Positions 1 to 64,000 of a stretch of DNA of 64,000 nt are shown piece after piece. Source of the DNA: a candidate division FCPU426 bacterium (GTDB lineage: Bacteria; Oederibacteriota; Muellerivitia; Muellerivitales; Muellerivitaceae); contig JASHNQ010000007.1 of assembly GCA_030041545.1 (NCBI GenBank), positions 1 through 64,000 of the forward strand. Reading direction: 5' to 3'. A program made the position numbers and the translations under genes. The notes beneath the pieces are model-generated. The model was not told the DNA's origin. It saw nothing but the letters and a program-made list of their open reading frames with translations, and made no database searches. Position 1 is the stretch's first letter; the number at the start of each line of letters is the position of its first letter.

Positions 1-18
1 ATAGGGGCTCGTTGATGA

Positions 19-130
19 CGAAGCAACCTCAGTTTAAATACATTGTTCCAGTGAATCCACCATCCAAGGCTAAAACCGCCCACGAACTGAGGTTGCTTCG
101 CCTCAAAATTCGAGGCTCGCAATGACGACT
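19..130. repeat. Intergenic inverted repeat (CGAAGCAACCTCAGTT ... AACTGAGGTTGCTTCG) followed by GCTCGCAATGACG
   Basis: 16-bp perfect inverted repeat at 19-34 and 85-100; related copies at 13801-13863 and 21124-21261. Confidence 0.75.
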
Positions 131-343
131 GAACATAACCGTTATTAAACAATCAATTTCTTTTTAAACCGAGGGATTTAAGTATATAAATCCCTTTGAA
201 AAAGGGGGGCAGGGGGGTATTAGCCGTCGTGAAACCATCCGCGAAAGGCTAACTTCCCCTTAATCCCCCTCTTTCAGAGGGGGAGGTATTTTTTAACCGC
301 CAACTTCGCAGTGGGTTTGTTAAGTGCATAGTTCCGTAAAAAT

Positions 344-1306
344 TTAAGTGTTTTTTCTTTTCTGAAGCCAATCCACATACTTTTTAATGCCTTCCTCAAT
401 CGGCAAAAATGTTTCTTGATAACCTGCTTGACGCATCTTCCCCATATCCGCTTGTGTGAAATACTGGTAACCCGCGCGGAACTTCTCCGGCGTGTCCACC
501 CACTCGATTTTTTGCTCTAGCCCAAGGGCCTTGAAAAGCGCCTTGGAAACATCCAGGAAGGTGCGGGCGCTCCCCGTGCCGCAGTTGTAGATACCCGGGG
601 GAGGGTTTTTTTCCAGGCAGAAGAGGCACAATTTGACGATGTCGTCCACGAAGATGAAGTCCCGTTTCTGCTCGCCGTCCTTGGTCCCTTCCTTGTGGGA
701 GCGGAAGAGGGTCTGCTTGCCCGTTTTTAAAATTTCGTGGAAGCCGTGGAAGATCGGCGAGGCCATTCGGCCCTTGTGGTTCTCGTCCATGCCGTAAACA
801 TTGAAGAATTTCAGGCCGTACCAGCGGGGCGGCGCGGCTTTTTGCCCCAGGGCCCAAAGGTCGAACTCGTGCTTGCTCCTGCCGTAAACGTTCAGGGGTT
901 TGTACTTGGGGATGTCCTTATGGTCGTCCGAATAGCCCTCCTCGCCCTTGCCGTAAGTGGCGCCGCTGGAGGCGTAAATGAGGGGAATCTTCTTTTCGGC
1001 GCACCACCGCCAGACGGCCTTGGTGTAGTCGGTGTTCATTTTCCACATATAGGCCTGGTCGTGGTTGCCCGTGTCGGTGCAGGCGCCCAGGTGGAGGACC
1101 GCCGTGACGGCTTGAAGACGGGGAAGTTCCGCCAATAATTTCTCGCGGTCGATGAAAGGAATCGAGTCCAGCCCCTTCACGCAGGAACGGGTATCGCGGT
1201 AATCGGGCTTGTCGGAAAGAAGGAAGTTTTTTTGCCCTTTCTCCAGGAGGGTATGGGCCAGGCGGGCGCCGATAAAGCCGTAGGCGCCGGTTAAAAGCAA
1301 AGTCAT
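344..1306 (-). CDS. hldD: ADP-L-glycero-D-manno-heptose 6-epimerase
   Basis: N-terminal GxxGFIG Rossmann motif, HLGA(C)TDT, NVYGxxKxxFD, FNVYGxxExHKGRMASPI, RDFIFVDD, YNxGTGxARTF, typical of HldD/RfaD. Confidence 0.9.
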   Translation of the reverse strand: MTLLLTGAYGFIGARLAHTLLEKGQKNFLLSDKPDYRDTRSCVKGLDSIPFIDREKLLAELPRLQAVTAVLHLGACTDTGNHDQAYMWKMNTDYTKAVWRWCAEKKIPLIYASSGATYGKGEEGYSDDHKDIPKYKPLNVYGRSKHEFDLWALGQKAAPPRWYGLKFFNVYGMDENHKGRMASPIFHGFHEILKTGKQTLFRSHKEGTKDGEQKRDFIFVDDIVKLCLFCLEKNPPPGIYNCGTGSARTFLDVSKALFKALGLEQKIEWVDTPEKFRAGYQYFTQADMGKMRQAGYQETFLPIEEGIKKYVDWLQKRKNT

Positions 1307-1316
1307 TCAGATTCCT

Positions 1317-1556
1317 TTATTTTGAGGATTTGGTATCGAACTCCACGTCGCTTTTCCCGATAGTGCCGACGCTGACATTGTCCGATTTGGATTTCCCACC
1401 CTTGGACTTTTTCCCTTTGCGCGAGCCCTTATGCCCTTTTTTCCCCTTTTTACCGCTTTCCGCGGTGTGCTTGGACCGGGCCCAGGCCGTGGAGGATGAA
1501 AAAACGGGGAAAAAAGCCATGCCAGCCACCAGGAAAGCCAAAATCCATTTTTTCAT
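1317..1556 (-). CDS. Small exported Lys/Gly/Ser-rich protein
   Basis: 79 aa, signal peptide (MKKWILAFLVAGMAFFPVFSSSTAWA) followed by KKGKKGHKGSRKGKKSKGGKSK. Confidence 0.5.
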   Translation of the reverse strand: MKKWILAFLVAGMAFFPVFSSSTAWARSKHTAESGKKGKKGHKGSRKGKKSKGGKSKSDNVSVGTIGKSDVEFDTKSSK

Positions 1557-1673
1557 CCGGGACCTCCTTGGAACGGAAAGGGCATATTATTGCACAGAGG
1601 AAGAACATTATGAATTTTGAATGAAGGTTATTTTTCAGCCGGTATTCGGCTGAAAATTTCCACCATTCATAAT

Positions 1674-2861
1674 TCAAAATTGGGGTTGGGAATGGGGCGA
1701 ACGGTCCAGGGCAAAGGGGGACAAATCCAGGGCGGGCCTTTCGCCTAGAACCAACTGGGACATGAGAAGACCCGTGATGGCCGAAAGCAGGATGCCGTGC
1801 GTGAAATGCCCCGTGGCCCAAAACAGGCCCTCCCTTCCCGGCACCCGGCCTAAGTAGGGCCAGCCGTCCATTGAGCCGGGCCGCAAGCCGGCCCAGGTAT
1901 CCTCGATGAGCTGTTGGGAAAGGCCCGGCAGCACCTTGGCCGCGCCGGATTTCAGCTTTTCCATGCCTTGGGACGTGGTGGCCTTCTCAAAACCCGCGTC
2001 TTCCAAGGTGCTTCCAACGTAGATATGGCCGTCCACGCGCGGCACCAGGTAGGTAAAGGCTTTTTGGAGGCCGGTGAAAAGGATGTGGCGAAGGGTTCCT
2101 GGCGCCGCCCGGTACATGACCACCTGTCCCCGGAAGGGTTTAGCCGCCAGACGCAGGCCCAGCTTTTCCGCCAAAGAGCCGGACCAGGCCCCGGCCGCCA
2201 CCACCACCGCGTCCCCTTCCCGAAGGCCCCGGGGGGTCCGCACCCCCGTCACTTGGCGTCCCTTGAGGACGAAATCCTCCACAGGTTCCAACTCCCCCAG
2301 CTCCGCTTGACCTTTTTGAAGCACTTGGAGTAGGGCCCGGGTCAGGCGGGGCGGGCGCACCTGCCGGGTTTCCTTGAGATAAAAGGCCGACCGGATGCGG
2401 GACGAAAGTCCCGGCTCCTTTTGGACGGTTTGGGAAGGGGTCAGCCATTCCCCGGAGTGACCGAAGGTCTTTAGGTTACCTTCCATGCGGCGGATGGCGG
2501 TTTCCTCCTCCTCGGTGAAGGCCAGGTCCAGGCTTCCCGAACCCAGCAGTTGGGGGTCCACGCCGCTTTCCTTCTTGAGCCGCGCGGTCCATTCGGGAAA
2601 TAATTCGTAGGATTTCTTGCAGAGGCTGAAAAAGGCGCCGCCCACTCCCGAGGCGCCGCGAAGGTCCAGGTAACCGGCGCCGGCCCAGGAGGCTTCGCGC
2701 GCGAAGGGGCCTTGGTCCAGCACCACGGGCGTTAAGCCCCGGCGCAGGCAGTGCTCGGCGATGGAAAGTCCGATCACGCCCCCCCCCACGATGATGACGC
2801 GATGAGCCAAGGGTATTCCTTGAACAACCGTATTGAAGAAAGCAGTCATTATAACCACCAT
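1674..2861 (-). CDS. FAD-dependent glycine oxidase-like (ThiO/DAO family) oxidoreductase
   Basis: VIIVGGGVIGLSIAEHCLRRG dinucleotide-binding motif; C-terminal TWAGLRPGSMDGWPYLGRVPGREGLFWATGHFTHGILLS, typical of the ThiO/DadA superfamily. Confidence 0.75.
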   Translation of the reverse strand: MVVIMTAFFNTVVQGIPLAHRVIIVGGGVIGLSIAEHCLRRGLTPVVLDQGPFAREASWAGAGYLDLRGASGVGGAFFSLCKKSYELFPEWTARLKKESGVDPQLLGSGSLDLAFTEEEETAIRRMEGNLKTFGHSGEWLTPSQTVQKEPGLSSRIRSAFYLKETRQVRPPRLTRALLQVLQKGQAELGELEPVEDFVLKGRQVTGVRTPRGLREGDAVVVAAGAWSGSLAEKLGLRLAAKPFRGQVVMYRAAPGTLRHILFTGLQKAFTYLVPRVDGHIYVGSTLEDAGFEKATTSQGMEKLKSGAAKVLPGLSQQLIEDTWAGLRPGSMDGWPYLGRVPGREGLFWATGHFTHGILLSAITGLLMSQLVLGERPALDLSPFALDRSPHSQPQF

Positions 2862-2891
2862 CCCTTAGGGAAGCCCTCCCCAAGGGACGAC

Positions 2892-2926
2892 AAAATAAAA
2901 AAGCCTTCCCCCGGGCGGAGGAAGGC
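2892..2926 (-). terminator. Rho-independent terminator (minus strand)
   Basis: GCCTTC...GAAGGC stem followed on the minus strand by a T-rich tract, just downstream of the 2953-3663 gene. Confidence 0.65.
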
Positions 2927-2952
2927 TTGGAACGGCTAACGAAGGAGATGGC

Positions 2953-3663
2953 TTAAGGGTTCGTCCCGGTACCGGCATTGGCAGGGGTGATCGATCCGGC
3001 TACGGGGGTCGTAGCGGTGGCGGGAGCGGCGGAAGCGTCCGAGGCGGCAGGCGCCGTGGAGGCGTCGGTGGAAGCGGCCGGTGCGGCGGAACCCGCTGGA
3101 GGCTGCAGGAAGGCGTAGGGCCTCACCAGCAGGGCCTCCCATTTTTTGCCCGTGCGGTTCACCATGACGGCGAACAGGTGCAGCTTCATGGGGTCGGCGT
3201 CGGTGCCATCGGGCTTTTTCATGCCCGTCACCGTGGAGGTGCAGTCCACCAGGGCGATGTTGGGCATGGGATAGAATCGGATGTTGAAATCATCGAAGGC
3301 CTGCTGGGTTCCCTTGAGGGGGCCGGACAGGTCGGCTTCGGCCACTTTTTCCACTCCCCTCCGGCCTTTGCCTTCCATGCCCATAGGGTTGATGACGGAG
3401 GAATCGGGTGTGAAGTGGGAGGCCACGGCCTTGGCGTCGCCCGCGGCCCAGGCCTCGGAGACTTCCTCAAAGGCCTTTTTGATGCCGTCCTCGTCGCCCT
3501 TGGGGGCCTTGGCCTTCGGAGAGGCCGGCGCCGCGGCAGCGGATTGGTCCGCCGGCGCCGCGGCTTGGTCTGCGGCATTCGCCGGCGCGGCCGTCTGGTC
3601 TTGGGCCATTAAGGGCGTGGCGAACAAAAACACCATTCCAACAACAGAGGAAAGTTTCTTCAT
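2953..3663 (-). CDS. Exported SnoaL/DUF4440-like (NTF2-fold) protein with Ala/Pro-rich linkers
   Basis: Signal peptide MKKLSSVVGMVFLFATPLMA; central KAFEEVSEAWAAGDAKAVASHFTPDSSVINPMG ... resembles NTF2-like domains; low-complexity A/P/D flanks. Confidence 0.55.
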   Translation of the reverse strand: MKKLSSVVGMVFLFATPLMAQDQTAAPANAADQAAAPADQSAAAAPASPKAKAPKGDEDGIKKAFEEVSEAWAAGDAKAVASHFTPDSSVINPMGMEGKGRRGVEKVAEADLSGPLKGTQQAFDDFNIRFYPMPNIALVDCTSTVTGMKKPDGTDADPMKLHLFAVMVNRTGKKWEALLVRPYAFLQPPAGSAAPAASTDASTAPAASDASAAPATATTPVAGSITPANAGTGTNP

Positions 3664-3939
3664 AAAATTTTCTCCCTTTCGTGATTTCCGGAGCCGTTTA
3701 TGGAGCGAAGTTCCAAAACCCAAGGGCGCCGGAGAAAGACATTATGCCGGTCTTCCTTCGAGTTTTAAGGAAGCTGGAACGGCACCGATTTAATCCAAAA
3801 TTCTCTTATGAGAATCGGCACATTATCCATTCCCCCTCCCGCGGGGTCAACGCCGCTAATCCAACCAACGGGCTTGCTCCTTTTGGCGGGACGTTGTAGT
3901 GTTTTCATTCCAGTTCATGGATTACCTTGGAGGAATCCC

Positions 3940-5841
3940 ATGCGTAAATCTTTAACCCTGCTTTTTCTTTTCCTGTTTTTCCCTTCGGTTCCACCGGCCC
4001 CAGGGGCTTCCTCCGATTTCTTTACGGTTTTTTGGAAGGACGGCAAGGCTTGGTTCCGTTCCCCCTTCCACCGCCCCTTCCTCTCCATGGGCGTCAACGC
4101 CATCGGCGACCAGTCCTACCGCGCGCCCAACGACGATTACTACAACCCGGTGAAGAACCAGTACGACGGAAACAAGAAAGCCTGGATGAAGGGCGTCTTC
4201 ATCCGCCTCAAGAAGTGGCATTTCAACACTATCGGCAGTTGGTCGGACGGGGACCTGACGACCCAAAAATACCCCTACACGCCCATGCTGTATATCGCCC
4301 GGGGGAGCCAATGGGATGACGTGCTTCTTTCAGTCTTCACGGACGATTTTGAGGCGCGCGTGAGGGAAAACGCCCGCCAGGCGGCGAAAACCAAGGACGA
4401 TCCCTACCTGGTCGGCTACTTCCTGGACAACGAACTGCCCTGGTGGGGGGACCACGGGTGGAACGCGCCGGGCCAGAAAACCCTGCTGGAAAAATACGCC
4501 CTGATCGGCGTGGACAATCCGAACAAGGCCGCCCTGGAGAAATTCTTCGAGGACCGGTACAACAACGACATCGACGACTTCAATAAGGCCTGGGGCCAAA
4601 ACCTGAAATCCTTCGAGGAGATGGAGGGACCCGTGACCCTGGCGGTGCGCACCCGCAAGCAGAAAGCCGAGGCGGAGGCCTGGGCGGGCGTGGTGGCGGA
4701 GCGTTATTTCGCCGTGACTACCCAGGCCCTCCGCGCCGTGGACCCCAACCATCTCATCCTGGGCGCGCGCTTCGCGGGGGAGACCCCCTGGGACGTGGTG
4801 TCGGCCTGCGGCCGCTATTGCGACGTGGTGTCGGTGAACCATTACGCGAAATCCGGCGACATCGACCAGAGTTTCCTCGACAACGTCTACGCCAAGACCC
4901 AGAAACCCGTGCTCATCACTGAATATTCCTTCAGCGCCATGGAAAACCAGAGCGGCGATCCCAACACCCACGGAGCCGACGTCGCGGTTCCCACCCAAAA
5001 GGACCGCGTGGAGCATTTTAACCGCTACACCCACGAGGCCCTAAGCCTGCCCTATATTGTGGGGCTGCACTGGTTCGAGTGGGCGGACGAGTCCCCCCAG
5101 GGGCGGTTTGACGGAGAGGACTGCGACTACGGCTTGGTGGACATCCACGACCACGAGTACAGGCTTCTCGCCCAAGCCCAGGCTAAGATGAACCTCATCG
5201 CGGCTTCCCTGCACGAAAAATCGCAGGTTCCCCTGCCCCAAAGTTTCAAGGAACAGGGGGGGCCGGACTACCGCCGGGCCGAGCCCGGAGCGGTGGTGCC
5301 GCCCCAAAGGGCCTACCTACGGGTCGACAAGACCGCCCATGTGGACACCTGGGGCGACGGCGCGGAGGGGGGCAAGGCCGTGGCCGACACCACCACGGGC
5401 GCCATCGTATTGGACTTCCAAACGGGCACGGGCTGGGGCTGTGGGGCCTCGGTACCCTCCAACGTCCCGCCCCTGGTGGCGCCGGGCGTGGTGGATTTGC
5501 GCGGTTACAACTATTTCGACTTCAAGGCCTACGTGCCCAAGGATGTCACCTTCACGGTTTATATGGACGATTCAGGGGCCGCCGAGCCGGGCATGGCCCG
5601 ATACGACGGCGTCAACGGTGCGGACGGCGAATCCTACGCTTTCCCCCCTTTTGAGGGCACGGGAAAGTGGGAAGACTACCGCGTGGACCTGTCGGAACTG
5701 GAGCGCCGCAAGGAATGGGGCAACCAGCATGGGAACAATATCCTGGACCTGCAGGCCCTGGCCGGCGTGGAGTTTTATATCCCCGGCAACCAGGGCGCGG
5801 GGCGCATGTTGGTGAAGGACCTGGAGTTTAGGGTACGTTGA
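3940..5841 (+). CDS. Secreted GH-A clan glycoside hydrolase (agarase/beta-galactosidase-like) with C-terminal CBM-like region
   Basis: Signal peptide MRKSLTLLFLFLFFPSVPPAPGA; FLSMGVNAIG; GYFLDNELPWW (acid/base-type NE); KPVLITEYSFSA (nucleophile-type TE); WFEWADE; RBS at 3929-3934. Confidence 0.65.
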   Translation: MRKSLTLLFLFLFFPSVPPAPGASSDFFTVFWKDGKAWFRSPFHRPFLSMGVNAIGDQSYRAPNDDYYNPVKNQYDGNKKAWMKGVFIRLKKWHFNTIGSWSDGDLTTQKYPYTPMLYIARGSQWDDVLLSVFTDDFEARVRENARQAAKTKDDPYLVGYFLDNELPWWGDHGWNAPGQKTLLEKYALIGVDNPNKAALEKFFEDRYNNDIDDFNKAWGQNLKSFEEMEGPVTLAVRTRKQKAEAEAWAGVVAERYFAVTTQALRAVDPNHLILGARFAGETPWDVVSACGRYCDVVSVNHYAKSGDIDQSFLDNVYAKTQKPVLITEYSFSAMENQSGDPNTHGADVAVPTQKDRVEHFNRYTHEALSLPYIVGLHWFEWADESPQGRFDGEDCDYGLVDIHDHEYRLLAQAQAKMNLIAASLHEKSQVPLPQSFKEQGGPDYRRAEPGAVVPPQRAYLRVDKTAHVDTWGDGAEGGKAVADTTTGAIVLDFQTGTGWGCGASVPSNVPPLVAPGVVDLRGYNYFDFKAYVPKDVTFTVYMDDSGAAEPGMARYDGVNGADGESYAFPPFEGTGKWEDYRVDLSELERRKEWGNQHGNNILDLQALAGVEFYIPGNQGAGRMLVKDLEFRVR

Positions 5842-5852
5842 CAAGCTCCCGA

Positions 5853-5877
5853 ACTTGATATCATAATGATATCAAGT
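5853..5877. promoter_or_regulatory. Perfect palindrome upstream of a TA operon (candidate operator)
   Basis: ACTTGATATCA-TAA-TGATATCAAGT, 11-bp arms, ~23 bp before the antitoxin start. Confidence 0.6.
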
Positions 5878-5899
5878 GATTGAATTCGGGGAGGCCCCT

Positions 5900-6127
5900 A
5901 TGGCTCAATTTCTAGTTCGGGATTTAGACAAGAAATTAATGAATCGGCTTAAGAAACGCGCCGAGGCGGATGGAAAATCCCTCCAGGCGGAGGTCAAAGC
6001 CATTTTAGAGGAAGCCGCAAAAGTGTATCCGGAAGATTTCTTGGAATGGGCCCGTAGTTTCCGGGGCAAATTGAGTCCCCAGACCTCGGATAGCGCGGAA
6101 TTAATACGGGAAGACCGCGACCGTTGA
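5900..6127 (+). CDS. FitA-like ribbon-helix-helix antitoxin
   Basis: MAQFLVRDLDKKLMNRLKKRAEADGKSLQAEVKAILEEA, typical Arc/FitA family; overlaps the PIN gene by 4 nt. Confidence 0.8.
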   Translation: MAQFLVRDLDKKLMNRLKKRAEADGKSLQAEVKAILEEAAKVYPEDFLEWARSFRGKLSPQTSDSAELIREDRDR

Positions 6128-6549
6128 GCACCTTGGTGATGGATGCAAGCGTCGCCATGAAGGTTTTCATGAGGGAACCCCTGGCGGAGGCAGCTGAGGC
6201 CGCTTTTTTGCCGCCCCATCACCTTCATGCGCCGGATTTTTTCATTTTGGAAATCCATAACGCCCTTCTCAAAAAGGAGCGCCGCAAGGAAATGACAGCT
6301 TCACAGGCGGAGGAAGCCCGGTCATCCCTTCAAGGTTTACCCGTCCAATATCATCCTTTCGATTTCCTGCTTAAAGCGGCCTATCTTGCCGCCCGTGAGG
6401 CGGGATGCAGCCTGTATGACGGCCTTTATCTCGAACTGGCCCTGCGCTTGGATTGCCAAGTGGTGACCGCCGACCGGCGGCTTTACAACAACCTATCCAA
6501 CAGCCCGTTTTCCAAGCACATCCTTTGGGTGGAAGATTTATCTGCGTGA
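6124..6549 (+). CDS. PIN-domain toxin (VapC family)
   Basis: VMDASVAMKVFMREPL; LEIHNALL; YDGLYLELALRLDCQVVTADRRLYNNL; TTG start overlapping the antitoxin stop. Confidence 0.85.
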   Translation: MSTLVMDASVAMKVFMREPLAEAAEAAFLPPHHLHAPDFFILEIHNALLKKERRKEMTASQAEEARSSLQGLPVQYHPFDFLLKAAYLAAREAGCSLYDGLYLELALRLDCQVVTADRRLYNNLSNSPFSKHILWVEDLSA

Positions 6550-6737
6550 TGGTCATGACGCTGTTGAAGCGGAAGGGAAATGTCCTTTGGGTGGAAGGGC
6601 TGGATGTCTGGGAGGGAACGCCGGTGCTGGATGTCAAACCCTATACCAAGCGGGAAATCCAAGGCTACCGCCTTCCCGCCTGGGTGAAGAGACTGGACGC
6701 TCTGGAAACCGATTCCCTCCGTAAATACGGAACTTGA
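6549..6737 (+). pseudogene. C-terminal fragment of a TrmO/TsaA-like (UPF0066) methyltransferase
   Basis: VMTLLKRKGNVLWVEGLDVWEGTPVLDVKPYTKRE matches the C-terminal core of TrmO-type proteins (xLLxxxGNxLxVxGLDxxDGTPVLDIKPY); the N-terminal two thirds are absent. Confidence 0.6.
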
Positions 6738-6747
6738 AACGCAAATG

Positions 6748-6840
6748 GAACCACAAAGGGCACCAAGAAAGACTGAGATTTTTGAGACTCAAAATTCCTC
6801 TCCCTTTTTTGTTGTAGTGCCCTTTGTGCCTTGGTGGTTC
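6748..6840. repeat. Imperfect inverted repeat (GAACCACAAAGGGCACCAAG ... GTGCCCTTTGTGCCTTGGTGGTTC)
   Basis: Complementary arms between the TrmO fragment and the convergent ParB-like gene. Confidence 0.55.
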
Positions 6841-6851
6841 AAAAAGTCTGG

Positions 6852-7796
6852 TTATTCGGGGATGAAGGTCTCCTCCACCCTCCACACGACCTTGACGGCC
6901 TTCTTGCGCGGCTTCAAGCGCAGTTCCACGGTAAGGTCGTCGTCGAAGAAATCCTTGATCAAGACTGGCCGGGGGCTTTGCAGCAGGTAAGCGCGGGGCT
7001 GGGCCATGATCTGTTCGGGGAAATCCAACTCCACTTTCACGGCTTTTTGGACGACCATGGGGACGTGGGTGACGCCTTCCCCGCGAAGGGCCGCCACCCG
7101 GTGGAAGCCATTGGCCAGGACCACCCGGTTTCCGGCCATATAGGCGTTCAAGGGGGCGGCGCCGAAGCCGACAAAGAGGGTCATGGTCTCGACCGGCTGG
7201 CCCGAGGGGGAAACCGCTAGGTCAGCCTCGGATAACGGCTTGGATACCCCGCCCAGGAAGCGGAGGTCGGGGCTGCGGCTGCAGAAGGTCACCTGGTTGG
7301 GACCGGATTGGAGCGTCTTGACTTCCGCCGTTTCGGTGGCGGGCGCGAGGCAAAACTCCAGCAGGTCCTCGACCTTTTTGCCGGGAATCCGCTTGCGCAG
7401 ATCGTCCACGTAGTCCAGGTGGACCTCCCGCTGGGGCGCGATCAGCTTGTCGATTTCCACGACCTTGAAAACCGCGGGCACCGCCGAAAAGGTCTCGCGG
7501 AATAAATGGCCTTGCCGCAGTTCCTCCAGTCGGGGAAGGACCGAGGCCGGGGGGTCGGCGAGGGAAATGCCGTCGGCTAGCCCGGCTTCGGATTGGGAGA
7601 GGTCGGCCATTTTCTCGGAGGCGATGCGCCAGGCGCGGGTGATGGCCGTCAGGTTGGCGGCATCCTCGGGGACGCAGATTTGGCGGACCATGGCCTTGAG
7701 CGCATTGAGGGACATGGTGCTCATCAAGAACCGGTAACGCAAAAAATCCTGGCTGGGCGCTGTCAAGGGACGCTCCTTAAGTTTTTCCTGTATCAT
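6852..7796 (-). CDS. ParB/Srx-fold-like protein of unknown function
   Basis: VVEIDKLIAPQREVHLDYVDDLRKR ... NRVVLANGFHRVAALRGEGVTHVPMVVQ resembles a ParB nuclease-fold GxHRxxA motif; rest unassigned. Confidence 0.5.
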   Translation of the reverse strand: MIQEKLKERPLTAPSQDFLRYRFLMSTMSLNALKAMVRQICVPEDAANLTAITRAWRIASEKMADLSQSEAGLADGISLADPPASVLPRLEELRQGHLFRETFSAVPAVFKVVEIDKLIAPQREVHLDYVDDLRKRIPGKKVEDLLEFCLAPATETAEVKTLQSGPNQVTFCSRSPDLRFLGGVSKPLSEADLAVSPSGQPVETMTLFVGFGAAPLNAYMAGNRVVLANGFHRVAALRGEGVTHVPMVVQKAVKVELDFPEQIMAQPRAYLLQSPRPVLIKDFFDDDLTVELRLKPRKKAVKVVWRVEETFIPE

Positions 7797-7846
7797 TCTA
7801 GCAGGCCACTGAAAAACGAAAATAATCACTTTTGATGCAGCTTGCT

Positions 7847-7875
7847 ATACCCAAATTCCTGTGGAATTTGGGTAT
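7847..7875. promoter_or_regulatory. Perfect hairpin/palindrome between divergent genes
   Basis: ATACCCAAATTCC-TGT-GGAATTTGGGTAT, 13-bp perfect arms. Confidence 0.55.
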
Positions 7876-8027
7876 CTTGAAACGTTCGAGCCGGGAAATT
7901 TACCTTTGGAATAATCCCCTAGAAACCGGGTGTCGGAGAAAGGGCCGGAACCGGGGAAAAGGATGGTGTTGGAAAAAAATATCCTTCGGCATGCCCCAAG
8001 AAACCTGGAAGTTGGTATTCTTTAAGA

Positions 8028-8058
8028 GGCTTGGGAGGCTCCCTCCCGAGCCTTTTTT
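8028..8058 (+). terminator. Terminator-like hairpin plus T6 immediately upstream of the autotransporter gene
   Basis: GGCTTGGGAG-GCTCC-CTCCCGAGCC-TTTTTT, 27 nt before the ATG at 8085. Confidence 0.6.
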
Positions 8059-8084
8059 GCCGGATACAATTTCCAGGATATTCA

Positions 8085-11000
8085 ATGACCATCCAACAGA
8101 TCTCAAGTCGGCTTCTCCCCGTGTTCCTAACGTTCTTTTGGGGTACCTGCCTTCCCGCCTCCGCCCAGACCGACGTCATCACCGACGCGGGGGATGAAAG
8201 CACCGGCTCCCTGGGATGGGCCGTCACCACGCTCAACAACACGGGGGCCGGGGCCATCAGCATCGAAAACGTGGGCCCTATCACTCTCACCCAGCCCCTG
8301 CCCTCGGTTTCCCAAAACGTGACCTTCCAGGGCACGGGCGCGCAGGTCATCGGACAGGAAGACAGCCAGGCGCAATTCCTCTTTGAGCAGGGCTTCACGC
8401 TGGACGTCTCCGCCTCCCTCACTTTCACCAACAACGGAGCCCTCTCCTCCGGGCTGGATGCGGCCCTGACCGCTGCCTCTTTCAACCTTTCGTCCGATTC
8501 GGCCTTCTCCCTAACGGGCGGGGTATCCACGTCGGGTGGGGGCGGGGCTTACGTCACTCTGGGTACGGCCTCGGCCGCGTCTGGGGCCACTTTTACCATC
8601 CAAGGCGGCGCGGGCAGCGGCAACGGAAGCGACGGCGGGGCCGCCGCGGTCTCAGCCGCATCCATTTCCCTTTCCGGGGCCGCGGGGACCATCGCCGGCG
8701 GAGAAGGGGGAAGCAGCTCCTCACAAAACGGCAACGGCGGATCGGCCACGCTTTCGGTCGGCTCCCTTAGCCTGGACACGGCGGCCCAATTGGCCCTTAC
8801 GGGCGGTAACGCGGGGACCGGGACGGGTGCGCTGGGCAATGGCGGCGGCGCGGTTTTGACCGCCAATTCGGTTTCCCTGACGGGTACCGACACCCAGCTG
8901 ACCCTCACGGGCGGCACGGGTGGAAGCACCAGTCCTCCCGGCCTGCCCGGCCCGGCGGACGCGGGGAACGGGGGTGGTATCCTGTTGACGACGTCCTCGG
9001 TCACCGTGGATTCGCAGGCCCTCTTGAGCGTCACCGGCGGGGCGGGCGGCGGCGTTTATACCGGAAGCCCCGGACAGGGGGGCACGGGCGGCAGCGTGAC
9101 GGTTTACTTGGGCGCCCTTGCCCTGACCAACGGCGGTTCCCTGGGCGTGACGGCCGGTGAGGGAGGACAGGGAATCAATGGGCAAACTGGCGGCAGCGCC
9201 CTGGTCACGGTGGGATCGGCCTTTGAGGGGACGGGTACCAACTTCACCGTCGACGGCGGCACGAGTGGTGGGAACAATTCCGGGGGAAGCCTGAACTTCA
9301 TCGCTACCTCCCAAACCCTGGATTCGGGCGCCACCTTCATCGCTGCGGGCGGCGCGGGCGGGTCGGGAGCCGTCACCGGGGGCAATGGCGGCGCAGTGCA
9401 AGTGACATCGGACGCTTTGACGCTCGCCTCAGGGTCCCTTTGGGAGGCCGTGGGCGGCGCGGGGGGCACGGGAACTTCCGTCAACGGTTCCGGCAGCGGC
9501 GTGAACGTGGATATTTATAACCTGCAAGGGTCAGGGACCGTCAGCCTGGGCGGTTCGGGTCCCTTGACCCTGGACCTGTCAGGAGGGGATTTTTCGGGCA
9601 CAGTCGAGGGCGTGGAAGGCCTCGAAGTCTCCGGCAACGTGACATTGACGGGTACCAACACCTACAGCGGCGGCACCACGCTTTTGAGCGGGGCGCTGAT
9701 GGTCAACAGCGACTCGAACCTGGGGACAGGCAACCTTACTTTTGACGGCGGGATCCTGCAGGTGGGCAATTATACGACATCGAAGGACATCAGCCTCATG
9801 GCCAACGGCGGAATCGTTAGTGAGATGACGCCCGGCGATCAAATTACGTTCAACGGGGTCCTTTCGGGGCCGGGCGGCCTGCAATTGACGGGCGATGGAT
9901 CGTACATCTTTAATGCGGTCAACACTTATTTAGGTCCGACGACGGTTTCCTCCGGGATTCTCAATCTCGCAACCGGGGCCCAAATCGCCGGGCCCGTCAC
10001 CTTGTCCGATCTCGCTTCCCTGAATGGGACTGGATCCATCCTGGGCGCCGTCACCAATAACGGAACAGTGCAGGGTGGGACGACCTCTTCGATCGGAACC
10101 CTGACCGTTGGAAGCTACACCCAAACCGCCACCGGGCTCCTGCAAACCAACTTATCCCCCACCCAGGCCAGCCTCCTGAGCGTGAGCGGCGCGGCGACCC
10201 TCGGCGGCAGTTTAAGCGTCAGCCAGATCGCGGGTGCCTATAACGGCATCAGCTACCGCTATACGCTCTTATCGGCGGGGTCGATTACCGGAACTTTCGC
10301 GACGGAAAATGATTACCTGATTCCCACCTGGGACTCCTCCTTGGTTTACGGCTCCAACGCTGTCACCTTCGCCCTTTTCCGCACCAACGTGGATTTCACC
10401 CCTACGGCCGTGGGCGCCAATGAGACCGCCGTGGCTGAAACCCTGAACGCGGCGGTTTCCATGGGCAACGGCAGCCTGGCCAATAAGCTCAACGAGCTTT
10501 ACCTGGCTCCCTCGAGCCAAACCCTGGCCCTGGGGCAAATGACGGGCGACATCTACACGGCCCTGCCCGATATCCTCATCGACAACCAGCAGTTCGAGGA
10601 CAGCCTGCTTTTCGACCGGCTGACGGGTTCGACAAGCTCACCGCAGGGCGGCGGGGTGGGCACGGCCATAGGCGGCGCCCAGGCGAGCTTGGCGCACGAC
10701 TTGATCTCGGCGGAAGTTTCGGGCCCGGCGGGCAACGCCGCGGGGCTGGCCAGCCCCAACGTCCGGGGCCTTTGGGTGGAAAACACCGACAGCGCGGGTT
10801 CGGTCAACAGCGACGGCAACGTGGAGGGCTTTAACAAGTCCAACTACGGGTTCCTGGCGGGCTATGACGCGGAGCTGTTACCGGACCTGACCGGCGGGCT
10901 CATGGGCGGCTATGTGCATACCGACGTCACGGGAACCTACACGGGCGCCACGGCCGGGGTGGACAGCGTCCAGTTCGGGGCTTATGGGAGCCGGCGTTTC

Positions 11001-11594
11001 GACTGTTTCGAGGTCGGGGGACTGCTGGGCTTCAGCCTGAACCAATTCACGGCCAACCGCAGCGTTTCCATCGGGAGCGACGTGACCAATCTTTCGGCGG
11101 CCTTCAGCGGAAGCCAGGTTCAGGCCGCCCTGCAGGCGGCCTACGCCCTGGACGTCAAGGGCTTCACGGTGAAGCCCCTGGCGGGAGTGCAGTATTCCCA
11201 GTTCAACGAGGGCCGCTTCACGGAGAGCGGATCGGACAGCCTGGCCCTGGCGATACCGGCCCAATTCTTCGAATCTCTCAGGCCCTACCTGGGGGTGGAG
11301 GGAACCCAGTACCTCAAACTGGACCAAGATTTGGGGCTGATTCCCTGCGTGGACCTTTCGGCCAGCCAGGAGCTGATGGACGTGGCGTCCAGCTTCCAAA
11401 CCACCTTAAACGGCGATCCGGCCAACCCTTTCACGGTGACGGGCATCACGCCCTCGGCCACCACGGTGGGCGTGGAGGTGGGGGCCCAGCTGGTCTTCGG
11501 GACGCAGTTCAACCTTTTCGCCAATTACCAGGGCCACTTGAGCGGCACCGAGGACCTCAACACCTTTGACGGCGGGTTGGACATCGCGTTCTGA
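8085..11594 (+). CDS. Autotransporter-like protein: Gly-rich passenger with autotransporter-associated repeats and C-terminal beta-barrel
   Basis: Signal peptide; repeated LTGGxGGxG.../ASISLSGAAG blocks; NVTLTGTNTYSGGTTLLSGALMV (PATR motif); C-terminal barrel with terminal aromatic LDIAF. Confidence 0.85.
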   Translation: MTIQQISSRLLPVFLTFFWGTCLPASAQTDVITDAGDESTGSLGWAVTTLNNTGAGAISIENVGPITLTQPLPSVSQNVTFQGTGAQVIGQEDSQAQFLFEQGFTLDVSASLTFTNNGALSSGLDAALTAASFNLSSDSAFSLTGGVSTSGGGGAYVTLGTASAASGATFTIQGGAGSGNGSDGGAAAVSAASISLSGAAGTIAGGEGGSSSSQNGNGGSATLSVGSLSLDTAAQLALTGGNAGTGTGALGNGGGAVLTANSVSLTGTDTQLTLTGGTGGSTSPPGLPGPADAGNGGGILLTTSSVTVDSQALLSVTGGAGGGVYTGSPGQGGTGGSVTVYLGALALTNGGSLGVTAGEGGQGINGQTGGSALVTVGSAFEGTGTNFTVDGGTSGGNNSGGSLNFIATSQTLDSGATFIAAGGAGGSGAVTGGNGGAVQVTSDALTLASGSLWEAVGGAGGTGTSVNGSGSGVNVDIYNLQGSGTVSLGGSGPLTLDLSGGDFSGTVEGVEGLEVSGNVTLTGTNTYSGGTTLLSGALMVNSDSNLGTGNLTFDGGILQVGNYTTSKDISLMANGGIVSEMTPGDQITFNGVLSGPGGLQLTGDGSYIFNAVNTYLGPTTVSSGILNLATGAQIAGPVTLSDLASLNGTGSILGAVTNNGTVQGGTTSSIGTLTVGSYTQTATGLLQTNLSPTQASLLSVSGAATLGGSLSVSQIAGAYNGISYRYTLLSAGSITGTFATENDYLIPTWDSSLVYGSNAVTFALFRTNVDFTPTAVGANETAVAETLNAAVSMGNGSLANKLNELYLAPSSQTLALGQMTGDIYTALPDILIDNQQFEDSLLFDRLTGSTSSPQGGGVGTAIGGAQASLAHDLISAEVSGPAGNAAGLASPNVRGLWVENTDSAGSVNSDGNVEGFNKSNYGFLAGYDAELLPDLTGGLMGGYVHTDVTGTYTGATAGVDSVQFGAYGSRRFDCFEVGGLLGFSLNQFTANRSVSIGSDVTNLSAAFSGSQVQAALQAAYALDVKGFTVKPLAGVQYSQFNEGRFTESGSDSLALAIPAQFFESLRPYLGVEGTQYLKLDQDLGLIPCVDLSASQELMDVASSFQTTLNGDPANPFTVTGITPSATTVGVEVGAQLVFGTQFNLFANYQGHLSGTEDLNTFDGGLDIAF

Positions 11595-11733
11595 CCCGCC
11601 AAGCGCCGCTTTCGGGCCCCCATTCTCCGTTTGGACCCACTCATTGCCGCCCCCTTCCGGCTAGGCGTCCCGTCTGAACTTAAAATCCCACCGGTCCGCC
11701 GGCTTGGGGAAGAACAAAACCCAAGGAGTTCCC

Positions 11734-12003
11734 ATGACTTGCACCGAAAAAGTCGTTGTGAAGCAGCCCCACGGCCTGCACTTGCGGGCCGCCGTGAAAT
11801 TGGTGCTGGTCAGCCGCCGATTCAAAAGCCACGTGACGCTGAGGAAGGGGCCGGCACAGGCCAACGCCCAAAGCATCCTGGGCATCTTGAACCTGGAGGC
11901 GGGCCAAGGAACGGAGCTGGAGGTTATTTCCGAAGGGGAGGACGCGGGGGAGGCCATCAGGGAAATCCGCGGGCTTTTCGACCGCCCTTGGAGCTGGTCT
12001 TAA
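11734..12003 (+). CDS. HPr-family phosphocarrier protein
   Basis: KQPHGLHLRAAVKLV (GLHxR active-site His context), ANAQSILGILNLEAGQGTELEV. Confidence 0.8.
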   Translation: MTCTEKVVVKQPHGLHLRAAVKLVLVSRRFKSHVTLRKGPAQANAQSILGILNLEAGQGTELEVISEGEDAGEAIREIRGLFDRPWSWS

Positions 12004-12018
12004 ATCAATCTGGCAGGG

Positions 12019-12861
12019 TCAAGCCGGAATGAGAGCGTCGTAAGAACGGATCTTGGCGATGACTTCCTCGATCAAGTAGTCCGGCGTGGAAGCGCCGGCG
12101 GTGATGCCCACCTTATTCTTGCCCTCGAACCACTTGGATTCCAACTCCCCTGCCGTCTCGATGTGGTAGGTGTCGTTGGGCAGGTTCATCTTGCAGGTGT
12201 CGGCCAGCTTGTGGGTGTTGGAGGAGTTGCGGCCGCCGATGACGATCATGATATCCATGGTCTTGGAAAGGGCGGCGGCGGCGCTCTGGCGGTCCTTGGT
12301 GGGTTTGCAGATGGTGTTGACCGGCACCACCTCGGCGCAGCGGGCCTTCATCATCCCCACGAAGCGGTCGAACTTCTCCATCAACAGCGTGCTTTGGCAC
12401 ACCACGCCGATCTTGGAACCCTCCGGGATGTTTTGGATATCCTCCTCGTGGTACACGATGACGGGGTCTTTCATGCGGCTGGCGATGCCCTTGACCTCCA
12501 CGTGCTGAGGGTCGCCGATGATGACGATGCGCAGGCCCAGGGCCTCCAGTTTTTGCCCCTCGTTGTAGATCTTGGTGACCAGCGGGCAGGTGGTGTCGAT
12601 GATCTCCAGGTTCCGCTCCTTCATCCGCCCGATCACGTTGATGTCCAGGCCGTGGGCCGTGATGACCACCCGGTTGTCCTCCACGTCCTCCAGCGAATGC
12701 ACGATCTTCTTATTGAGGGAGGCCAGGCGGGCCACCTCCTGGGGGTTGTGGATGAGAGAGCCGAAGATGAAGGCGCGGTCCATGGTCTCGGCCTTCTGGA
12801 TGGCTTTCTTCACGCCGAAGCAGAACCCGGCGGCGTTGGCGATTTGGATTTCCCTAGGCAT
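12019..12861 (-). CDS. ispH: 4-hydroxy-3-methylbut-2-enyl diphosphate reductase
   Basis: ANAAGFCFGVKKAIQ; GSLIHNPQEV; ITAHGL; DTTCPLVTKIY; GDPQHVEVKGI; CQSTL; IVIGGRNSSNT; GITAGASTPDYLIEEV. Confidence 0.95.
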   Translation of the reverse strand: MPREIQIANAAGFCFGVKKAIQKAETMDRAFIFGSLIHNPQEVARLASLNKKIVHSLEDVEDNRVVITAHGLDINVIGRMKERNLEIIDTTCPLVTKIYNEGQKLEALGLRIVIIGDPQHVEVKGIASRMKDPVIVYHEEDIQNIPEGSKIGVVCQSTLLMEKFDRFVGMMKARCAEVVPVNTICKPTKDRQSAAAALSKTMDIMIVIGGRNSSNTHKLADTCKMNLPNDTYHIETAGELESKWFEGKNKVGITAGASTPDYLIEEVIAKIRSYDALIPA

Positions 12862-12979
12862 CTTCCATCCTTCGGATGAATTAGGGGTTTTTAACTTCGA
12901 ACTCCTAACTGCTGCGCAGTGGATTATATATAATGGCCGTCACGGAAAGAATCCCCCCGAATCCGACAAGGACTCCAAC

Positions 12980-15900
12980 ATGCCCGTTTCCTTGTATTTA
13001 GGCCCCTACCAGCCCTTTCTCGAGGACGAGTTAGCAAATGCCGTCCAAACTCTCCGCCAGTCCGATTCCTTGTCGCCTTTAGCAGTTTTGGTCCCCAACC
13101 GCGCCCTAGTGCGCCATTTGAGGGAGACCCTGGCCCGGAAAAATGGCTCGGTGATCAACGTCCGGGTGCTGACCCTTCACCAATACCTCGTGGAGTTCAC
13201 GGAAGAGGAATGGATTAAAAAGGGATTCCGGTTGTTGCCGGAATCCCTGGTGCCTTGGGTATTGCGGGAAAACGCCCGGCGGGCAAACTCCAAGGGTGGC
13301 CCCTTTAATGCCGTTGAAAAGACGCCCGGATTCCATAAAACCCTCCAGGCCACCCTGTCCGAACTGCGCCAGGGAGGGTTCACCCCGGTGGAACTTTCGG
13401 AATCGGCGAAGGCCCTAGGGAGGGATAAAAGCCGCAAGCGGCTTTCACTGAAATTGGTCGAATTCGCCGGCCTCATGGCCGAGAACCGGAAATGGAAAGA
13501 GAAGAACCATTGGAAAGACCGGGAAGACCTTTACGAGGACGCGCTATCCCTTACCCCGCCCGCCACGCATCTTTGGACTTACGGTTTTTATGACGCTTCG
13601 ACCCTCCAGCAGAAGGTCCTCCAGCATCTTTGCGGGGCGAAGGAATCCAGCTGGTTTATCCCCTATGAGGAACATCCCGCATTTGAATACGCTAAGCCCT
13701 TCGTGGAGTGGGCGAAAAAGCTTGGAAAAATGGAAAAGGTGGATAGGTGGAAAAGTGAGAAGGGAACAGCGTTAGGAAGACTACAAAATCATTTATTTGA
13801 AACTGAGGTTGCTTCGTCGCAAGCATCGGCCGATTCGGCCGAGGCTCCTCGCAATGACAGCAATTTAAGATTTGCCGAATCGGACGTGAAAATAATTCTT
13901 TGCCCCGGCGAACCCCGGGAAGTGCGGGAAGTAGTGCGGGTTGTCACTGAAGAGGCCGAAAGGCAAAAGACCCAATTCCCCCAATGCGGCCTCTTGCTGC
14001 GACAATTGGAAAGCTACCGTCGCATGATCGCGCCCGCCTTCCAGGGTCAAGGGGTGCCCCTGGCCAAGAACCCCCCGGTCTTCCTGATGGAAACGCCCGA
14101 GGCCAAGGCCTTCCTGCTTTTACTCGAATGTTTCCAAGGGGACTTCCCCCGGGAAACCCTGATGGACTTCCTGGCCAGCCCCAACCTTTCCCCCGAGGGT
14201 TTCGGGGTGGACGAGGGGGATTGGAACCCCCACCTTTGGGACCAGGCCTCCAAGGAAGCCGCGGTGGTGGAGGGCAAGGAAGCCTGGCTGGACCGGCTCC
14301 AGGCCTATCAGCATCTGCGCTCGGACCTGCGCCCCAAGGAAGAGGAGGCCATCACCGACGAGGAATCGCGGTCTTTATCGGCTTTCCGCGCCCAGGTCCT
14401 GCAAAAACTTTTCGACCATGCCCGGCGGTTCGAAAAGGAAAAACATTGGGCAGCCAAGGCCCAGGTCCTCTTCGACCTGGCCGGGAAGGTCTTTATCCCC
14501 TCCAAGGCCAAGAAAGAATTGGAAACTCTGCGCCGAGGGATAGGCATCCTTTCCAAGGACCTTTCGCAAGTGGAAGGCGACGACCTGAACTCCCTTTTTT
14601 CGGACCTGATGGAAGAGGCGAAGATCCCCTGGGACGTCCCCGAACCGGGCGGTGTGGAGGTGTCGGACCTCATGCAGGCGCGCGGCGTTCCCTTTGACGT
14701 GGTGGTCCTGCCCGGGCTGGTGGAGCAGGGTTTCCCCCGGGCGCCCCGGCCCGACCCGCTGCTCCTGGATGAGGAGAGGCGAATCCTCAACGGGCGCTAT
14801 CCGGGTCAGGCCAAGGTGCCGGAGAAAGCTGAGGGACGCCTGGAGGAAAAACTGCTTTTCCTTTTGGCGGCACGAAGCGCCCAAAAATGCCTCATCCTGA
14901 CCGCGTCCCACCTGCACCCCGGCACCGGGGCGCCCCGCATCCCCTCCAGCTACCTTCACGAAGCCTTAAGGGCGGTCACGGGCGAGCGACAAACAACATG
15001 GGACGGGGGCTCTCCCTATGTCCGGAAGGTCACGGTATCCGATTGGGTGCGCGACCAGGGCGAGGCGCGGGTGGACGACCTGGAAGAGGTCTTAAGCCGG
15101 TTCCAGGAAGCCCGCAAGGGTAACCCCCTGCCCGCCCAGGCCTATGCGGCGCGGAAACCCTTCTTTGACGAGGCCCGGAAGCTCCTGAAGGAACGCCAGG
15201 GAAGCCGCAAGTTCACCTCCTACGACGGCATCTTTGAGAACGGGGAAGCCATCGAGAAATTGAGGCAAGGCTATTCCTTGAAGGACAAGACCCTTTCCGC
15301 CTCCCGCTTAGAAACCTACGCCGCCTGCCCCCTGCGCTACTTCTACCGCTATGTGCTAGGCCTGAAGGTACACCCCGAACCCGAGCGGGTCTTCCAGTTG
15401 GACCCGGCGGAAAAGGGCAACCTGATGCACTCAATCCTGGAAGAGACCCTGTCGAAGGGGTCGGCGGAAGGCTGGCTCAAGGCCCGGGATGGACAAAGGG
15501 CCGGGAAAGCCCTGGAAGAAGAGACCCAAAAGGCCTTTGAAAAGCTGGAGAAGGAAGGGGTGCCCGGCACGCCCGCCCTTTGGCAATGGAGCCAGTTCAT
15601 CGTCCGCAAGGATCTTCAACGGGAACTGAAGAAGGTGCTGGAGGAGCGGGATTGGACTCCGGTGGATTTTGAGAAGGCTTTTGGCCGTGAAGACCAGCCC
15701 GAGGTTTCCTTCCAAACCCCGGCGGGCATCTTCCGCTTGGAAGGCTTCATGGACCGGGTAGACCTTTCCGCCGACGGAAAGAAATTACGGGTCGTGGATT
15801 ATAAGTCGGGAAGCAAGGAAGGCTTCAAGAACGACAGCGTGAAGGAAGGCACCAAAATCCAAATGCCCCTCTACCTCTGGGCCTGCCGCATCCTTTACCC

Positions 15901-16186
15901 CGATGCAGTGCCCGAACAGGCGGTTTATGAATTCCTGACCGCCAAGGGCGGCTATGGGGAAACGACCTTCGACGCCGAGGATTGGAAGAAGGTCGAGGAG
16001 CCCTTGAAAGTTCTTTTGACCACCGCGGCCGAAGCGGTGGAGCAGGGATTGTTCCCGGCGGTCGCCAAGGCTTGCAAGAACTGCGATTATCGAATCCTTT
16101 GCGGGCCTGGAGCGGAAAAGCGGGGCAAATGGAAGAAGGAAGACGCAAAGATCAAAAAATACTTTGATTTGGAACAATTATCGTAA
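12980..16186 (+). CDS. addB: AddB-like PD-(D/E)XK nuclease/inactive helicase subunit with C-terminal Cys cluster
   Basis: SASRLETYAACPLRYFYRYVLGL, RLEGFMDRVDL...RVVDYKSGSKE, CKNCDYRILCG; paired with the AddA-like gene downstream. Confidence 0.75.
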   Translation: MPVSLYLGPYQPFLEDELANAVQTLRQSDSLSPLAVLVPNRALVRHLRETLARKNGSVINVRVLTLHQYLVEFTEEEWIKKGFRLLPESLVPWVLRENARRANSKGGPFNAVEKTPGFHKTLQATLSELRQGGFTPVELSESAKALGRDKSRKRLSLKLVEFAGLMAENRKWKEKNHWKDREDLYEDALSLTPPATHLWTYGFYDASTLQQKVLQHLCGAKESSWFIPYEEHPAFEYAKPFVEWAKKLGKMEKVDRWKSEKGTALGRLQNHLFETEVASSQASADSAEAPRNDSNLRFAESDVKIILCPGEPREVREVVRVVTEEAERQKTQFPQCGLLLRQLESYRRMIAPAFQGQGVPLAKNPPVFLMETPEAKAFLLLLECFQGDFPRETLMDFLASPNLSPEGFGVDEGDWNPHLWDQASKEAAVVEGKEAWLDRLQAYQHLRSDLRPKEEEAITDEESRSLSAFRAQVLQKLFDHARRFEKEKHWAAKAQVLFDLAGKVFIPSKAKKELETLRRGIGILSKDLSQVEGDDLNSLFSDLMEEAKIPWDVPEPGGVEVSDLMQARGVPFDVVVLPGLVEQGFPRAPRPDPLLLDEERRILNGRYPGQAKVPEKAEGRLEEKLLFLLAARSAQKCLILTASHLHPGTGAPRIPSSYLHEALRAVTGERQTTWDGGSPYVRKVTVSDWVRDQGEARVDDLEEVLSRFQEARKGNPLPAQAYAARKPFFDEARKLLKERQGSRKFTSYDGIFENGEAIEKLRQGYSLKDKTLSASRLETYAACPLRYFYRYVLGLKVHPEPERVFQLDPAEKGNLMHSILEETLSKGSAEGWLKARDGQRAGKALEEETQKAFEKLEKEGVPGTPALWQWSQFIVRKDLQRELKKVLEERDWTPVDFEKAFGREDQPEVSFQTPAGIFRLEGFMDRVDLSADGKKLRVVDYKSGSKEGFKNDSVKEGTKIQMPLYLWACRILYPDAVPEQAVYEFLTAKGGYGETTFDAEDWKKVEEPLKVLLTTAAEAVEQGLFPAVAKACKNCDYRILCGPGAEKRGKWKKEDAKIKKYFDLEQLS
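13801..13863 (+). repeat. Copy of the AACTGAGGTTGCTTCG...CTCGCAATGACAGCAA repeat inside addB
   Basis: Sequence match to intergenic copies at 85-127 and 21147-21261; encodes TEVASSQASADSAEAPRNDSN in frame. Confidence 0.75.
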
Positions 16187-16223
16187 ACCTGAAACTTAAA
16201 TCGCTTTTGATCGGGGGAAATTA

Positions 16224-16714
16224 ATGAAAAATTTTTTTATGAGGCTATTAATTTTTTTAATCGGTTTTTTTAGCTTCTGGGTTCCGAGTTTTGTGGGGTG
16301 GACTATCACAGGGCAAGGCGAATTTTCAAAGCTTACTTTTTTTTAATATTTATTTCTCCATTTTTATCAGCTTGTATTCCTCTCTTTTGGTTTAGAAAAA
16401 AATATTCACAAAATGAAAAGATATTAATAGCTCCGTTGTTGGTAATGGGAATTTGGATATTGGGACCTTTAGGATGCATGACGGACGGAAGCGTTTCTGG
16501 AGGCGGATTTACGACCATGAAATCTTTGGATGACTATAAGGAATTCTTTTTGATGATATTAGTTTTTCCAGTTTCCACAATTTCCGGCTCTACTTACGCC
16601 GGAACATTAGGCGCTTTACTCATTTTTACTTTGTTATCTATTGCTTTAGTTTTATTTGATGGATACAAAATCTTAGCAAAAAGAAATAGTTCTAAATTGT
16701 CGGAGTCTAAATGA
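16224..16714 (+). CDS. Small low-GC membrane protein, apparently split by a -1 frameshift at T8
   Basis: Frame 1 MKNFFMRLLIFLIGFFSFWVPSFVGWTITGQGEFSKLTFF* (16224-16346) continues as LIFISPFLSACIPLFWFRKK... in the -1 frame (track ORF 16298-16714). Confidence 0.5.
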
Positions 16715-16911
16715 TTTCCGACCAAGCAGTTCGTGATCAGGTCATCCATGACCATGAGACCCTCTTCGCGGTGGACGCGGGGGCGGGAACGGGCAAGACC
16801 ACACTTCTGGTTTCCCGGCTCATCGCGCTTCTCCTGGAAAAGCAGGCACCCTTAAGCCGCATCGTTGTGCTGGGACCTACTGGATTTTTCCGGGGCCTTA
16901 TGAGATTATGA
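16711..16911 (+). pseudogene. Truncated duplicate of the addA 5' end
   Basis: MISDQAVRDQVIHDHETLFAVDAGAGTGKTTLLVSRLIALLLEKQAPLSRI matches the N-terminus of the 17776 gene; about 19 mismatches over ~155 bp by hand alignment. Confidence 0.85.
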
Positions 16912-16930
16912 CCATAATATATAGTCATAA
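16906..16930. promoter_or_regulatory. Palindrome upstream of Phd-type antitoxin (candidate operator)
   Basis: TTATGAC-cataatatata-GTCATAA ending 9 bp before the ATG at 16940. Confidence 0.55.
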
Positions 16931-16939
16931 GGAGGAACA

Positions 16940-17167
16940 ATGAAAACCATCGCCGCGGGCGAATTCAAGGCCAAGTGTCTCTCATTATTGGATGAGGTTA
17001 GCCGCGCCCATGAAACCATTGTGATCACCAAACGTGGTGTTCCTGTGGCGAAGGTGGCTCCAGTCCTTAAAGAAAAAGGTGGCCGCCACGCTTCCCTTCG
17101 CGGGAGTGTTTTGGCCGAGAAAGACCTTATCCATCCGATCGATGAAGCCTGGGAAGCCGAAAAGTGA
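16940..17167 (+). CDS. Phd/YefM-family antitoxin
   Basis: MKTIAAGEFKAKCLSLLDEVSRAHETIVITKRGVPVAKVAPV. Confidence 0.85.
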   Translation: MKTIAAGEFKAKCLSLLDEVSRAHETIVITKRGVPVAKVAPVLKEKGGRHASLRGSVLAEKDLIHPIDEAWEAEK

Positions 17168-17550
17168 TCCTTTTGGACACCCATGCCTGGATTTGGTGGT
17201 GCACAGGCTCCACCAAGATTTCACCCAAGGCGTTAAAGGCCATTAAGGCCGAGGAAACGGTAGGGATTTGCGCCATCAGCTGTTGGGAAGTCGGAATGTT
17301 GGTGGCGAAAAAGCGGTTGGTCTTGGACCGGGATGTTGAGGTGTGGGTGGATCAGGCCCTGAAATTCCCCAAGGCCCAGTTGATCCCCCTGACGCCCCGT
17401 ATAGCCGTAAAAAGCACCTTGTTAGCGGAAGGATTCCACGGAGACCCAGTGGACCGGATTCTCGTGGCCACCGCCGCCGACCATGGATGTCCCCTGATTA
17501 GCAAAGACGAGCGAATCCAGGGTTTCAAGGGCATCAAAGTGATTTGGTGA
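17164..17550 (+). CDS. PIN-domain toxin (VapC family)
   Basis: MILLDTHAWIWW; AISCWEVGMLVAKKR; FHGDPVDRILVATAADHGCPLISKDERI; overlaps antitoxin by 4 nt. Confidence 0.9.
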   Translation: MILLDTHAWIWWCTGSTKISPKALKAIKAEETVGICAISCWEVGMLVAKKRLVLDRDVEVWVDQALKFPKAQLIPLTPRIAVKSTLLAEGFHGDPVDRILVATAADHGCPLISKDERIQGFKGIKVIW

Positions 17551-17561
17551 AAAAGAATTCA

Positions 17562-17714
17562 ATGCGAACACGTAAACCCAATAAAACATACATTACCAGC
17601 CGACCGAGTCATCGCCGCAAATGGTTGAGAAAAAAACTCCGGCGGGAATCCCTCTTAAGCAGGAAAGACTCCATGGAAATCCTATCAAAGTTTGAAAAAC
17701 TCGAATCAGCTTGA
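17562..17714 (+). CDS. Small basic ORF (50 aa)
   Basis: Hand translation MRTRKPNKTYITSRPSHRRKWLRKKLRRESLLSRKDSMEILSKFEKLESA; below the size cut of the supplied track. Confidence 0.35.
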   Translation: MRTRKPNKTYITSRPSHRRKWLRKKLRRESLLSRKDSMEILSKFEKLESA

Positions 17715-17775
17715 ACCTTCCACTTTGTTAAAGCCGACTTCACAACAACACATCATGATTGAGGTTTTTATTTAG

Positions 17776-20700
17776 ATGATCTCCGATCAAGTTATTAGAG
17801 ACCAGGTCACACATGGCCATGAAACCCTCTTCGCGGTGGACGCGGGGGCGGGGACGGGCAAGACCACGCTCCTGGTGTCCCGGCTCATCGCGCTTCTCCT
17901 GGAAAAGCAGGCCCCTTTAAGCCACATCGCGGCCATCACCTTCACCGAAAAAGCCGCCGCCGAATTGGCGGAGCGGCTCCGCTCCAAACTGGAGGAGACC
18001 CTTCAGCCCGTTCGACTCGCTTCGCTCGCTCAGGGTGATCAAAACCAAAGGAAGGTTTTGATCAGCAAAGCATTAGAGGATATGGAACGGGCCCCGATTT
18101 CCACCATCCATTCCTTCTGTGCGGCGCTGCTGCGTGAATACCCGGTGGAAGCCGGGGTGGACCCGCAATTCACCCTGTTGGACGAGGTCCAATCCAGGGC
18201 CTTTGAGGCCCAAACCTGGGAACATTGGCTCAAGAAAAGCCTGTCCCGGCCTGTGGAACCGCTCTTCCACTTCCAACGGCTAGGCGGCACCTTTGAGCAC
18301 GTTGACGAGCTTAAGCAGTTCATTAAAAAGAACCACACCTTGCTGTTGATACGCGAAAAACAACCTCTCCCTTCGGTGGCGACTTTCGTGAATTCATGGA
18401 AGGACTTCATGGCTTGGAGTCGAAAGGCCGCCAAGGCCTGCTCTAATCATGAGGACGGGCTTTATGAGGAACTCGAAGTCCTTTGGACCCAAAGCCAGAC
18501 TATGGAATCTATGGACTCCAATGACCTGGCCTTTGAATTGGCCAAACTGGACGTCCCCAAAGTCAAGAAAACGGGCAGCCAAAAGGCCTGGGATAAAGCC
18601 ACATTGGCCGGGGTTCGGGAAAGGTTCCTGCGGCTGGCCGAGGACCACCAAACAGCCTTTGCCCCCTTCAAGGACGCAGTGCTCCTCAACCTGGTCCATT
18701 GGATTTGGGACTACTTCCGGGAATGGGAAGAGCAAAAACGGAAGGGTGGGTTCCTTGATTTCGACGACCTGCTGTTGAAGACCCGGGACCTCCTTTTGAA
18801 CCATCCCGAAGTGCGGGAAGAGTTGAAGGACCGCTTTGATTACCTTTTCGTGGACGAGTTCCAGGACACGGACCCGCTCCAGGTTGAGATTGTTTTCTTT
18901 TTGTGTGAGCGATCCGCCTCCCTACGCCAAGGCTCCGGGAGGCAGGCTCAAGTCACAGATTGGAAAAAAATTGTACTTGAGCCTGGCAAACTCTTTCTGG
19001 TCGGTGACCCGAAACAAAGCATCTACCGTTTCCGCCGGGCGGACGTGGCCATCTATGAGGAAACCAAGAAAAGAATCCTGGCCAATGGGGGCAAGGTCGA
19101 GGTCCTGACCGAAAATTTCCGAACCGTGGGCGGGCTGGTGGAATGGGTCAACGGTCGGTTTCCCTCCCAGTTCGAGGGCACGGGCATCCAATACTATCCC
19201 TTGAGCCCAAACCGGAAAGCGGGGAAGACTGAAGGCACGCTTCCCATCCTTTGGGGGCTGAAGATTCCCAAGCTCACCGAGGAAAAGCCTTCTAAAACCT
19301 TCTGGCGCCAATGGGAGGCGGAATGGGTGGCAGCATTCCTCAAGGACCATGTCCTGAATGGAGTCTTCACGGTATCCGACCCCAAAACCCATGAGAAACG
19401 CCTGGCGCGCAAGGGCGACATCGCCATCTTGTTCCGGGACCTTTCCAACGATATCGAGGAGGCTTGGGAAGATTCCCTGCGCCGGCGGGACTTGTCCTAC
19501 CAGATCGTGGGTGGCAAGCGCTTCTACAACCGGCCCGAGATCGTGGCCCTTTCCACGCTCCTGACCTGCCTCTCCTCGCCCGCCGACGAGGCCGCCGCCG
19601 TGGCGGTGTTGAGGAGCCCGCTTTTTGGCTTCAGCGACGAGGAGTTGTTCCTTCACCGGGCAAGAGGAGGGAATTTTCAATTTTTAAATCCCTCAATCTC
19701 AAACACCCCTCACCCTAACCCTCTCCCGCAAGGGGAGAGGGGAAATATTAAATCAGCTTTCGCATACTTGAGGGAATGGCACCAAGCCACCCGCAACCTC
19801 GGGGTTTCGGACACCCTGGCCGAGTTTTACCGGCGCACGAACCTTTTGGCCGTCACGGCCGGCCAGCCCCACGGGGAACAGCGCGTGGCGAACCTGATGA
19901 AGGTGCTGGACCAGGCCCGGGAGCTGGAAACCTCCCAGCATTTCACCTACCGGGCCTTCACCCAATGGCTCACCACCCAGCAGGAGGAAGGCACCCTGGA
20001 GGGTGAGGCCCCGGGGCCCGATTCCTCCGAGGACCGCATCACCCTCATGACCATCCACAAGGCCAAGGGGCTGGAATTCCCCATCGTGTTCGTCTCCGCC
20101 TGGGCCGCCGAACCTAAGGACTCGGGCAGCTTAGTGGACCGCAAGCATTTGGCCGGGGCCTTCAAGGTCGGCGCGGCGGAACTGGGTTTGAAGACCCTCA
20201 ACTACGATGAGGTGAAAGGCGAGGAGGACCTGCAGCGCAAGGCCGAGGATACCCGGCTGCTTTACGTGGCGGCTACCCGGGCCCGGGATTGCCTGCTCCT
20301 GCCCCATTTTGAGTTCCCCGCTGAGGGAAAATTCCAGAACGAAAACCTCTTCGCGGGTCCACTTTTGAAGGCCCTGGAAGAAAAGGACTCCATAGTCCAT
20401 TGGGCCGAAACCAAGGAGGGGGTTGAACCCTTGGGCGATCCGCCGGCCTGGGTGGTGCCCCTGGACGAAAAGCCGGGCAAGGCTCTGGAACAAGAAAAAG
20501 AAAAATTGAAGGCGGAACAGGAAGCCCGGGCCAAAAATATACAATCCTTGAGGGGCGAGAAACAGTTCAAGTCGGTCACTTCGGTCCTCGCCGTGGATAC
20601 GGACAAACAAGAAAGGGAAGGACAGGTCTTCGAGGAACCTGAAACAACCTCGCCCTGGGGCGGGAAAGACCTAGGGTCCGTGGTCCACTTGCTACTGGAA

Positions 20701-21117
20701 AAAGGCTGGGATTGGGACGAGGCGACCCTTCGCAAAGCGGCCTTGCTCTACGCGGAAAAAGCGGGGATTGGAAAAGAAGGCGCCGAGGAAGCCGTCCGAA
20801 TGGCCCTTCCAGCCCTGCAAAGCCCTATCCTCCAGCGGGCGAGGGATTCGAAGAAGGCGTTCCGGGAACTTCCATTAACGGTCAAGAACAAGGATGGAAC
20901 CTACTTGAACGCCGTGCTCGATTTGGCATTCCTGGATCAAAGCGAATGGGTGATCGTGGATTACAAAACAGATAAAGACCCGGAAAAACTGAAGGAAAAA
21001 TACCGGCAACAAATCGGTTATTACCGGAAGCTACTGGAAGAATCGACCCGCCACAAAGTCAAGGAAGCCCACCTTTATTTCCTCCAGCACCAAAAAGTAG
21101 AAACTGTCGAGTGTTAA
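17776..21117 (+). CDS. addA: AddA/RecB-like UvrD-family helicase-nuclease
   Basis: VDAGAGTGKTTLLVSRL Walker A; LFVDEFQDTDPLQ; GDPKQSIYRFRRADV; ITLMTIHKAKGLEFPIVFV; LLYVAATRARD; C-terminal AVLDLAF...VIVDYKTDK nuclease motif. Confidence 0.85.
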   Translation: MISDQVIRDQVTHGHETLFAVDAGAGTGKTTLLVSRLIALLLEKQAPLSHIAAITFTEKAAAELAERLRSKLEETLQPVRLASLAQGDQNQRKVLISKALEDMERAPISTIHSFCAALLREYPVEAGVDPQFTLLDEVQSRAFEAQTWEHWLKKSLSRPVEPLFHFQRLGGTFEHVDELKQFIKKNHTLLLIREKQPLPSVATFVNSWKDFMAWSRKAAKACSNHEDGLYEELEVLWTQSQTMESMDSNDLAFELAKLDVPKVKKTGSQKAWDKATLAGVRERFLRLAEDHQTAFAPFKDAVLLNLVHWIWDYFREWEEQKRKGGFLDFDDLLLKTRDLLLNHPEVREELKDRFDYLFVDEFQDTDPLQVEIVFFLCERSASLRQGSGRQAQVTDWKKIVLEPGKLFLVGDPKQSIYRFRRADVAIYEETKKRILANGGKVEVLTENFRTVGGLVEWVNGRFPSQFEGTGIQYYPLSPNRKAGKTEGTLPILWGLKIPKLTEEKPSKTFWRQWEAEWVAAFLKDHVLNGVFTVSDPKTHEKRLARKGDIAILFRDLSNDIEEAWEDSLRRRDLSYQIVGGKRFYNRPEIVALSTLLTCLSSPADEAAAVAVLRSPLFGFSDEELFLHRARGGNFQFLNPSISNTPHPNPLPQGERGNIKSAFAYLREWHQATRNLGVSDTLAEFYRRTNLLAVTAGQPHGEQRVANLMKVLDQARELETSQHFTYRAFTQWLTTQQEEGTLEGEAPGPDSSEDRITLMTIHKAKGLEFPIVFVSAWAAEPKDSGSLVDRKHLAGAFKVGAAELGLKTLNYDEVKGEEDLQRKAEDTRLLYVAATRARDCLLLPHFEFPAEGKFQNENLFAGPLLKALEEKDSIVHWAETKEGVEPLGDPPAWVVPLDEKPGKALEQEKEKLKAEQEARAKNIQSLRGEKQFKSVTSVLAVDTDKQEREGQVFEEPETTSPWGGKDLGSVVHLLLEKGWDWDEATLRKAALLYAEKAGIGKEGAEEAVRMALPALQSPILQRARDSKKAFRELPLTVKNKDGTYLNAVLDLAFLDQSEWVIVDYKTDKDPEKLKEKYRQQIGYYRKLLEESTRHKVKEAHLYFLQHQKVETVEC
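19704..19745. repeat. REP-like palindrome (CCCTCACCCTAACCCTCTCCCGCAAGGGGAGAGGGG) inside addA
   Basis: Encodes TPHPNPLPQGERG in frame; related repeats at 48967-49066. Confidence 0.75.
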
Positions 21118-21123
21118 GAATTC

Positions 21124-21261
21124 ATTGCGAGATTCGAATTTTGAGGCGAAGCAACCTCAGTTCCAAAACAACTTCCTTGGGAAAAGGCTTATTTAAACTG
21201 GGGTTGCTTTGGGCAGAACCGGTCCCCTATTCGGGGACCAAGCCCTCGCAATGACAGCAAC
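21124..21261. repeat. Intergenic repeat, same family as 19-130 and 13801-13863
   Basis: TTGAGGCGAAGCAACCTCAGTT ... AAACTGGGGTTGCTTT ... CCCTCGCAATGACAGCAA. Confidence 0.75.
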
Positions 21262-21268
21262 ATAAGTT

Positions 21269-23389
21269 TCATCTGGCCAAGGCCATCCATTTCTTCAGGT
21301 CAAAGGCCGGATCGAACTTCGAGGCCCGGATAAAGCATTCCCCGGCCCTCCCCTTATCCCCGCTTTTCAAAAGGGCGATCCCCAACCGGAAATAGACGCC
21401 CGCGAACTTCTTGTCCAGGAAGGGATAGGAACGGGTGGCTTCCACTGGCTTCTCCAGAAGCCACAGGGCCGGGGTCATGTCCGAACCTACTAGAAGGATA
21501 TCCAGCCCTTTTTCCAGCACCCAGGCCCTCAGAAGAGGGTCCGCCCCGCAGCCGGAATAAATGGACCAGAGTTTTCCCAGCACGGGATTGAAATCCGGGT
21601 TTTCCACCACATAGGGCATGGCGCCGTAAAGGTCCTGGAGGGCCTGGTGCACCTGCATCCACTCCAGGAAAGTTTCCGCCACCCCGGGTGAATCCACCGG
21701 AACCAGGGCCAGGCAAAGGATGGAGCCGGAGGCGCCGGCATCGGATAAAACATCGATGCGGGTTCCGGGGAAACGCTTTTGGAGGATGGGGGCGTAATGC
21801 AGGTCCGCGAGGATGGCGGCCCACCGGGCCGAAGCCGGGGAAAGCCGCGGGTTTCGGCCGGCGTTGAAAGGATAGGTGGCGGTTAAAAGGGATTGGTCGT
21901 AGGCGTTCGAAACGAAGTCGGTGAAGACCTGTCCCGGGCCCTGGTTCTTTTCCGTTTCCTCCAGCAGTTGAAAGGCTTGGTACCGCTCCGGCGATTTAAT
22001 CTGGATGCCGGGGATTATGTTCACGGACCATTGGTGGAAGACGCCGAACAGGTGGTAGCCGTCCATTCCCAACGAGAAGGCCAAGGCGAGGACCAGGATG
22101 TCCCTCCGGGCGACCGGCGCGAGCTCCACCAATAAGGCGGCCAAGCCCGCGGCCACGGGCACAAGGCAAAGGGGCATCACGAGGTCGATGCGGAAACATT
22201 CCAGGGTGTTGAAGAAAAGCACAGGAAGGAGCAGGAGCCCCAAGGCCGCCCACCACCAGGTCCGGAACAGGGGCCCCAGGAATCGGTCCCAGGTCGCCAG
22301 TCCGATAAAAAACAAGGCATCCCCAAGGGGGTTCAGGAACCCGCCCCAAAGGGGGGCGAAGCTCCAATACGAGGAATCCGCGGGCCCCCAGAAAATCGAC
22401 GTGAAATAGGACAGCAAAGTGGCGTAACGGCGATCCCAGGGGATTGCCTGGCGGCTGAAAAGCGAATAGGTGAAGACGTGACCGTCGGCGAGGTTTTGAA
22501 GGAAGCCCGCGTGCATGGGGGCGGACACCACCACGGCGGGCAGGAGATAGGCTAGAAACGTCCCGGCACCCAGTCCCGGCTTGTTCCGGCAAAAGAGGAA
22601 CACCCCCGCCGTGAGGAGGGCCGCCGGGATCACGAACATCATGGAGGCATAAAACGAAAATCCCACGCCTAGCCCTAAGGCCAAGGCTATCCAGGGGGCC
22701 CGTTTCGGCGGGGCGTGGAGGAAAAAACCCAGCAAGAGGAGAAGCAGGAACTCCACCACCCATTGCAGAGCGCCCAGGTAGGCGTCGAACCGCCCGTAAT
22801 AAAGGGGCCAAAAGCCCAAAGCCAACAGGGCGGCAAAAAAGCCGGAAAGGGAAGGCGGCAGAAACCGGCGGGCGGTCCACCAGCCCAAAGGCACAGCCAA
22901 GAGCGAAAGCAGGGCGGGGTAAAGCCACATGGAAAAAAGCGAGGGCGGGAAAAGCCGGAAGAAACCTCCCTGCAGCCAGGTGAACAAGGGCATGGTTTTC
23001 TCGTGGCCTATGAAAAGGGGCCAGCCCCCCTTTTCCGAAAGGCCGATGGCGAAGTAACTGTAATTGGCGTCGTCCCAGGTCGGCCACACCGGGACCGAAA
23101 CTAGGCCGTAAAGCCGGAGGCCCAGGGCCAGGGCGCCCAGCCCCAGGAACCAGGCGGGGCCGGCCGGATTCAGGGGAAGCGGCGCCTCCTTGGGTTGGAA
23201 CGGCGCCCGGCGAAAAAAAAAGAAAACAAAAAAAATCTGCAGCGCCAGTCCCAGGGGGAAAAGCCAGAGCTTCCGCCAGACCGTCCAGGGGCCCCAGGCC
23301 AGGGCCGCGTTCAAGGCCAGGAGGATGAAAGACCACAGCCAAACCCCCGGGACCCTTGAGCCCCGGGCCCGGTCATTGGAAAAAGCCAT
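21269..23389 (-). CDS. Array paralog 1: GT-C-like polytopic membrane protein with C-terminal soluble tail
   Basis: Many TM segments; WPTWDDANYSYFAIGL; WGGFLNPLGDALFFIGL; YPFNAGRNPRLSPASARWAAILADLHYAPILQKRFPG. Confidence 0.75.
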   Translation of the reverse strand: MAFSNDRARGSRVPGVWLWSFILLALNAALAWGPWTVWRKLWLFPLGLALQIFFVFFFFRRAPFQPKEAPLPLNPAGPAWFLGLGALALGLRLYGLVSVPVWPTWDDANYSYFAIGLSEKGGWPLFIGHEKTMPLFTWLQGGFFRLFPPSLFSMWLYPALLSLLAVPLGWWTARRFLPPSLSGFFAALLALGFWPLYYGRFDAYLGALQWVVEFLLLLLLGFFLHAPPKRAPWIALALGLGVGFSFYASMMFVIPAALLTAGVFLFCRNKPGLGAGTFLAYLLPAVVVSAPMHAGFLQNLADGHVFTYSLFSRQAIPWDRRYATLLSYFTSIFWGPADSSYWSFAPLWGGFLNPLGDALFFIGLATWDRFLGPLFRTWWWAALGLLLLPVLFFNTLECFRIDLVMPLCLVPVAAGLAALLVELAPVARRDILVLALAFSLGMDGYHLFGVFHQWSVNIIPGIQIKSPERYQAFQLLEETEKNQGPGQVFTDFVSNAYDQSLLTATYPFNAGRNPRLSPASARWAAILADLHYAPILQKRFPGTRIDVLSDAGASGSILCLALVPVDSPGVAETFLEWMQVHQALQDLYGAMPYVVENPDFNPVLGKLWSIYSGCGADPLLRAWVLEKGLDILLVGSDMTPALWLLEKPVEATRSYPFLDKKFAGVYFRLGIALLKSGDKGRAGECFIRASKFDPAFDLKKWMALAR

Positions 23390-23522
23390 AGGCCATTATT
23401 GGAGGGCGCGGGGGTTTTTCCACTTAAATTTGCTCAGGCCCCAAAAGCAAACGGGTCGTGCGGCTCGGTCATTTAGAAAAAGTGAAAGGATGGGAGGTCC
23501 TTCCCCGCGACGACATCACCAT

Positions 23523-25631
23523 TTAATCCTCCAATCCCAATTCCCTCATTTCAACCAGGAGCCACGAGTTGCCGGGCGATTGTTTTAACGCCTCCTTGAA
23601 AATTTCCCGCGCCTCAGCTTGTTGTCCTTCTGAGGCCAACAGCCTTCCAAATTTTTCGCAAAGCGCGGGATCCTGGTAGCTTTGGGCGAAGCAGGCGTGG
23701 AAGATCGCGGAATAATGGGCCCACTGCGCCTGGCTGTCTTCGGGGTGGAAGGTCTTTTCGCAAGTGTAATTGAAGGCCAGCTTCTCGAAAAAACAGGACT
23801 GCAGGAAGGGGTCCTGGGGGACGGAAGGGTAAAAAGCCAGGAGGTCTTTCAGGATTCCCGAGCGGGGTAGGCCGTTGGAGAGGTCCAGGATCTTCCAATT
23901 GATATCTTGGAGCGGTCCGTAAAAGCCGGACCATTGCCGGAACACCGGCGATGTTTCGCCGGTTACGGGGAGGATCCCCAAAATGTGGCGCCCGGGCAAA
24001 CCCGGCCGGGGGGAGAGAAGGGAAACCCAGCGTGAACCCGGAAACCGGCGGCTTAAGAAAGGCTGGTAATGATAATCCGTCAAGACCGCGGCCCAGGAGA
24101 TGCCCGTCCGCGGCAAGCCGGTATTCCAGGCGGCGTTCATGAAATAAGAGGCGTAATCCAGGGAAGGGTCATCGGTTTCAGGGATCAATTCCGAAAATAG
24201 GTAACAGGGCCCCTGTTGGGAGAAATAAGGCTGCAGGAGTTCAAAGGCTTCATTTCCTTCACCCTGGGTGCCCTGGGAAGTGGCGCTGAAGGGCCAAAAC
24301 CGGGCACCGGGAAGGGGGATCCGAAGGACGTCCATCCCGGCGATTACCGCCAAAATCAAGGCCAGGCCCGCCATCCGCCGGGAAGACGGCAGGGCTGAAA
24401 CCAAGGCTTGGATCCCGAAGGCGGCGACCACCAGCAGGATGGGAAGGGTGGAAAGGATTCGAATGGGTTCGTAACCGTAACTCAAGAACCCCGGCAGTAA
24501 GAAAAGGGCAAGCGCGAGCCCCAAGGCCAGGGCCGGTCCTTTCTTTCCGATACGGTAAAGTTCAAGGATTCCTAGAAAAAAGCAAGCGCCGAGGAACACG
24601 TTCAATAACCCGCCGGCCCCCGGCAAGGCGGTTTCCGAACGGCTGTCCCAAAAAAGTCCTGAAAGATAACCTGTGACCGTGTCCACCAGGCCCTGCGGGG
24701 AAAAATGGTTCCACACCGAAATGGCCCGGATATGGCCTCCGTATCCACCTTCCCAGAGGAAATATAAAAAAGGGCCAAGAGTAGCCACCAGGGAAGCAAG
24801 GAAAGCTCCCGGGGCCCAGGGGGAACGGTGGGCTTTCCAAACCAAAACTAGGACCGCGAAAAGGGACACCACCGGCCAAGGGGTCAGGATATAAGGCCCC
24901 AACCCCGTTATAAAGCCGAGGAAAAGCGCCCTTCCCTTCGTCCTTGGCGAATCCTCCGCCGCGAGAAACCGGCCCAGGGCATAAAAAACCGCCAGTTCCC
25001 AGAGGGGGAAAAGTCCCACGGGGTAACCGGTGCGGGCCATTTGCAAAGCCCAAAAATTGTAGGCCAACAAGAAGGTCGCCAAGACGGAAAAAGGGCGGGA
25101 AAAATACTGCCGACAGGCCAGGTACCCCATCGGGATGGCCATCCAAGAAAGAGAGGCGGCTAAAAATTGGATGCTGAAAAGGGGGTTGTGGGTCCATCGC
25201 AACAACAGCCAGCATAACCGGCTTTGAGTGGTGGGGACCTGGCTGAAAGTCTCAAAAAGGCTCCAATTCCAATGCCGCAGCAAGGCGATGGCTCCCATGC
25301 CGTAGATGGCTTGATCCCCACCAGGCCACCAGCCGGAACCGCCCAGGCCCCAAAACCGCAGCAGAAGGGCCGCCACTCCCAGGGCGGCCCAGGCGGGCCA
25401 GGGAAGGGAGCCGCGGAAAAGTTCCTCTTTCTTTCCGGGCGCCGAAGGCTGCTTCCGAAGCGAGGAGAAGGCTAACCCCAAGGGCAAGACCAGGCCGAAT
25501 AGAGAAAGGAAGAGGCGATGGGTCGTGGAAAGGCCCGACGAGGAAAGGAGAAATTGGACAGGAAGAAAAACCAGGAAGTAGGGCCAGGGATGGTAGAAGC
25601 GGGTCAGATCGGCCTGAAAAAAATTTTTCAT
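23523..25631 (-). CDS. Array paralog 2: divergent GT-C-like membrane protein with C-terminal tail
   Basis: WWPGGDQAIYGMGAIALL; SWAAVLTDYHYQPFLSRRFPGSRW; DPFLQSCFFEKLAF; TPR-like end. Confidence 0.75.
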   Translation of the reverse strand: MKNFFQADLTRFYHPWPYFLVFLPVQFLLSSSGLSTTHRLFLSLFGLVLPLGLAFSSLRKQPSAPGKKEELFRGSLPWPAWAALGVAALLLRFWGLGGSGWWPGGDQAIYGMGAIALLRHWNWSLFETFSQVPTTQSRLCWLLLRWTHNPLFSIQFLAASLSWMAIPMGYLACRQYFSRPFSVLATFLLAYNFWALQMARTGYPVGLFPLWELAVFYALGRFLAAEDSPRTKGRALFLGFITGLGPYILTPWPVVSLFAVLVLVWKAHRSPWAPGAFLASLVATLGPFLYFLWEGGYGGHIRAISVWNHFSPQGLVDTVTGYLSGLFWDSRSETALPGAGGLLNVFLGACFFLGILELYRIGKKGPALALGLALALFLLPGFLSYGYEPIRILSTLPILLVVAAFGIQALVSALPSSRRMAGLALILAVIAGMDVLRIPLPGARFWPFSATSQGTQGEGNEAFELLQPYFSQQGPCYLFSELIPETDDPSLDYASYFMNAAWNTGLPRTGISWAAVLTDYHYQPFLSRRFPGSRWVSLLSPRPGLPGRHILGILPVTGETSPVFRQWSGFYGPLQDINWKILDLSNGLPRSGILKDLLAFYPSVPQDPFLQSCFFEKLAFNYTCEKTFHPEDSQAQWAHYSAIFHACFAQSYQDPALCEKFGRLLASEGQQAEAREIFKEALKQSPGNSWLLVEMRELGLED

Positions 25632-25772
25632 CTTTTCCTTTTCTTCCCAGAGCCGGTGCGCCGGGCGCCGGCCCCCCTTGCGAAAGGACCATACGCCATT
25701 ATTGAAAAGGGACGATATTTTTCCAATTAAATTTATTCCGGAGGGAAAAATGATCAAAGGTAGAATAGGGAC

Positions 25773-26744
25773 ATGAGTGCTTCGCCCCTGCACCCCCACG
25801 GCCATTCCCACAGCCATGCCGGCCTATCGCATGACCACGGGCATTCCCACGGACCCAACCGACGCGGTCCGATGCTCTGGGCCATCGGAATCACCGCCTC
25901 CATCCTGGTCTTGGAAGTGATCGGGGGGTTCCTCTCCCACTCCCTGGCCCTCTTGTCCGACGCGGGCCACATGCTCACCGACCTGGCCGCGCTCCTGATC
26001 TCCCTGGCCGCCATGGCCATGGCCGAGAGGCCGGTCAGCGACCGCCATACCTACGGCTTCGCGCGGCTGGAGGTGCTGGCCGCCTTCGGTAACGCCCTGA
26101 CTTTTTTCGGGATGGTGGCGGCCGTGGGGTGGGAGGCCTTCCAGCGCCTGGCCGCGCCCCGCCTGCCCGACTGGAAAACCATGGGCGTGATCGCCGCCGT
26201 CGGCCTCCTGGCCAACGCCTTTTCCGCCTGGTTCCTCCACGGGGCGCACGAGGAAGACCTGAACATGAAGAGCGCCTGGATCCACGTCCTGGGGGACCTG
26301 GCCTCCTCGGCGGGGGTGCTGGTGGGCGTGGCGGTCATCGCCCGGACCGGCTGGGCCTGGGTGGACCCGGCTATCAGCCTGGGAATCGCCTTCCTGATCG
26401 CCTTAAGCGCCTTCAATCTCTTTTGGAAGGCCCTGCATATCCTCTTGGAATCTGCCCCGATCGGGCTGACGACCGAGAGGATCAGCACCTGCCTGACCTC
26501 CCACATCCCCCAGGTCAAGGAAGTCCACCACGTGCACCTTTGGGAAGTGGGATCGGGGGAAATCCACCTGACCGCCCATTTAGTGGTGGAGAACCAGCCC
26601 TTAAGCCGGGCCCAGGAAATCCTGGAACGGGCGGTGAGGGATTTAGAAAAGGAATGCGGCATCCACCACGCCACCCTCCAGCTCGAAACTTCCTCCGCCG
26701 GGCGCCGCCAGGGGCCGGGGCGTTCCGGGTTTCGAAGGACCTAA
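25773..26744 (+). CDS. Cation diffusion facilitator (CzcD/ZitB-like) with His-rich N-terminus
   Basis: HPHGHSHSHAGLSHDHGHSHG; SDAGHMLTDLAALLISLAA; RHTYGFARLEVLAAF; SAWIHVLGDLASSAGVLVG. Confidence 0.9.
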   Translation: MSASPLHPHGHSHSHAGLSHDHGHSHGPNRRGPMLWAIGITASILVLEVIGGFLSHSLALLSDAGHMLTDLAALLISLAAMAMAERPVSDRHTYGFARLEVLAAFGNALTFFGMVAAVGWEAFQRLAAPRLPDWKTMGVIAAVGLLANAFSAWFLHGAHEEDLNMKSAWIHVLGDLASSAGVLVGVAVIARTGWAWVDPAISLGIAFLIALSAFNLFWKALHILLESAPIGLTTERISTCLTSHIPQVKEVHHVHLWEVGSGEIHLTAHLVVENQPLSRAQEILERAVRDLEKECGIHHATLQLETSSAGRRQGPGRSGFRRT

Positions 26745-26745
26745 G

Positions 26746-28296
26746 TTGACCCAGCCAATCCCAAGCGGTCGCTGGCTCACCGTGACAGTCCTGGCCCTGG
26801 CGGCCAGTCTGATCGTATTGGAGCGCGGCCACACCTATTCCGAACCCCTGGAAAGGGACATCACCACCTACGGGGTCATCGGGGAGGAACTGTTGAAGGG
26901 CCGTGCCCTGTACTCCGACCTCTGGGACCACAAGCCGCCCGCCATCCATTTCACTTTCGCCGCCGCCGAGGCGCTGGTTGGGGAAGGCCCCCTCGCCGTC
27001 TTCCTGCTGAATATCCTCGCGGCTTTGGCGGTCCTGGCGGGGCTCTATCAGTGCGGAAAAAACCTGGGCGGCCGGGCCGGAGGCCTTTGGGCGGCGGTGA
27101 CCTGGGCGGTGGTCTCCGGAGACCTCTTCCTCCAAGCCAACCAGCCCAACGTGGAATTATTCCTCAACGCCTTTCAAACCTGGATCTTCGCGCTGTGGCT
27201 TTCCGCCGGCGCGAAAAACCCAAAACTCCGACGATGGGTATGGATCGGCATTCTGGCCGCCGCCGCTTTCCTCTATAAACCCTTCTCGGGTTTGGAGATT
27301 CTGCTCCTCGGGGGCGCCTGCCTTCTTCTCAGCGTCAATTCTTCCCAAAGCCGCACGGCTTTAAAACAATTCGGCACCGTTCTCGCCTGCCTTTGGGCCG
27401 CCTGGGCCTTGTGTTTGGGATGGTTTTATGGGAAGGGGAACTTGGACGATTTTTGGAACGCTGTTGTTAACTACAACTTTTATTACAGCGGCTACCAGGG
27501 AGCTTCCTTTTGGGGGTTCTTCCGGGACATCGGCGCCCAAGCCCTGGGGATATCCACCTTGGCCTGGCTTATACTTCTCTTAATCCTGGGATGCGTCGGC
27601 GCCTTCCTTGCGCGGGGGAACAAGGAAGCGAGAAACCCTTGGTTGTTGTGGGGCGCATTCCTGATCGCCGCGGAATTGGAAGTTGTCAGCACGGGACGGT
27701 TCTTCGCCCATTACGACCAACTGCTGATGCCTCCACTCATCCTGGGGGCCGCTTGGGGTGTCACTGCCGTGAGCGAAAGGATGGGCAACAAGAGATGGAG
27801 TTGCTTGCCGGGTGCCGCCTTATTGGCCTTCCTGATCTTCCACGAGGCGCCTTTTTACCGCCTAACGCCCGAGCAATGGGCCGACCGGAAATACGCGGAC
27901 GGGCCGGTTTTCGCGGAAGCCACCCAATTAGGCCACGAGTTGGATGGGATGCTGAAGCCCGGCGAGACCTTCTACGAATGGGGCAACGAAACCGAACTTT
28001 ATTTCGCCAGCCACCGCTCTCCCCCCAGCGGCGTGTTTTACAGCTATCCCCTACTGAACAATCCCCTGGCCTTAGAACTTTCCCAGCGCGCCGTGAAGGA
28101 CCTGGAAAAAGCGAGGCCGGAGATCGTCGTCCTCAACACGGCTTATTACCTGTCGGGGGACTTGTACCAAAGGCACCCGGTCCTTCTTTGGGTCCGCGAA
28201 AACTACCGGCCCTTCCCCCAAAATCCCTCCCGAGGCCCCTTTCTCCTGTTGGCGCTCAAGGGCGGGAGCCTGGAACAAAGGCTGGCCCGGCCCTAA
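26746..28296 (+). CDS. GT39/ArnT-like (GT-C) membrane glycosyltransferase
   Basis: ERDITTYGVIGEELLKGRALYSDLWDHKPPAIHFTFAAAEAL, multiple TM segments. Confidence 0.7.
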   Translation: MTQPIPSGRWLTVTVLALAASLIVLERGHTYSEPLERDITTYGVIGEELLKGRALYSDLWDHKPPAIHFTFAAAEALVGEGPLAVFLLNILAALAVLAGLYQCGKNLGGRAGGLWAAVTWAVVSGDLFLQANQPNVELFLNAFQTWIFALWLSAGAKNPKLRRWVWIGILAAAAFLYKPFSGLEILLLGGACLLLSVNSSQSRTALKQFGTVLACLWAAWALCLGWFYGKGNLDDFWNAVVNYNFYYSGYQGASFWGFFRDIGAQALGISTLAWLILLLILGCVGAFLARGNKEARNPWLLWGAFLIAAELEVVSTGRFFAHYDQLLMPPLILGAAWGVTAVSERMGNKRWSCLPGAALLAFLIFHEAPFYRLTPEQWADRKYADGPVFAEATQLGHELDGMLKPGETFYEWGNETELYFASHRSPPSGVFYSYPLLNNPLALELSQRAVKDLEKARPEIVVLNTAYYLSGDLYQRHPVLLWVRENYRPFPQNPSRGPFLLLALKGGSLEQRLARP

Positions 28297-28305
28297 AACC
28301 GAACC

Positions 28306-30438
28306 CTATTTCTTCAGCGGCGGGGAAGCTTTCCCCAAGGCCTCCAGGATTTCCAGGTTGTCGGCGGCACGGGTGAGGTTGACCGGGCACTGGACAGCCT
28401 TCTCAAAGGCGTCCCGGGCGTCCCGGACATCCCCGCCCATGAGTTGAAGCGCCCCCAGTTCGTTATAAAAAAGGGCCGTGGGATAACCTTGCTTTAACTC
28501 CTCTTGCACGGCATGCAGGGCCCTGGGGTAATGCAAGGCCGTATTCTTGTCCCCATAAGCCATTTCCCATCCCTGGAAGTTAAAGACCCATTCCCAATAA
28601 ATGGATTCAAGGAAAAGGTCTCCTTCAAATAACGGGTACACCCGATCCAATTGGGTAAAAACCGACGACCGGTCGCCGTTCTCCGGCAGGTTCGCCGCCG
28701 CCCAAGTGATGTCCCTCAAGGCCTGGTCGGCACGCCGCCAAGCTTCGAGGGTTTTCTCCCGTTCCTGATCCAGGGGAATGATGCCCAGGACCAGGTTGGC
28801 ACCCTGCAGGTCGGGATTTTGCCGGTCGTAAAGGTCAAACCATCCGGACCCCGGAAACCGCCGCTCCAAAAAAGGCCGGTCATGGGCATCCACCACCACC
28901 GCCATCCACCGGACCCGGCCCCTGTCCAAATGGGGGTTGACGGTGGGATTAAATGTATAGGTCGCCACGGCCAGCGTCAGATCCGAGATATGGGGCCGCA
29001 GCTCAAACAACAAATCGCCCGGCCCCTCCTGGAGGGCCTGGGCGCGAAGGATGGGAAAGCCCTTGGCGAAAGCACTGGTGGAGGGCTGATAGGTCCGAAG
29101 GGTTTGATGGAGGTCGAACAACAGCAGGCAAGGCAGCGCGACGGCCAGGGCCCAGGCTCTCTTCGGCGCCGGAAAGCCAAGAAGCAGCCGTGCGGCGCCC
29201 AGGGCCGTCACCAGCAAGAGAAGTGGAAGGACCTGGATGTCGCGAAAAAGGTCGAAACCCCTCGTCGTCCACCCCGGCGCCATCAACAGGAAAAACGCGC
29301 CGGCCAGCAGGACGGCCCAGGCCTTCTTCCGGTGGCGCCAAGCCTCCAGGACCCCCAAGAAGAAACAGGCCCCCTCCAGGGGGTTCAGGACCCCGCCCGA
29401 CACCGGGCCGTAGCCGTTCTGGAGGTCGCAGCCCCAAAAAAGAACGGTGAAATTGGAAAGGGAATCCGTACATTGGCGCAGGACGTCCACTTTCCCGCTG
29501 AAAGCCCATAACTGGCGGATATGCACGCCGTTGTGGTAGTGGATCCAAACCCAGACGAACAAAAAACAGGAAGCCGCCACGGGCGCCAGGTAAAGGGCGA
29601 GGGAGGAACCGGCCGGTCTTTTTTTTGGCAAGAGGAGGAAAATCACGGCGCCGCTCACCGCCAGGGCCACCACGGGCCAGGAAATGGCCGCCCAAAAACC
29701 CACGGCCACGCAGGTGCCCACCACCAAGGGCACCCAGCCCGGCGGCGGGCTGGAGGGCCGTTTCGCCCAAACCGCCAGGAAGGCCAAAGTCAAGTATTCC
29801 CAAAAAACCAGTAGGACCAGGTACTGGCAAAACCGGCTGACGTAAAGGGACCAAAAGTTAACGGCCGCCAGGAAGACCCCCAGGAAGGCGAAGGAGGTGG
29901 AAAAGAGGCGCCGGGCGGTGACCCAGGCCAGGACGAGAGCGGCGATGGAAAGGAGTTTCGGGTAAAGCCAGAGGGCGGTCAGGGAAGGGGGAACCAAGCG
30001 GTCATAAAACGCCATAATCCAATTGAAGAGGGGCGGGTGTTGGGAGGGGGGGAAGAGAAAAATCCAGCGCCACCGGTTCAGGAGCTCCACCGAATGATAA
30101 GCGTCCAGGCTGTCGTCCCAGGTGGGCCAGTTCCCCGGCACCGCCATGAGTCCCAGGCCAATCGCCGCCCCCAAACCCACGACGGCCGGCCCCAGCCAAG
30201 GGGGGGGAGGGGGGAGGATCTCCGTCCGGAAAAGAGCCTTTTCCTTGGGTCCGGCAGGCTCCGTGAAAAATAAGGCTAATAGCATGGGTAGCAAAACGCC
30301 CAAAAGGAAAACCCAAAGTTTCACCGTTAGGCCCAAGGGACCATAGAAAAGAAGGGCGTTGGCGCCGGTGAAGACCGCGAAATAAACCCAAGCCCGGGCG
30401 GGATAGGGGATGCCGGGGAAATCCTTCTTCAGGCTCAT
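28306..30438 (-). CDS. Array paralog 3: GT-C-like membrane protein with C-terminal tail
   Basis: WPTWDDSLDAYHSVELLNRWRW; GGVLNPLEGACFFLGVLEAWR; RWMAVVVDAHDRPFLERRFPGSGW; ATGA overlap with the preceding gene. Confidence 0.75.
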   Translation of the reverse strand: MSLKKDFPGIPYPARAWVYFAVFTGANALLFYGPLGLTVKLWVFLLGVLLPMLLALFFTEPAGPKEKALFRTEILPPPPPWLGPAVVGLGAAIGLGLMAVPGNWPTWDDSLDAYHSVELLNRWRWIFLFPPSQHPPLFNWIMAFYDRLVPPSLTALWLYPKLLSIAALVLAWVTARRLFSTSFAFLGVFLAAVNFWSLYVSRFCQYLVLLVFWEYLTLAFLAVWAKRPSSPPPGWVPLVVGTCVAVGFWAAISWPVVALAVSGAVIFLLLPKKRPAGSSLALYLAPVAASCFLFVWVWIHYHNGVHIRQLWAFSGKVDVLRQCTDSLSNFTVLFWGCDLQNGYGPVSGGVLNPLEGACFFLGVLEAWRHRKKAWAVLLAGAFFLLMAPGWTTRGFDLFRDIQVLPLLLLVTALGAARLLLGFPAPKRAWALAVALPCLLLFDLHQTLRTYQPSTSAFAKGFPILRAQALQEGPGDLLFELRPHISDLTLAVATYTFNPTVNPHLDRGRVRWMAVVVDAHDRPFLERRFPGSGWFDLYDRQNPDLQGANLVLGIIPLDQEREKTLEAWRRADQALRDITWAAANLPENGDRSSVFTQLDRVYPLFEGDLFLESIYWEWVFNFQGWEMAYGDKNTALHYPRALHAVQEELKQGYPTALFYNELGALQLMGGDVRDARDAFEKAVQCPVNLTRAADNLEILEALGKASPPLKK

Positions 30439-32594
30439 GAACCGGGCTCCTTTCCAGGACGGTCGGATTTCCTCATGGACTGAAGGATTTTCAGGTTTTC
30501 CGCCGCGGGGGTCAGGTTCAGGGGGGAATGGACGGCCTCCTCGAAGGCCCAGCGGGCCTTGGCGTAGTCCCCGGTGAGCGCGTAACAGGACCCCAGCTCG
30601 TTGTAGAAATAAGCGGTGGGGTAACCCTCCTTCAACGCCCGCTGGAGCGCCTCGACAGCCCCGGGCAAGTGGGCCTTCGCGTCCTCCTGGTCGTAGCGGT
30701 TTTCCCAACTGAGGCCCGAATAAACCAGGTCCCAATAACAGGAACGCAGGAAGGGGTCCTGGGGAAGCGCGGGAAGCTCCCGCGACAAAAGGGAAAGGGC
30801 CTCCACCCTTCCCCGCGCCAAGGGCAGGCCCATGACGGGCGCGACTATTTCATTGAGGCGCCGGTCCGTTTCCACCCAAGCGGCGAGGGCCGGCCGGTTT
30901 CCGAGCGCCAAGGGAACCACCATCAGCATCAATCCCCCGTTGAAGTCGTCCCGCGCTGCGGACGCCACGTTGGAAAGCCAGACAAATTTCGCCTCCGGAT
31001 AGCGCCTGGCCAGGAAAGGCTCGTAATGCGCGTTGGCCACCACCGCCAGCCAACCGGCATCCGCCTTGGACAGGCGCGGGTTTTCCGCCGCGTTGAAGGG
31101 ATAGCTGGCGACCTCCAGCGATCGGTCGAAGGTGTAAAGGTCGTTGCTGAAGGAAGTCAAAACCAAACCCGGCCCGCTTTGGCGCTGGACCTGGTTGAGG
31201 ATTTGGAAGGCCTGGGCGTTTTCAGCCGTCTTCTGTTTCCCTAAAAGGTCCGCCATGAAACCATGGAAACGCATGAGATGGGTGACATCCAGGGCCGTGG
31301 AAAGGGCCAGGAAGAGGCCCAGGAAAACCACGGTGGGGCGGGGCTTCCAACGCTCCACCAGGCTCGCGCATCCCAGGGCGGCCGCGAAGGTCAAGAGGGG
31401 CAAGACCTGGATTTCCCGGACATCCGTGAGGTTGTTGGTCAGGAAGGCCGGCAGGAAAAACAACGGGAGGCCCAGGAAAAAGGCGCGGGCCTCGGGCTTT
31501 TGCCTCGCGCGGAAAAGTTCCAGGACTCCCACTAAAAAGGCCGCCCCCATCAGGGGGTTGAAAAATCCTCCCCAAACGGGGCCGTAGTAAAAATCCCTGG
31601 CGCCGCAGCCCCAAAGGAAGGACGCCAGTTCGCGGGAGGTATTTTGGGCCTGGAGCAGCCAGTCGTTCCCTTTTCTCAGGCTCAGCAGTGTTTGGAAGTA
31701 GCTTCCATAATCCTGGAGCGGGAAGCGTAGCCCCAAGGGAATCCCGGAGATCATCACCGGAACGAAGAGGGACAAAAGGGAAGGCAGGGGCCTTTCCTTC
31801 GCCTTCAGGAGGGAGGCTATCGCGATAAGTGAAATCCAAAGGGCCACGAGGGGCCAGGCGAAATAGGTGTAAAACCCCGTACCCAACACCAGGCCGAGGA
31901 GGGCCCAGGAGCTTTGGCGGGCCTGGGCCGGAGCTTTCAAGGCCATGCCCAGGGCCCCCAGGGCCAGGTATTCCCAAAGCACCAACAGGCCCCCCTGGTG
32001 GGAGATTCTCGCGAAGAAAAGAGCCCAAAAGGAAAATCCCACCAAAAGAAGGTAAAGAAGGGAAAAGGACTTGGAGAAGAAAGCCCGCGCGGCGGCATAG
32101 GCGGCGGGGAGGGTTAGAAAAGAAAGGAAGATGGGCTCCAGGCGGATCGCGGCCAGGAAAGAACCGAGGCCCTTGTATAAGAAGAAAAGAAGCCAAATGA
32201 AAAAAGGGGGAAGGTGGCTCCAGTGGAAAAAAGGGACCCAGGACCAATGCTGGTCCAGCCTCATGGCGTAATAGCCGTTGATGGCCTCATCATTGAGGGG
32301 CCAAGGGATGAAAGTAAGGGGCTGGAAAGACCGCAAGGCCAGCATGCCCGCGCCCAGGAGCAGCCACAGCCAGGGGAAGGGGGACGGCAACCCTTCCACC
32401 CCCAGGATGGCCGGCGGGGCATCGGCGAAAAGGTCCGGGCGATAAAAGCCGAGACCCAAGGGCAGGAGGATACCGAAAAGACCGATCCAAAGCTTCCCCA
32501 CCAGGGGCCAGGGAGCATAGGAAAGCAAGGCGTTGGAAGAAGCAAAAAGGGAAAACCAGATCCAGCGCCGGAGCCGGAAAGAAACGTTTTTCAT
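30435..32594 (-). CDS. Array paralog 4: GT-C-like membrane protein with C-terminal tail
   Basis: WPLNDEAINGYYAMRLDQHWSW; WGGFFNPLMGAAFLVGVLELFR; YPFNAAENPRLSKADAGWLAVVANAHYEPFLARRYP; ATGA overlap at both ends. Confidence 0.8.
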   Translation of the reverse strand: MKNVSFRLRRWIWFSLFASSNALLSYAPWPLVGKLWIGLFGILLPLGLGFYRPDLFADAPPAILGVEGLPSPFPWLWLLLGAGMLALRSFQPLTFIPWPLNDEAINGYYAMRLDQHWSWVPFFHWSHLPPFFIWLLFFLYKGLGSFLAAIRLEPIFLSFLTLPAAYAAARAFFSKSFSLLYLLLVGFSFWALFFARISHQGGLLVLWEYLALGALGMALKAPAQARQSSWALLGLVLGTGFYTYFAWPLVALWISLIAIASLLKAKERPLPSLLSLFVPVMISGIPLGLRFPLQDYGSYFQTLLSLRKGNDWLLQAQNTSRELASFLWGCGARDFYYGPVWGGFFNPLMGAAFLVGVLELFRARQKPEARAFFLGLPLFFLPAFLTNNLTDVREIQVLPLLTFAAALGCASLVERWKPRPTVVFLGLFLALSTALDVTHLMRFHGFMADLLGKQKTAENAQAFQILNQVQRQSGPGLVLTSFSNDLYTFDRSLEVASYPFNAAENPRLSKADAGWLAVVANAHYEPFLARRYPEAKFVWLSNVASAARDDFNGGLMLMVVPLALGNRPALAAWVETDRRLNEIVAPVMGLPLARGRVEALSLLSRELPALPQDPFLRSCYWDLVYSGLSWENRYDQEDAKAHLPGAVEALQRALKEGYPTAYFYNELGSCYALTGDYAKARWAFEEAVHSPLNLTPAAENLKILQSMRKSDRPGKEPGS

Positions 32595-34912
32595 GGCTTG
32601 GGGCCCGGCGTGGGCCGGCCTCCGGTGGAGGCCGCTTGGGTTTGAAGCCATTGGACCAATTCGGGAGGGGCGGGATCCTCGGGGGTCAGCCGCCCAGCCT
32701 GTTGGGCGGCCCAAAGGGCCTGGCTGAAATTCCTTAAGCGCGCCTCCGACAGCAGCAACTGTTTGTAAAGCTTGGGCGATTCATAGCCCGTTTGGAGGGC
32801 AAGGTGGAAGGCTTGCACCGCCCGCCGGTCGTCCCGCCGGAAATCCTGGTCATCCTCCCCCAGTCTTTCCCAAAAATAACCCTCCCTCCAGCGCAGTTCG
32901 GGGATGGAACCGCATATCCGGATTTCCCGTTCCAGGCACTGGATGGCGTCCTGTCCATACCGGGAATCCTTGTCCTCCAGGTCGGCCAGCTTTTCCCAAA
33001 AGCAGGATTCCAAGAAGGAATCGCCCTGGAAGTAGGGCGCTTTGGGTTTCAGCCACCGGATGGCAGGGCCTTCATCGGGATGGTCGCTATGATAGGGCAT
33101 CAGGCCGAAAAGGCCCTGGATTTGGCGGTGTGCTTCCAGCCATTTTTGGACGACAGGGCCGGAGGATCCATCCAATGGCAGGAGGTACAAGGTAAGGTTA
33201 CCCTCCAGGTTCGGCAGGCCCCCGGAAAGCGGGTAGCTTTGGGAACGGGGAAAACAGCGGGATAGGTAGGGGCGAAAGGAATCGTCCAACAAGACGCCCG
33301 CCCAACGGGCTTTGTTCGGGTCCAGCGTCGGATTCCGGGCCGCGTTGAAGGGATAAGCGGCCACTCCAAGGGACTGGTCGAAAATGTCCGGTATGAATTC
33401 CGTGAGGACGATCCCGGGGCCTTCCTGGGCCTGGACCTGGTTCAATATTTGAAAGGCGCGGTACCGCTTGGCCGATTTGGAGTCCTGGGAATGGAGGCCG
33501 GGGATGGCCCACTGGTGGTAAGGACCCAGCAAATGATGGGCGTCGAGTGAAAAGGAGGCGAGACCAAAGAGGGCCAGGACGGCCCCCTTCCACCGGCCCG
33601 GACATCTTCGAAGGAGTTCTTGGGTCCCCCAGGCGGTTACAAAAAGGCAGAAGGGCAGAAGTTCCACGAGCCGCATGAACTCCGCCGTGTTCGTGAGGGC
33701 CGAGGGTACCAGGTAAGCCAGGAAGAAGGCCAAGGAGGCCCAGAAAAGGGCGCGTTTGGGAAAGCCGGTGAAGGGCGGCGCTTCGACTCCACTTAAACAC
33801 GGCGTTCCTTGGTAAAGGTGGACCCCGCCCACTAAAAAGGCTGAACCCAAAATGGGATTGAGAAACCCTCCCCAAAGGGGCCCAAAATCGAAATAGGAAT
33901 GGTTCAAGGATCCCCATAAAAAGACCGTGAAATAGGAAAGGGAGGTGGAAAGCTGCCGGTCCCAGGGAACCCGGTGGCCGTAAGCCATGTAATCGTGGAG
34001 ATGTCCCGCCTGGAGGCTGTCCATCCAAAGGGGAGCCAAAGGCGCCGCAAGCAACCCCAGCGGCGCTAAAAGGAGGATCGAAAGGAACAAGGCCGGGAAC
34101 CGGTTTTTCCCGCTCCAGAGAAGCCCCAGGGCCAGGAAGGTCATCCAACCGATGGCAGGGAAGGCCATGACCGAGGTGTAAAACCCCAATCCCAAGCAAA
34201 AACCCAAGGCCAGTGCCGCCAACCGCGAGGGAGCCTGGTGAAGAGAATGCAGGAACCGTCCCAGGAAGCCCAAGGCCGTCAATTCCCAAACCAACCAAAG
34301 ACCGGTCCCCAGGCAGAACCGCCCCAAATAAACGGGCCAGAAACTAAACGCCAGAATTCCGAGGAAAATAAGTGAAAAAGAACTGGGAAAATACTGCCGG
34401 CAGGCCCAGTAGCCCAAAGGCAATATCAAGATGGAGAGTACCGCTGGGAAAAGCCACAACGATACCAGGGAGGGTTGAAAAATTTTAAACCAAAGGGCCA
34501 GGAGCCAGTAAAAAGGGAAAGGGATTTTTTCCTGAGAATAAACCATTTGAAACGACCAATGCTGCATCTGGTTCAGGGCGTCATAAGCACTGTAGGCGTC
34601 GTCCCACATGGGCCAGACTGGAAGGGAAACGAGGCGATAAAGCCTTACCCCCACCGCCAAAGCACCCCCGAGGATCCAGATCCAGGGTTTGAAACCGAAA
34701 GGCAGCCCGGGTTTGCCACCTCCGGCTGGGAAGGATTCGGCCTTGAGGAAAGCGGCCAACCCGAGGGGAAGCAAGATGCCCCCCAGGATGATCCAAAGCT
34801 TTGAGGCCAACAGCAGATGTCCATAGGAAAGCGCCGCGTTCGAGGCCACGAAAAGAAGGAAAAGAACCCATGCCCCGGAGAGGCCCTGGAAGCTGCCATT
34901 TTCGCTTTTCAT
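32591..34912 (-). CDS. Array paralog 5: GT-C-like membrane protein with C-terminal tail
   Basis: WPMWDDAYSAYDALNQMQHWSF; WGGFLNPILGSAFLVGGVHLYQ; YPFNAARNPTLDPNKARWAGVLLDDSFRPYLSRCFP. Confidence 0.8.
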   Translation of the reverse strand: MKSENGSFQGLSGAWVLFLLFVASNAALSYGHLLLASKLWIILGGILLPLGLAAFLKAESFPAGGGKPGLPFGFKPWIWILGGALAVGVRLYRLVSLPVWPMWDDAYSAYDALNQMQHWSFQMVYSQEKIPFPFYWLLALWFKIFQPSLVSLWLFPAVLSILILPLGYWACRQYFPSSFSLIFLGILAFSFWPVYLGRFCLGTGLWLVWELTALGFLGRFLHSLHQAPSRLAALALGFCLGLGFYTSVMAFPAIGWMTFLALGLLWSGKNRFPALFLSILLLAPLGLLAAPLAPLWMDSLQAGHLHDYMAYGHRVPWDRQLSTSLSYFTVFLWGSLNHSYFDFGPLWGGFLNPILGSAFLVGGVHLYQGTPCLSGVEAPPFTGFPKRALFWASLAFFLAYLVPSALTNTAEFMRLVELLPFCLFVTAWGTQELLRRCPGRWKGAVLALFGLASFSLDAHHLLGPYHQWAIPGLHSQDSKSAKRYRAFQILNQVQAQEGPGIVLTEFIPDIFDQSLGVAAYPFNAARNPTLDPNKARWAGVLLDDSFRPYLSRCFPRSQSYPLSGGLPNLEGNLTLYLLPLDGSSGPVVQKWLEAHRQIQGLFGLMPYHSDHPDEGPAIRWLKPKAPYFQGDSFLESCFWEKLADLEDKDSRYGQDAIQCLEREIRICGSIPELRWREGYFWERLGEDDQDFRRDDRRAVQAFHLALQTGYESPKLYKQLLLSEARLRNFSQALWAAQQAGRLTPEDPAPPELVQWLQTQAASTGGRPTPGPKP

Positions 34913-35417
34913 GGGACCGCGCCTTTCCTTCCGGACCCCGCGGATAACCCCTGAAGCGCGGTTTGGCGCTCAAGCCATTGGATCATGGCCAGCGGCGGAG
35001 GGGATTGCGGGTCCAATTTCCGAGCCTGTTGGACCGCCCAGAGGGCCCGCCGGTAGTTTTTCCGTTCCATCTCCAACTGGGCCACCCGCTTGTAGATATT
35101 GGGCGATTCGTAGCCCGTTTGGAGGGCGTGGTCAAAGGCTTGAACAGCCTGGAGGTCGTCGTTTTAAACTTCTGATAGTGCTTGGCCAGCATTTCCAAGA
35201 AATTTCCCTCCCGTCATTTTAGATCGGGATCCGACCCGCAAATCCGGATTTGTTCCCCCAACCGTTCGATCGTTTCACCGCCGTACGGCGGACTTTTTTC
35301 CCCCCAATCGATCCATTTTTCCAAGTCGCAGGATTCCAGAAAGGTCTTGTTCATCTCCCCGGCTAGGTCGCCGCAAAGGGCGGGAAAGTCCACATTCCAG
35401 AATTCCGAAGGGGCCAT
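34909..35417 (-). pseudogene. Decayed C-terminal remnant of a tenth array paralog fused to a four-helix-bundle-like fragment
   Basis: Minus-strand reading LQAVQAFDHALQTGYESPNIYKRVAQLEMERKNYRRALWAVQQARKLDPQSPPPLAMIQWLERQ...VP* plus FLESCDLEKWIDWGEKS...EQIRICGSDPDLK* match the paralog 5 tail, with frame disruption between. Confidence 0.75.
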
Positions 35418-35552
35418 GGGCGTTTATTTTAAAACAGGGAAGCCCACGCCCGTAAGCCCCCAACACCCCGGCTCCTTGAAAGGTCATTCCGGTTTTTTTT
35501 CGGATATGATGGTAGCTGGACCTCCTTCCCAGAAAGGGGCTTTTCACCCAAT

Positions 35553-37127
35553 ATGACACCCTCCCGCGACTCCCAACAACTGGGAAAAACCCTCCCGGCG
35601 GGAATTTCCTCCTCATGCGCCCTTTTCCCGTTCTTGCTTTCCGGAATCATCGCCCTTGGGCTTTTTGCGTTGAAGCGCAACGTCGGCTTCGACCTGAGAG
35701 ATGGGGGCTTTCTTTGGTACGGGGTCCAGCGGACTTTTTCAGGGGAAATGCCGTTTCGGGATTTTAGGTCCTACGATCCGGGGCGCTATTACTGGGCCGC
35801 CCTTTGCTTCAGGTTTTTCGGACCGGGCCTGGTATCGCTCCGGTTCTCCGAATCCCTTTTCCAATGGCTAGGGCTTTTTCTGGGGCTCCTGGCGGCCCAG
35901 CGGGCCACCTCCTCGCGCCTGGAACTGGCCGCCCTGGGGGTTGTGCTCGCACTCTGGATGGACCCGGACTATAAATATTTTGACTTCGCTATTCCCTGCG
36001 CCGCCGTTTACGCGGGGTTGAGACTTCTGGAGAAGGCCGACGGATGGAGTTGCTGGGCCGCCGGGGCGGCGGCGGGTTTGGCGTCTTTTTTAGGCCGCAA
36101 CCACGGTCTTTACCTGTTGATCGCCTTCAGCTTTTTATTCCTGGCCCTTTCACTCCGGGATGGATTTTCCGGCAGGAAAGGCGGGCTTTATTTGACGGGC
36201 CTGCTTTGTGGAGCCCTGCCCCTGGCTGGAATGGTTGGGGCAAGTCCGGGTTTCCGGGAAGGCTGGCTCCGGTCCACCCTCCCCATTCTCCGGTCGGGCC
36301 AAACGAACCTCTCCCTCCCCATCCCCTGGCCTTGGATCCATTTCCAGGGTGGGCTGAATCCCATGGATTGGGCCGATACCGCCTTGGTTTTTTTCACCAT
36401 TGGCGTGCCCTTGGCCCTCTTGTACTGGGCTGTCCAATCTTTCCGGCGGCTGGGAAGGGGCGGGTTTAATCCCCTGTTAGCGGCTTGCGCTTTCACCGGC
36501 CTGCCTTACCTCCATTATTATTTTTCACGGGCGGATTACGAACATTTGGGCGCGGCGATGGGTCCCTTCTGGATCGCGGCTTTCTCCCAATGGGGCTCCA
36601 GGCCCCGCACCCGCCTTTTGGCGGCGACCCTGGCCTTGGTGGTCACCCTGGCTTCCGCCTGCGTCGAATCGGGTTTCTACTTTTATTGGGACGCAAAGGC
36701 CTACTGGCCCGTTACGGTGACCCTGGACCGGGACGTCATCCAGTCCATGCCCCCACAAGCTGTTCTCATGGACCTCGCCCAGGCGGTGAAGGTCCGGCTC
36801 CCGCCCGGGGAAACTTTTTTAGCCTATCCCCATTTGCCCGGACTTTACGCCGCCTGCGGCTTGAAGTCCCCCACCTGGGAGATTTACAACCTTTTGCCTG
36901 AATCCAAGGAAGAACAGGGGCAAATGATCCGGGACATCCAAAAAGTCCATGTCCACTGGGCCTTCCTCGATAATGAGGCGGTCGACGGGAGGAACGACTT
37001 GCGGTTCCAGAACACCAACCCGGTTTTTTGCGCGTACCTTTTGTCCCATTTTGCGCAGGTGAAAATCCCATGCCTTCCGCCCGACTACTACCTTTTCAGG
37101 GAAGCGGGGTCCCAGCCGGGTTTTTAA
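35553..37127 (+). CDS. GT-C-like polytopic membrane protein (glycosyltransferase-like)
   Basis: FDLRDGGFLWYGVQRTFSGEMPFRDFRSYDPGRYYWAALCFRFFGPG plus multiple TM helices. Confidence 0.65.
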   Translation: MTPSRDSQQLGKTLPAGISSSCALFPFLLSGIIALGLFALKRNVGFDLRDGGFLWYGVQRTFSGEMPFRDFRSYDPGRYYWAALCFRFFGPGLVSLRFSESLFQWLGLFLGLLAAQRATSSRLELAALGVVLALWMDPDYKYFDFAIPCAAVYAGLRLLEKADGWSCWAAGAAAGLASFLGRNHGLYLLIAFSFLFLALSLRDGFSGRKGGLYLTGLLCGALPLAGMVGASPGFREGWLRSTLPILRSGQTNLSLPIPWPWIHFQGGLNPMDWADTALVFFTIGVPLALLYWAVQSFRRLGRGGFNPLLAACAFTGLPYLHYYFSRADYEHLGAAMGPFWIAAFSQWGSRPRTRLLAATLALVVTLASACVESGFYFYWDAKAYWPVTVTLDRDVIQSMPPQAVLMDLAQAVKVRLPPGETFLAYPHLPGLYAACGLKSPTWEIYNLLPESKEEQGQMIRDIQKVHVHWAFLDNEAVDGRNDLRFQNTNPVFCAYLLSHFAQVKIPCLPPDYYLFREAGSQPGF

Positions 37128-37160
37128 AGGTCGACGGGCACCGCCTTCAAGGGATCGGGC

Positions 37161-37664
37161 CTAGCATGCTTTCAGCCACTGTTCCAAGTTCCGGTCGACC
37201 TCATTGAGCCGCTTGGCCCAGCGTTCTTCCAACTCAGGGGAAAGGAGGTTCTTTCTCCGGCAGAGGCTCATCAAGGGCACGCACTCGTGGGTCAAGGACA
37301 GGGCTTGCTCCAGGAACCTTCCAGTGCGGGCCGGGCTCCCGGAATCCTTGGCCTTTTGCACGGCCTGGGAAAGCTCGTGGACTTGGCGCTTCAGGCGCGA
37401 GATGGCCTCGTGCTTGAGGGCCCAAGGCAGGTTCTGGTAGGTTTTGTTGATCTCGCCCGCCAGGTCACCACAAAGGGCGGGCAAATCAACGCTTAAAAAA
37501 TCCGATGAAGCCAAGCGGGCTTCCTTTATTGAGCTACTGTGGGTTTGCCAAACGGATGATTCCGAAAAAGAATTATGCAAAAGGCTCATGAAAAAACCAA
37601 GGAAGATTTTGGAGGGAAGGCCCAACACCGTCCAAAGCTTGAGGGAGGGCGCTTTTTTTTTCAT
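37161..37664 (-). CDS. Four-helix-bundle-like protein with an N-terminus possibly derived from an array paralog
   Basis: VDLPALCGDLAGEINKTYQNLPWALKHEAISRLKRQVHELSQAVQKA...RFLEQALSLTHECVPLMSL...; starts with an ATGA overlap with paralog 7. Confidence 0.4.
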   Translation of the reverse strand: MKKKAPSLKLWTVLGLPSKIFLGFFMSLLHNSFSESSVWQTHSSSIKEARLASSDFLSVDLPALCGDLAGEINKTYQNLPWALKHEAISRLKRQVHELSQAVQKAKDSGSPARTGRFLEQALSLTHECVPLMSLCRRKNLLSPELEERWAKRLNEVDRNLEQWLKAC

Positions 37665-39790
37665 GGTTTCGGGTTTCCGGCCTGCGGAGAAACGCCCTTC
37701 AAGTAGCTAGCTGCGTCCGTGCGATTCCCTGGCGCCCCCAGGGCTTCCTCGAAGGCCCGGCGGGCTTGGACGGGGTCGCCGCTGAGCAGGTAAAAAACAC
37801 CGAGGCGCAGGAACAAATGGGCGGAAGGATAGCCTTGGCGCAGGGCTTCCTGCAGGGCTTTTTCGGCCCGGCCCAGGGTCTGGGGGTCCGGGACGGAGGA
37901 GTATTCCTTGAACAGCATTTCGGCCTCTTTTTCCCAGAAACAGCTGGCCAGGAAAGGATCGGCCTGGAAATCCGCGGAAACATCCTCCAGAACCCAGCGG
38001 ATTTCGGCCAAGGACTTGTCCGGGTAATAGCTGATGGCTTCATCAAGAAAGGGCCCCAGCGCCGAGTCGGCCTTTCTCCAAAGTTCCAGGACCGGGTCCC
38101 GGGAGGCTTCCAGGGGCATCACCCACAGCATGTAGCCGCCGTCGGGAATACCCTCGCCCTTGGAAAGCCAGGCGTATTTCCCGTCTGGGAACCGCCGGGC
38201 GAGAAAAGGCTGTTCGTTGGCATTGGCGAGGACGGCCGCCCATCGCGCCTTCTGGGGGTCCAGTGAGGGGTTTTGGGCCGCGTTGAAACTGTAAGTGGCG
38301 ACCTTCAAGGTTTGGTCCGGCAGGCCCGGGACAAAGTCGCTGAAAATGAGGCCCGGCCCTTTTTCCCTTGCCCATTGTTCCAGCAGCTCATAGGCGCGGT
38401 ACCGCTCCATGGATTTCGCGTAACCCCTCCAGGCGCCGGAGGAATCCCAAAGGCGGTGGTACGCTCCGAATAAGTGGAAACCGTCCAGGCCTATGGACAC
38501 CGCTAGGCAAAGGGCGGCCCCTAAAGCGGCCCGGGGAGGGCAGAGGCCGGCGGCCAGCCGGCAACCTCCCAAAGCCGTCACCACGAGAAGAACCGGGATG
38601 AGTGGGACCATGCGGAAAAATTCGGGTTCACTTGTCAAAAGGCCGGGAAGAAGGAAAACGACGAAGGCCACCAGCAGCCACAGGGAAATGGGGGATTTTT
38701 CCCCGCGGAGCAATTCCAGCAATCCCACGAAAAAAAAGGAATCCAGGAGAGGGTTCAAAAACCCACCCCAAACGGGCTGGTAGGTGTGAAAGGCAGGGTC
38801 CGCGCCCCAAAAAAGCGACGAGAGATAGGCTCGGGAAACGTTCCATTGGTTCCCGAGGGAATGGGTCAGGTGGAAGGGCGCGAGGTAAGCCAAGTAAGCC
38901 CCATAGCCCTGTGTCCACTCCAGGACCAAGAGGGGGAGGGAAAGGGCCAAAAGGGGAACCATCCAAAAAAAAGCGACCTGCTGGGAGGCCTTCCCAGAAA
39001 TTTTCAGGTCCGCCAGTAGGGTCCCCAAAACCGCCGCGACAATCACGGGCCAATGGATGTGGATGAGGAATCCCAGCCCCATCATCAAACCCAGGGCCGC
39101 CGCCGCCTTTTTCTTCGAAAGGAGGGAAGGGGCGCGCAGGAACCAGCCCAAAAGACACAGGACCGCGCATTCGCCCAGGAGCACCAAGCCGGTCATGAAG
39201 GAAAAGCGGCCCAAAAACAGGGGCCAAAAACTAAAGGCCATAAGGCAGGCGCAAAGGAAGGAAAAGGAGCCGGAAAAGAACCGCCGGGCCGCCGCGTAAG
39301 AGGCCGGCACCACCGCTACCGAAATAAGGGCCGGCAAGGCCCAAAGGGTCGTCAAGGAAACCCCGAATATCTTGAAGAAAAGGCTTAAAAGCCACACGTA
39401 AAGCGGTGGTGCGCAGCTGTCCCCGTAAAAGAGCCTCCAACTCCACTGCTTGTCCAGTTGGAGGGCGTAATAGCCATAGACGCCCTCGTCATAATGGGGC
39501 CATACCGAAAGGGTGGTGAGTTGGTAGAAGCGTAGGAAAACCACGCAGGCCCCCAGCAGGGCCCAAACCCAGGCGGGAAGGGGGGGGAGGAATTCCTTTT
39601 GGAAGAAGGGGCCGGCCTGCCTCTTCAGCGGGCGCCACAAGGCCCATAGGAAGGGAAGAAGGATTCCGAAGAAGCCGATCCAAAGCTTCGCTTCCAGGGA
39701 GAAAGGGAAGTAGGAAAGCATGGTGTTGGCGCAAAGAAAAACGCCGAAAAAAACCCAGGGAGAGGTCACGGGGAAAAATCGGGATTTCAT
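37661..39790 (-). CDS. Array paralog 7: GT-C-like membrane protein with C-terminal tail
   Basis: WPHYDEGVYGYYALQLDKQWSW; WGGFLNPLLDSFFFVGLLELLR; YSFNAAQNPSLDPQKARWAAVLANANEQPFLARRFP; GYPSAHLFLRLGVFYLLSGDPVQARRAFEEAL. Confidence 0.8.
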   Translation of the reverse strand: MKSRFFPVTSPWVFFGVFLCANTMLSYFPFSLEAKLWIGFFGILLPFLWALWRPLKRQAGPFFQKEFLPPLPAWVWALLGACVVFLRFYQLTTLSVWPHYDEGVYGYYALQLDKQWSWRLFYGDSCAPPLYVWLLSLFFKIFGVSLTTLWALPALISVAVVPASYAAARRFFSGSFSFLCACLMAFSFWPLFLGRFSFMTGLVLLGECAVLCLLGWFLRAPSLLSKKKAAAALGLMMGLGFLIHIHWPVIVAAVLGTLLADLKISGKASQQVAFFWMVPLLALSLPLLVLEWTQGYGAYLAYLAPFHLTHSLGNQWNVSRAYLSSLFWGADPAFHTYQPVWGGFLNPLLDSFFFVGLLELLRGEKSPISLWLLVAFVVFLLPGLLTSEPEFFRMVPLIPVLLVVTALGGCRLAAGLCPPRAALGAALCLAVSIGLDGFHLFGAYHRLWDSSGAWRGYAKSMERYRAYELLEQWAREKGPGLIFSDFVPGLPDQTLKVATYSFNAAQNPSLDPQKARWAAVLANANEQPFLARRFPDGKYAWLSKGEGIPDGGYMLWVMPLEASRDPVLELWRKADSALGPFLDEAISYYPDKSLAEIRWVLEDVSADFQADPFLASCFWEKEAEMLFKEYSSVPDPQTLGRAEKALQEALRQGYPSAHLFLRLGVFYLLSGDPVQARRAFEEALGAPGNRTDAASYLKGVSPQAGNPKP

Positions 39791-39802
39791 GGAACGCCCC
39801 CC

Positions 39803-41989
39803 CTATTTCAAGTCATCCACCGGAGAAAGCCGGGCCAGGAACCGCCGGGAATCGGTGAAGTCCAAGGGCGACCGCAGGGCCCCCTCGAAAGCCCGCCGGG
39901 CTTGGGCTTTTTCGCCAGCCAAGGAATAAAGCACGCCCAAGTGGAAATAAAGGTTGGCGGCCGGGCAGCCTTTGTCCAATGCGGAAAGGAGGTTTTCGAT
40001 GGGCGCCTTCCATTCCGGTTGGGGCACTTCCCCCGGAAAGAGGCGGCCGCTGGGCATCTCCGACAACCTTCGCCCCGTGGTTTTAAAGTAGGAAGCCAAC
40101 AACAGGGATTGAAAACGAATGTCCGAAACCTTTTCCCAATAGAACGACTCTAAAAGCGGGTCGCCTTGAAAAGCGGGATAAGCCCGGTCAAGGTCGGCCA
40201 ACAGGATTCTACCGCCCGCCCCGTCGTTTTTCATGACATTGTCCTCCTGGAAGGGAACCAAGGCCCAAGCCGCCTGCTTCCACTTGTCAAAGGCTTGCGC
40301 AGGAGCCGGTTCTAAGGGATGGACCCACAACATCATGCCCCCATCGGAGGGAGGGTGGTCCTTGGAAAGCCAGAAAAACCGTCCGCCCGGGAACTGCCGG
40401 CTCAAGCAAGGCTGGTAATTCACGTTTTCGATTAAGGCGGCCCAGGCGCATTTCCCTTCGGGAATCCGCGGGTTGTAAAGTCCATCAAAGGCGGCGCAAG
40501 CAACTTCCAGGAAAGGGGGCCGAGACGGATCCACATTAAAGGACGAGAAAAAAAGCCCCGGCCCTTCCTTTTCGGCGATTCCACGCAGGATTTCCCACGC
40601 TTTCACGTCGACTGCGGGTTTTTGGGCGGGATTGACCGTGTCGATGTCCAAGGAAGTGTAGTGAAGATTCATTCCATCCAGTCCCATGGAAAGCATCAGG
40701 AGGCCGCCGAGGAGGAGTTTCACCTTTCCCTTAGGTAAGGACTCGGCCAATTGAAGGAAGCCCAGCACCACGACGCCGTATACCAGCGGGACCAGATGGA
40801 CTAAGTGGAAAACATTAAACATCCCCGAAAAGAGGATCGGCACAAAGCCGATTAGGACCGCCCAGCCCATAGGCCCGGCCGCCGGATGCCGGCGATGGCG
40901 GAAAAGGGCAAGGAGACCCGTGAAGAAGAAGCCGCCGGTCACGGGGTTCAATAAGCCTCCCCAAGCAGGGCCGTAGGAAAAGTAACCCTTCCATCCCATC
41001 CAAAAAACCGCTCCAACATTCTCCAAAGCCGAAAGGGGCCACTCTGCGGCCCCACCGTTTTGGGCTTGGGGGTTCAGGGCGAACAAGCCCCACAGATAGC
41101 CCCCGAAGCCCGTTTGAACCGCCGCAATTCCCAGTGGAAGGGCAGTCAAAACGGCGGTGAGGACGAAAACTCCCATGCCGACGGCCTTCCGGGGTTTTTT
41201 CACCGGCTCCAGGATTTTCCAGCAGGCTCCTCCTATAAAAAGGGCCACCAAGATCCACGAAAAATAGGTGTAAAAACCCGATCCCACGCAAAGCCCCAAA
41301 AGGACCAGGAAGGCCCAGCGGCTTTTCGGAGTGGATGCCCGGCGAAGCCACCCTAAGAGCCACAGGCCGACCCATTCCCAAAGGAGCATCAAAAGGCCCT
41401 GGTGCGCGAAGCGCCCGGCAAGAACCGGCCAAAAGCCCAAAGAGACGAAAAGGAACAACCAGAAGGAAAAACCCTTGGCGAAAAAATTCCGGGAGGCCGC
41501 GTAGGAAAGGAAGGCGCAGGCGGTGGAAATCAAGGCGCTCAACAGGCGCATGGCGGCCAAGGACGGCCCGAAAGCCTTGAACCCAAGCGCCAGGGCCCAG
41601 TTGAAAAGAGGCGGCAATTGGGTAGCCGATTGAAAAAACCTCCAATTCCAGTGTTCCGCCAGGTCCATGGCGTAAAAGCCATTGACCGCTTCATCATACA
41701 AGGGAAAGCCGGGGAAGGAATTCAACCCAAAGAAACGGACCCCAGCCGCCCCCAGGACCGCTACCGGTAGGGCCCAAACCCAGGCGGGAAAGGATGGAAG
41801 GAATTCCTTTTGAAACCGTCCATTGGTTTGGGGAGTGGGCAGGAAACGCAGGGCCAATAGAAAGGGAAAAAGAATTCCCAAAAGGCCGACCGCCAGTTTG
41901 GCCCCCCAGGGGAGTTTTGAATAGGAAAGCAGGCTGTTGGAGGCGAGGAAAAGGAGGAAAAGGAAAAACCAAGATTTTGACCCGCTCAT
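39803..41989 (-). CDS. Array paralog 8: GT-C-like membrane protein with C-terminal tail
   Basis: FPLYDEAVNGFYAMDLAEHWNW; WGGLLNPVTGGFFFTGLLALFR; CAWAALIENVNYQPCLSRQFPGGRFFWLS; ATGA overlap with the upstream gene. Confidence 0.8.
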   Translation of the reverse strand: MSGSKSWFFLFLLFLASNSLLSYSKLPWGAKLAVGLLGILFPFLLALRFLPTPQTNGRFQKEFLPSFPAWVWALPVAVLGAAGVRFFGLNSFPGFPLYDEAVNGFYAMDLAEHWNWRFFQSATQLPPLFNWALALGFKAFGPSLAAMRLLSALISTACAFLSYAASRNFFAKGFSFWLFLFVSLGFWPVLAGRFAHQGLLMLLWEWVGLWLLGWLRRASTPKSRWAFLVLLGLCVGSGFYTYFSWILVALFIGGACWKILEPVKKPRKAVGMGVFVLTAVLTALPLGIAAVQTGFGGYLWGLFALNPQAQNGGAAEWPLSALENVGAVFWMGWKGYFSYGPAWGGLLNPVTGGFFFTGLLALFRHRRHPAAGPMGWAVLIGFVPILFSGMFNVFHLVHLVPLVYGVVVLGFLQLAESLPKGKVKLLLGGLLMLSMGLDGMNLHYTSLDIDTVNPAQKPAVDVKAWEILRGIAEKEGPGLFFSSFNVDPSRPPFLEVACAAFDGLYNPRIPEGKCAWAALIENVNYQPCLSRQFPGGRFFWLSKDHPPSDGGMMLWVHPLEPAPAQAFDKWKQAAWALVPFQEDNVMKNDGAGGRILLADLDRAYPAFQGDPLLESFYWEKVSDIRFQSLLLASYFKTTGRRLSEMPSGRLFPGEVPQPEWKAPIENLLSALDKGCPAANLYFHLGVLYSLAGEKAQARRAFEGALRSPLDFTDSRRFLARLSPVDDLK

Positions 41990-44085
41990 GGGCGATTCCT
42001 TCCGGCGGCCGTTTCCAGTGAGGCCAGGTCCCTGGGGGCGTCCGTCAAATCCATCGGGGCGTGGAGGGCCTTCCCAAACGCCCACCGGGCATCCTCCCCA
42101 TCGCCGGTTTGCGCGTAAAAGGACCCCAGCCGCCAAAAGAGGTTGGCCGCCGGGTACCCTTTTTGGATTGCCGTTTTAAGGTATTTTAAGGAATCCACGC
42201 TGTCCTTGAACCCGGAGACCCGGAAGGAGAGATCCGACAGCTTTTCCCAATAACAAGATTGAAGGAAGGGATCGCCCTCAAAAGCGGGCTCCGCCTTTTG
42301 AAGCAGGGGCAAAAGCACCCAGGGGTCCTTGTAGGGACAGCCTTCGTAGGCATGGGAGGCCGCCCGCCATTTCTCAAAATCCGGCCGGGTGGCCGGGGTT
42401 ACCGGGGCCACCCAAAGCATCCAGCCGCCGTCGGGCCGGTTCAGGCCCCCGGAAAGCGCGAAGGCCCGCGCTTGGGGGAAGCGTTTTTGGAGGAAGGGTT
42501 TGTAGTTCACGTTGGCCAGGACCGCGGCCCAGGAGGCTTTTTCCAGGGAAAGAGATGGATTTTGGGCGGCGTTGATGGGATATTCCAACACGAAAAGGCT
42601 CTGGTCACAGAGGCCCGGAACGAAACCGTCGAATATCAGGCCGGGGCCTTGTTCGGAGTCCATCTTTTGGAGCAGGGCATGGGCCCGGTAACGCTCCATC
42701 GACTTCCCGTAGCCGATCCAGGACGCGGGCGAATCCCAGATACCCTGATATTTGACCGCCAAATGGTAGAAATCCAGCCCGGCGAAGGCCAAACCCAGGC
42801 CCCAAAGCATGAACACCAAGCGCAAGGGGGTGAGGCCGGCCAACAGTCTGCGCCATCCCAATCCACACGCGAAAAGCAGCACCGGCAGGACGGGCAGCAC
42901 CCGCAGCGGCTCCCGCGTGGAAGTCGCCATACCGGGAAGGAGAAACAACAGGGCCGCCGCCAGCCACCCCCAGCCCGCCCACCGGCCGCTTTTTAAAAGT
43001 TCCAGGAATCCCAGAAGCAAGAAGGAATCCAGCAGGGGATCCAGGAAGCCGCCCCACACGGGCTGGTAGGTGTGGAACGACGGGTCCAGGCCCCCAAAAA
43101 TCGCCGATAGGTAGGAAAGGGAAACGTCCCATTGACGCCCCATATCCCCCCTTTGGGACCAAAACCCCACTTGCGAGCCGTAGCTTCGCACTGCGTCCCC
43201 AAGGCCAGCCCTCCAAAGGGGGGCCAAGAGCAAAACCCCCCCCGCAGCCCAAATCGCCAAAGGTGTCCAGGAGCGGGGTTTTCGGCGCAGGCAGTCCACC
43301 AGGACCGCGGCGCCCGACAGGAACGCCACCGTGGCCCAGGAAATAAAAACGTAAAAGCCGGTTCCCGCCGCCGCGCCCAAGGCCAGCGCCCTCCAGTTGC
43401 GGGAGGAGGAAGAAGGGGATTTAAGGTAAAAACCCAAAAGGCCGAAGGTGAGGAATTCCGCCAAAAGCACCAAGACCATCTGGTCGCCGACGCGCCCCAC
43501 GTAGAGGGGCCAGAAGCTGAAGGCCGCCAGCCAGGTGGTTAAGAGGGAAAGGGACCTTGAGAAAAACATCTGGGAACACCATGCCGCCGCGGCCACGGTC
43601 AAGGCGGACAAAAGGGCCGGATAGAACCAGAGACAGAAAAGGGAAGGCTTGAGCCATCGGAACAAAAAGGCCAGGCCCCACGCGTAGCCGGCGGGAAAAT
43701 TCGCCCCTTCCGGGAACAATCCCAAGCCCTGTTGGTTGAAACGCACCGCCAGCCAACCCCAAAGCCCGTCGTCGTAAAAAGGCCAGACCGACAAGGCGGT
43801 GAGTTTGTAAAACCGGACGAAAACCGCGCAAGCCCCCAGTAGGACCCAAACCCAGGCGGGAAGGGGTGGCAGGAATTCCTTTTGAAATAGCACGGCGGGT
43901 TCGGGCGCGGGAAGGAAACGCAGGGCCAGAAGGAAAGGAAAGAGGATTCCCAAAAAGCCGACCCCTAGCTTGGCTCCGGGGGAAAGGGGAAAATAGGAAA
44001 GGAGGATGTTGGAAACCAGGAACACCAGGAAATAAGCCCATGGCGCGGGACAAAAAGCATGGGATTTCCCAACGGGTCGAACCAT
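41986..44085 (-). CDS. Array paralog 9: GT-C-like membrane protein with C-terminal tail
   Basis: WPFYDDGLWGWLAVRFNQQGLG; WGGFLDPLLDSFLLLGFLELLK; YPINAAQNPSLSLEKASWAAVLANVNYKPFLQKRFP. Confidence 0.8.
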   Translation of the reverse strand: MVRPVGKSHAFCPAPWAYFLVFLVSNILLSYFPLSPGAKLGVGFLGILFPFLLALRFLPAPEPAVLFQKEFLPPLPAWVWVLLGACAVFVRFYKLTALSVWPFYDDGLWGWLAVRFNQQGLGLFPEGANFPAGYAWGLAFLFRWLKPSLFCLWFYPALLSALTVAAAAWCSQMFFSRSLSLLTTWLAAFSFWPLYVGRVGDQMVLVLLAEFLTFGLLGFYLKSPSSSSRNWRALALGAAAGTGFYVFISWATVAFLSGAAVLVDCLRRKPRSWTPLAIWAAGGVLLLAPLWRAGLGDAVRSYGSQVGFWSQRGDMGRQWDVSLSYLSAIFGGLDPSFHTYQPVWGGFLDPLLDSFLLLGFLELLKSGRWAGWGWLAAALLFLLPGMATSTREPLRVLPVLPVLLFACGLGWRRLLAGLTPLRLVFMLWGLGLAFAGLDFYHLAVKYQGIWDSPASWIGYGKSMERYRAHALLQKMDSEQGPGLIFDGFVPGLCDQSLFVLEYPINAAQNPSLSLEKASWAAVLANVNYKPFLQKRFPQARAFALSGGLNRPDGGWMLWVAPVTPATRPDFEKWRAASHAYEGCPYKDPWVLLPLLQKAEPAFEGDPFLQSCYWEKLSDLSFRVSGFKDSVDSLKYLKTAIQKGYPAANLFWRLGSFYAQTGDGEDARWAFGKALHAPMDLTDAPRDLASLETAAGRNRP

Positions 44086-44153
44086 GGGTCATTTTATCGG
44101 TTTTTGAAAAGAATGGCATTTTCAAAAAAAGGGGAGCCTATAGAATGATTTAA

Positions 44154-46433
44154 ATGTTCCGCAGCCCAAGGCTGACATTGAGAAAATGGCGCGACCGCCT
44201 CCTGGCCTCGCCCTCCTTCCTTTTGGGGAATCCCGCGGGGCGCGCGTGGAAAAATCCAAAGGGGTTCGAGTATTATTTTTTAAGCGCCATCAACGGCCTT
44301 TCATTTTTCAGGATCTTCCTGGGTTTTTACCTGGCCGCGGGAAGAACCAAGAACGATGATTTCAAATTGTACCTATTGGGCTGGCTGTTTTTCCCGGCCC
44401 TCGGCCTGTTGTCCGGAAATTTCATCGACGATCTGCGCGACCGATGGCGGCCGCAAAACCCCTATTTCTATCCGGTCCTCCTTTTCCTGAATTTTACGTT
44501 CGCGCTTTTTGCCCTGCATCCGGCCCAATGGGCCCTCCCCGGATGGGTCCTGGCCAGCTGTTTTTTACTTCTCCAAATCCTGGCCCTTGCGACGATCCAA
44601 ATCCTCGAACGGTTTTTTCCGAACCCCCGGGGGAAATGGCGCGGGATACCCTATCTTTTAATGTTCCTTTCCTTTGGATTATGGTTTTTTAAAACCCAAA
44701 CCTTCCTGTCCCAAGACATGGGTCATTGGACCCTCGCCCGTGGATTGGCCCTTGTTGGAATCGTGGCGGCGTTGTATGGGGACGGTTCCGCCTGGGGAAA
44801 GGATCCGGACGGAGGCAAACCGGGATTTTTCTCAAACCTGTTTTTTCACGCCTTGGGGTTTATTTTCATCTTGGTCATGGTCGTTGAACCTGGTTTTACC
44901 TATGACCCCTACCATTACGCCTCCTACCTGGGACCCTTGAGCGATATGTGCGCCGGGAAAACCCTCTTGTTCAACGTCAGCGCCCAATACGGGATCCTGG
45001 TTTATTACTTCCTGCGTTTCTTTTTCCTTTTCCTTCCCTTGGGGTATACCTCCCTTTGCCTCCTGCTGACGGCGGCCTATATCCTCCAGTATTTTTTGTT
45101 TTATTTTACCGCCCGGAAACTGTTCTGGTCCGAATTCCTGTCCTTTTTCGCGTTGGCGGCCCTTCTTCTCCTGAACTATTTCGCACCCGAAGGCCAGGCC
45201 ACCTGGTATCCCTCCATCGGCCCCCTTCGGTTCGGTTTTATTTACTTGCTCATGGCTTTGGTGGTCCTGCGGAACCGCCATCCCCGCCGCCGAAGCCTCT
45301 TTTTAAGGCTGGAAGCGGCCGTGGCCGCCACGGCGTTTCTTTGGAGTTTTGAGGTTTGCCTTTTTATCCTTCCCGCCTACCTCGGCTTGGCCGCCTACGA
45401 GTCACTGGAAGCCCGGCGCGGCCGCCTCCGCTTCGAGGCCCTAGGTTTCCGGAATAGGGTTTCGGGGTTACTGGTTTTTGCCGCCCTCCTCCTGGCCTTT
45501 TTTTACCTGGACGTGATCCGCCGGAACGGGAAACCACCCCAATGGTCCCTTTATTTCGACTATAACGCCCTCCACTTGGGCGGTTTTTTCCTTCGGTGGA
45601 TGCCGGCGTCAGGCTGTTGGTGGTCCGTCCTGGCTGTCTTGTATTTTTCCTTTTTCGCCGTATTAGGCGCCGTCTTCCGGGCCCCGGACCGCGTGGATAG
45701 GTTCCCGAACTTCAATGCCGTTGTGCTCCTGACTTTTTACGGCATCACCCAGTTTTATTACTACGTGGGGCGGGCCGTCGGATTCAATTTACTGGCCGTT
45801 TCCATGCCCAGCCTCCTGCTTTTCCTTTATTGGCTGTTTTTTTTGAGAAGGTACGACCTCCCTTCGGCCCCGCCGATCTTAAAAAAGGGCGCCTTTGCCC
45901 TGGGCGTCCTCGCGATCGGGATCTATCTTCCCTTGTTTGTCCCCCGGGCGCTTCAAAAGATCCAATATAAAAAGGCCTCCCTTCCCGATTTGTGGGACAA
46001 CATCGTCCATCGACCCTGGGACGAGGGCCGGCAAAATTCCTTTGCCCAAACCGCGGAATCCCTCATGTCGAAATACTCGGGGACAAAGAAGGAATTGGTT
46101 TATTTCTTCGGGGACTATAAGGGCCTGGAAGTTTCCATGTATTGCGGAAGAGTGAAGGTTTATCCCTATAACAACGTCTTCGAAGCCGATATCTGCCCGG
46201 CCATCCGCGCAAGGCTTCTTGCCTTTGACCCAAAACTGAAGCCCGGGGACTGCATTTACCTTTCGAAGGACTTCAGCCAAACCGAAGTTTATTACGAATA
46301 CCCGGATTCCAGCCAGCACCTGCTGTCCAACCTTGAGCCCACGCTCTTGTCCTTCCTGGCTTCCAAGTACCAATTCAACCAAGTGGAAGAGAAGGACGGC
46401 ATCGCGGTGTTCCGGGTGACCGGGGCGCGGTAA
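44154..46433 (+). CDS. Large polytopic membrane protein, GT-C-like, unknown function
   Basis: 759 aa, many hydrophobic segments; VEPGFTYDPYHYASYLGP; distinct from the minus-strand paralog family. Confidence 0.55.
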   Translation: MFRSPRLTLRKWRDRLLASPSFLLGNPAGRAWKNPKGFEYYFLSAINGLSFFRIFLGFYLAAGRTKNDDFKLYLLGWLFFPALGLLSGNFIDDLRDRWRPQNPYFYPVLLFLNFTFALFALHPAQWALPGWVLASCFLLLQILALATIQILERFFPNPRGKWRGIPYLLMFLSFGLWFFKTQTFLSQDMGHWTLARGLALVGIVAALYGDGSAWGKDPDGGKPGFFSNLFFHALGFIFILVMVVEPGFTYDPYHYASYLGPLSDMCAGKTLLFNVSAQYGILVYYFLRFFFLFLPLGYTSLCLLLTAAYILQYFLFYFTARKLFWSEFLSFFALAALLLLNYFAPEGQATWYPSIGPLRFGFIYLLMALVVLRNRHPRRRSLFLRLEAAVAATAFLWSFEVCLFILPAYLGLAAYESLEARRGRLRFEALGFRNRVSGLLVFAALLLAFFYLDVIRRNGKPPQWSLYFDYNALHLGGFFLRWMPASGCWWSVLAVLYFSFFAVLGAVFRAPDRVDRFPNFNAVVLLTFYGITQFYYYVGRAVGFNLLAVSMPSLLLFLYWLFFLRRYDLPSAPPILKKGAFALGVLAIGIYLPLFVPRALQKIQYKKASLPDLWDNIVHRPWDEGRQNSFAQTAESLMSKYSGTKKELVYFFGDYKGLEVSMYCGRVKVYPYNNVFEADICPAIRARLLAFDPKLKPGDCIYLSKDFSQTEVYYEYPDSSQHLLSNLEPTLLSFLASKYQFNQVEEKDGIAVFRVTGAR

Positions 46434-46496
46434 TTTTTTCCAAGCCCCCCATCTCCAAAGGCGATCACGGGGGGGAAATCCGCCCAGGAGCCCTTT

Positions 46497-48608
46497 TTAA
46501 TGGGCTCTTTGTAAATTCTCGGCCGCCGGTGTGTGATCGACCGGTGATCGCAATGCCGCCTTAAAAGCCTCGCGGGCTTTTCCCCCATCCCCCAGCGTCC
46601 ACCACAGCACGCCCAGGTCGTTCAGGAGGTTGGCCGAGGGGTAACCCTTGGTAATAGCGCGCCGCAGCGCCTCCAGGGCCGGTTGGGGATCGGAACAGCT
46701 CATGGCGCAGAAAAAGATCCTCTCCGCCACGCAGGACTCCAGAAAAGGATCCTTCCGGACCTCCGGTTCCAATTGAAGCAGTTTTTGCAAAGCCCCGCTC
46801 GGCGTTTGGCCGAGGGGCATGCGGAAAAACAGGGAGGTAACGCCGCGCAGGTCCCTTTCGGCCTTTAACCAGAGGGAAAAATCCCCCCGGTTCGAAGCGG
46901 TAAGGGGAATGACACCCAGTACCAGGTTTCCCTGCGGGACGGCGGTTTCAGGGGCCAATGGAAACCACCGGGCTTGCGGATACCGCTTCGAGAGGAAAGG
47001 CGCGTAATCGATATCGGCCAGCAAGGCCGCCCAGCGGGCCTGAGAAGGCGGGAGGCGGGGGTTGCGGGCCGCATTCATGGGATAAACCGCGACCGTGAAA
47101 GTTTGGTCAAAGGGGGTGGGCCCCAATTCGGTGAAGATGAGGCCCGGGCCCTGGAACCGGGACATGGAACCGAGGATACGGTAGGCCCGGAGCCTCTCCA
47201 AGGACTTGACCCCCAGGACCTCGGCTTGGACATCGGAGCGCCAAAACCCCCGATAGGGCCCCCAAAGATGGAGGAGATCCAACAGGGAGGACCCCAGCAA
47301 AAGGCCCAAGACCACCGCCCGGCGAAGCCAGGGTTTTCCCTTGCGGGGAACCAGGCGGAAAAGGCCGATAACGCCCACCGCCAGGAGGGGCGCGAAGATT
47401 AGGAGCCAGCGCAGCAATTCCAAATCCGAGGACAAGAGGGCCGGCAGGGAGAAGAGTCCCAAGGCTAGGAGAAGCCATAGCCGCAGGCCGTTTTGCCTCG
47501 CCCGGACCAGGGAGCCCAATCCGACCAGGAAAAGGGAAGAGATTAGGGGATTCAAGAAGCCCCCCCACAAAGGTTTATAAGCGTAGCGTTGGGTCTCAAC
47601 GCCCCAGAAGAGCCCCAAGGCATAGTCCCCGGCCATCCGCAACTGGTCCGGAAGGGAAAACCCGGGATGGACGGCGAAAACCGATTTCAAGTAGGCCCCT
47701 TGGTTCCCCCAAAAGAAGAAGCCCAGATAGGGAAGGGCCGCCAGGAGGAGCGCGCCGATAAAAACCAACCCGGCTCCTCCCCGCTGGGGAAGGTCCCGCG
47801 AGGCGAAGGCGGCCACGGCCAGAAGGACGAAAAGCGCCATAACCGGCCAATGGTGAAGGGTGTAGAAACCCAGGCCGGTCCATAAACCCAAGAGCGCGGT
47901 CCCGGTTTTCCCGCCGCGATTTTCCCTTGGACGCAGGAAAAGCCCCAGTAGGGCGAAGGCGCCGAACTGCCAGAGGATTTCCAGCGACTGGCCCTGGCAC
48001 AACCGGCCCAAGTAAAGGGGCGTGAAGTTAAAGGCCCAAAGAAAGGCGAAAACCCAAGCGAAAGATTTCGGGAAAAAAGCACGGGCCGCCATGTAAGCCA
48101 GGGGCAAGGCCAAGGACGATAACAGGGCTGGGTAGAGCCAGAGGGAGGCGAGGGAAGGCCCGAAGAGCTTGAAAAATGCCCCCAGGCTCCAGACGAAGAA
48201 CGGCGGCCATTGGGCGTAGGAATAAAAAAAATGCAACTTCTCGCCCTCGCTCAGTTCCGTGGCGAAAAACCCCGCGATTCCCTCATCCACCAGCGGCCAG
48301 GTGGAAAGGGTCGTTAATTGGTAAAAACGGGCGAATAAGGCCGCCAGGAGGAATAAGAGCCAGGCCCACCCTGGCATCGGGGGAAAGGATTGCTCATCCA
48401 TGAAAGCCGCAGGGGATCCGGAATCCCCTGGTTTCAAGCGGAGGAACAAAACAAAAGGCAAAAGCAAGCCCAGCAAGCCAATACCCAGCTTCACCCCGAA
48501 TGGCAAGGGGACGTAGGAAAGAAGGAGATTGGCGGCCAGGAAAACAAAAAAATAAACCCAGGGGGAACGCGGGAAGGAAGGCCCGGGGCCGGTGGAAAAT
48601 CGGGACAT
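46497..48608 (-). CDS. Array paralog 10: GT-C-like membrane protein with C-terminal tail
   Basis: WPLVDEGIAGFFATELSEGEKLHFF; WGGFLNPLISSLFLVGLGSLVR; YPMNAARNPRLPPSQARWAALLADIDYAPFLSKRYP; DPFLESCVAERI. Confidence 0.8.
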   Translation of the reverse strand: MSRFSTGPGPSFPRSPWVYFFVFLAANLLLSYVPLPFGVKLGIGLLGLLLPFVLFLRLKPGDSGSPAAFMDEQSFPPMPGWAWLLFLLAALFARFYQLTTLSTWPLVDEGIAGFFATELSEGEKLHFFYSYAQWPPFFVWSLGAFFKLFGPSLASLWLYPALLSSLALPLAYMAARAFFPKSFAWVFAFLWAFNFTPLYLGRLCQGQSLEILWQFGAFALLGLFLRPRENRGGKTGTALLGLWTGLGFYTLHHWPVMALFVLLAVAAFASRDLPQRGGAGLVFIGALLLAALPYLGFFFWGNQGAYLKSVFAVHPGFSLPDQLRMAGDYALGLFWGVETQRYAYKPLWGGFLNPLISSLFLVGLGSLVRARQNGLRLWLLLALGLFSLPALLSSDLELLRWLLIFAPLLAVGVIGLFRLVPRKGKPWLRRAVVLGLLLGSSLLDLLHLWGPYRGFWRSDVQAEVLGVKSLERLRAYRILGSMSRFQGPGLIFTELGPTPFDQTFTVAVYPMNAARNPRLPPSQARWAALLADIDYAPFLSKRYPQARWFPLAPETAVPQGNLVLGVIPLTASNRGDFSLWLKAERDLRGVTSLFFRMPLGQTPSGALQKLLQLEPEVRKDPFLESCVAERIFFCAMSCSDPQPALEALRRAITKGYPSANLLNDLGVLWWTLGDGGKAREAFKAALRSPVDHTPAAENLQRAH

Positions 48609-48625
48609 GGGTTTATTTTAGAGGG

Positions 48626-50086
48626 TTAGGAGAGATAAGCCCGAACTTTCTCCGCGGCACGGCGGCCGGAGAGGCAGGCGCCCTCCAGGGTGGCGGGAAG
48701 GCCCGTGTTGGTCCAGTCCCCGGCCAGGAAGACGTTGGGATAAGGCGTCTGGCAAGGCGGGCGGAGACGCTCCGTTTCCCCGCTCCAAACGAAGGTGGCG
48801 GCCATTTCGCGCGTGACCTTGGAGTGGAGGACCTGGGCGTCTTTCGCGGCGGGGCAGCGGTCGGTCAGTTCCCTCCGGGCCAGGGAAAGCAGTTCGGGGT
48901 CCTTCTGGCGGGCCAAGTCGTCGGCCGCGCTGGCGGTGAAGGAAAGGTATTGGAAATCCTTGCCATCACCCTCACCCCATCCCTCTCCCCTTAAGGGAGA
49001 GGGGGTTGAAGACGCATTGAATCTTGCTTCCCTCTCCCCTTGTGGGAGAGGGTCAGGGTGAGGGGTGCCGGTGTTTTTAAAAAGTCCCTTTCCATTCCAT
49101 GCCCAATTGGCGTTGCGGTTGAAGACCCACTCAAACCTGGCGCCGGAGAGGCCCAGGAGATGTTCCCCCATCACCGGCTTGGAGAGGATGACGTGGACCG
49201 ACACGATGGAGGATTTGCCCATTTGGGAGAAATGGGCGGCGGCTTCCCAGCCGTCCCTCGGCCAAAGCGCGGAAAGGGAGGAAGGCGGTATGGCCAGGAC
49301 CAGGGCGTCGCCGGTCCATACCGCGCCGGAGCGGGTTTTGACCCCGAAGGTTTTTTCGTTCAAAGTGAGTTCCTGGACCCCCTCGTGCAAGAGCACCCGG
49401 CTTCCTTTTTCTTCCAAGTAACGGCGGGCCTTTTCCGAAACCAGGTCTCCCAAGGGAAGCCGGGCCACGCCCATGGCGCTGTCCCGGCGATTCCCGAAAA
49501 AGACACGATGAAGGACTTCTCCCAAACCCCCTATGGGCGCCACCGCCGGGGAAACGTTCATGACGCTGCCGCAAAGGGGAACCCAAAACCTCTCACGGGA
49601 GAGGGGGCCTTGGGCGGTGGCGTCCAGGAATTGCGCCACCGTCTGAACGCCCGGGGAGAGCCGGAACGGTTTTTTCGAGAAAGCCGAGAGGGCCCGGGCC
49701 ATGGACGTTTTTTCCTTGAAGGGAAAGGCGTTGGAGGTGAACAGGCCCCAGGCCAGGTGGAAGGGCGCGGGAAGGGGGGCGCATTTTAAGGAAACTTTTT
49801 TCCCACCAGGGGTGCGCCAGGTAAGGGCCAGGGGATCAATCCAATGGAAGGCGTCCGTTGCGCCGATGCGGTGGAGCATTCGGAGCGTTTCAGCGTAACA
49901 GCCCATGAAAAGATGGGGGCCATTGTCCACGGGAACGGGGAAAGGTCCCGAAGGCGGGATGGAATAGGCCCGGCCGCCCAGTGAGCCCCGGGATTCCAAG
50001 AGGTCCACGGCAATCCCGGCCTCGGCCAGGGCCGTGGAGGCCGCCATACCCGCGTAACCTCCCCCGACCACGATGACTTTGGGCAA
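48626..50086 (-). CDS. hpnE: Squalene-associated FAD-dependent desaturase, HpnE-like
   Basis: VIVVGGGYAGMAASTALAEAGIAVDLLESRGSLGGRAYS; PCQTPYPNVFLAGDWTNTGLPATLEGACLSGRRAAE; neighbours hpnC/hpnD. Confidence 0.8.
   Translation of the reverse strand: MPKVIVVGGGYAGMAASTALAEAGIAVDLLESRGSLGGRAYSIPPSGPFPVPVDNGPHLFMGCYAETLRMLHRIGATDAFHWIDPLALTWRTPGGKKVSLKCAPLPAPFHLAWGLFTSNAFPFKEKTSMARALSAFSKKPFRLSPGVQTVAQFLDATAQGPLSRERFWVPLCGSVMNVSPAVAPIGGLGEVLHRVFFGNRRDSAMGVARLPLGDLVSEKARRYLEEKGSRVLLHEGVQELTLNEKTFGVKTRSGAVWTGDALVLAIPPSSLSALWPRDGWEAAAHFSQMGKSSIVSVHVILSKPVMGEHLLGLSGARFEWVFNRNANWAWNGKGLFKNTGTPHPDPLPQGEREARFNASSTPSPLRGEGWGEGDGKDFQYLSFTASAADDLARQKDPELLSLARRELTDRCPAAKDAQVLHSKVTREMAATFVWSGETERLRPPCQTPYPNVFLAGDWTNTGLPATLEGACLSGRRAAEKVRAYLS
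48967..49066. repeat. Two nested REP-like palindromes inside hpnE
   Basis: CCCTCACCCCATCCCTCTCCCCTTAAGGGAGAGGG ... CCCTCTCCCCTTGTGGGAGAGGGTCAGGGTGAGGGGTG; encodes TPHPDPLPQGER...TPSPLRGEGWGEG. Confidence 0.8.
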
Positions 50087-50152
50087 GGCAGACCTTTCTT
50101 CGGCTTTTGACGATATAATCCGTTTTCAAATTCCTTAACAGGGGGAAGGCCT

Positions 50153-51301
50153 TTGGCCCTCAAACCAGCCTCCGACAGGCTCCAAATCGTTGATTTGGTC
50201 CGCACCCTGGCGATCCTGACGGTGATGGCCCTGCACCTCAAGCCGACCCTATTCCTCTCCAAGGAACCCTGGTTCCGGTTCGCCTGGGACCGTTTCCAGC
50301 GCAACGGCGCCCTCGGTGTTCTTCTTTTTTTCGGGGTTTCGGGCTACCTGATCACGCGCATCCTGGATTCGCGGTCGCCCAGCCTTTTCAAACCAGGCTT
50401 CAAGACGTTTTATTCCCAAAGGGCCGGGCGCATTTTTCCCCTGTATTTTTTCACCATCCTCGCGGGCGCCCTGGTTTTTTTTACCGTGCAGGGTACCTCC
50501 AAGATCTTTACCTATTGTTTCGGCGATATCCGCATGTTTTGGGACCCTTGGTTTTGGCTTTCCCTTTTTTCCTTCACCTTCAACTGGTTCCAAGCCCATT
50601 GGGCCAAGGTGCCCATCGCCTTTTACTTCGGCGTCTTATGGTCTGTTTCCCTGGAGGAGCAATTCTACCTTTTTTACCCCTTCGTCCTTTCCAAACTGGG
50701 GAACCCGGGCCACTTGATCCGATTTTGCGCGTTCCTAATCCTCCTGAGTTTCCTTTGGCGGCTGGGAGTCTACCTTTACGGCGGGGCGGATTTCGGCGCC
50801 CAACTCCATTTCACTTTCGGGGTCGCCGACCAGATCGGGTTCGGCATCCTCCTCTACTGCCTGGCCCAGCGGTGGGACCCTTGGCTGGCCCAGCATCCGC
50901 CGGTTTGCGGGCTGTTGTGTTCCGGGGGTTTCCTCTTATCGGCCGGAGCCTATTTCGGCACCTTCATCGTGGAGGGCCTAGACCGGGTTTACGCCCCGAC
51001 GTTTTTGGCCTTGGGGCTGTTCCTTTTCCTCCTGGGAGGGCGCCACTTGGCCTTTTTCGATTCACCCTACCTGACGTGGCTGAGCTGGCCGGGAAAATAT
51101 TGTTATGGATGCTACCTTTTCCACATTCCCCTGCTTTGCCTCACCCATTTCCTCCTGGTGCGGCTCCACACTTTTTGGGCCTTTGTGCTTTGGACGGCCC
51201 TGACCACGGCTTGCGCGGCCCTTTCCTACCATTTTTTCGAGCTGCCCGTGAACCGTTGGTTACGCCGGAAGCTCCTGCCCGGTTCCGCCCCCCAAGACTA
51301 A
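50153..51301 (+). CDS. Acyltransferase 3 (OafA/YrhL-like) membrane protein
   Basis: TTG start; VDLVRTLAILTVMALHL; GALGVLLFFGVSGYLITRIL; LWSVSLEEQFYLFYPF. Confidence 0.85.
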   Translation: MALKPASDRLQIVDLVRTLAILTVMALHLKPTLFLSKEPWFRFAWDRFQRNGALGVLLFFGVSGYLITRILDSRSPSLFKPGFKTFYSQRAGRIFPLYFFTILAGALVFFTVQGTSKIFTYCFGDIRMFWDPWFWLSLFSFTFNWFQAHWAKVPIAFYFGVLWSVSLEEQFYLFYPFVLSKLGNPGHLIRFCAFLILLSFLWRLGVYLYGGADFGAQLHFTFGVADQIGFGILLYCLAQRWDPWLAQHPPVCGLLCSGGFLLSAGAYFGTFIVEGLDRVYAPTFLALGLFLFLLGGRHLAFFDSPYLTWLSWPGKYCYGCYLFHIPLLCLTHFLLVRLHTFWAFVLWTALTTACAALSYHFFELPVNRWLRRKLLPGSAPQD

Positions 51302-51375
51302 AAGTTCCAACCATCCCTCCGTGGGTTTAAGGCTTTTCCGTCCCCCGCATATGCAATGACATCTTTGAAATCGGC

Positions 51376-52224
51376 TTATTTCGCCCATTTCCAAAGCCAA
51401 CAGCGCCCGACCGCGCCCAGGACTGAAATGAGCTTGTCCGCCTTGGAAAGGCCCGTCCGCCCTTTCAGGATGCGGGTGGGATTGGCCCGAAGCTTCTGGT
51501 ACAGCTTGACGTAAACCGACCCAATGGCCTCGGCGGTGGCCAGTTGGGAACGCTGGGAAAGGCTCAAGGATTTCCGCGCCTTTTCCAGGAAGGACCAAGC
51601 CCGGTCCAGTTGGAATTCCACGAAGAGTTTCCATTGGGAGTTCGTTTCATCCAACTGGACGGGGTTAAGGTGGAACCGCTTGAAATCCTCCATGGGGAGA
51701 TATTGGCGGCCCAAGGCCTTATCTTCTTGGAAGTCCCGAACGACATTCACTAATTGGAGAAAAACCCCCAGGTTTTCCGCGTAGTCCCTGTGGGCCTTGT
51801 CCTTGAAGCCGAAAATATCCATGCAGGCCAGGCCGGGGCCGCCCGCTACCTTCAGGGCATATTGATGGAGTTCGGAGAAGGTCTTGAAGCGGATGGGTTT
51901 TAAGTCCCGCTCCACGCCCTGAAGGACCCGCTCCAAGGGTTCCCGGGACAGGCGGAAGGCGGGCGTGAGGGTTTGGAGCCTTTGAAAGAGGGGATCCTTC
52001 GCCCGGTTTTGGAAGGCGAGCTTGAGATGCCGACGGAGCCGGGAAAGGTTCCCGCGTTTTTCGGCGGGGGAACCGGGGCCGTCGGCGATCTCATCCGCTT
52101 CCCAGCAGAAACGGTAAAGTGCTTCCATGGCTTCCCGTTTTGCGCGGGGCAGGAGCAAGAGCGGGTAATAGAAACTGGTTTTGTTTTCGAGCGACCCTTT
52201 TCGCGAATCCAAGAAAACCTCCAT
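51376..52224 (-). CDS. hpnD: Presqualene diphosphate synthase-like (squalene/phytoene synthase family)
   Basis: TSFYYPLLLLPRAKREAMEALYRFCWEADEIADG; QLVNVVRDFQEDKALGRQYLPMEDF. Confidence 0.85.
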   Translation of the reverse strand: MEVFLDSRKGSLENKTSFYYPLLLLPRAKREAMEALYRFCWEADEIADGPGSPAEKRGNLSRLRRHLKLAFQNRAKDPLFQRLQTLTPAFRLSREPLERVLQGVERDLKPIRFKTFSELHQYALKVAGGPGLACMDIFGFKDKAHRDYAENLGVFLQLVNVVRDFQEDKALGRQYLPMEDFKRFHLNPVQLDETNSQWKLFVEFQLDRAWSFLEKARKSLSLSQRSQLATAEAIGSVYVKLYQKLRANPTRILKGRTGLSKADKLISVLGAVGRCWLWKWAK

Positions 52225-52226
52225 TA

Positions 52227-53102
52227 TTATTTCGGGGAGGGAAGGAAGAGGGCTTTCCAAGCCAGGGCCGCCTTGTCCCCGGTGCTCCAAACCGGACGGT
52301 GTTGCAGCACATTGTAGTCCATCCCCCGGATTTTCTTGAGGATTCCCAACCCTCCCAGGCAGGTGGCTTTCAATTCCAACTTCAGGCGCCCGGAAACGGC
52401 ATCCAGCAAGGGGAGGCCCTTGCGGAAGTAACCTTCAGTGAAATCCACGGCGTTTTTCACCAGGCGGCGGACCTGGGGTGAATCCTTTAAGGCCAACAGG
52501 TCCTTTTGCTTCACTCCGGTTTTTTTCAATTCCACAAGAGGGTAATAAATCCGGTTCCGTTTCAGGTCAATGGCCGTGTCCTGCCAGAAATTGATGAGCT
52601 GAAGGCCGGTGCAGAGGTAATCCGAATAGCGGTGGAGCTTTTCATTCCGGATTCCCGAAATGAAAAGGACCATGCGGCCCACGGGATTGGCGCTGTGGCG
52701 GCAATAATCAAGCAGGGCATTCCAGGTCGAATAGCGGTGGCGGGAAACGTCCATGCGGAAGGCCCTTAAAAGTTGGAAAGGAAGGGTTGGGGATATGTGG
52801 ATAACTTGGAGGGTATGGGCGAAGGCCTGGTGAATCGGCGGCGCTTTTTTGCCTTGGAGCGCGGCTTTTAAGTCTCTTCCCCATCGGGAAAGGAGAGTGA
52901 GCCGTTTTCCCTCGTAACGGTCCTCGTCCGCGAAGTCGTCGGCGGCGCGGGCAAAGGCGTAAAGGGCCGCCACATAGGGGCGGGAGCCCTTGGGCAGCAG
53001 CCAGGACGCCACGGGGAAGTTCTCGTAATGGCCGAAAGCTTGTTTTTGGCAGGCCGCATAAGCTTGTGCCAAATGGAGGGGGATGGAAGAATCCATGGGC
53101 AC
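52227..53102 (-). CDS. hpnC: Squalene synthase HpnC-like
   Basis: GHYENFPVASWLLPKGSRPYVAALYAFARAADDFADE; LINFWQDTAIDLKRNRIYYPL. Confidence 0.85.
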   Translation of the reverse strand: MPMDSSIPLHLAQAYAACQKQAFGHYENFPVASWLLPKGSRPYVAALYAFARAADDFADEDRYEGKRLTLLSRWGRDLKAALQGKKAPPIHQAFAHTLQVIHISPTLPFQLLRAFRMDVSRHRYSTWNALLDYCRHSANPVGRMVLFISGIRNEKLHRYSDYLCTGLQLINFWQDTAIDLKRNRIYYPLVELKKTGVKQKDLLALKDSPQVRRLVKNAVDFTEGYFRKGLPLLDAVSGRLKLELKATCLGGLGILKKIRGMDYNVLQHRPVWSTGDKAALAWKALFLPSPK

Positions 53103-53135
53103 AAGGATAAGGGCAGAAGGGCCGGGAAAAAACGC

Positions 53136-53792
53136 TTATTTCCGGCCCGAATCCTTGCGCAGGTAATTGTAAAGAAACGTGGCTAAAACCGCGCCCAAGG
53201 TCGGCCCCAAGGTGTAAAGCCACATTTGCCCCAGCTGCCCCTGGAACAGGGCCGGAGCCAGGGAACGGGCTGGGTTAAGGGAAGCTCCGGTGACCGGCCC
53301 GCCCACGAAGGCCGCCAGCATGACGGTTCCGCCAATGGCGGCGCCCGCCATGGTGCCTTCGGCCCGCGTGTCGGTGGCGACCGCCATGATGACGAACATG
53401 AGGAAGAAGGTCAGGACCCCTTCCCAGGCCAGGCCCTTCAGGGGGACCACCGAAGAAAAGGTGGCCCCGTAGGCCCGGCCGGCGGGAAGGAGGATCGTCA
53501 AGAGCCCGCTGGCCGCGATGGCCCCGCCGAATTGGGCGGTCCAATAAAAGGGGATTTGGCGGAGAGGGAAGTGCCGTCCCACGGCGAAGGCCAGGGTGAC
53601 GGCGGGATTGAAATGGGCGCCCGAAATATGCCCCACGGCGTAGATCATCACGGCCACGGACAGGCCGAAAACAACAGGGATGACCGATGGCGGGATGGTT
53701 CCGGGGAAGCGGTCTGCCACCATGAGGCTTCCGCAGCCAGCGAAGACGAGGGTGAATGTGCCGACGGCTTCCGCAATGGATTTTTTTAACAT
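53136..53792 (-). CDS. MIP-family aquaporin/aquaglyceroporin
   Basis: MLKKSIAEAVGTFTLVFAGCG; SGAHFNPAVTLAFA and GASLNPARSLAPAL NPA boxes. Confidence 0.9.
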   Translation of the reverse strand: MLKKSIAEAVGTFTLVFAGCGSLMVADRFPGTIPPSVIPVVFGLSVAVMIYAVGHISGAHFNPAVTLAFAVGRHFPLRQIPFYWTAQFGGAIAASGLLTILLPAGRAYGATFSSVVPLKGLAWEGVLTFFLMFVIMAVATDTRAEGTMAGAAIGGTVMLAAFVGGPVTGASLNPARSLAPALFQGQLGQMWLYTLGPTLGAVLATFLYNYLRKDSGRK

Positions 53793-53794
53793 AT

Positions 53795-54217
53795 TCACTT
53801 TCGGATACCCTCCCGCGCCGCTTTCCTGAATTTTTCGTGGATCATGTCCCGCACCTTGCGGAATTCCTTCAAATATTCCTCCTTCGGTTCCTCGGTCTGG
53901 GGCGGTTCGGGGAAGGACCAATGAAGGCGGTTTTTGGCGCCGGGGAATACCGGACAGGTTTCGTTGGCGTTGTCGCAGACCGTGATGACGTAGTCAAAAG
54001 GCTGGTTGAGGAACATTTCAAGGCTTTTGGAAGTGTGATGGGAAATATCGATTCCGATTTCCTTCATCACCCGAATGGCGTTAGGGTTGACGCGGGAAGC
54101 CCGGGTTCCCGCGCTAAAGACATCATATATTCCCGAGCCATAATGGCGCAGGAAACCTTCGGCCATTTGGGAACGGCAGGAATTTTTCGTACAGAGAATA
54201 AGGACTCTTTGCGCCAT
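53795..54217 (-). CDS. arsC: Arsenate reductase ArsC (low-molecular-weight phosphatase-like type)
   Basis: VLILCTKNSCRSQMAEGFLRHYG; FSAGTRASRVNPNAIRVMKEIGIDISHHTSKS; CDNANETCPVFPG. Confidence 0.9.
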   Translation of the reverse strand: MAQRVLILCTKNSCRSQMAEGFLRHYGSGIYDVFSAGTRASRVNPNAIRVMKEIGIDISHHTSKSLEMFLNQPFDYVITVCDNANETCPVFPGAKNRLHWSFPEPPQTEEPKEEYLKEFRKVRDMIHEKFRKAAREGIRK

Positions 54218-54227
54218 ACTCCACCTC

Positions 54228-54611
54228 CTATTTTTTCGATTTCCTTTTCGCCCAGCCGCCCAGGATTTCCTTCAGCCGGCTTTTCATTTTTTCAAGTTCC
54301 TTGATCTTGGATTCCAATTCTTGGACCTTCCGGCTGAAGAGGTTCGTGGCCAGGTCGCAGCAAGGCCCCAAGCCTTTATCCCCACAATAGGTGATCTCTC
54401 CGATTTCCTTCAATGTCAGTCCCATTTCCTGGGCCTTTTGGATGAAAAGGAGCCTTTCCACAGTTTCGGGGGGATAAAGCCGGAAACCCCCGGTGGTGCG
54501 GGCCGGTTTTTTCAGCAGGCCTATTTTTTCGTAATAGCGGATCGTGTGGATAGAAGCCTTGCTTTTCCTGGCCACTTGGCCGATTTGAAGCGCCACGCCC
54601 TTGGGTTCCAT
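54228..54611 (-). CDS. MerR-family metal(loid)-responsive regulator
   Basis: LQIGQVARKSKASIHTIRYYEKIGLLKKPARTTGGFRLYPPETVERLLFIQKAQEMGLTLKEIGEI; Cys motif YCGDKGLGPCCDLA. Confidence 0.9.
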   Translation of the reverse strand: MEPKGVALQIGQVARKSKASIHTIRYYEKIGLLKKPARTTGGFRLYPPETVERLLFIQKAQEMGLTLKEIGEITYCGDKGLGPCCDLATNLFSRKVQELESKIKELEKMKSRLKEILGGWAKRKSKK

Positions 54612-54628
54612 GGCTCCTCCTGGCAGGG

Positions 54629-54660
54629 AATGTTACAGTCTAGAGCATACTCTAGGGTCA
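54629..54660 (-). promoter_or_regulatory. MerR-type promoter/operator upstream of merR-arsC-aqp
   Basis: Minus strand TTGACC-CTAGAG-TATG-CTCTAG-ACTG-TAACAT: palindrome inside an elongated -35/-10 spacer. Confidence 0.6.
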
Positions 54661-54779
54661 AGACCCTCCCGGGCGGCTAAAAAAGCCGGGAAACCTTTGC
54701 CGGGAAAGCGCCGTGATAGGGTTGGAATCCCCCGCAGGTGCGGTTAAGCTCCGGTAAAACACCTTCGAAAGGAAAACCC

Positions 54780-55112
54780 ATGAACTATTACGAATCCAAG
54801 GACCTGGGAAAATTCGCGGGCATCGGCAAGTTCAAGCCCGAACTGGCGGAGAAATTCTTCGATTATTACGCCGCCGCCACGGGCAAGGACGGGGCCCTGA
54901 CCAAGCGGGAAAAGGCCCTCATTGGCCTGGCCCTGGCCCACGCCAAGCAGTGCCCCTATTGCATCGACCAGTACACCACCCAGTGCCTGGAGAACGGCTC
55001 CAACCCGGACGAGATGACCGAGGCCCTGCACGTGGCCGGGGCCCTGGAGGCGGGCATGACCCTGGTGCACGGCGTGCAGATGCACAACGTGATGGAGCGG
55101 ACAGGGGCCTGA
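54780..55112 (+). CDS. Carboxymuconolactone decarboxylase/AhpD-like protein (arsenosugar-associated peroxidase-like)
   Basis: LTKREKALIGLALAHAKQCPYCIDQYTTQCLENGSNPDEMTEALHVAGALEAGMTLVHGVQ. Confidence 0.85.
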   Translation: MNYYESKDLGKFAGIGKFKPELAEKFFDYYAAATGKDGALTKREKALIGLALAHAKQCPYCIDQYTTQCLENGSNPDEMTEALHVAGALEAGMTLVHGVQMHNVMERTGA

Positions 55113-55151
55113 GACCCTAAGTTTTGAGTTGTTTCCCGGGAGGCTTTTGAA

Positions 55152-56135
55152 GTGGCGTCCGATTACGATTTCCAAGCGGTCCTGGATAAATACCACCTGG
55201 ACCTCCAGCCCCTTTCCATCGAGACCTTGCAGGTGAACGTCACCAAACTGTGCAACCAGGCCTGCCATCACTGCCACGTGGACGCCTCCCCGAGGCGCAC
55301 CGAACAGATGGACAAGGCCACGGTGGAAAAGTGCCTGGAAATCCTCGAGCAAAATCCCGCCATCCAGAAGCTGGACCTCACGGGCGGCGCGCCGGAGCTC
55401 AATCCCTATTTCGACTATTTCGTCAAAGAAGCCCGCAAGAGGGGCAAGTACGTGATGGTCCGCCACAACCTGACCGTGACCTTGGACGGCAACCCCCAAA
55501 CCGGCGAATCCAAGGAATACCTGCCGGAATTTTTCGCGGAAAACCAAGTCGAGGTGATCTCCTCCCTTCCCTATTTCCAGGAATATTTCACGGACAAGCA
55601 AAGGGGCAAGGGTGTTTTCCAAAAGAGCCTGGAGAGCATAGGACGGTTGAACCGGATGGGATACGGCGTGGAGGGAAGCGGGCTTATCCTCAACCTGGTG
55701 TACAACCCGGTGGGGGCCTTCCTGCCCGCGCCCCAGGCGGACCTGGAAAGGCAGTTCAAGCAGGAGTTAAAAGCGAAATACGGCTTGGTCTTCAACCGGC
55801 TTTACACCCTCACCAACATGCCCATCCACCGCTTCAAGACGCAGCTTCAACAGCTCCACGGTTATGGGGATTATATGGAAAAATTGGTGAACGCCTTCAA
55901 CCCCGCCGCGGCCCAGGGCGTCATGTGCCGGAGCCTTTTAAGCGTGGGCTGGGACGGCAGGCTTTACGACTGCGATTTCAACCAAATGCTGGAAATGGGA
56001 ATCGGGGGCCGTGGCCCCTGGACGGTTTTCAACTTTAATTTTCAAAAACTGATGGCCCGCCGTATTCTTTTTGCCTCCCATTGCTTCGGCTGCACGGCGG
56101 GGGCGGGTTCCAGCTGCGGCGGCGCCACGGCCTGA
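55152..56135 (+). CDS. arsS: ArsS-type radical SAM/Cys-rich protein (arsenosugar biosynthesis)
   Basis: VTKLCNQACHHCHVDASPRR (CxxxCxxC); KLDLTGGAPELNPYF; C-terminal HCFGCTAGAGSSCGG. Confidence 0.85.
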   Translation: MASDYDFQAVLDKYHLDLQPLSIETLQVNVTKLCNQACHHCHVDASPRRTEQMDKATVEKCLEILEQNPAIQKLDLTGGAPELNPYFDYFVKEARKRGKYVMVRHNLTVTLDGNPQTGESKEYLPEFFAENQVEVISSLPYFQEYFTDKQRGKGVFQKSLESIGRLNRMGYGVEGSGLILNLVYNPVGAFLPAPQADLERQFKQELKAKYGLVFNRLYTLTNMPIHRFKTQLQQLHGYGDYMEKLVNAFNPAAAQGVMCRSLLSVGWDGRLYDCDFNQMLEMGIGGRGPWTVFNFNFQKLMARRILFASHCFGCTAGAGSSCGGATA

Positions 56136-56202
56136 TTTTGGCTAGTTCGTTCCACGCATTTGCCTGTGCTTAAGTTCTCAATGTCAAAGCCATAGTTCCT
56201 TC

Positions 56203-56269
56203 TTGAGACTGTTGCGGGTCGCTTTTTATCCCCGGAACTTTGTTCCAGGGACTTTTCCAACAGTCTCAA
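56203..56269. repeat. Inverted repeat TTGAGACTGTTG...CAACAGTCTCAA
   Basis: 12-bp perfect arms; right arm (reverse complement TTGAGACTGTTGGAAAAGTCC) matches the repeat at 57722. Confidence 0.75.
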
Positions 56270-56434
56270 AATGTTAAATCTTAAATAAGCTTATAAATTA
56301 AAGGGAATTTAATCGTTTTTTTCCTTGGGAAAACGGCAATCCCGGATTAACATTAAACCTCATTTGAGGTGTTTTTTTTCATCTCAAATCCAACACCTTT
56401 TCTCAATCATTCAGGTTTTTTTAAGGAGATGGCC

Positions 56435-57622
56435 ATGAAATTAAGGATAGCCGGAATATTTTTGCTTCTTGCGAGTTCTTCCCTGTTGATCATCGGCTGT
56501 CCGGGCAAGAACAGCCCTTCCTCGCCCGCGGCGCCCGCGGACACCAACACCCCGACCTCCACACCCACGAACCAGAACGGCTTTACTTCCACGCCTTCCT
56601 ACACTCCCACCGCTTCTTTCACGCCCACGGCCACCAATGCCGGTGGGTTTACCTCAACGCCATCCTCCTTCACGCCCACTTACACTTCCACCCTTTCCTA
56701 CACCCCCACGTTTACTTATACCTATACCAGCACTTCGACTCCCACCAACACCTTCACTTCAACCTTTACGGCGACCTCCACGGCCACCAACACGGTGTGC
56801 ATGGATGGGTCGGGCCATACCTGTACCTTCACCTACACTCCGGCCGCGCCGACCAATACATCGACCCTTTGTCCCACCCAAAGCTTCACGCCGACCCCCG
56901 GCGCCAACGGTTATTCCATTTCCGGGACCGTCGATTACACAGGCGAGAGCGGCACGGTGAGCGGCACGAATCCCATTGAGGTTGTCGCTTTTCAACAGGG
57001 GTCAGGAAATGGCGGCAATTACTACTTGGTTACCTCTAACGGCGGTTCCTATACCATCCAAGGGCTTTCATCCGGCTCCGCTTATCTGCTGGTTGCGGTC
57101 TATAATTCTTCGGTTACCGGCTTCAATTGGCCCCCAGCGGTCGGCTCCTCCGCGGAGCTTTACGGCACGACTACTTGTAATACGAGTTCAGCGTCGCAAG
57201 TCACTGTTACTGGAAACCTGACCGGTTATACCCTCTCCTTCGGAGACTCGAACCAACTCTCCGGTTACGGTGGGACTGTCACTTACAGCGGCAGTATGGG
57301 GCGGGTGGACGGATGCCACCAGATTGCGGTTTTAACTTACCCGACCAGCACGACGCTCTACGGCTCCAGCGGAGTCACCAACACGAGCAATAACCAAAGT
57401 TCCGAAATCAACACGAACGGAGGAAGTTTTAACATGGTGGGAGGAAACGGTGGAAGCAGTCCTTGTGCTACCCAAACCATGAACGTGTTGGCGTTTTACG
57501 TGGTCCCGGGATCAAGCTGCTGCAATATCCAGCCTGGCGACCCTTACGTTTGGCAAACGAACGTGTCCACTAGCACATCGCCAAGCCTTAACCTCACGAT
57601 TTCCGATTCCCAAACTTATTAA
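56435..57622 (+). CDS. Lipoprotein with mucin-like Thr/Ser/Pro-rich segment
   Basis: Lipobox LLIIGC; TSTPTNQNGFTSTPSYTPTASFTPTATNAGGFTSTPSSFTPTYTSTLSYTPTFTYTYTSTSTPTNTFTSTFTATSTATNT; RBS AAGGAG. Confidence 0.75.
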   Translation: MKLRIAGIFLLLASSSLLIIGCPGKNSPSSPAAPADTNTPTSTPTNQNGFTSTPSYTPTASFTPTATNAGGFTSTPSSFTPTYTSTLSYTPTFTYTYTSTSTPTNTFTSTFTATSTATNTVCMDGSGHTCTFTYTPAAPTNTSTLCPTQSFTPTPGANGYSISGTVDYTGESGTVSGTNPIEVVAFQQGSGNGGNYYLVTSNGGSYTIQGLSSGSAYLLVAVYNSSVTGFNWPPAVGSSAELYGTTTCNTSSASQVTVTGNLTGYTLSFGDSNQLSGYGGTVTYSGSMGRVDGCHQIAVLTYPTSTTLYGSSGVTNTSNNQSSEINTNGGSFNMVGGNGGSSPCATQTMNVLAFYVVPGSSCCNIQPGDPYVWQTNVSTSTSPSLNLTISDSQTY

Positions 57623-57646
57623 GCCTGTCAAAAAAAGGTTTTATGA

Positions 57647-57677
57647 GGCCCGGGTCTAACGGCCCGGGCCTTTTTTT
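57647..57677 (+). terminator. Rho-independent terminator
   Basis: GGCCCGGG-TCTAACGG-CCCGGGCC-TTTTTTT just after the lipoprotein stop. Confidence 0.85.
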
Positions 57678-57721
57678 AGTTCATTCCGTCGGTCGCAAAA
57701 ACTTTCCCCTAAAAAACCCAT

Positions 57722-57794
57722 TTGAGACCGTTGAAAAAGTCCCTGAAGGCGCCGTTGAAAAGTCCATCGAAGATGGGTTTTTCAACACTCTGAA
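57722..57794. repeat. Inverted repeat of the TTGAGACCGTTGAAAAAGTCC family
   Basis: TTGAGACCGTTGAAAAA...TTTTTCAACACTCTGAA; related to 56203-56269. Confidence 0.65.
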
Positions 57795-57916
57795 TTTAGG
57801 CCCCTATCCCTATAAAGTTCGCTTCGAAAAATAAAGACATAAAATAATCAACAATTATCAAGGTTAAACGGATATAATTCGATTCAGTTGTGTCGGCCCA
57901 ACTCCTAGGAGGATGT

Positions 57917-58741
57917 ATGAAAAAGTTTTTGGCCTTGGTTTCGGCTTTTAGCGTGATAACCCTTCTTTTGGCAAGCCAAAGGGTTTTGGCGCAGAGTTCC
58001 ACCCCTACGGTTTCCACGACTCCCTCGACAACCCCTACCGGCAAAACCCATAAGAAGAAAAAAGGAACGCCGACACCCACTCCCCAGGCGACCGTCCAGG
58101 CCACGGCCTCGCCCACGGCGTCTCCCACAGTAACGCCTAAGGCGACCACCCCCCCCACCTCCACGCCCACGGCTTCGTCCGCGCCGAAGGTTTTCTCGGA
58201 AAATCCCCGCCTTTACGATAGGGTTGGCGCGCCGGGGGATTTGCGGAAGGCCGCCGCCGTTGCCGCCCGTACCATGAGTTATTCGATAGGGCGACACGAC
58301 CATTCCATTTTCCTTTGGCTCGGGCGCGTCACTTCCGGCTCCGACAGCGACCGGGAAAACGCCTATATCCGCTTTGAGTTGAATGGGGTGGCCTACGCCG
58401 GCCCGAAGAAGCCGTCGTTGGTCCTGACCGGCACGGTTTACGAGCAATCGGGAAGTGACACCAAGGTGGGTGACTTTATCCAGGTGGCCGTGGACTTCCG
58501 GGATATCAAGGTGGATTACGAGGGCACCAAGCTGGGCGAGGTCAATAAGGGCAACGACATCGCCGACCAGGTTTACGACCTCCTCATCAGCCATTCTTCT
58601 TATCAATTGGTTGTGTTAGCACAGGATTGGCTGAAGGACCCGCAGGACAACATGGGCATGCCCACCTACGTGGCCAAAGCCGGGGAAGGGTTCGTGTTCC
58701 TCCAAGCCCTCAATTCCCACTCCAACGCCTCCGATCACTGA
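57917..58741 (+). CDS. Exported protein with Thr/Pro-rich linker, unknown C-terminal domain
   Basis: Signal peptide MKKFLALVSAFSVITLLLASQRVLAQ; TPTPQATVQATASPTASPTVTPKATTPPTSTPTASSAPK. Confidence 0.65.
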   Translation: MKKFLALVSAFSVITLLLASQRVLAQSSTPTVSTTPSTTPTGKTHKKKKGTPTPTPQATVQATASPTASPTVTPKATTPPTSTPTASSAPKVFSENPRLYDRVGAPGDLRKAAAVAARTMSYSIGRHDHSIFLWLGRVTSGSDSDRENAYIRFELNGVAYAGPKKPSLVLTGTVYEQSGSDTKVGDFIQVAVDFRDIKVDYEGTKLGEVNKGNDIADQVYDLLISHSSYQLVVLAQDWLKDPQDNMGMPTYVAKAGEGFVFLQALNSHSNASDH

Positions 58742-58748
58742 GGCGGTC

Positions 58749-60335
58749 ATGAAAAAAGTTAAAGGGAATTTTCCGCGTTACCTCCTGGGCTTGACGTGGC
58801 TGGCTTTCGCCGGGAGGGCCACGGCCTCGGGCGTGGGGGCACTTTCCCTCCCCTTCACCATCGGCTTTCCCTCCCAACCCATTGTTGTTGAGGCCGAAGG
58901 CATGGGGAACGCGGTAGTGGCGGATGGAAGTCTCTTCAACGCCACGGCCTATAACCCCGCCCTCTTGGCCAATAACGCCGATACCTTTGAAATGCACCTG
59001 GGGTTCAACCTGGGGAACGACATCTTCGGCATGGCCGATTACTTGTTCAATTACAACAATTTCAATTTCAGCGATCTCAACACCAACAACATCAAAAACC
59101 TTCAAAACTCAATCCAGGGGGTTAACGCAGCGGTTTCGAATATGCAGGGCGCCATTAGCATGATCGGCGCGGGCTCGACGAACGCTTCCGCCATCACCCA
59201 AGAATTCAACAACAGTGCCGTTTCCATCCAAAATGCCGTCAACAACATCAACCAGGCCCTGAATGAGGCCGCCAATAAAACCATTCAAGTGGGAGCCGGC
59301 CTCAATGTGGCCTTCAAGATCGACGACCATTTCGGCTTCCAGGCCTATAACACGACCCAGGTAGCCGTGCAGGTGGGGCGGGGGAGTTTAATTACGGACC
59401 TTCAGAACCTCACCCTCCCCAACCTCTCGGGTATCACCGCCCAGAATGCCCAAGCCGCGGCTGTTTCCTTTTACAACAACGCCCAGCCGCTTATCAATTC
59501 GTTCCTGACCTCCTCGCAAATTACGACCTTAAGCAACGCCGTTTCAACCCTTGAAAACACCACCCCCTCCGACGCCAGCGTGAGCCAGTTCGCCAGCACC
59601 GTCAGCAGCGTCCTGACCAGCGTAGCCAAACAGGCGGGCGAACAAGTCCTTTTCAACGATATCGCCCCCATCGAGGTGCTGACATTCTCCGATACGGTCT
59701 TGATGGGAACCTATTGCACCCGTCCCCTGGAAGACGATAAGGCGTTTTCTATCGGAGTAAACCTCAAAGCCGTTAATCGCCATATCGCCTCCGTTGATTC
59801 CGAATATTTGGATGGTCAAAACCTCACCTCTGCAAGCGATATCGGAAACAATCTCAAGAACGACCTCGAGAACGACATCAAACAAAATACTTGGCGTTGG
59901 GGGCTGGACCTGGGGGTTTTGTACGATTTTGATGATCCCCAGGTCTCGGTCGGGGCCAGCGCCACCGATTTACTCCACTCCACGGCCACGCTCAACACTT
60001 CCCCCGGCGACCCCCTTTACGGGATGGTGACCGATCCCGCGCCCACGGATGTGCGCATCGGGGCGTCCTATAAACCCATCCGGGAATTGACCGTCAACGC
60101 CGACATCGACGACTTGCTCGGCGACACGTCCTACTACGAGGGGTTGGACGCCTTTTCCCACGTCGATTTCGGGTTCAACTACAACCTGTGGGGAATCCTG
60201 CAGCTGCGGGGGGGCGTGACCAACGACAACCTTTGCGGGGGCCTGGGGCTTCCCTTGGGCATCCAATACGCCTTCGCGGTAGACACCCTGACCCAGAGCT
60301 ACAACCACTACCTGCAGTTCGACGTGGCGTTTTAA
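58749..60335 (+). CDS. Outer-membrane beta-barrel protein, TraF-2/PorV-like
   Basis: ADGSLFNATAYNPALLANNADTFEMHLGFNLGND; C-terminal alternating barrel strands ending QFDVAF. Confidence 0.6.
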   Translation: MKKVKGNFPRYLLGLTWLAFAGRATASGVGALSLPFTIGFPSQPIVVEAEGMGNAVVADGSLFNATAYNPALLANNADTFEMHLGFNLGNDIFGMADYLFNYNNFNFSDLNTNNIKNLQNSIQGVNAAVSNMQGAISMIGAGSTNASAITQEFNNSAVSIQNAVNNINQALNEAANKTIQVGAGLNVAFKIDDHFGFQAYNTTQVAVQVGRGSLITDLQNLTLPNLSGITAQNAQAAAVSFYNNAQPLINSFLTSSQITTLSNAVSTLENTTPSDASVSQFASTVSSVLTSVAKQAGEQVLFNDIAPIEVLTFSDTVLMGTYCTRPLEDDKAFSIGVNLKAVNRHIASVDSEYLDGQNLTSASDIGNNLKNDLENDIKQNTWRWGLDLGVLYDFDDPQVSVGASATDLLHSTATLNTSPGDPLYGMVTDPAPTDVRIGASYKPIRELTVNADIDDLLGDTSYYEGLDAFSHVDFGFNYNLWGILQLRGGVTNDNLCGGLGLPLGIQYAFAVDTLTQSYNHYLQFDVAF

Positions 60336-60553
60336 AGGCAGAGCAGGTGAAAGGTGAGCAGGTGATGAAGCCACGGCAAATCTGGGTGTTAACCGGCCTG
60401 AATGTTTCTTGAAATAACCAACTTACCTTAATAAACTACCTTCTCTTTTTTCTTACAAGTGGTTCCTTGAATGTTCACCCGTAAGGGTTTCACCCTGATG
60501 GTCAAGCGCCGATTTTGTTTCGAACTGGCCTTCGGCCGGTATTTTTTGACATC

Positions 60554-60630
60554 GGACGTTTAGCTCAGCTGGTTAGAGCGTCGCGTTCACATCGCGAAGG
60601 TCGCTGGTTCAAGTCCAGCAACGTCCACCA
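60554..60630 (+). tRNA. tRNA-Val (anticodon CAC), CCA encoded
   Basis: GGACGTT acceptor pairing with AACGTCC; anticodon arm TCGCG-TTCACAT-CGCGA; T-arm GCTGG-TTCAAGT-CCAGC; ACCA end. Confidence 0.92.
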
Positions 60631-60639
60631 CTTGCAAAA

Positions 60640-60669
60640 GCCCGTTCCCATGAGGGAATGGGCTTTTTT
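60640..60669 (+). terminator. Rho-independent terminator after tRNA-Val
   Basis: GCCCGTTCCC-ATGA-GGGAATGGGC-TTTTTT. Confidence 0.85.
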
Positions 60670-60893
60670 ATAGTGAGGATATTGACGGGCTTGAACCAGG
60701 AAAGGCAATGGGGAAGAGGCTTCCCCATGTTGCTGAGGGGTACACAGGGGTGTTTTCCCCTGTGAGAGCGAAGCGAGGTTCAATGCCCAGCAACGTCCAC
60801 CACGTGTAAAGAACAGGCGAGCAGGAGAAAGGTGAGCGGGTGATCAAAACCTGAAGCCGTCCTGCCCGCCTGTTCGGTTTTCGGAGTGAATAA

Positions 60894-60992
60894 ATGTCCT
60901 TTATGTTTGAGAATCTTGGGGGTTATCAACGATCTGTGGATTTAGCCGAAGAAATTACGGGTTATACGGATAAGTTCGCACAAGGTCATTAA
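60894..60992 (+). pseudogene. N-terminal fragment of a four-helix-bundle (S23-type) protein
   Basis: MSFMFENLGGYQRSVDLAEEITGYTDKFAQGH* resembles the start of four-helix-bundle proteins, then stops. Confidence 0.45.
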
Positions 60993-61140
60993 AAAATGAA
61001 ATGGAGATCATCGTGAAAATGATCTCCGGACTTATTAGCGGGATGGATAAAAAGTAAGCTTTTTTTGTTGTTTTTATTTTTTCACCTGTTCACCTCTCCC
61101 CTGATCCCCTGTTCTTGCGGGGATGGGTTATAATCCCCGC

Positions 61141-61830
61141 ATGTGTTCCCGGTTCGTCCTCCAAAGCCCGTCCAAGGCCATCGCTAAGCTGTTCAAGCTG
61201 GAAAAAGCCGTGGATTGGAAGCCCCGTTACAACGTGGCTCCGTCCCAAAGAATCCCCGCCGTCACCCGTACATTGGAAAGCAAAAAGCCCGAGATGAGGC
61301 TCTTGCGGTGGGGGTTCGTGGCTTCCTGGTCCCAGGGCGGCCGGCTTTTGGTCAACGTGCAGAGCGAGAACATCGGCGAGAAACCGATCCTCGAGGAATC
61401 CTTCGAGAAGTGGCGGTGCCTCATCCCCGTGGACGGCTTTTACGAATGGCGCCACCAGGCCAAGGAAACCCGTCCTTATTACATCCGAAGGAAGGATAAG
61501 AAGCCCTTCGCCCTGGCGGGTCTCTGGGCCCCCCAAGAGCTCGAGGACAAGACATTGGAAGTTTGCGCCATCCTCACCACCACCCCCAACGAGGTGGTGC
61601 GCGTGGTGCACGACCGGATGCCGGTCATCCTGCACCCGAAACACTTCGACTTGTGGCTGAACTCGGACGACGTCCGGGATTTCAGGGAGATCCAAAAACT
61701 TTTCCGCCCCTATCCGGCGGAGGAAATGGAAGCCTACCAGGTGGGCGCCTGGGTGAACAATGTCATCCACGACGACGAGAAATGCATCGAACCCTCCAAC
61801 GAGCCGGAGACCCTGGCCTTCGAGTTCTGA
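61141..61830 (+). CDS. SOS response-associated peptidase (SRAP/YedK/HMCES family)
   Basis: MCSRFVL; RYNVAPSQRIPAV; LRWGFVASW; CLIPVDGFYEWR; FALAGLWAP; HDRMPVILHP. Confidence 0.9.
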   Translation: MCSRFVLQSPSKAIAKLFKLEKAVDWKPRYNVAPSQRIPAVTRTLESKKPEMRLLRWGFVASWSQGGRLLVNVQSENIGEKPILEESFEKWRCLIPVDGFYEWRHQAKETRPYYIRRKDKKPFALAGLWAPQELEDKTLEVCAILTTTPNEVVRVVHDRMPVILHPKHFDLWLNSDDVRDFREIQKLFRPYPAEEMEAYQVGAWVNNVIHDDEKCIEPSNEPETLAFEF

Positions 61831-61961
61831 AAAGCTTCTCTCACCACAAGGTTGCTTCGCAACCCACAAAGGACAAGAAGGAGAGCGATAAATTTTTTAA
61901 AAAAGCTAAGCCTTTCTTTGTGTGCTTTGCGGCGTCGAAAGCGCTTGTGGCGGATATGCCT

Positions 61962-62429
61962 TTATTTTTTGCCGCCCCGGAAGACCGCGGAACTTTCAGG
62001 CGTTTCCCAAAGGGCTACTTCAACCAAGTTCACTTTTTCCTTCCTCAAGAACGGTTCCAACCTTTTCCAAATCACTTGAGCCATGTTTTCGGCGGTGGGC
62101 TGGAAGCCAGGGTCGTTTTTAAAGGGCTCCACTTCCTTATTAATAAAGCGGTGGTCAAAATGGCCATAAACTTCCCTCTTTAAAAGTTCCTTGAGGCCCC
62201 GGAAGTCCATGACGAAGCCGGTGGCTGGATCCACGGGCCCCCTGACCATGACCTTCAGCCGGTAGGAATGGCCGTGGGGATAAAAGACGGCCCTGGGGTC
62301 GTCCTTCCGGTAGCCCGCGCATTTCCGGAAGACCTCCAGGTTCCTGGCCCGGTCCCACTTGGGGTTGTGCAGGTAATGGGCCGCCTCGAAGGTGATTTCC
62401 TTTGATATTTCAGCGTAAGCTTTAGGCAT
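61962..62429 (-). CDS. 6-pyruvoyl tetrahydropterin synthase/QueD-family protein
   Basis: ITFEAAHYLHN; FYPHGHSYRLKVMVRG; TGFVMDFRGLKELLKREVYGHFDHRFIN; PTAENMAQVIW. Confidence 0.88.
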   Translation of the reverse strand: MPKAYAEISKEITFEAAHYLHNPKWDRARNLEVFRKCAGYRKDDPRAVFYPHGHSYRLKVMVRGPVDPATGFVMDFRGLKELLKREVYGHFDHRFINKEVEPFKNDPGFQPTAENMAQVIWKRLEPFLRKEKVNLVEVALWETPESSAVFRGGKK

Positions 62430-62447
62430 AAGAATGAATCCTTTCAC

Positions 62448-62509
62448 CGCAAAGACGCCATGCCGATCTCTTTAAGTTCTTTATGGAAGGTCGGCATGAC
62501 GCCTTTGCG
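62448..62509. repeat. Inverted repeat between queD-like gene and nadE
   Basis: CGCAAAGACGCCATGCCGA ... TCGGCATGACGCCTTTGCG, 17/19 complementary. Confidence 0.75.
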
Positions 62510-64000
62510 TTAAGAATTTTGATCTTCCTTGAACTTCTGCGCGATCGGCACCCGGCGACCCATGCCGAAAGCCTTGGTGGTCACCTTCAGGCCTGGCGCC
62601 ATCTGGCGGCGCTTGTACTCATTGTGGTTGATCTTTGAGAGGATCTCCGCCACCAGCTGGGGCTCAAAACCGGCCTTCACGATCTTGAAGGGCGGCTGGT
62701 TTTCCTCGATATACAGCCGAAGGATTCCATCGAGCACGTCGTAGGGCGGAAGGGAATCCTGGTCGGTCTGGTTGGGCCGAAGCTCCGCCGAGGGCGGCTT
62801 GGTGAAGACCGCCTCGGGGATCACGGGCTTTTCACGGTTCACGTAGCGGGAGAGCCGGTACACGAGCCCCTTGGGCAGGTCCGAAATCACCGCCAGGCCT
62901 CCGCACATGTCCCCATACAGCGTGCAATAACCCACGGCCAATTCGCTCTTGTTGCCCGTGGAAAGAACCAGCCGGTTGAATTTGTTGGAAAGGGCCATGA
63001 GGAAGAGGCCCCGAAGTCGGGCCTGGATGTTTTCCTCCGTGATGTCCCGGGGGAGGTCCTTGAAAGCCGGCTCCAGGGTCCTCAGGGCCGCTTCGTAAAG
63101 GGGGGTGATGGGGATTTCCATGAATTGGATGCCCAGGGCCTGGGCCAATTGGCGGGAATCCTCGATGGAGCCCTTGGAGGAAAAGGGCGAGGGCATGGTG
63201 ACGCCCATGACGTTTTGGGGTCCCAGGGATTCGGAGGCGATGGCCGCCACCAGGGATGAATCAATGCCGCCGGAAAGCCCCACCAACACCTTTCCGAAAC
63301 CGCATTTGCGGACGTAGTCCCGCGTGCCCAACACCAGGGCCCGGTAAAGGGTTTCGGTTTCGCCGGGAGGCGGTGAGGGGGATTGCAGCGAGGGACTTTC
63401 GGTGTCGTAAACAAAGAAATCCTCCTCGAAGGCCTTACCCAGTTGGAAGAGGTTCCCGGCGGCGTCCATCGCCATGCTGCAGCCGTCGAAGATGAGCTCG
63501 TCGTTGCCACCCACGAGGTTGCAATAAAGCACGGGCGCCTTGATCTTGCGGCTGACTTCCCTCAAGAGGGTCTGGCGAACGGAGAGCTTGGCGTAATGGA
63601 AGGGGGAGGCCGAGAGGTTCAGGACCACGTCGGGCTTGGCCTTGCCCAGTTCCTCCACCGGGTCCTTGGCGTAAAGACGGTGGGTGAAGACGCCTTCCAC
63701 GTTCCAGATGTCCTCGCAGATGGTGACGGCCACCTTCAACCCCTTGTAGGGAAAGGGAGGCTCCGGATGGGGGGCGGGCGCGAAATAACGGGCCTCGTCG
63801 AAAACGTCATAATTAGGCAGCAGGACCTTCTTATAAACATGCAGGATGGAGCCGTCGGCCACCGTCACGGCGGCGTTAAATAAGGGGTTCCCCGGGTCGC
63901 GGTTCTCCAGGACGGTGCCCACCACGGCCAGGATTCCATTGGCCGATTGGGCCACCTTTTCCAAGGCCTTGCGGGACTTCTCGAAAAAGGAAAAGCGGTC
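62510..64000 (-). CDS. nadE: Glutamine-dependent NAD+ synthase, partial (5' end beyond window)
   Basis: Nitrilase-like half (CEDIWN, LNLSASPFHYAK, YCNLVGGNDELIFDG) and synthetase half (GLSGGIDSSLVAAIA, STGNKSELAVGYCTLYGDMCGGLAVISDLPKG); frame open to the window edge. Confidence 0.93.
   Translation of the reverse strand, partial: DRFSFFEKSRKALEKVAQSANGILAVVGTVLENRDPGNPLFNAAVTVADGSILHVYKKVLLPNYDVFDEARYFAPAPHPEPPFPYKGLKVAVTICEDIWNVEGVFTHRLYAKDPVEELGKAKPDVVLNLSASPFHYAKLSVRQTLLREVSRKIKAPVLYCNLVGGNDELIFDGCSMAMDAAGNLFQLGKAFEEDFFVYDTESPSLQSPSPPPGETETLYRALVLGTRDYVRKCGFGKVLVGLSGGIDSSLVAAIASESLGPQNVMGVTMPSPFSSKGSIEDSRQLAQALGIQFMEIPITPLYEAALRTLEPAFKDLPRDITEENIQARLRGLFLMALSNKFNRLVLSTGNKSELAVGYCTLYGDMCGGLAVISDLPKGLVYRLSRYVNREKPVIPEAVFTKPPSAELRPNQTDQDSLPPYDVLDGILRLYIEENQPPFKIVKAGFEPQLVAEILSKINHNEYKRRQMAPGLKVTTKAFGMGRRVPIAQKFKEDQNS

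Follow-up and report, generated by a model that had tools for sequence, protein, structure and literature searches.

Truncated addA start ahead of a toxin-antitoxin cassette and a whole addA gene points to probable import through a shared gene end

The window analyzed here, a stretch of 64,000 nucleotides from a candidate division FCPU426 bacterium (assembly GCA_030041545.1, contig JASHNQ010000007.1), carries an addAB operon in which the two genes are separated by a low-GC gene, a truncated copy of the addA start, and a toxin-antitoxin (TA) cassette. The features of this region are as follows.

12875..16186, forward strand: addB (AddB-like nuclease subunit), upstream partner of addA (PDDEXK_1 E=9e-40; TIGR02773 addB_Gpos E=5e-28)
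16224..16714, forward strand: older low-GC insert between addB and addA, a membrane-type gene (GC ~35%)
16708..16866, forward strand: copy A, a truncated addA start (codons 1-51), read as a scar from the repeat and from comparison with relatives
16906..16930, no strand: palindrome TTATGAC...GTCATAA, operator-like, directly ahead of the Phd gene (from the sequence)
16940..17167, forward strand: Phd/YefM-type antitoxin (PF02604 E=5.5e-8; TIGR01552 E=8e-7)
17164..17550, forward strand: predicted PIN-domain toxin, with a GTG start overlapping the antitoxin stop (PF01850 E=1.5e-15)
17544..17714, forward strand: small basic ORF of 56 aa, a probable antitoxin remnant (match to a gene of relative G004)
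17773..17929, forward strand: copy B, the matching start of the whole addA (from the repeat)
17776..21117, forward strand: intact addA, 1113 aa (UvrD-helicase E=4e-57, UvrD_C, PDDEXK_1; TIGR02785 E=3e-95)

A sequence-only reading of this DNA had reported that the 5′ end of addA occurs twice around the TA cassette, with about 19 differences by hand alignment, and both statements are borne out by a repeat search of the window. The search returned a 157-nt direct repeat (16708-16864 and 17773-17929; spacing 1065) that is 87% identical between its copies, with 19 differences counted within the addA frame (2/4/13 by codon position). The repeat consists of 3 nt ahead of the start codon plus addA codons 1-51, and a BLAST search of the fragment against the whole genome found these two places only, the second at E=3e-50. 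Copy A begins with an ATG that overlaps the stop of the low-GC ORF (16714) as ATGA, and lies in a 66-aa ORF (16711-16911) in which homology to addA stops at codon 51-52. The low-GC gene itself, which had no match in a Pfam search, shows an apparent frameshift split in its reading frames at a T8 run (16337-16344). Downstream of the cassette addA is whole, with the UvrD N, UvrD C, and PD-(D/E)XK domains all kept.

The only ORFs between copies A and B are the Phd gene, the PIN gene, and the antitoxin remnant, in agreement with the earlier identification of a Phd/PIN pair and a small basic ORF at this position. The Phd and PIN genes overlap by 4 nt and, with both domains present in overlapping genes, the pair is classed as a predicted type II TA system; the palindrome may serve as its operator, as judged from position alone. 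A transposon or insertion sequence was considered and rejected, as there is no transposase among the ORFs between the copies and the repeat, at 157 nt, is not a short target duplication. An integron gene cassette was likewise set aside, as the flanking repeats are coding sequence of the neighboring gene (addA here) and specific to each locus, with no shared non-coding attC sites.

In its C-terminal part, the small basic ORF matches a putative antitoxin gene (L028:1326-1565) in a relative from the same family, G004 (53% over 49 aa, E=2.8e-9). The G004 protein has 79 aa and no match in a Pfam search, and is considered a putative antitoxin because it is placed before its partner, a PemK toxin; the pair lies directly in front of addA. 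The small basic ORF is, therefore, most likely the remnant of an older TA system at the same site, of the PemK-paired antitoxin kind.

The addB-addA junction was compared in draft genomes of seven family relatives (G001-G007), six of which were readable; in the congener G002, addA is present only from codon 366 at a contig edge, leaving the junction unreadable, and this genome was not counted. The junction is empty in one of the six (G006, where addB and addA overlap and there is a single addA start) and holds other genes in the remaining five. These include a 262-aa low-GC gene in G005, a low-GC Ser/Thr kinase in G001 (Pfam Pkinase; resembling the PADLOC PD-T4-6 and Stk2 kinases), and a low-GC gene with a signal-peptide-like start in G003. 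In G007, a low-GC gene is followed by an addA-start fragment, a RelE-like gene (called by eye; Pfam without match) with a weakly CcdA-like partner, and then addA, while in G004 repeats, a 40-nt addA fragment, and the 79-aa gene with PemK precede addA. An addA-start fragment is thus found ahead of a different TA pair in two of the five filled junctions, and both fragments score far above 200 shuffles; a shuffle-scored search of the G005, G001, and G003 junctions found no addA fragment, and each of these genomes has a single addA start.

Because different genes fill the addB-addA junction, and because scars with differing end points accompany TA pairs that are unrelated to one another, the junction appears to be a hotspot, and the G007 and G004 scars are best read as repeat events there rather than as one conserved arrangement. 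The sequence-only reading had named as its counter-case relatives that share the same duplicated arrangement with selection on the short ORF. The relatives present a different picture: the TA pairs of G007 and G004 are unrelated, the G007 fragment is frameshifted by an insertion, and the G004 fragment is heavily eroded.

The differences between copies A and B bear on their age and origin. With G005, G001, and G007 as outside sequences, the private changes by codon position number 0/0/7 in A and 2/3/3 in B, and the chance of all seven A-private changes falling at third positions is 5e-4. The amino-acid changes sit on copy B, which belongs to the intact gene, and copy A keeps the ancestral protein with silent changes only. 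Neutral decay of copy A is disfavored, because an unused copy would change at all codon positions. In the undisturbed 71 nt of the G007 fragment, all six differences from that genome's own addA are at third positions. At metH, discussed below, the repeats have mixed codon-position patterns (2/4/5 and 4/2/7), and decay therefore also contributes there. The divergence between A and B is about that found between different genera of the family. Over 153 nt, the nearest sequence to A is that of G001, from the same genus, and the nearest to B is that of G007, from another genus; in only 11% of bootstraps do A and B pair with each other. The phylogenetic placement called for earlier thus gives the two copies different nearest relatives; the short alignment of 153 nt leaves the tree supports weak (0.71 for A+G001, 0.63 for B+G007). 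Most simply, A and B would each have served as a functional addA start in a separate lineage before recombination joined them, and the patterns argue for pre-diverged copies both in the window and in the G007 pair. The earlier preference for import of a divergent addA start over a recent local duplication accordingly gains support from the codon-position pattern and from the tree affinities.

Several searches were directed at the donor. A sliding comparison along addA, with few relatives, placed no donor/recipient breakpoint. The best relatives of the PIN toxin are 38-41% identical and belong to other families, none of them in the addA junctions read, and a scan of the genome collection for the AddA N-terminus gave one distant Bdellovibrionales match only. 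The suggested search for the same flanks elsewhere was productive in one respect, revealing addA fragments before unrelated TA pairs, and found no donor having this Phd/PIN pair beside a B-like addA start.

To place the locus among others of its kind, 97 TA loci picked by family matches, mostly from the family of the window and some from more distant genomes, were each compared with themselves, with cut-offs for bracketing repeats of spacing <1900, E<=1e-5, and identity of at least 75%. DNA-level bracketing repeats were present in 15 of the 97 loci; without the three addA loci the count is 12/94, compared with 6/420 random sites (p=5e-6). The bracketing repeat is coding sequence of the neighboring gene (addA here) and changes from locus to locus, with lengths at further loci of 71, 40, 102, and 308 nt, among others. 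Repeats at L053, L114, L125, and L127 were set aside for spacing >1900 bp or identity of ~70%, and are likely paralogues or background. In a phylum-wide Phd sample, none of 14 usable loci had bracketing repeats, and the acetyltransferase controls of that sample had repeats in 2 of 23, one of them a dispersed non-coding repeat. Because acetyltransferase controls also gave repeats, DNA repeats alone were not trusted, and a protein-level test with controls was added, which asked whether a second copy of the neighboring gene's TA-facing end lies across the TA. This was the case at 11/82 TA loci, compared with 14/450 random sites (p=4e-4), where the matches are mostly paralogous genes, and with 0/43 acetyltransferase loci (p=0.016). 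The overall rate is about 11-13% of the TA loci examined versus 1.5-3% of random sites, figures in which tracts of paralogous genes push up the random rate and short contigs lower the TA count.

These loci are of two types. In the 5′ type, a truncated start, the TA, and the whole gene follow one another, as at addA, GT9 in G007, an ABC transporter in G003, and a glycoside hydrolase in G011. In the 3′ type, the order is whole gene, TA, and truncated end, as at metH, gyrB, GT4, and an M3 peptidase. One match among the random controls has the same architecture; there, a DUF3800 gene is flanked by two DNA methylase starts, one truncated and one whole. The sequence-only reading had attached meaning to the target being a recombination-repair helicase, a view that loses its force now that the same architecture is seen at metH, gyrB, glycosyltransferase, ABC-transporter, peptidase, and methylase genes. 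A role of the TA as a guard of AddAB was also considered; no evidence for it emerged, and scars of this kind at metH and gyrB speak against a special link to recombination.

A second hotspot lies at the 3′ end of metH, where the cargo differs in almost every relative among seven genomes (G000, G001, and G003-G007). VapBC is found in G000 and G004; an MqsA-like antitoxin with its neighbor, a metH-end scar, and then an older VapBC in G007; a WG-repeat gene, a scar, and an FRG-domain gene in G001; a Fic protein in G005; low-GC genes in G006; and, in G003, a restriction-modification (R-M) unit of C5 methylase, Eco29kI endonuclease, and Vsr, beside which no scar was detected at the metH end. Scars of the last metH codons are present in four of the seven genomes, that of G001 being short and weak (15 aa, E=0.004). 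The order in G007 reveals stacking, in which the newest cargo adjoins the whole gene, the scar is the older gene end, and the older cargo lies outside. The window has the mirror-image order, with the whole addA, the antitoxin remnant and Phd/PIN inside, and the addA scar and the older low-GC gene outside. What had been proposed as a single event is, therefore, better described as a recurrent and layered process.

We consider it reasonably likely that the locus in the window arose by import of a segment comprising Phd/PIN, the antitoxin remnant, and a relative's addA start, which recombined through the shared gene end only. Import is favored because addA is intact, the divergence is not that of decay, other TA pairs sit in the same structure at addA and at the ends of further genes, and older cargo is layered at the site. 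The earlier proposal of a recombination-mediated acquisition that spared addA is likewise upheld by the intact addA domains and by the recurrence in relatives. Foreign DNA carrying a TA and the end of a relative's gene would enter the cell with homology at one end only. The likely route would be circularization of the fragment by end-joining and then a single RecA-type crossover in addA. A close alternative would be homology-facilitated illegitimate recombination (HFIR), in which one side joins by homology and the other by end-joining; this process is known in Acinetobacter, Pneumococcus, and P. stutzeri, and its true products usually delete, rather than duplicate, resident DNA. By either route, full-length addA would be rebuilt behind the cassette, with copy B as the imported start, and the first ~51 codons of the resident addA would be left upstream as the truncated copy A, still joined to the older low-GC gene. 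The TA may then persist through addiction, as a cell recombining it out would be exposed to the toxin, which would help to keep an otherwise unstable repeat.

Such a route is not without parallel. Long direct target repeats around R-M genes of Helicobacter pylori have been described as insertion with long target duplication (ILTD; Kobayashi; Nobusato et al., 2000; also Furuta et al., 2010), as cited in PMC3874152, PMC3031569, and PMC1643837, the first of which gives them as 'in the order of 100 bp'. Both cases feature an addictive two-gene unit, direct target repeats of ~100 bp, no recombinase, spread suggested by comparison of related genomes, and a single uninterrupted target in relatives (the G006 overlap with one addA start, and one start each in G001, G003, and G005). 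However, a type II TA takes the place of the R-M unit as cargo here, as DUF3800 or other genes do elsewhere, the repeats end at the start or stop codon of a gene of which one copy is whole, and the copies diverged under selection, so that the gene end would have been imported with the cargo and not duplicated on the spot. The window case suggests an extension of ILTD to TA, DUF3800, and other cargo, with the repeat arriving from a relative. In Escherichia coli, the usual outcome for DNA with one-sided homology was a partial duplication of the anchor gene (109-950 bp), formed by circularization and a single RecA-dependent crossover (PMC3240628). There, too, a truncated and a whole copy flank the foreign DNA, and the repeats of 40-308 bp here are of roughly similar size, although laboratory plasmids were used, in contrast to natural TA cargo between diverged relatives. 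The type VI secretion effector-immunity modules of Vibrio cholerae, for which sequential displacement has been described and HFIR proposed for arrays with orphan immunity genes (PMC5361080), offer a further likeness: a conserved anchor is the entry point for new modules, which displace older ones outward, with orphan immunity genes left behind, a picture matched by the antitoxin remnant (17544-17714) and by the stacking of TAs at the metH end of G007. The anchor there is part of the effector cluster, whereas here it is an unrelated housekeeping gene. In the literature searched, which left subscription journals mostly outside, we found no paper joining TA with HFIR, and priority is not established.

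Other histories would leave a similar arrangement. Insertion of the TA with a local target duplication, as in ILTD in the strict sense, has the same form as reported for R-M genes (PMC3874152, PMC1643837), and the G004 and metH scars do show decay. The copies would then have been identical at birth, with the fragment decaying since, but the window fragment changed at third positions only, the amino-acid changes are on the intact gene, and the G007 differences repeat the third-position pattern, and we consider this history unlikely. A local duplication followed by replacement of copy B through homologous recombination with a relative's addA would yield both the third-position bias and the observed affinities of A and B; it seems less likely still, as two events would be needed in the window addA and again in G007, and there is no independent sign of the second.

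Two further explanations concern the nature of the fragment itself. It could be a functional short gene or leader under selection (a P-loop peptide, or translational coupling into the TA), consistent with an open 66-aa ORF, the ATGA overlap at its start, and private changes that are all silent. The frameshift in the G007 equivalent, the erosion of that in G004 to 40 nt, and the differing end codons make this highly improbable. An assembly artefact, also raised by the sequence-only reading, we scarcely credit: the draft is in 115 contigs with an estimated contamination of 1.3%, but A and B differ by 13%, neither is close to an end of the 73.6-kb contig that holds them, and genomes assembled separately show equivalent structures with other TA pairs.

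How TA modules reach chromosomal sites without a nearby mobile element is an open question, and a puzzling one because TA modules carry no recombinase. It is tempting to speculate, as a possibility that we hold tentatively, that the TA and defense modules of this family spread without a recombinase of their own by carrying the end of a housekeeping gene, homing to that gene in relatives via host recombination, rebuilding it, and being kept by addiction. Perhaps successive arrivals stack at favored ends, such as the addA start and the metH end, as small defense islands growing outward from the gene. Gene-end scars provide a readable trace of such arrivals, and any genome can be searched for the order of truncated gene end, cargo, and whole gene. 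Orphan antitoxins and small layered islands could also be explained simply in this way. In this family, addAB is a repair operon that has been repeatedly interrupted by toxin, kinase, and low-GC genes of unknown type, with both subunits remaining intact.

The kind of scar seen at addA, in which a truncated gene end is left on the far side of inserted cargo and the whole gene stands on the other, is also found in other genomic stretches, here cited in their own coordinates. At L152:3394-6535, a DNA methylase gene has both a truncated start and a whole start (94% identity over 96 nt), with a DUF3800 gene in between; this locus is the same kind of scar as at addA, with a cargo that is not a toxin-antitoxin module. 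At L146:938-3794, a GT4 glycosyltransferase gene is present whole, and its 3' end recurs as two scars; between two of these three copies of the 3' end lies an AbrB-like/PIN pair, an apparent case of serial insertion at a single gene end. G001, a relative from the same genus with a single addA start, has a Ser/Thr kinase gene similar to the phage-defence kinases PD-T4-6 and Stk2 between addB and addA (L025:5491-7116).

The addB-addA gap of the window also holds a low-GC gene (16224-16714), apparently a single gene whose reading frame is broken by a frameshift in a T8 run (16337-16344); the sequences 5' and 3' of the run read as one membrane-type protein across two frames. Within addA itself, repeat-like sequence is inserted in frame at 18011-18033 (VRLASLAQG) and 19712-19737 (TPHPNPLPQGERG), reminiscent of palindromic repeats that insert within coding genes. 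Comparison of addA genes found the first insertion in the family relative G005, and found it missing from G001 and from G007, a member of another genus. A 52-nt inverted pair (88%; 84-135 and 21112-21163), with arms 21 kb apart, has the look of a dispersed repeat; its second arm falls at the stop of addA, and a similar repeat lies in the addB-addA gap of another relative, G004. Downstream of addA, a minus-strand tract of diverged repeated genes (21269-48600) encodes glycosyltransferase-like membrane proteins with TPR-like ends and yields many weak direct repeats, spaced about 2.1-2.3 kb.

Another PIN-domain toxin gene, the second in the window, lies at 6136-6486. Genome-wide, there are 43 family matches to PIN and 14 to Phd/YefM, and most relatives have far fewer.

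Follow-up and report, generated by a model that had tools for sequence, protein, structure and literature searches.

Nine old, divergent paralogues of a lineage-restricted GT-C family at one locus of a candidate division FCPU426 bacterium

Nine minus-strand genes encode divergent members of a new, lineage-restricted and expanded GT-C family in the window, the whole 64,000-nucleotide stretch of DNA analysed here; the mechanism itself is not new. As a whole, the locus is best explained as a set of specialised GT-C enzymes that act in the periplasm with lipid-linked donors and modify either surface glycans or proteins, a reading to which we give a probability of about 0.7.

The preliminary description had reported nine intact paralogues of ~700 aa, and all nine open reading frames, spread over ~27 kb, are indeed uninterrupted, with their 3′ ends confirmed (the lower coordinates below). 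The encoded proteins (~690–770 aa; pairwise identity 25–46%) align over their whole length, with 31–46% identity to p6, and 38 alignment columns are invariant, including the acidic WPxxD[DE] motif, GGxLNP and residues of the tail, which bears out a common layout of early acidic motif, mid-protein GGxLNP and soluble tail. A single family profile scores 852–1010 bits for the nine array proteins and 408–642 bits for 11 further full-length copies, bringing the genome to 20 in this search; the next matches in the genome reach at most 67 bits. Thus, the likeness is that of a family and not of shared hydrophobicity. The features of the locus are as follows (G001 and similar handles denote other genomes compared).

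21269–23389, minus: p1, family GT-C protein, 706 aa; PMT_2 27.7 bits, above cutoff; alignment, family profile
23523–25631, minus: p2, family GT-C protein, most divergent member; alignment, AlphaFold/Foldseek
25773–26744, plus: CDF cation-efflux transporter, conserved island member; PF01545 143.8 bits, synteny
26746–28296, plus: separate PMT_2 GT-C protein, 516 aa; PMT_2 39 bits, orthologues at this position in G001 and G002
28306–30438, minus: p3, family GT-C protein; PMT_2 31.1 bits, 4-nt overlap with p4 stop
30435–32594, minus: p4, family GT-C protein; 4-nt overlap with p5 stop, G002 orthologue at 59% identity
32591–34912, minus: p5, family GT-C protein, 773 aa; alignment, family profile
~34950–35345, minus: decayed tenth copy of the family, of which a frameshifted C-terminal part is left; blastx, 42–49% to p5 tail
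35553–37127, plus: polytopic membrane protein, 524 aa; no Pfam match, GT-C-like by eye only
37161–37664, minus: four-helix-bundle protein, 167 aa; sub-cutoff likeness to 23S_rRNA_IVP/Avd, 4-nt overlap with p6 stop
37661–39790, minus: p6, family GT-C protein, 709 aa; alignment, AlphaFold model
39803–41989, minus: p7, family GT-C protein; PMT_2 26.9 bits, 4-nt overlap with p8 stop
41986–44085, minus: p8, family GT-C protein, 699 aa; orthologues in G002 and G005 arrays
44154–46433, plus: polytopic membrane protein, 759 aa; no Pfam match, G002 orthologue (86%) adjoins p9
46497–48608, minus: p9, family GT-C protein, 703 aa; follows hpnE after 17 nt
48626–50086, minus: hpnE (hydroxysqualene dehydroxylase); TIGR03467 362.5 bits, right-hand frame with hpnD and hpnC

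The term same-strand array holds in that all nine genes lie on the minus strand, but they form several predicted transcription units with plus-strand genes between them: hpnE→p9 (spacing 17 nt), p8→p7→p6→167-aa ORF (−4, +12 and −4 nt), p5→p4→p3 (−4 and −4 nt) and p2→p1 (133 nt). The genes at 28306, 30435 and 39803 were listed with starts lying too far upstream; translation more likely begins at the ATG codons at 30438, 32594 and 41989, all three of which overlap the stop of the gene before them by 4 nt (ATGA). The start of p2 is most likely the ATG at 25631, the listed frame extending to 25817. Among three plus-strand genes previously called GT-C-like, the one at 26746–28296 retains that assignment through its PMT_2 match, but the other two have no Pfam match. 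The CDF transporter, the 167-aa four-helix ORF and the tenth-copy remnant, inside which the family profile matches at 34960–35151, are additions to the preliminary description. The four-helix protein is conserved in G001, G002, G003, G005 and G007; a diversity-generating retroelement was considered for it and rejected, since its Avd score is 18.4 bits against a cutoff of 80 and no reverse transcriptase (RVT_1) was found in the genome.

Two of the nine proteins, p6 and p2, were modelled with AlphaFold at moderate confidence (pLDDT 74 and pTM 0.77; pLDDT 73 and pTM 0.72, respectively) and compared with the PDB by Foldseek. For both models, all matches at E ≤ 1e-3 were GT-C enzymes or complexes containing one. 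The top fold for p6 was ArnT (5f15, E 5e-8), p2 matched AglB (3waj, E 3e-6) and ArnT (4e-5), and further matches included STT3, ALG9/ALG12, Pmt4, PglB, AftB and AftA; TM-scores to the PDB entries were modest, at 0.54–0.55 for ArnT on target length. For GT-C enzymes, an acidic motif (DD, DE or DxD) in the loop after the first transmembrane domain and Dol-P binding by an Arg of a late loop have been described (PMC6801728), and the catalytic Asp lies at the tip of JM1 in ArnT, PglB, ALG6 and PimE (PMC12041525). In the present family, D100 is Asp in 103 of 104 homologues and Glu in the other, and position 101 is Glu or Asp in 96%; among up to 106 homologues, R392, the position where a late core helix begins, is conserved in 97%, G355 in 100%, W516 in 97% and D610 in 98%. 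The two models and the conservation of D100, position 101 and R392 uphold the earlier proposal of a GT-C fold with a catalytic-type acidic loop, the nine genes constituting one predicted GT-C (GT-CA-like) glycosyltransferase family; taken as a whole, the earlier interpretation is supported in most of its parts. The layout is unusual, with an extra N-terminal helix pair ahead of the core (residues 10–51 of p6), the GT-C core, an alpha/beta domain and a tail of TPR-like helices amounting to only one or two units; TPR proteins, aligned to this tail, are among the 60 matches listed in a profile-to-PDB sequence search.

The narrower label GT39/ArnT-like proved too specific. ArnT is classified by CAZy as GT83, not GT39. 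PMT_2 (PF13231; gathering cutoff 26.1 bits) is exceeded by three of the nine proteins (p1, p3 and p7), with p6 (24.1 bits), p9 (22.7) and p4 (16.6) under the cutoff and p2, p5 and p8 not matching. PF02366, MIR and the TMTC core model matched none of the nine at E ≤ 1, the only TMTC-type signals being single weak TPR matches below cutoffs; the ArnT family model (NCBIfam) matched none of the three proteins scanned (p1, p6 and p8), and there was no match to the STT3 family model.

Among characterised systems, ArnT (GT83, PMT_2 domain; PDB 5f15/5ezm), the best fold match of p6, shares the acidic residue after the first core helix and a polytopic core followed by a soluble tail, but identity to it is only 12–14%, and it differs from the present proteins, 20 paralogues in one genome, which have the additional N-terminal helix pair and TPR-like helices after the alpha/beta tail. 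TMTC1–4 (GT105) likewise join a GT-C core to C-terminal TPR helices and occur as several paralogues per genome, but here the one or two TPR-like units stand behind an alpha/beta domain. STT3/AglB/PglB (GT66) and Pmt1/2/4 (GT39) resemble the models in fold but not in family model matches. In the three-component Gtr/GT136 system of extracytoplasmic side-chain glycosylation, a GT-C enzyme attaches a sugar in the periplasm from a polyprenyl-phosphate donor, with one enzyme per linkage (PMC11127046), as the present enzymes may do, but no GtrA/DPMS-type flippase was found in the genome and no synthase or flippase was recognised in the array. Finally, the mycobacterial and corynebacterial Emb, Aft and PimE sets also place several GT-C enzymes with distinct linkages in one envelope, and AftB and AftA are among the fold matches, but those sets comprise different families with known acceptors, whereas here one family has 20 copies in a single genome.

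In the preferred reading, each enzyme would be an inner-membrane protein, its active site probably facing the periplasm, and would take a sugar from a presumed polyprenyl-phosphate donor. The putative catalytic base is the conserved Asp that follows the first transmembrane helix of the core, and the conserved Arg of the late outer loop is the putative holder of the donor phosphate. Transfer of the sugar, to a glycan of the envelope or to a secreted protein, would be inverting. The alpha/beta domain and TPR-like helices of the soluble tail may serve to bind or choose either the acceptor or a partner, and the copies may differ in donor, linkage or acceptor specificity.

An unlikely alternative is that the proteins are protein O-glycosyltransferases of TMTC or PMT type, acting on Thr/Pro-rich tracts of secreted proteins, with the TPR-like tail holding the acceptor. 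TMTC enzymes do join a GT-C core to TPRs and modify proteins (PMC6801728), the genome contains 29 TPTFTPT-type DNA matches versus 2 in the control, a T/P-rich secreted protein (56369–57622) adjoins the island, and tract density correlates with PMT_2 density across 45 genomes of the phylum (rho 0.48). However, the correlation is not significant at the family level (rho 0.42, p 0.11) and is broken by f2, which is rich in tracts but poor in GT-C, and by f5, which has GT-C but no tracts; the missing TMTC and PMT model matches and the short TPR-like tail also argue against it. That the family consists of catalytically inactive membrane scaffolds is highly improbable: GT-C-fold non-enzymes exist, such as PIGU in the GPI transamidase (PMC12041525), and enzyme activity of the family members is a prediction, but non-enzymes usually lose the catalytic Asp in some members, and here a catalytic-type acidic residue persists in every copy aligned, across deep divergence.

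Still less probable is glycosylation of terpenoid lipids made by the adjacent hpnC–hpnD–hpnE. The distance from hpnE to a family gene is at most 17 nt here and in G003, and the two are adjacent in G007; in this genome hpnC and hpnE score above cutoff and hpnD reaches 197 of 279 bits. Hopanoid glycosylation is nevertheless disfavoured, since the genome search recovered no squalene-hopene cyclase, so that the pathway would end in squalene, a molecule lacking a hydroxyl group to accept a sugar; moreover, eleven copies lie elsewhere in unrelated contexts, and in G001 an acyltransferase occupies the slot after hpnE.

The family is, as far as sampled, confined to one family of candidate phylum FCPU426. 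Full-length members occur only in the 8 sampled genomes, from 5 genera, of that bacterial family, with 6–23 full or partial matches in each of seven same-family genomes, and no match at E ≤ 1e-40 was obtained in 374 genomes outside it; a DNA-pattern search from a three-row alignment gave matches only on two FCPU426 contigs. The neighbours of the 11 copies outside the array revealed, by eye, no common pathway, and literature searches returned no paper on glycosylation in the phylum.

Phylogenetic analysis with homologues from related genomes, in which deep nodes are weakly supported, strongly supports the view that the genes are divergent rather than recent copies. A single clade for the array nine is rejected (p-AU 3e-76), genome labels cluster no more than at random (72 changes versus 71.1 when shuffled), and 16 single-copy orthologue clades each span at least two genera with support of at least 95; dN/dS is 0.17–0.35. 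On this evidence the copies predate the divergence of the five genera and purifying selection has maintained them as separate genes, a history that fits distinct specificities. The suggestion that they are specialised members of one system gains plausibility from this ancient retention, the cross-genus orthology and the purifying selection. Recent tandem duplication for gene dosage, yielding near-redundant copies born in this lineage, is the least probable reading: despite the tight same-strand packing and the decayed copy beside p5, the nine are only 25–46% identical, the tree and clade test refute it for the array as a whole, and in the tree the nearest partner of every member except p1 and p5 belongs to another genome. 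The latter two are sisters without a close orthologue elsewhere in the tree, suggesting that some local duplication occurs and that this pair may be recent.

The frame of the array is conserved across genomes, with addB–addA and the CDF transporter on one side, hpnE–D–C on the other and the four-helix protein as a further shared element; orthologues of p2 lie at this locus in G001, G002, G003 and G007. Family copies within the frame range from 1 (G001) through 5 (G003) to 9 here, array size being uncertain in incomplete MAGs and read from long contigs for G000, G001, G003 and G005. From these gene orders, the array is best read as a place on the chromosome whose frame stays fixed while family copies inside it come and go. 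More tentatively, it might be a modular island for surface-glycan diversification, in which old, specialised enzymes of a private GT-C family, gained and lost between species, would produce species-specific periplasmic sugar decorations, the TPR-like tail selecting the acceptor.

Collectively, our results suggest that dedicated enzymes give these little-known, uncultured bacteria a cell surface bearing many different sugars. The new GT-C family combines an unusual layout with a large number of ancient paralogues in each genome; should every copy prove to have a specificity of its own, the family would be a natural panel for studying GT-C donor and acceptor choice, and a rich but so far unstudied glycosylation of the envelope would be expected in FCPU426.

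The nine minus-strand genes that the preliminary description had read as an array of GT-C-like membrane proteins are real open reading frames, all intact, and the array itself was correctly observed. The source genome is 3.8 Mb in size and 98.5% complete, with the window on contig C91, and the relatives of the family (p1 to p9 and their homologues) under named records are MAGs of candidate division FCPU426. The features considered here are:

8031-11594: large autotransporter-like beta-helix protein near the island, its C-terminus looking barrel-type by eye
3' ends at 21269, 23523, 28306, 30435, 32591, 37661, 39803, 41986 and 46497, minus strand: family genes p1 to p9, in this order
26746-28296, 35553-37127 and 44154-46433, plus strand: genes inside the array block
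34913-35552: decayed region that contains a frameshifted family C-terminus and, upstream of it, a segment similar to the start of ORF167 (FPALCGDLAGEMNKTF)
37161-37664, minus strand: ORF167, a 167-aa open reading frame directly downstream of p6
48626-53102: squalene synthesis genes hpnE, hpnD and hpnC
50153-51301, opposite strand: acyltransferase
56369-60335: Thr/Pro-rich secreted protein and two neighbours, a conserved block adjoining the island

The nine proteins align end to end (25-46% identity) with 38 invariant columns, including P97, D100, G341-G342, W516, W570 and D610. Translation of p3, p4 and p7 probably begins in each case at an ATG that lies within a 4-nt overlap with the gene upstream, and gene spacing, including these overlaps, suggests p5-p4-p3, p8-p7-p6-ORF167 and hpnE-p9 as probable operons. 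With a profile built from the nine, 20 full-length copies in the genome scored 408-1010 bits; the matches next in rank were partial and reached at most 67 bits. Soluble-tail residues are among the most conserved positions, and the similarity is therefore one of homology rather than transmembrane composition; this conservation and the gap in scores rule out low complexity or chance as its source.

Full-length copies are present in all 8 sampled genomes of this bacterial family, covering five genera. The protein family is absent from the 37 genomes of the rest of the phylum at E ≤ 1e-30, and 374 genomes outside the bacterial family yielded no matches at E ≤ 1e-40; in a 59-genome sample, outside matches were partial (≤87 bits), mostly to the N-terminal GT-C part. 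Among the nine proteins, Pfam PMT_2 exceeded its cutoff in p1, p3 and p7 only, PF02366, MIR and TMTC matched none, and NCBIfam matched none of the three scanned (p1, p6 and p8). Hence, the family is GT-C-like in fold and presumably in the way it works, yet lies outside the named families tested. The same genome contains 42 PMT_2 matches at E ≤ 1e-3, some of them family members.

AlphaFold2 models of p6 (pLDDT 74, pTM 0.77) and p2 (pLDDT 73, pTM 0.72), built with the nine members as the alignment, were compared with the PDB using Foldseek. All significant matches of both were GT-C enzymes or complexes containing one, bearing out the earlier GT-C assignment in fold: ArnT (E 5e-8), then STT3, ALG9, ALG12 and Pmt4 for p6, and AglB, then ArnT, ALG9, PglB, Pmt4 and AftB for p2, with modest TM-scores that do not fix the GT-C subclass. 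In the models, a helix pair (residues 10-51) precedes the core, and the third helix (72-91), presumably core helix 1, is followed by the acidic motif D100-E/D101. Of 104 homologues, 103 have Asp at the D100 position and one has Glu, and R392 is 97% conserved. In GT-C enzymes, an essential acidic motif is located past the first TMD, and an Arg that binds the donor lies in a late luminal loop (PMC6801728); ArnT, PglB, ALG6 and PimE have their catalytic Asp at the JM1 tip (PMC12041525). By position, D100 and R392 appear equivalent to these residues.

In a tree of 106 family copies, the genome labels require 72 changes, against 71.1 on average after shuffling, which shows that copies do not cluster by genome. 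Two or more genera are represented in each of sixteen disjoint single-copy clades that have support ≥95, and constraining the nine genes to one clade was rejected (−1484 log-likelihood units, p-AU 3e-76). A recent burst as the origin of the array is thereby rejected, and the earlier reading of divergent rather than recent copies holds for an old, conserved array; p1 and p5, a lineage-specific pair, are the exception. Orthologues within a genus have dN/dS values of 0.17-0.35, which indicates purifying selection. Above p5 lies the remnant of a tenth copy, broken by a frameshift.

The locus is fixed: addB-addA bounds it on one side and hpnE-hpnD-hpnC on the other, and its near-constant residents are a CDF transporter and the four-helix 167-aa protein. 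In the related genome G003, the same frame lies on one 240 kb contig and contains five family genes, among which p2 and p9 orthologues and p6-group genes are arranged as in the window; in G001 the p2 orthologue is the sole family gene within the frame. G005 has six family genes after addA, p6, p8 and p7 orthologues among them, with no hpnE found in the following 19 kb, and G002 and G007 retain pieces of the frame on short contigs. Across the eight genomes, this variation may reflect losses from an originally large array or the spread of genes from species to species.

Several neighbours were also observed. ORF167 encodes a four-helix bundle resembling 23S rRNA IVP/Avd proteins (below cutoffs), 62-87% identical across relatives and more conserved than the adjoining GT-C genes; in G003, G005 and G007, too, it lies immediately downstream of a family gene. 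In G001, an acyltransferase-3 gene (L142, G001:C163:65771-67395) directly follows hpnE, the slot of family genes elsewhere, and a fragment of the beta-helix protein's orthologue lies upstream of addB. G003 carries additional copies of the two neighbours of the Thr/Pro-rich protein.

The enzymes would act extracytoplasmically as inverting transferases that use a polyprenyl-phosphate sugar as donor, and the members may divide this labour. Surface glycan decoration is our first choice of role. TMTC-manner protein O-glycosylation ranks second: Thr/Pro tracts are abundant possible acceptors, but their cross-genome correlation fails at the level of bacterial families. Among 45 genomes of the phylum, bacterial families f4, f5 and f12 lack TPTFTPT-type tracts; in f1, f2, f11 and f16 these are very common. 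The association with hpnC-D-E is probably one of position only, as a squalene-hopene cyclase was not found in the genome. The array represents a new family that is expanded and restricted to this lineage, belongs to a known enzyme class and sits at an unusual gene locus.
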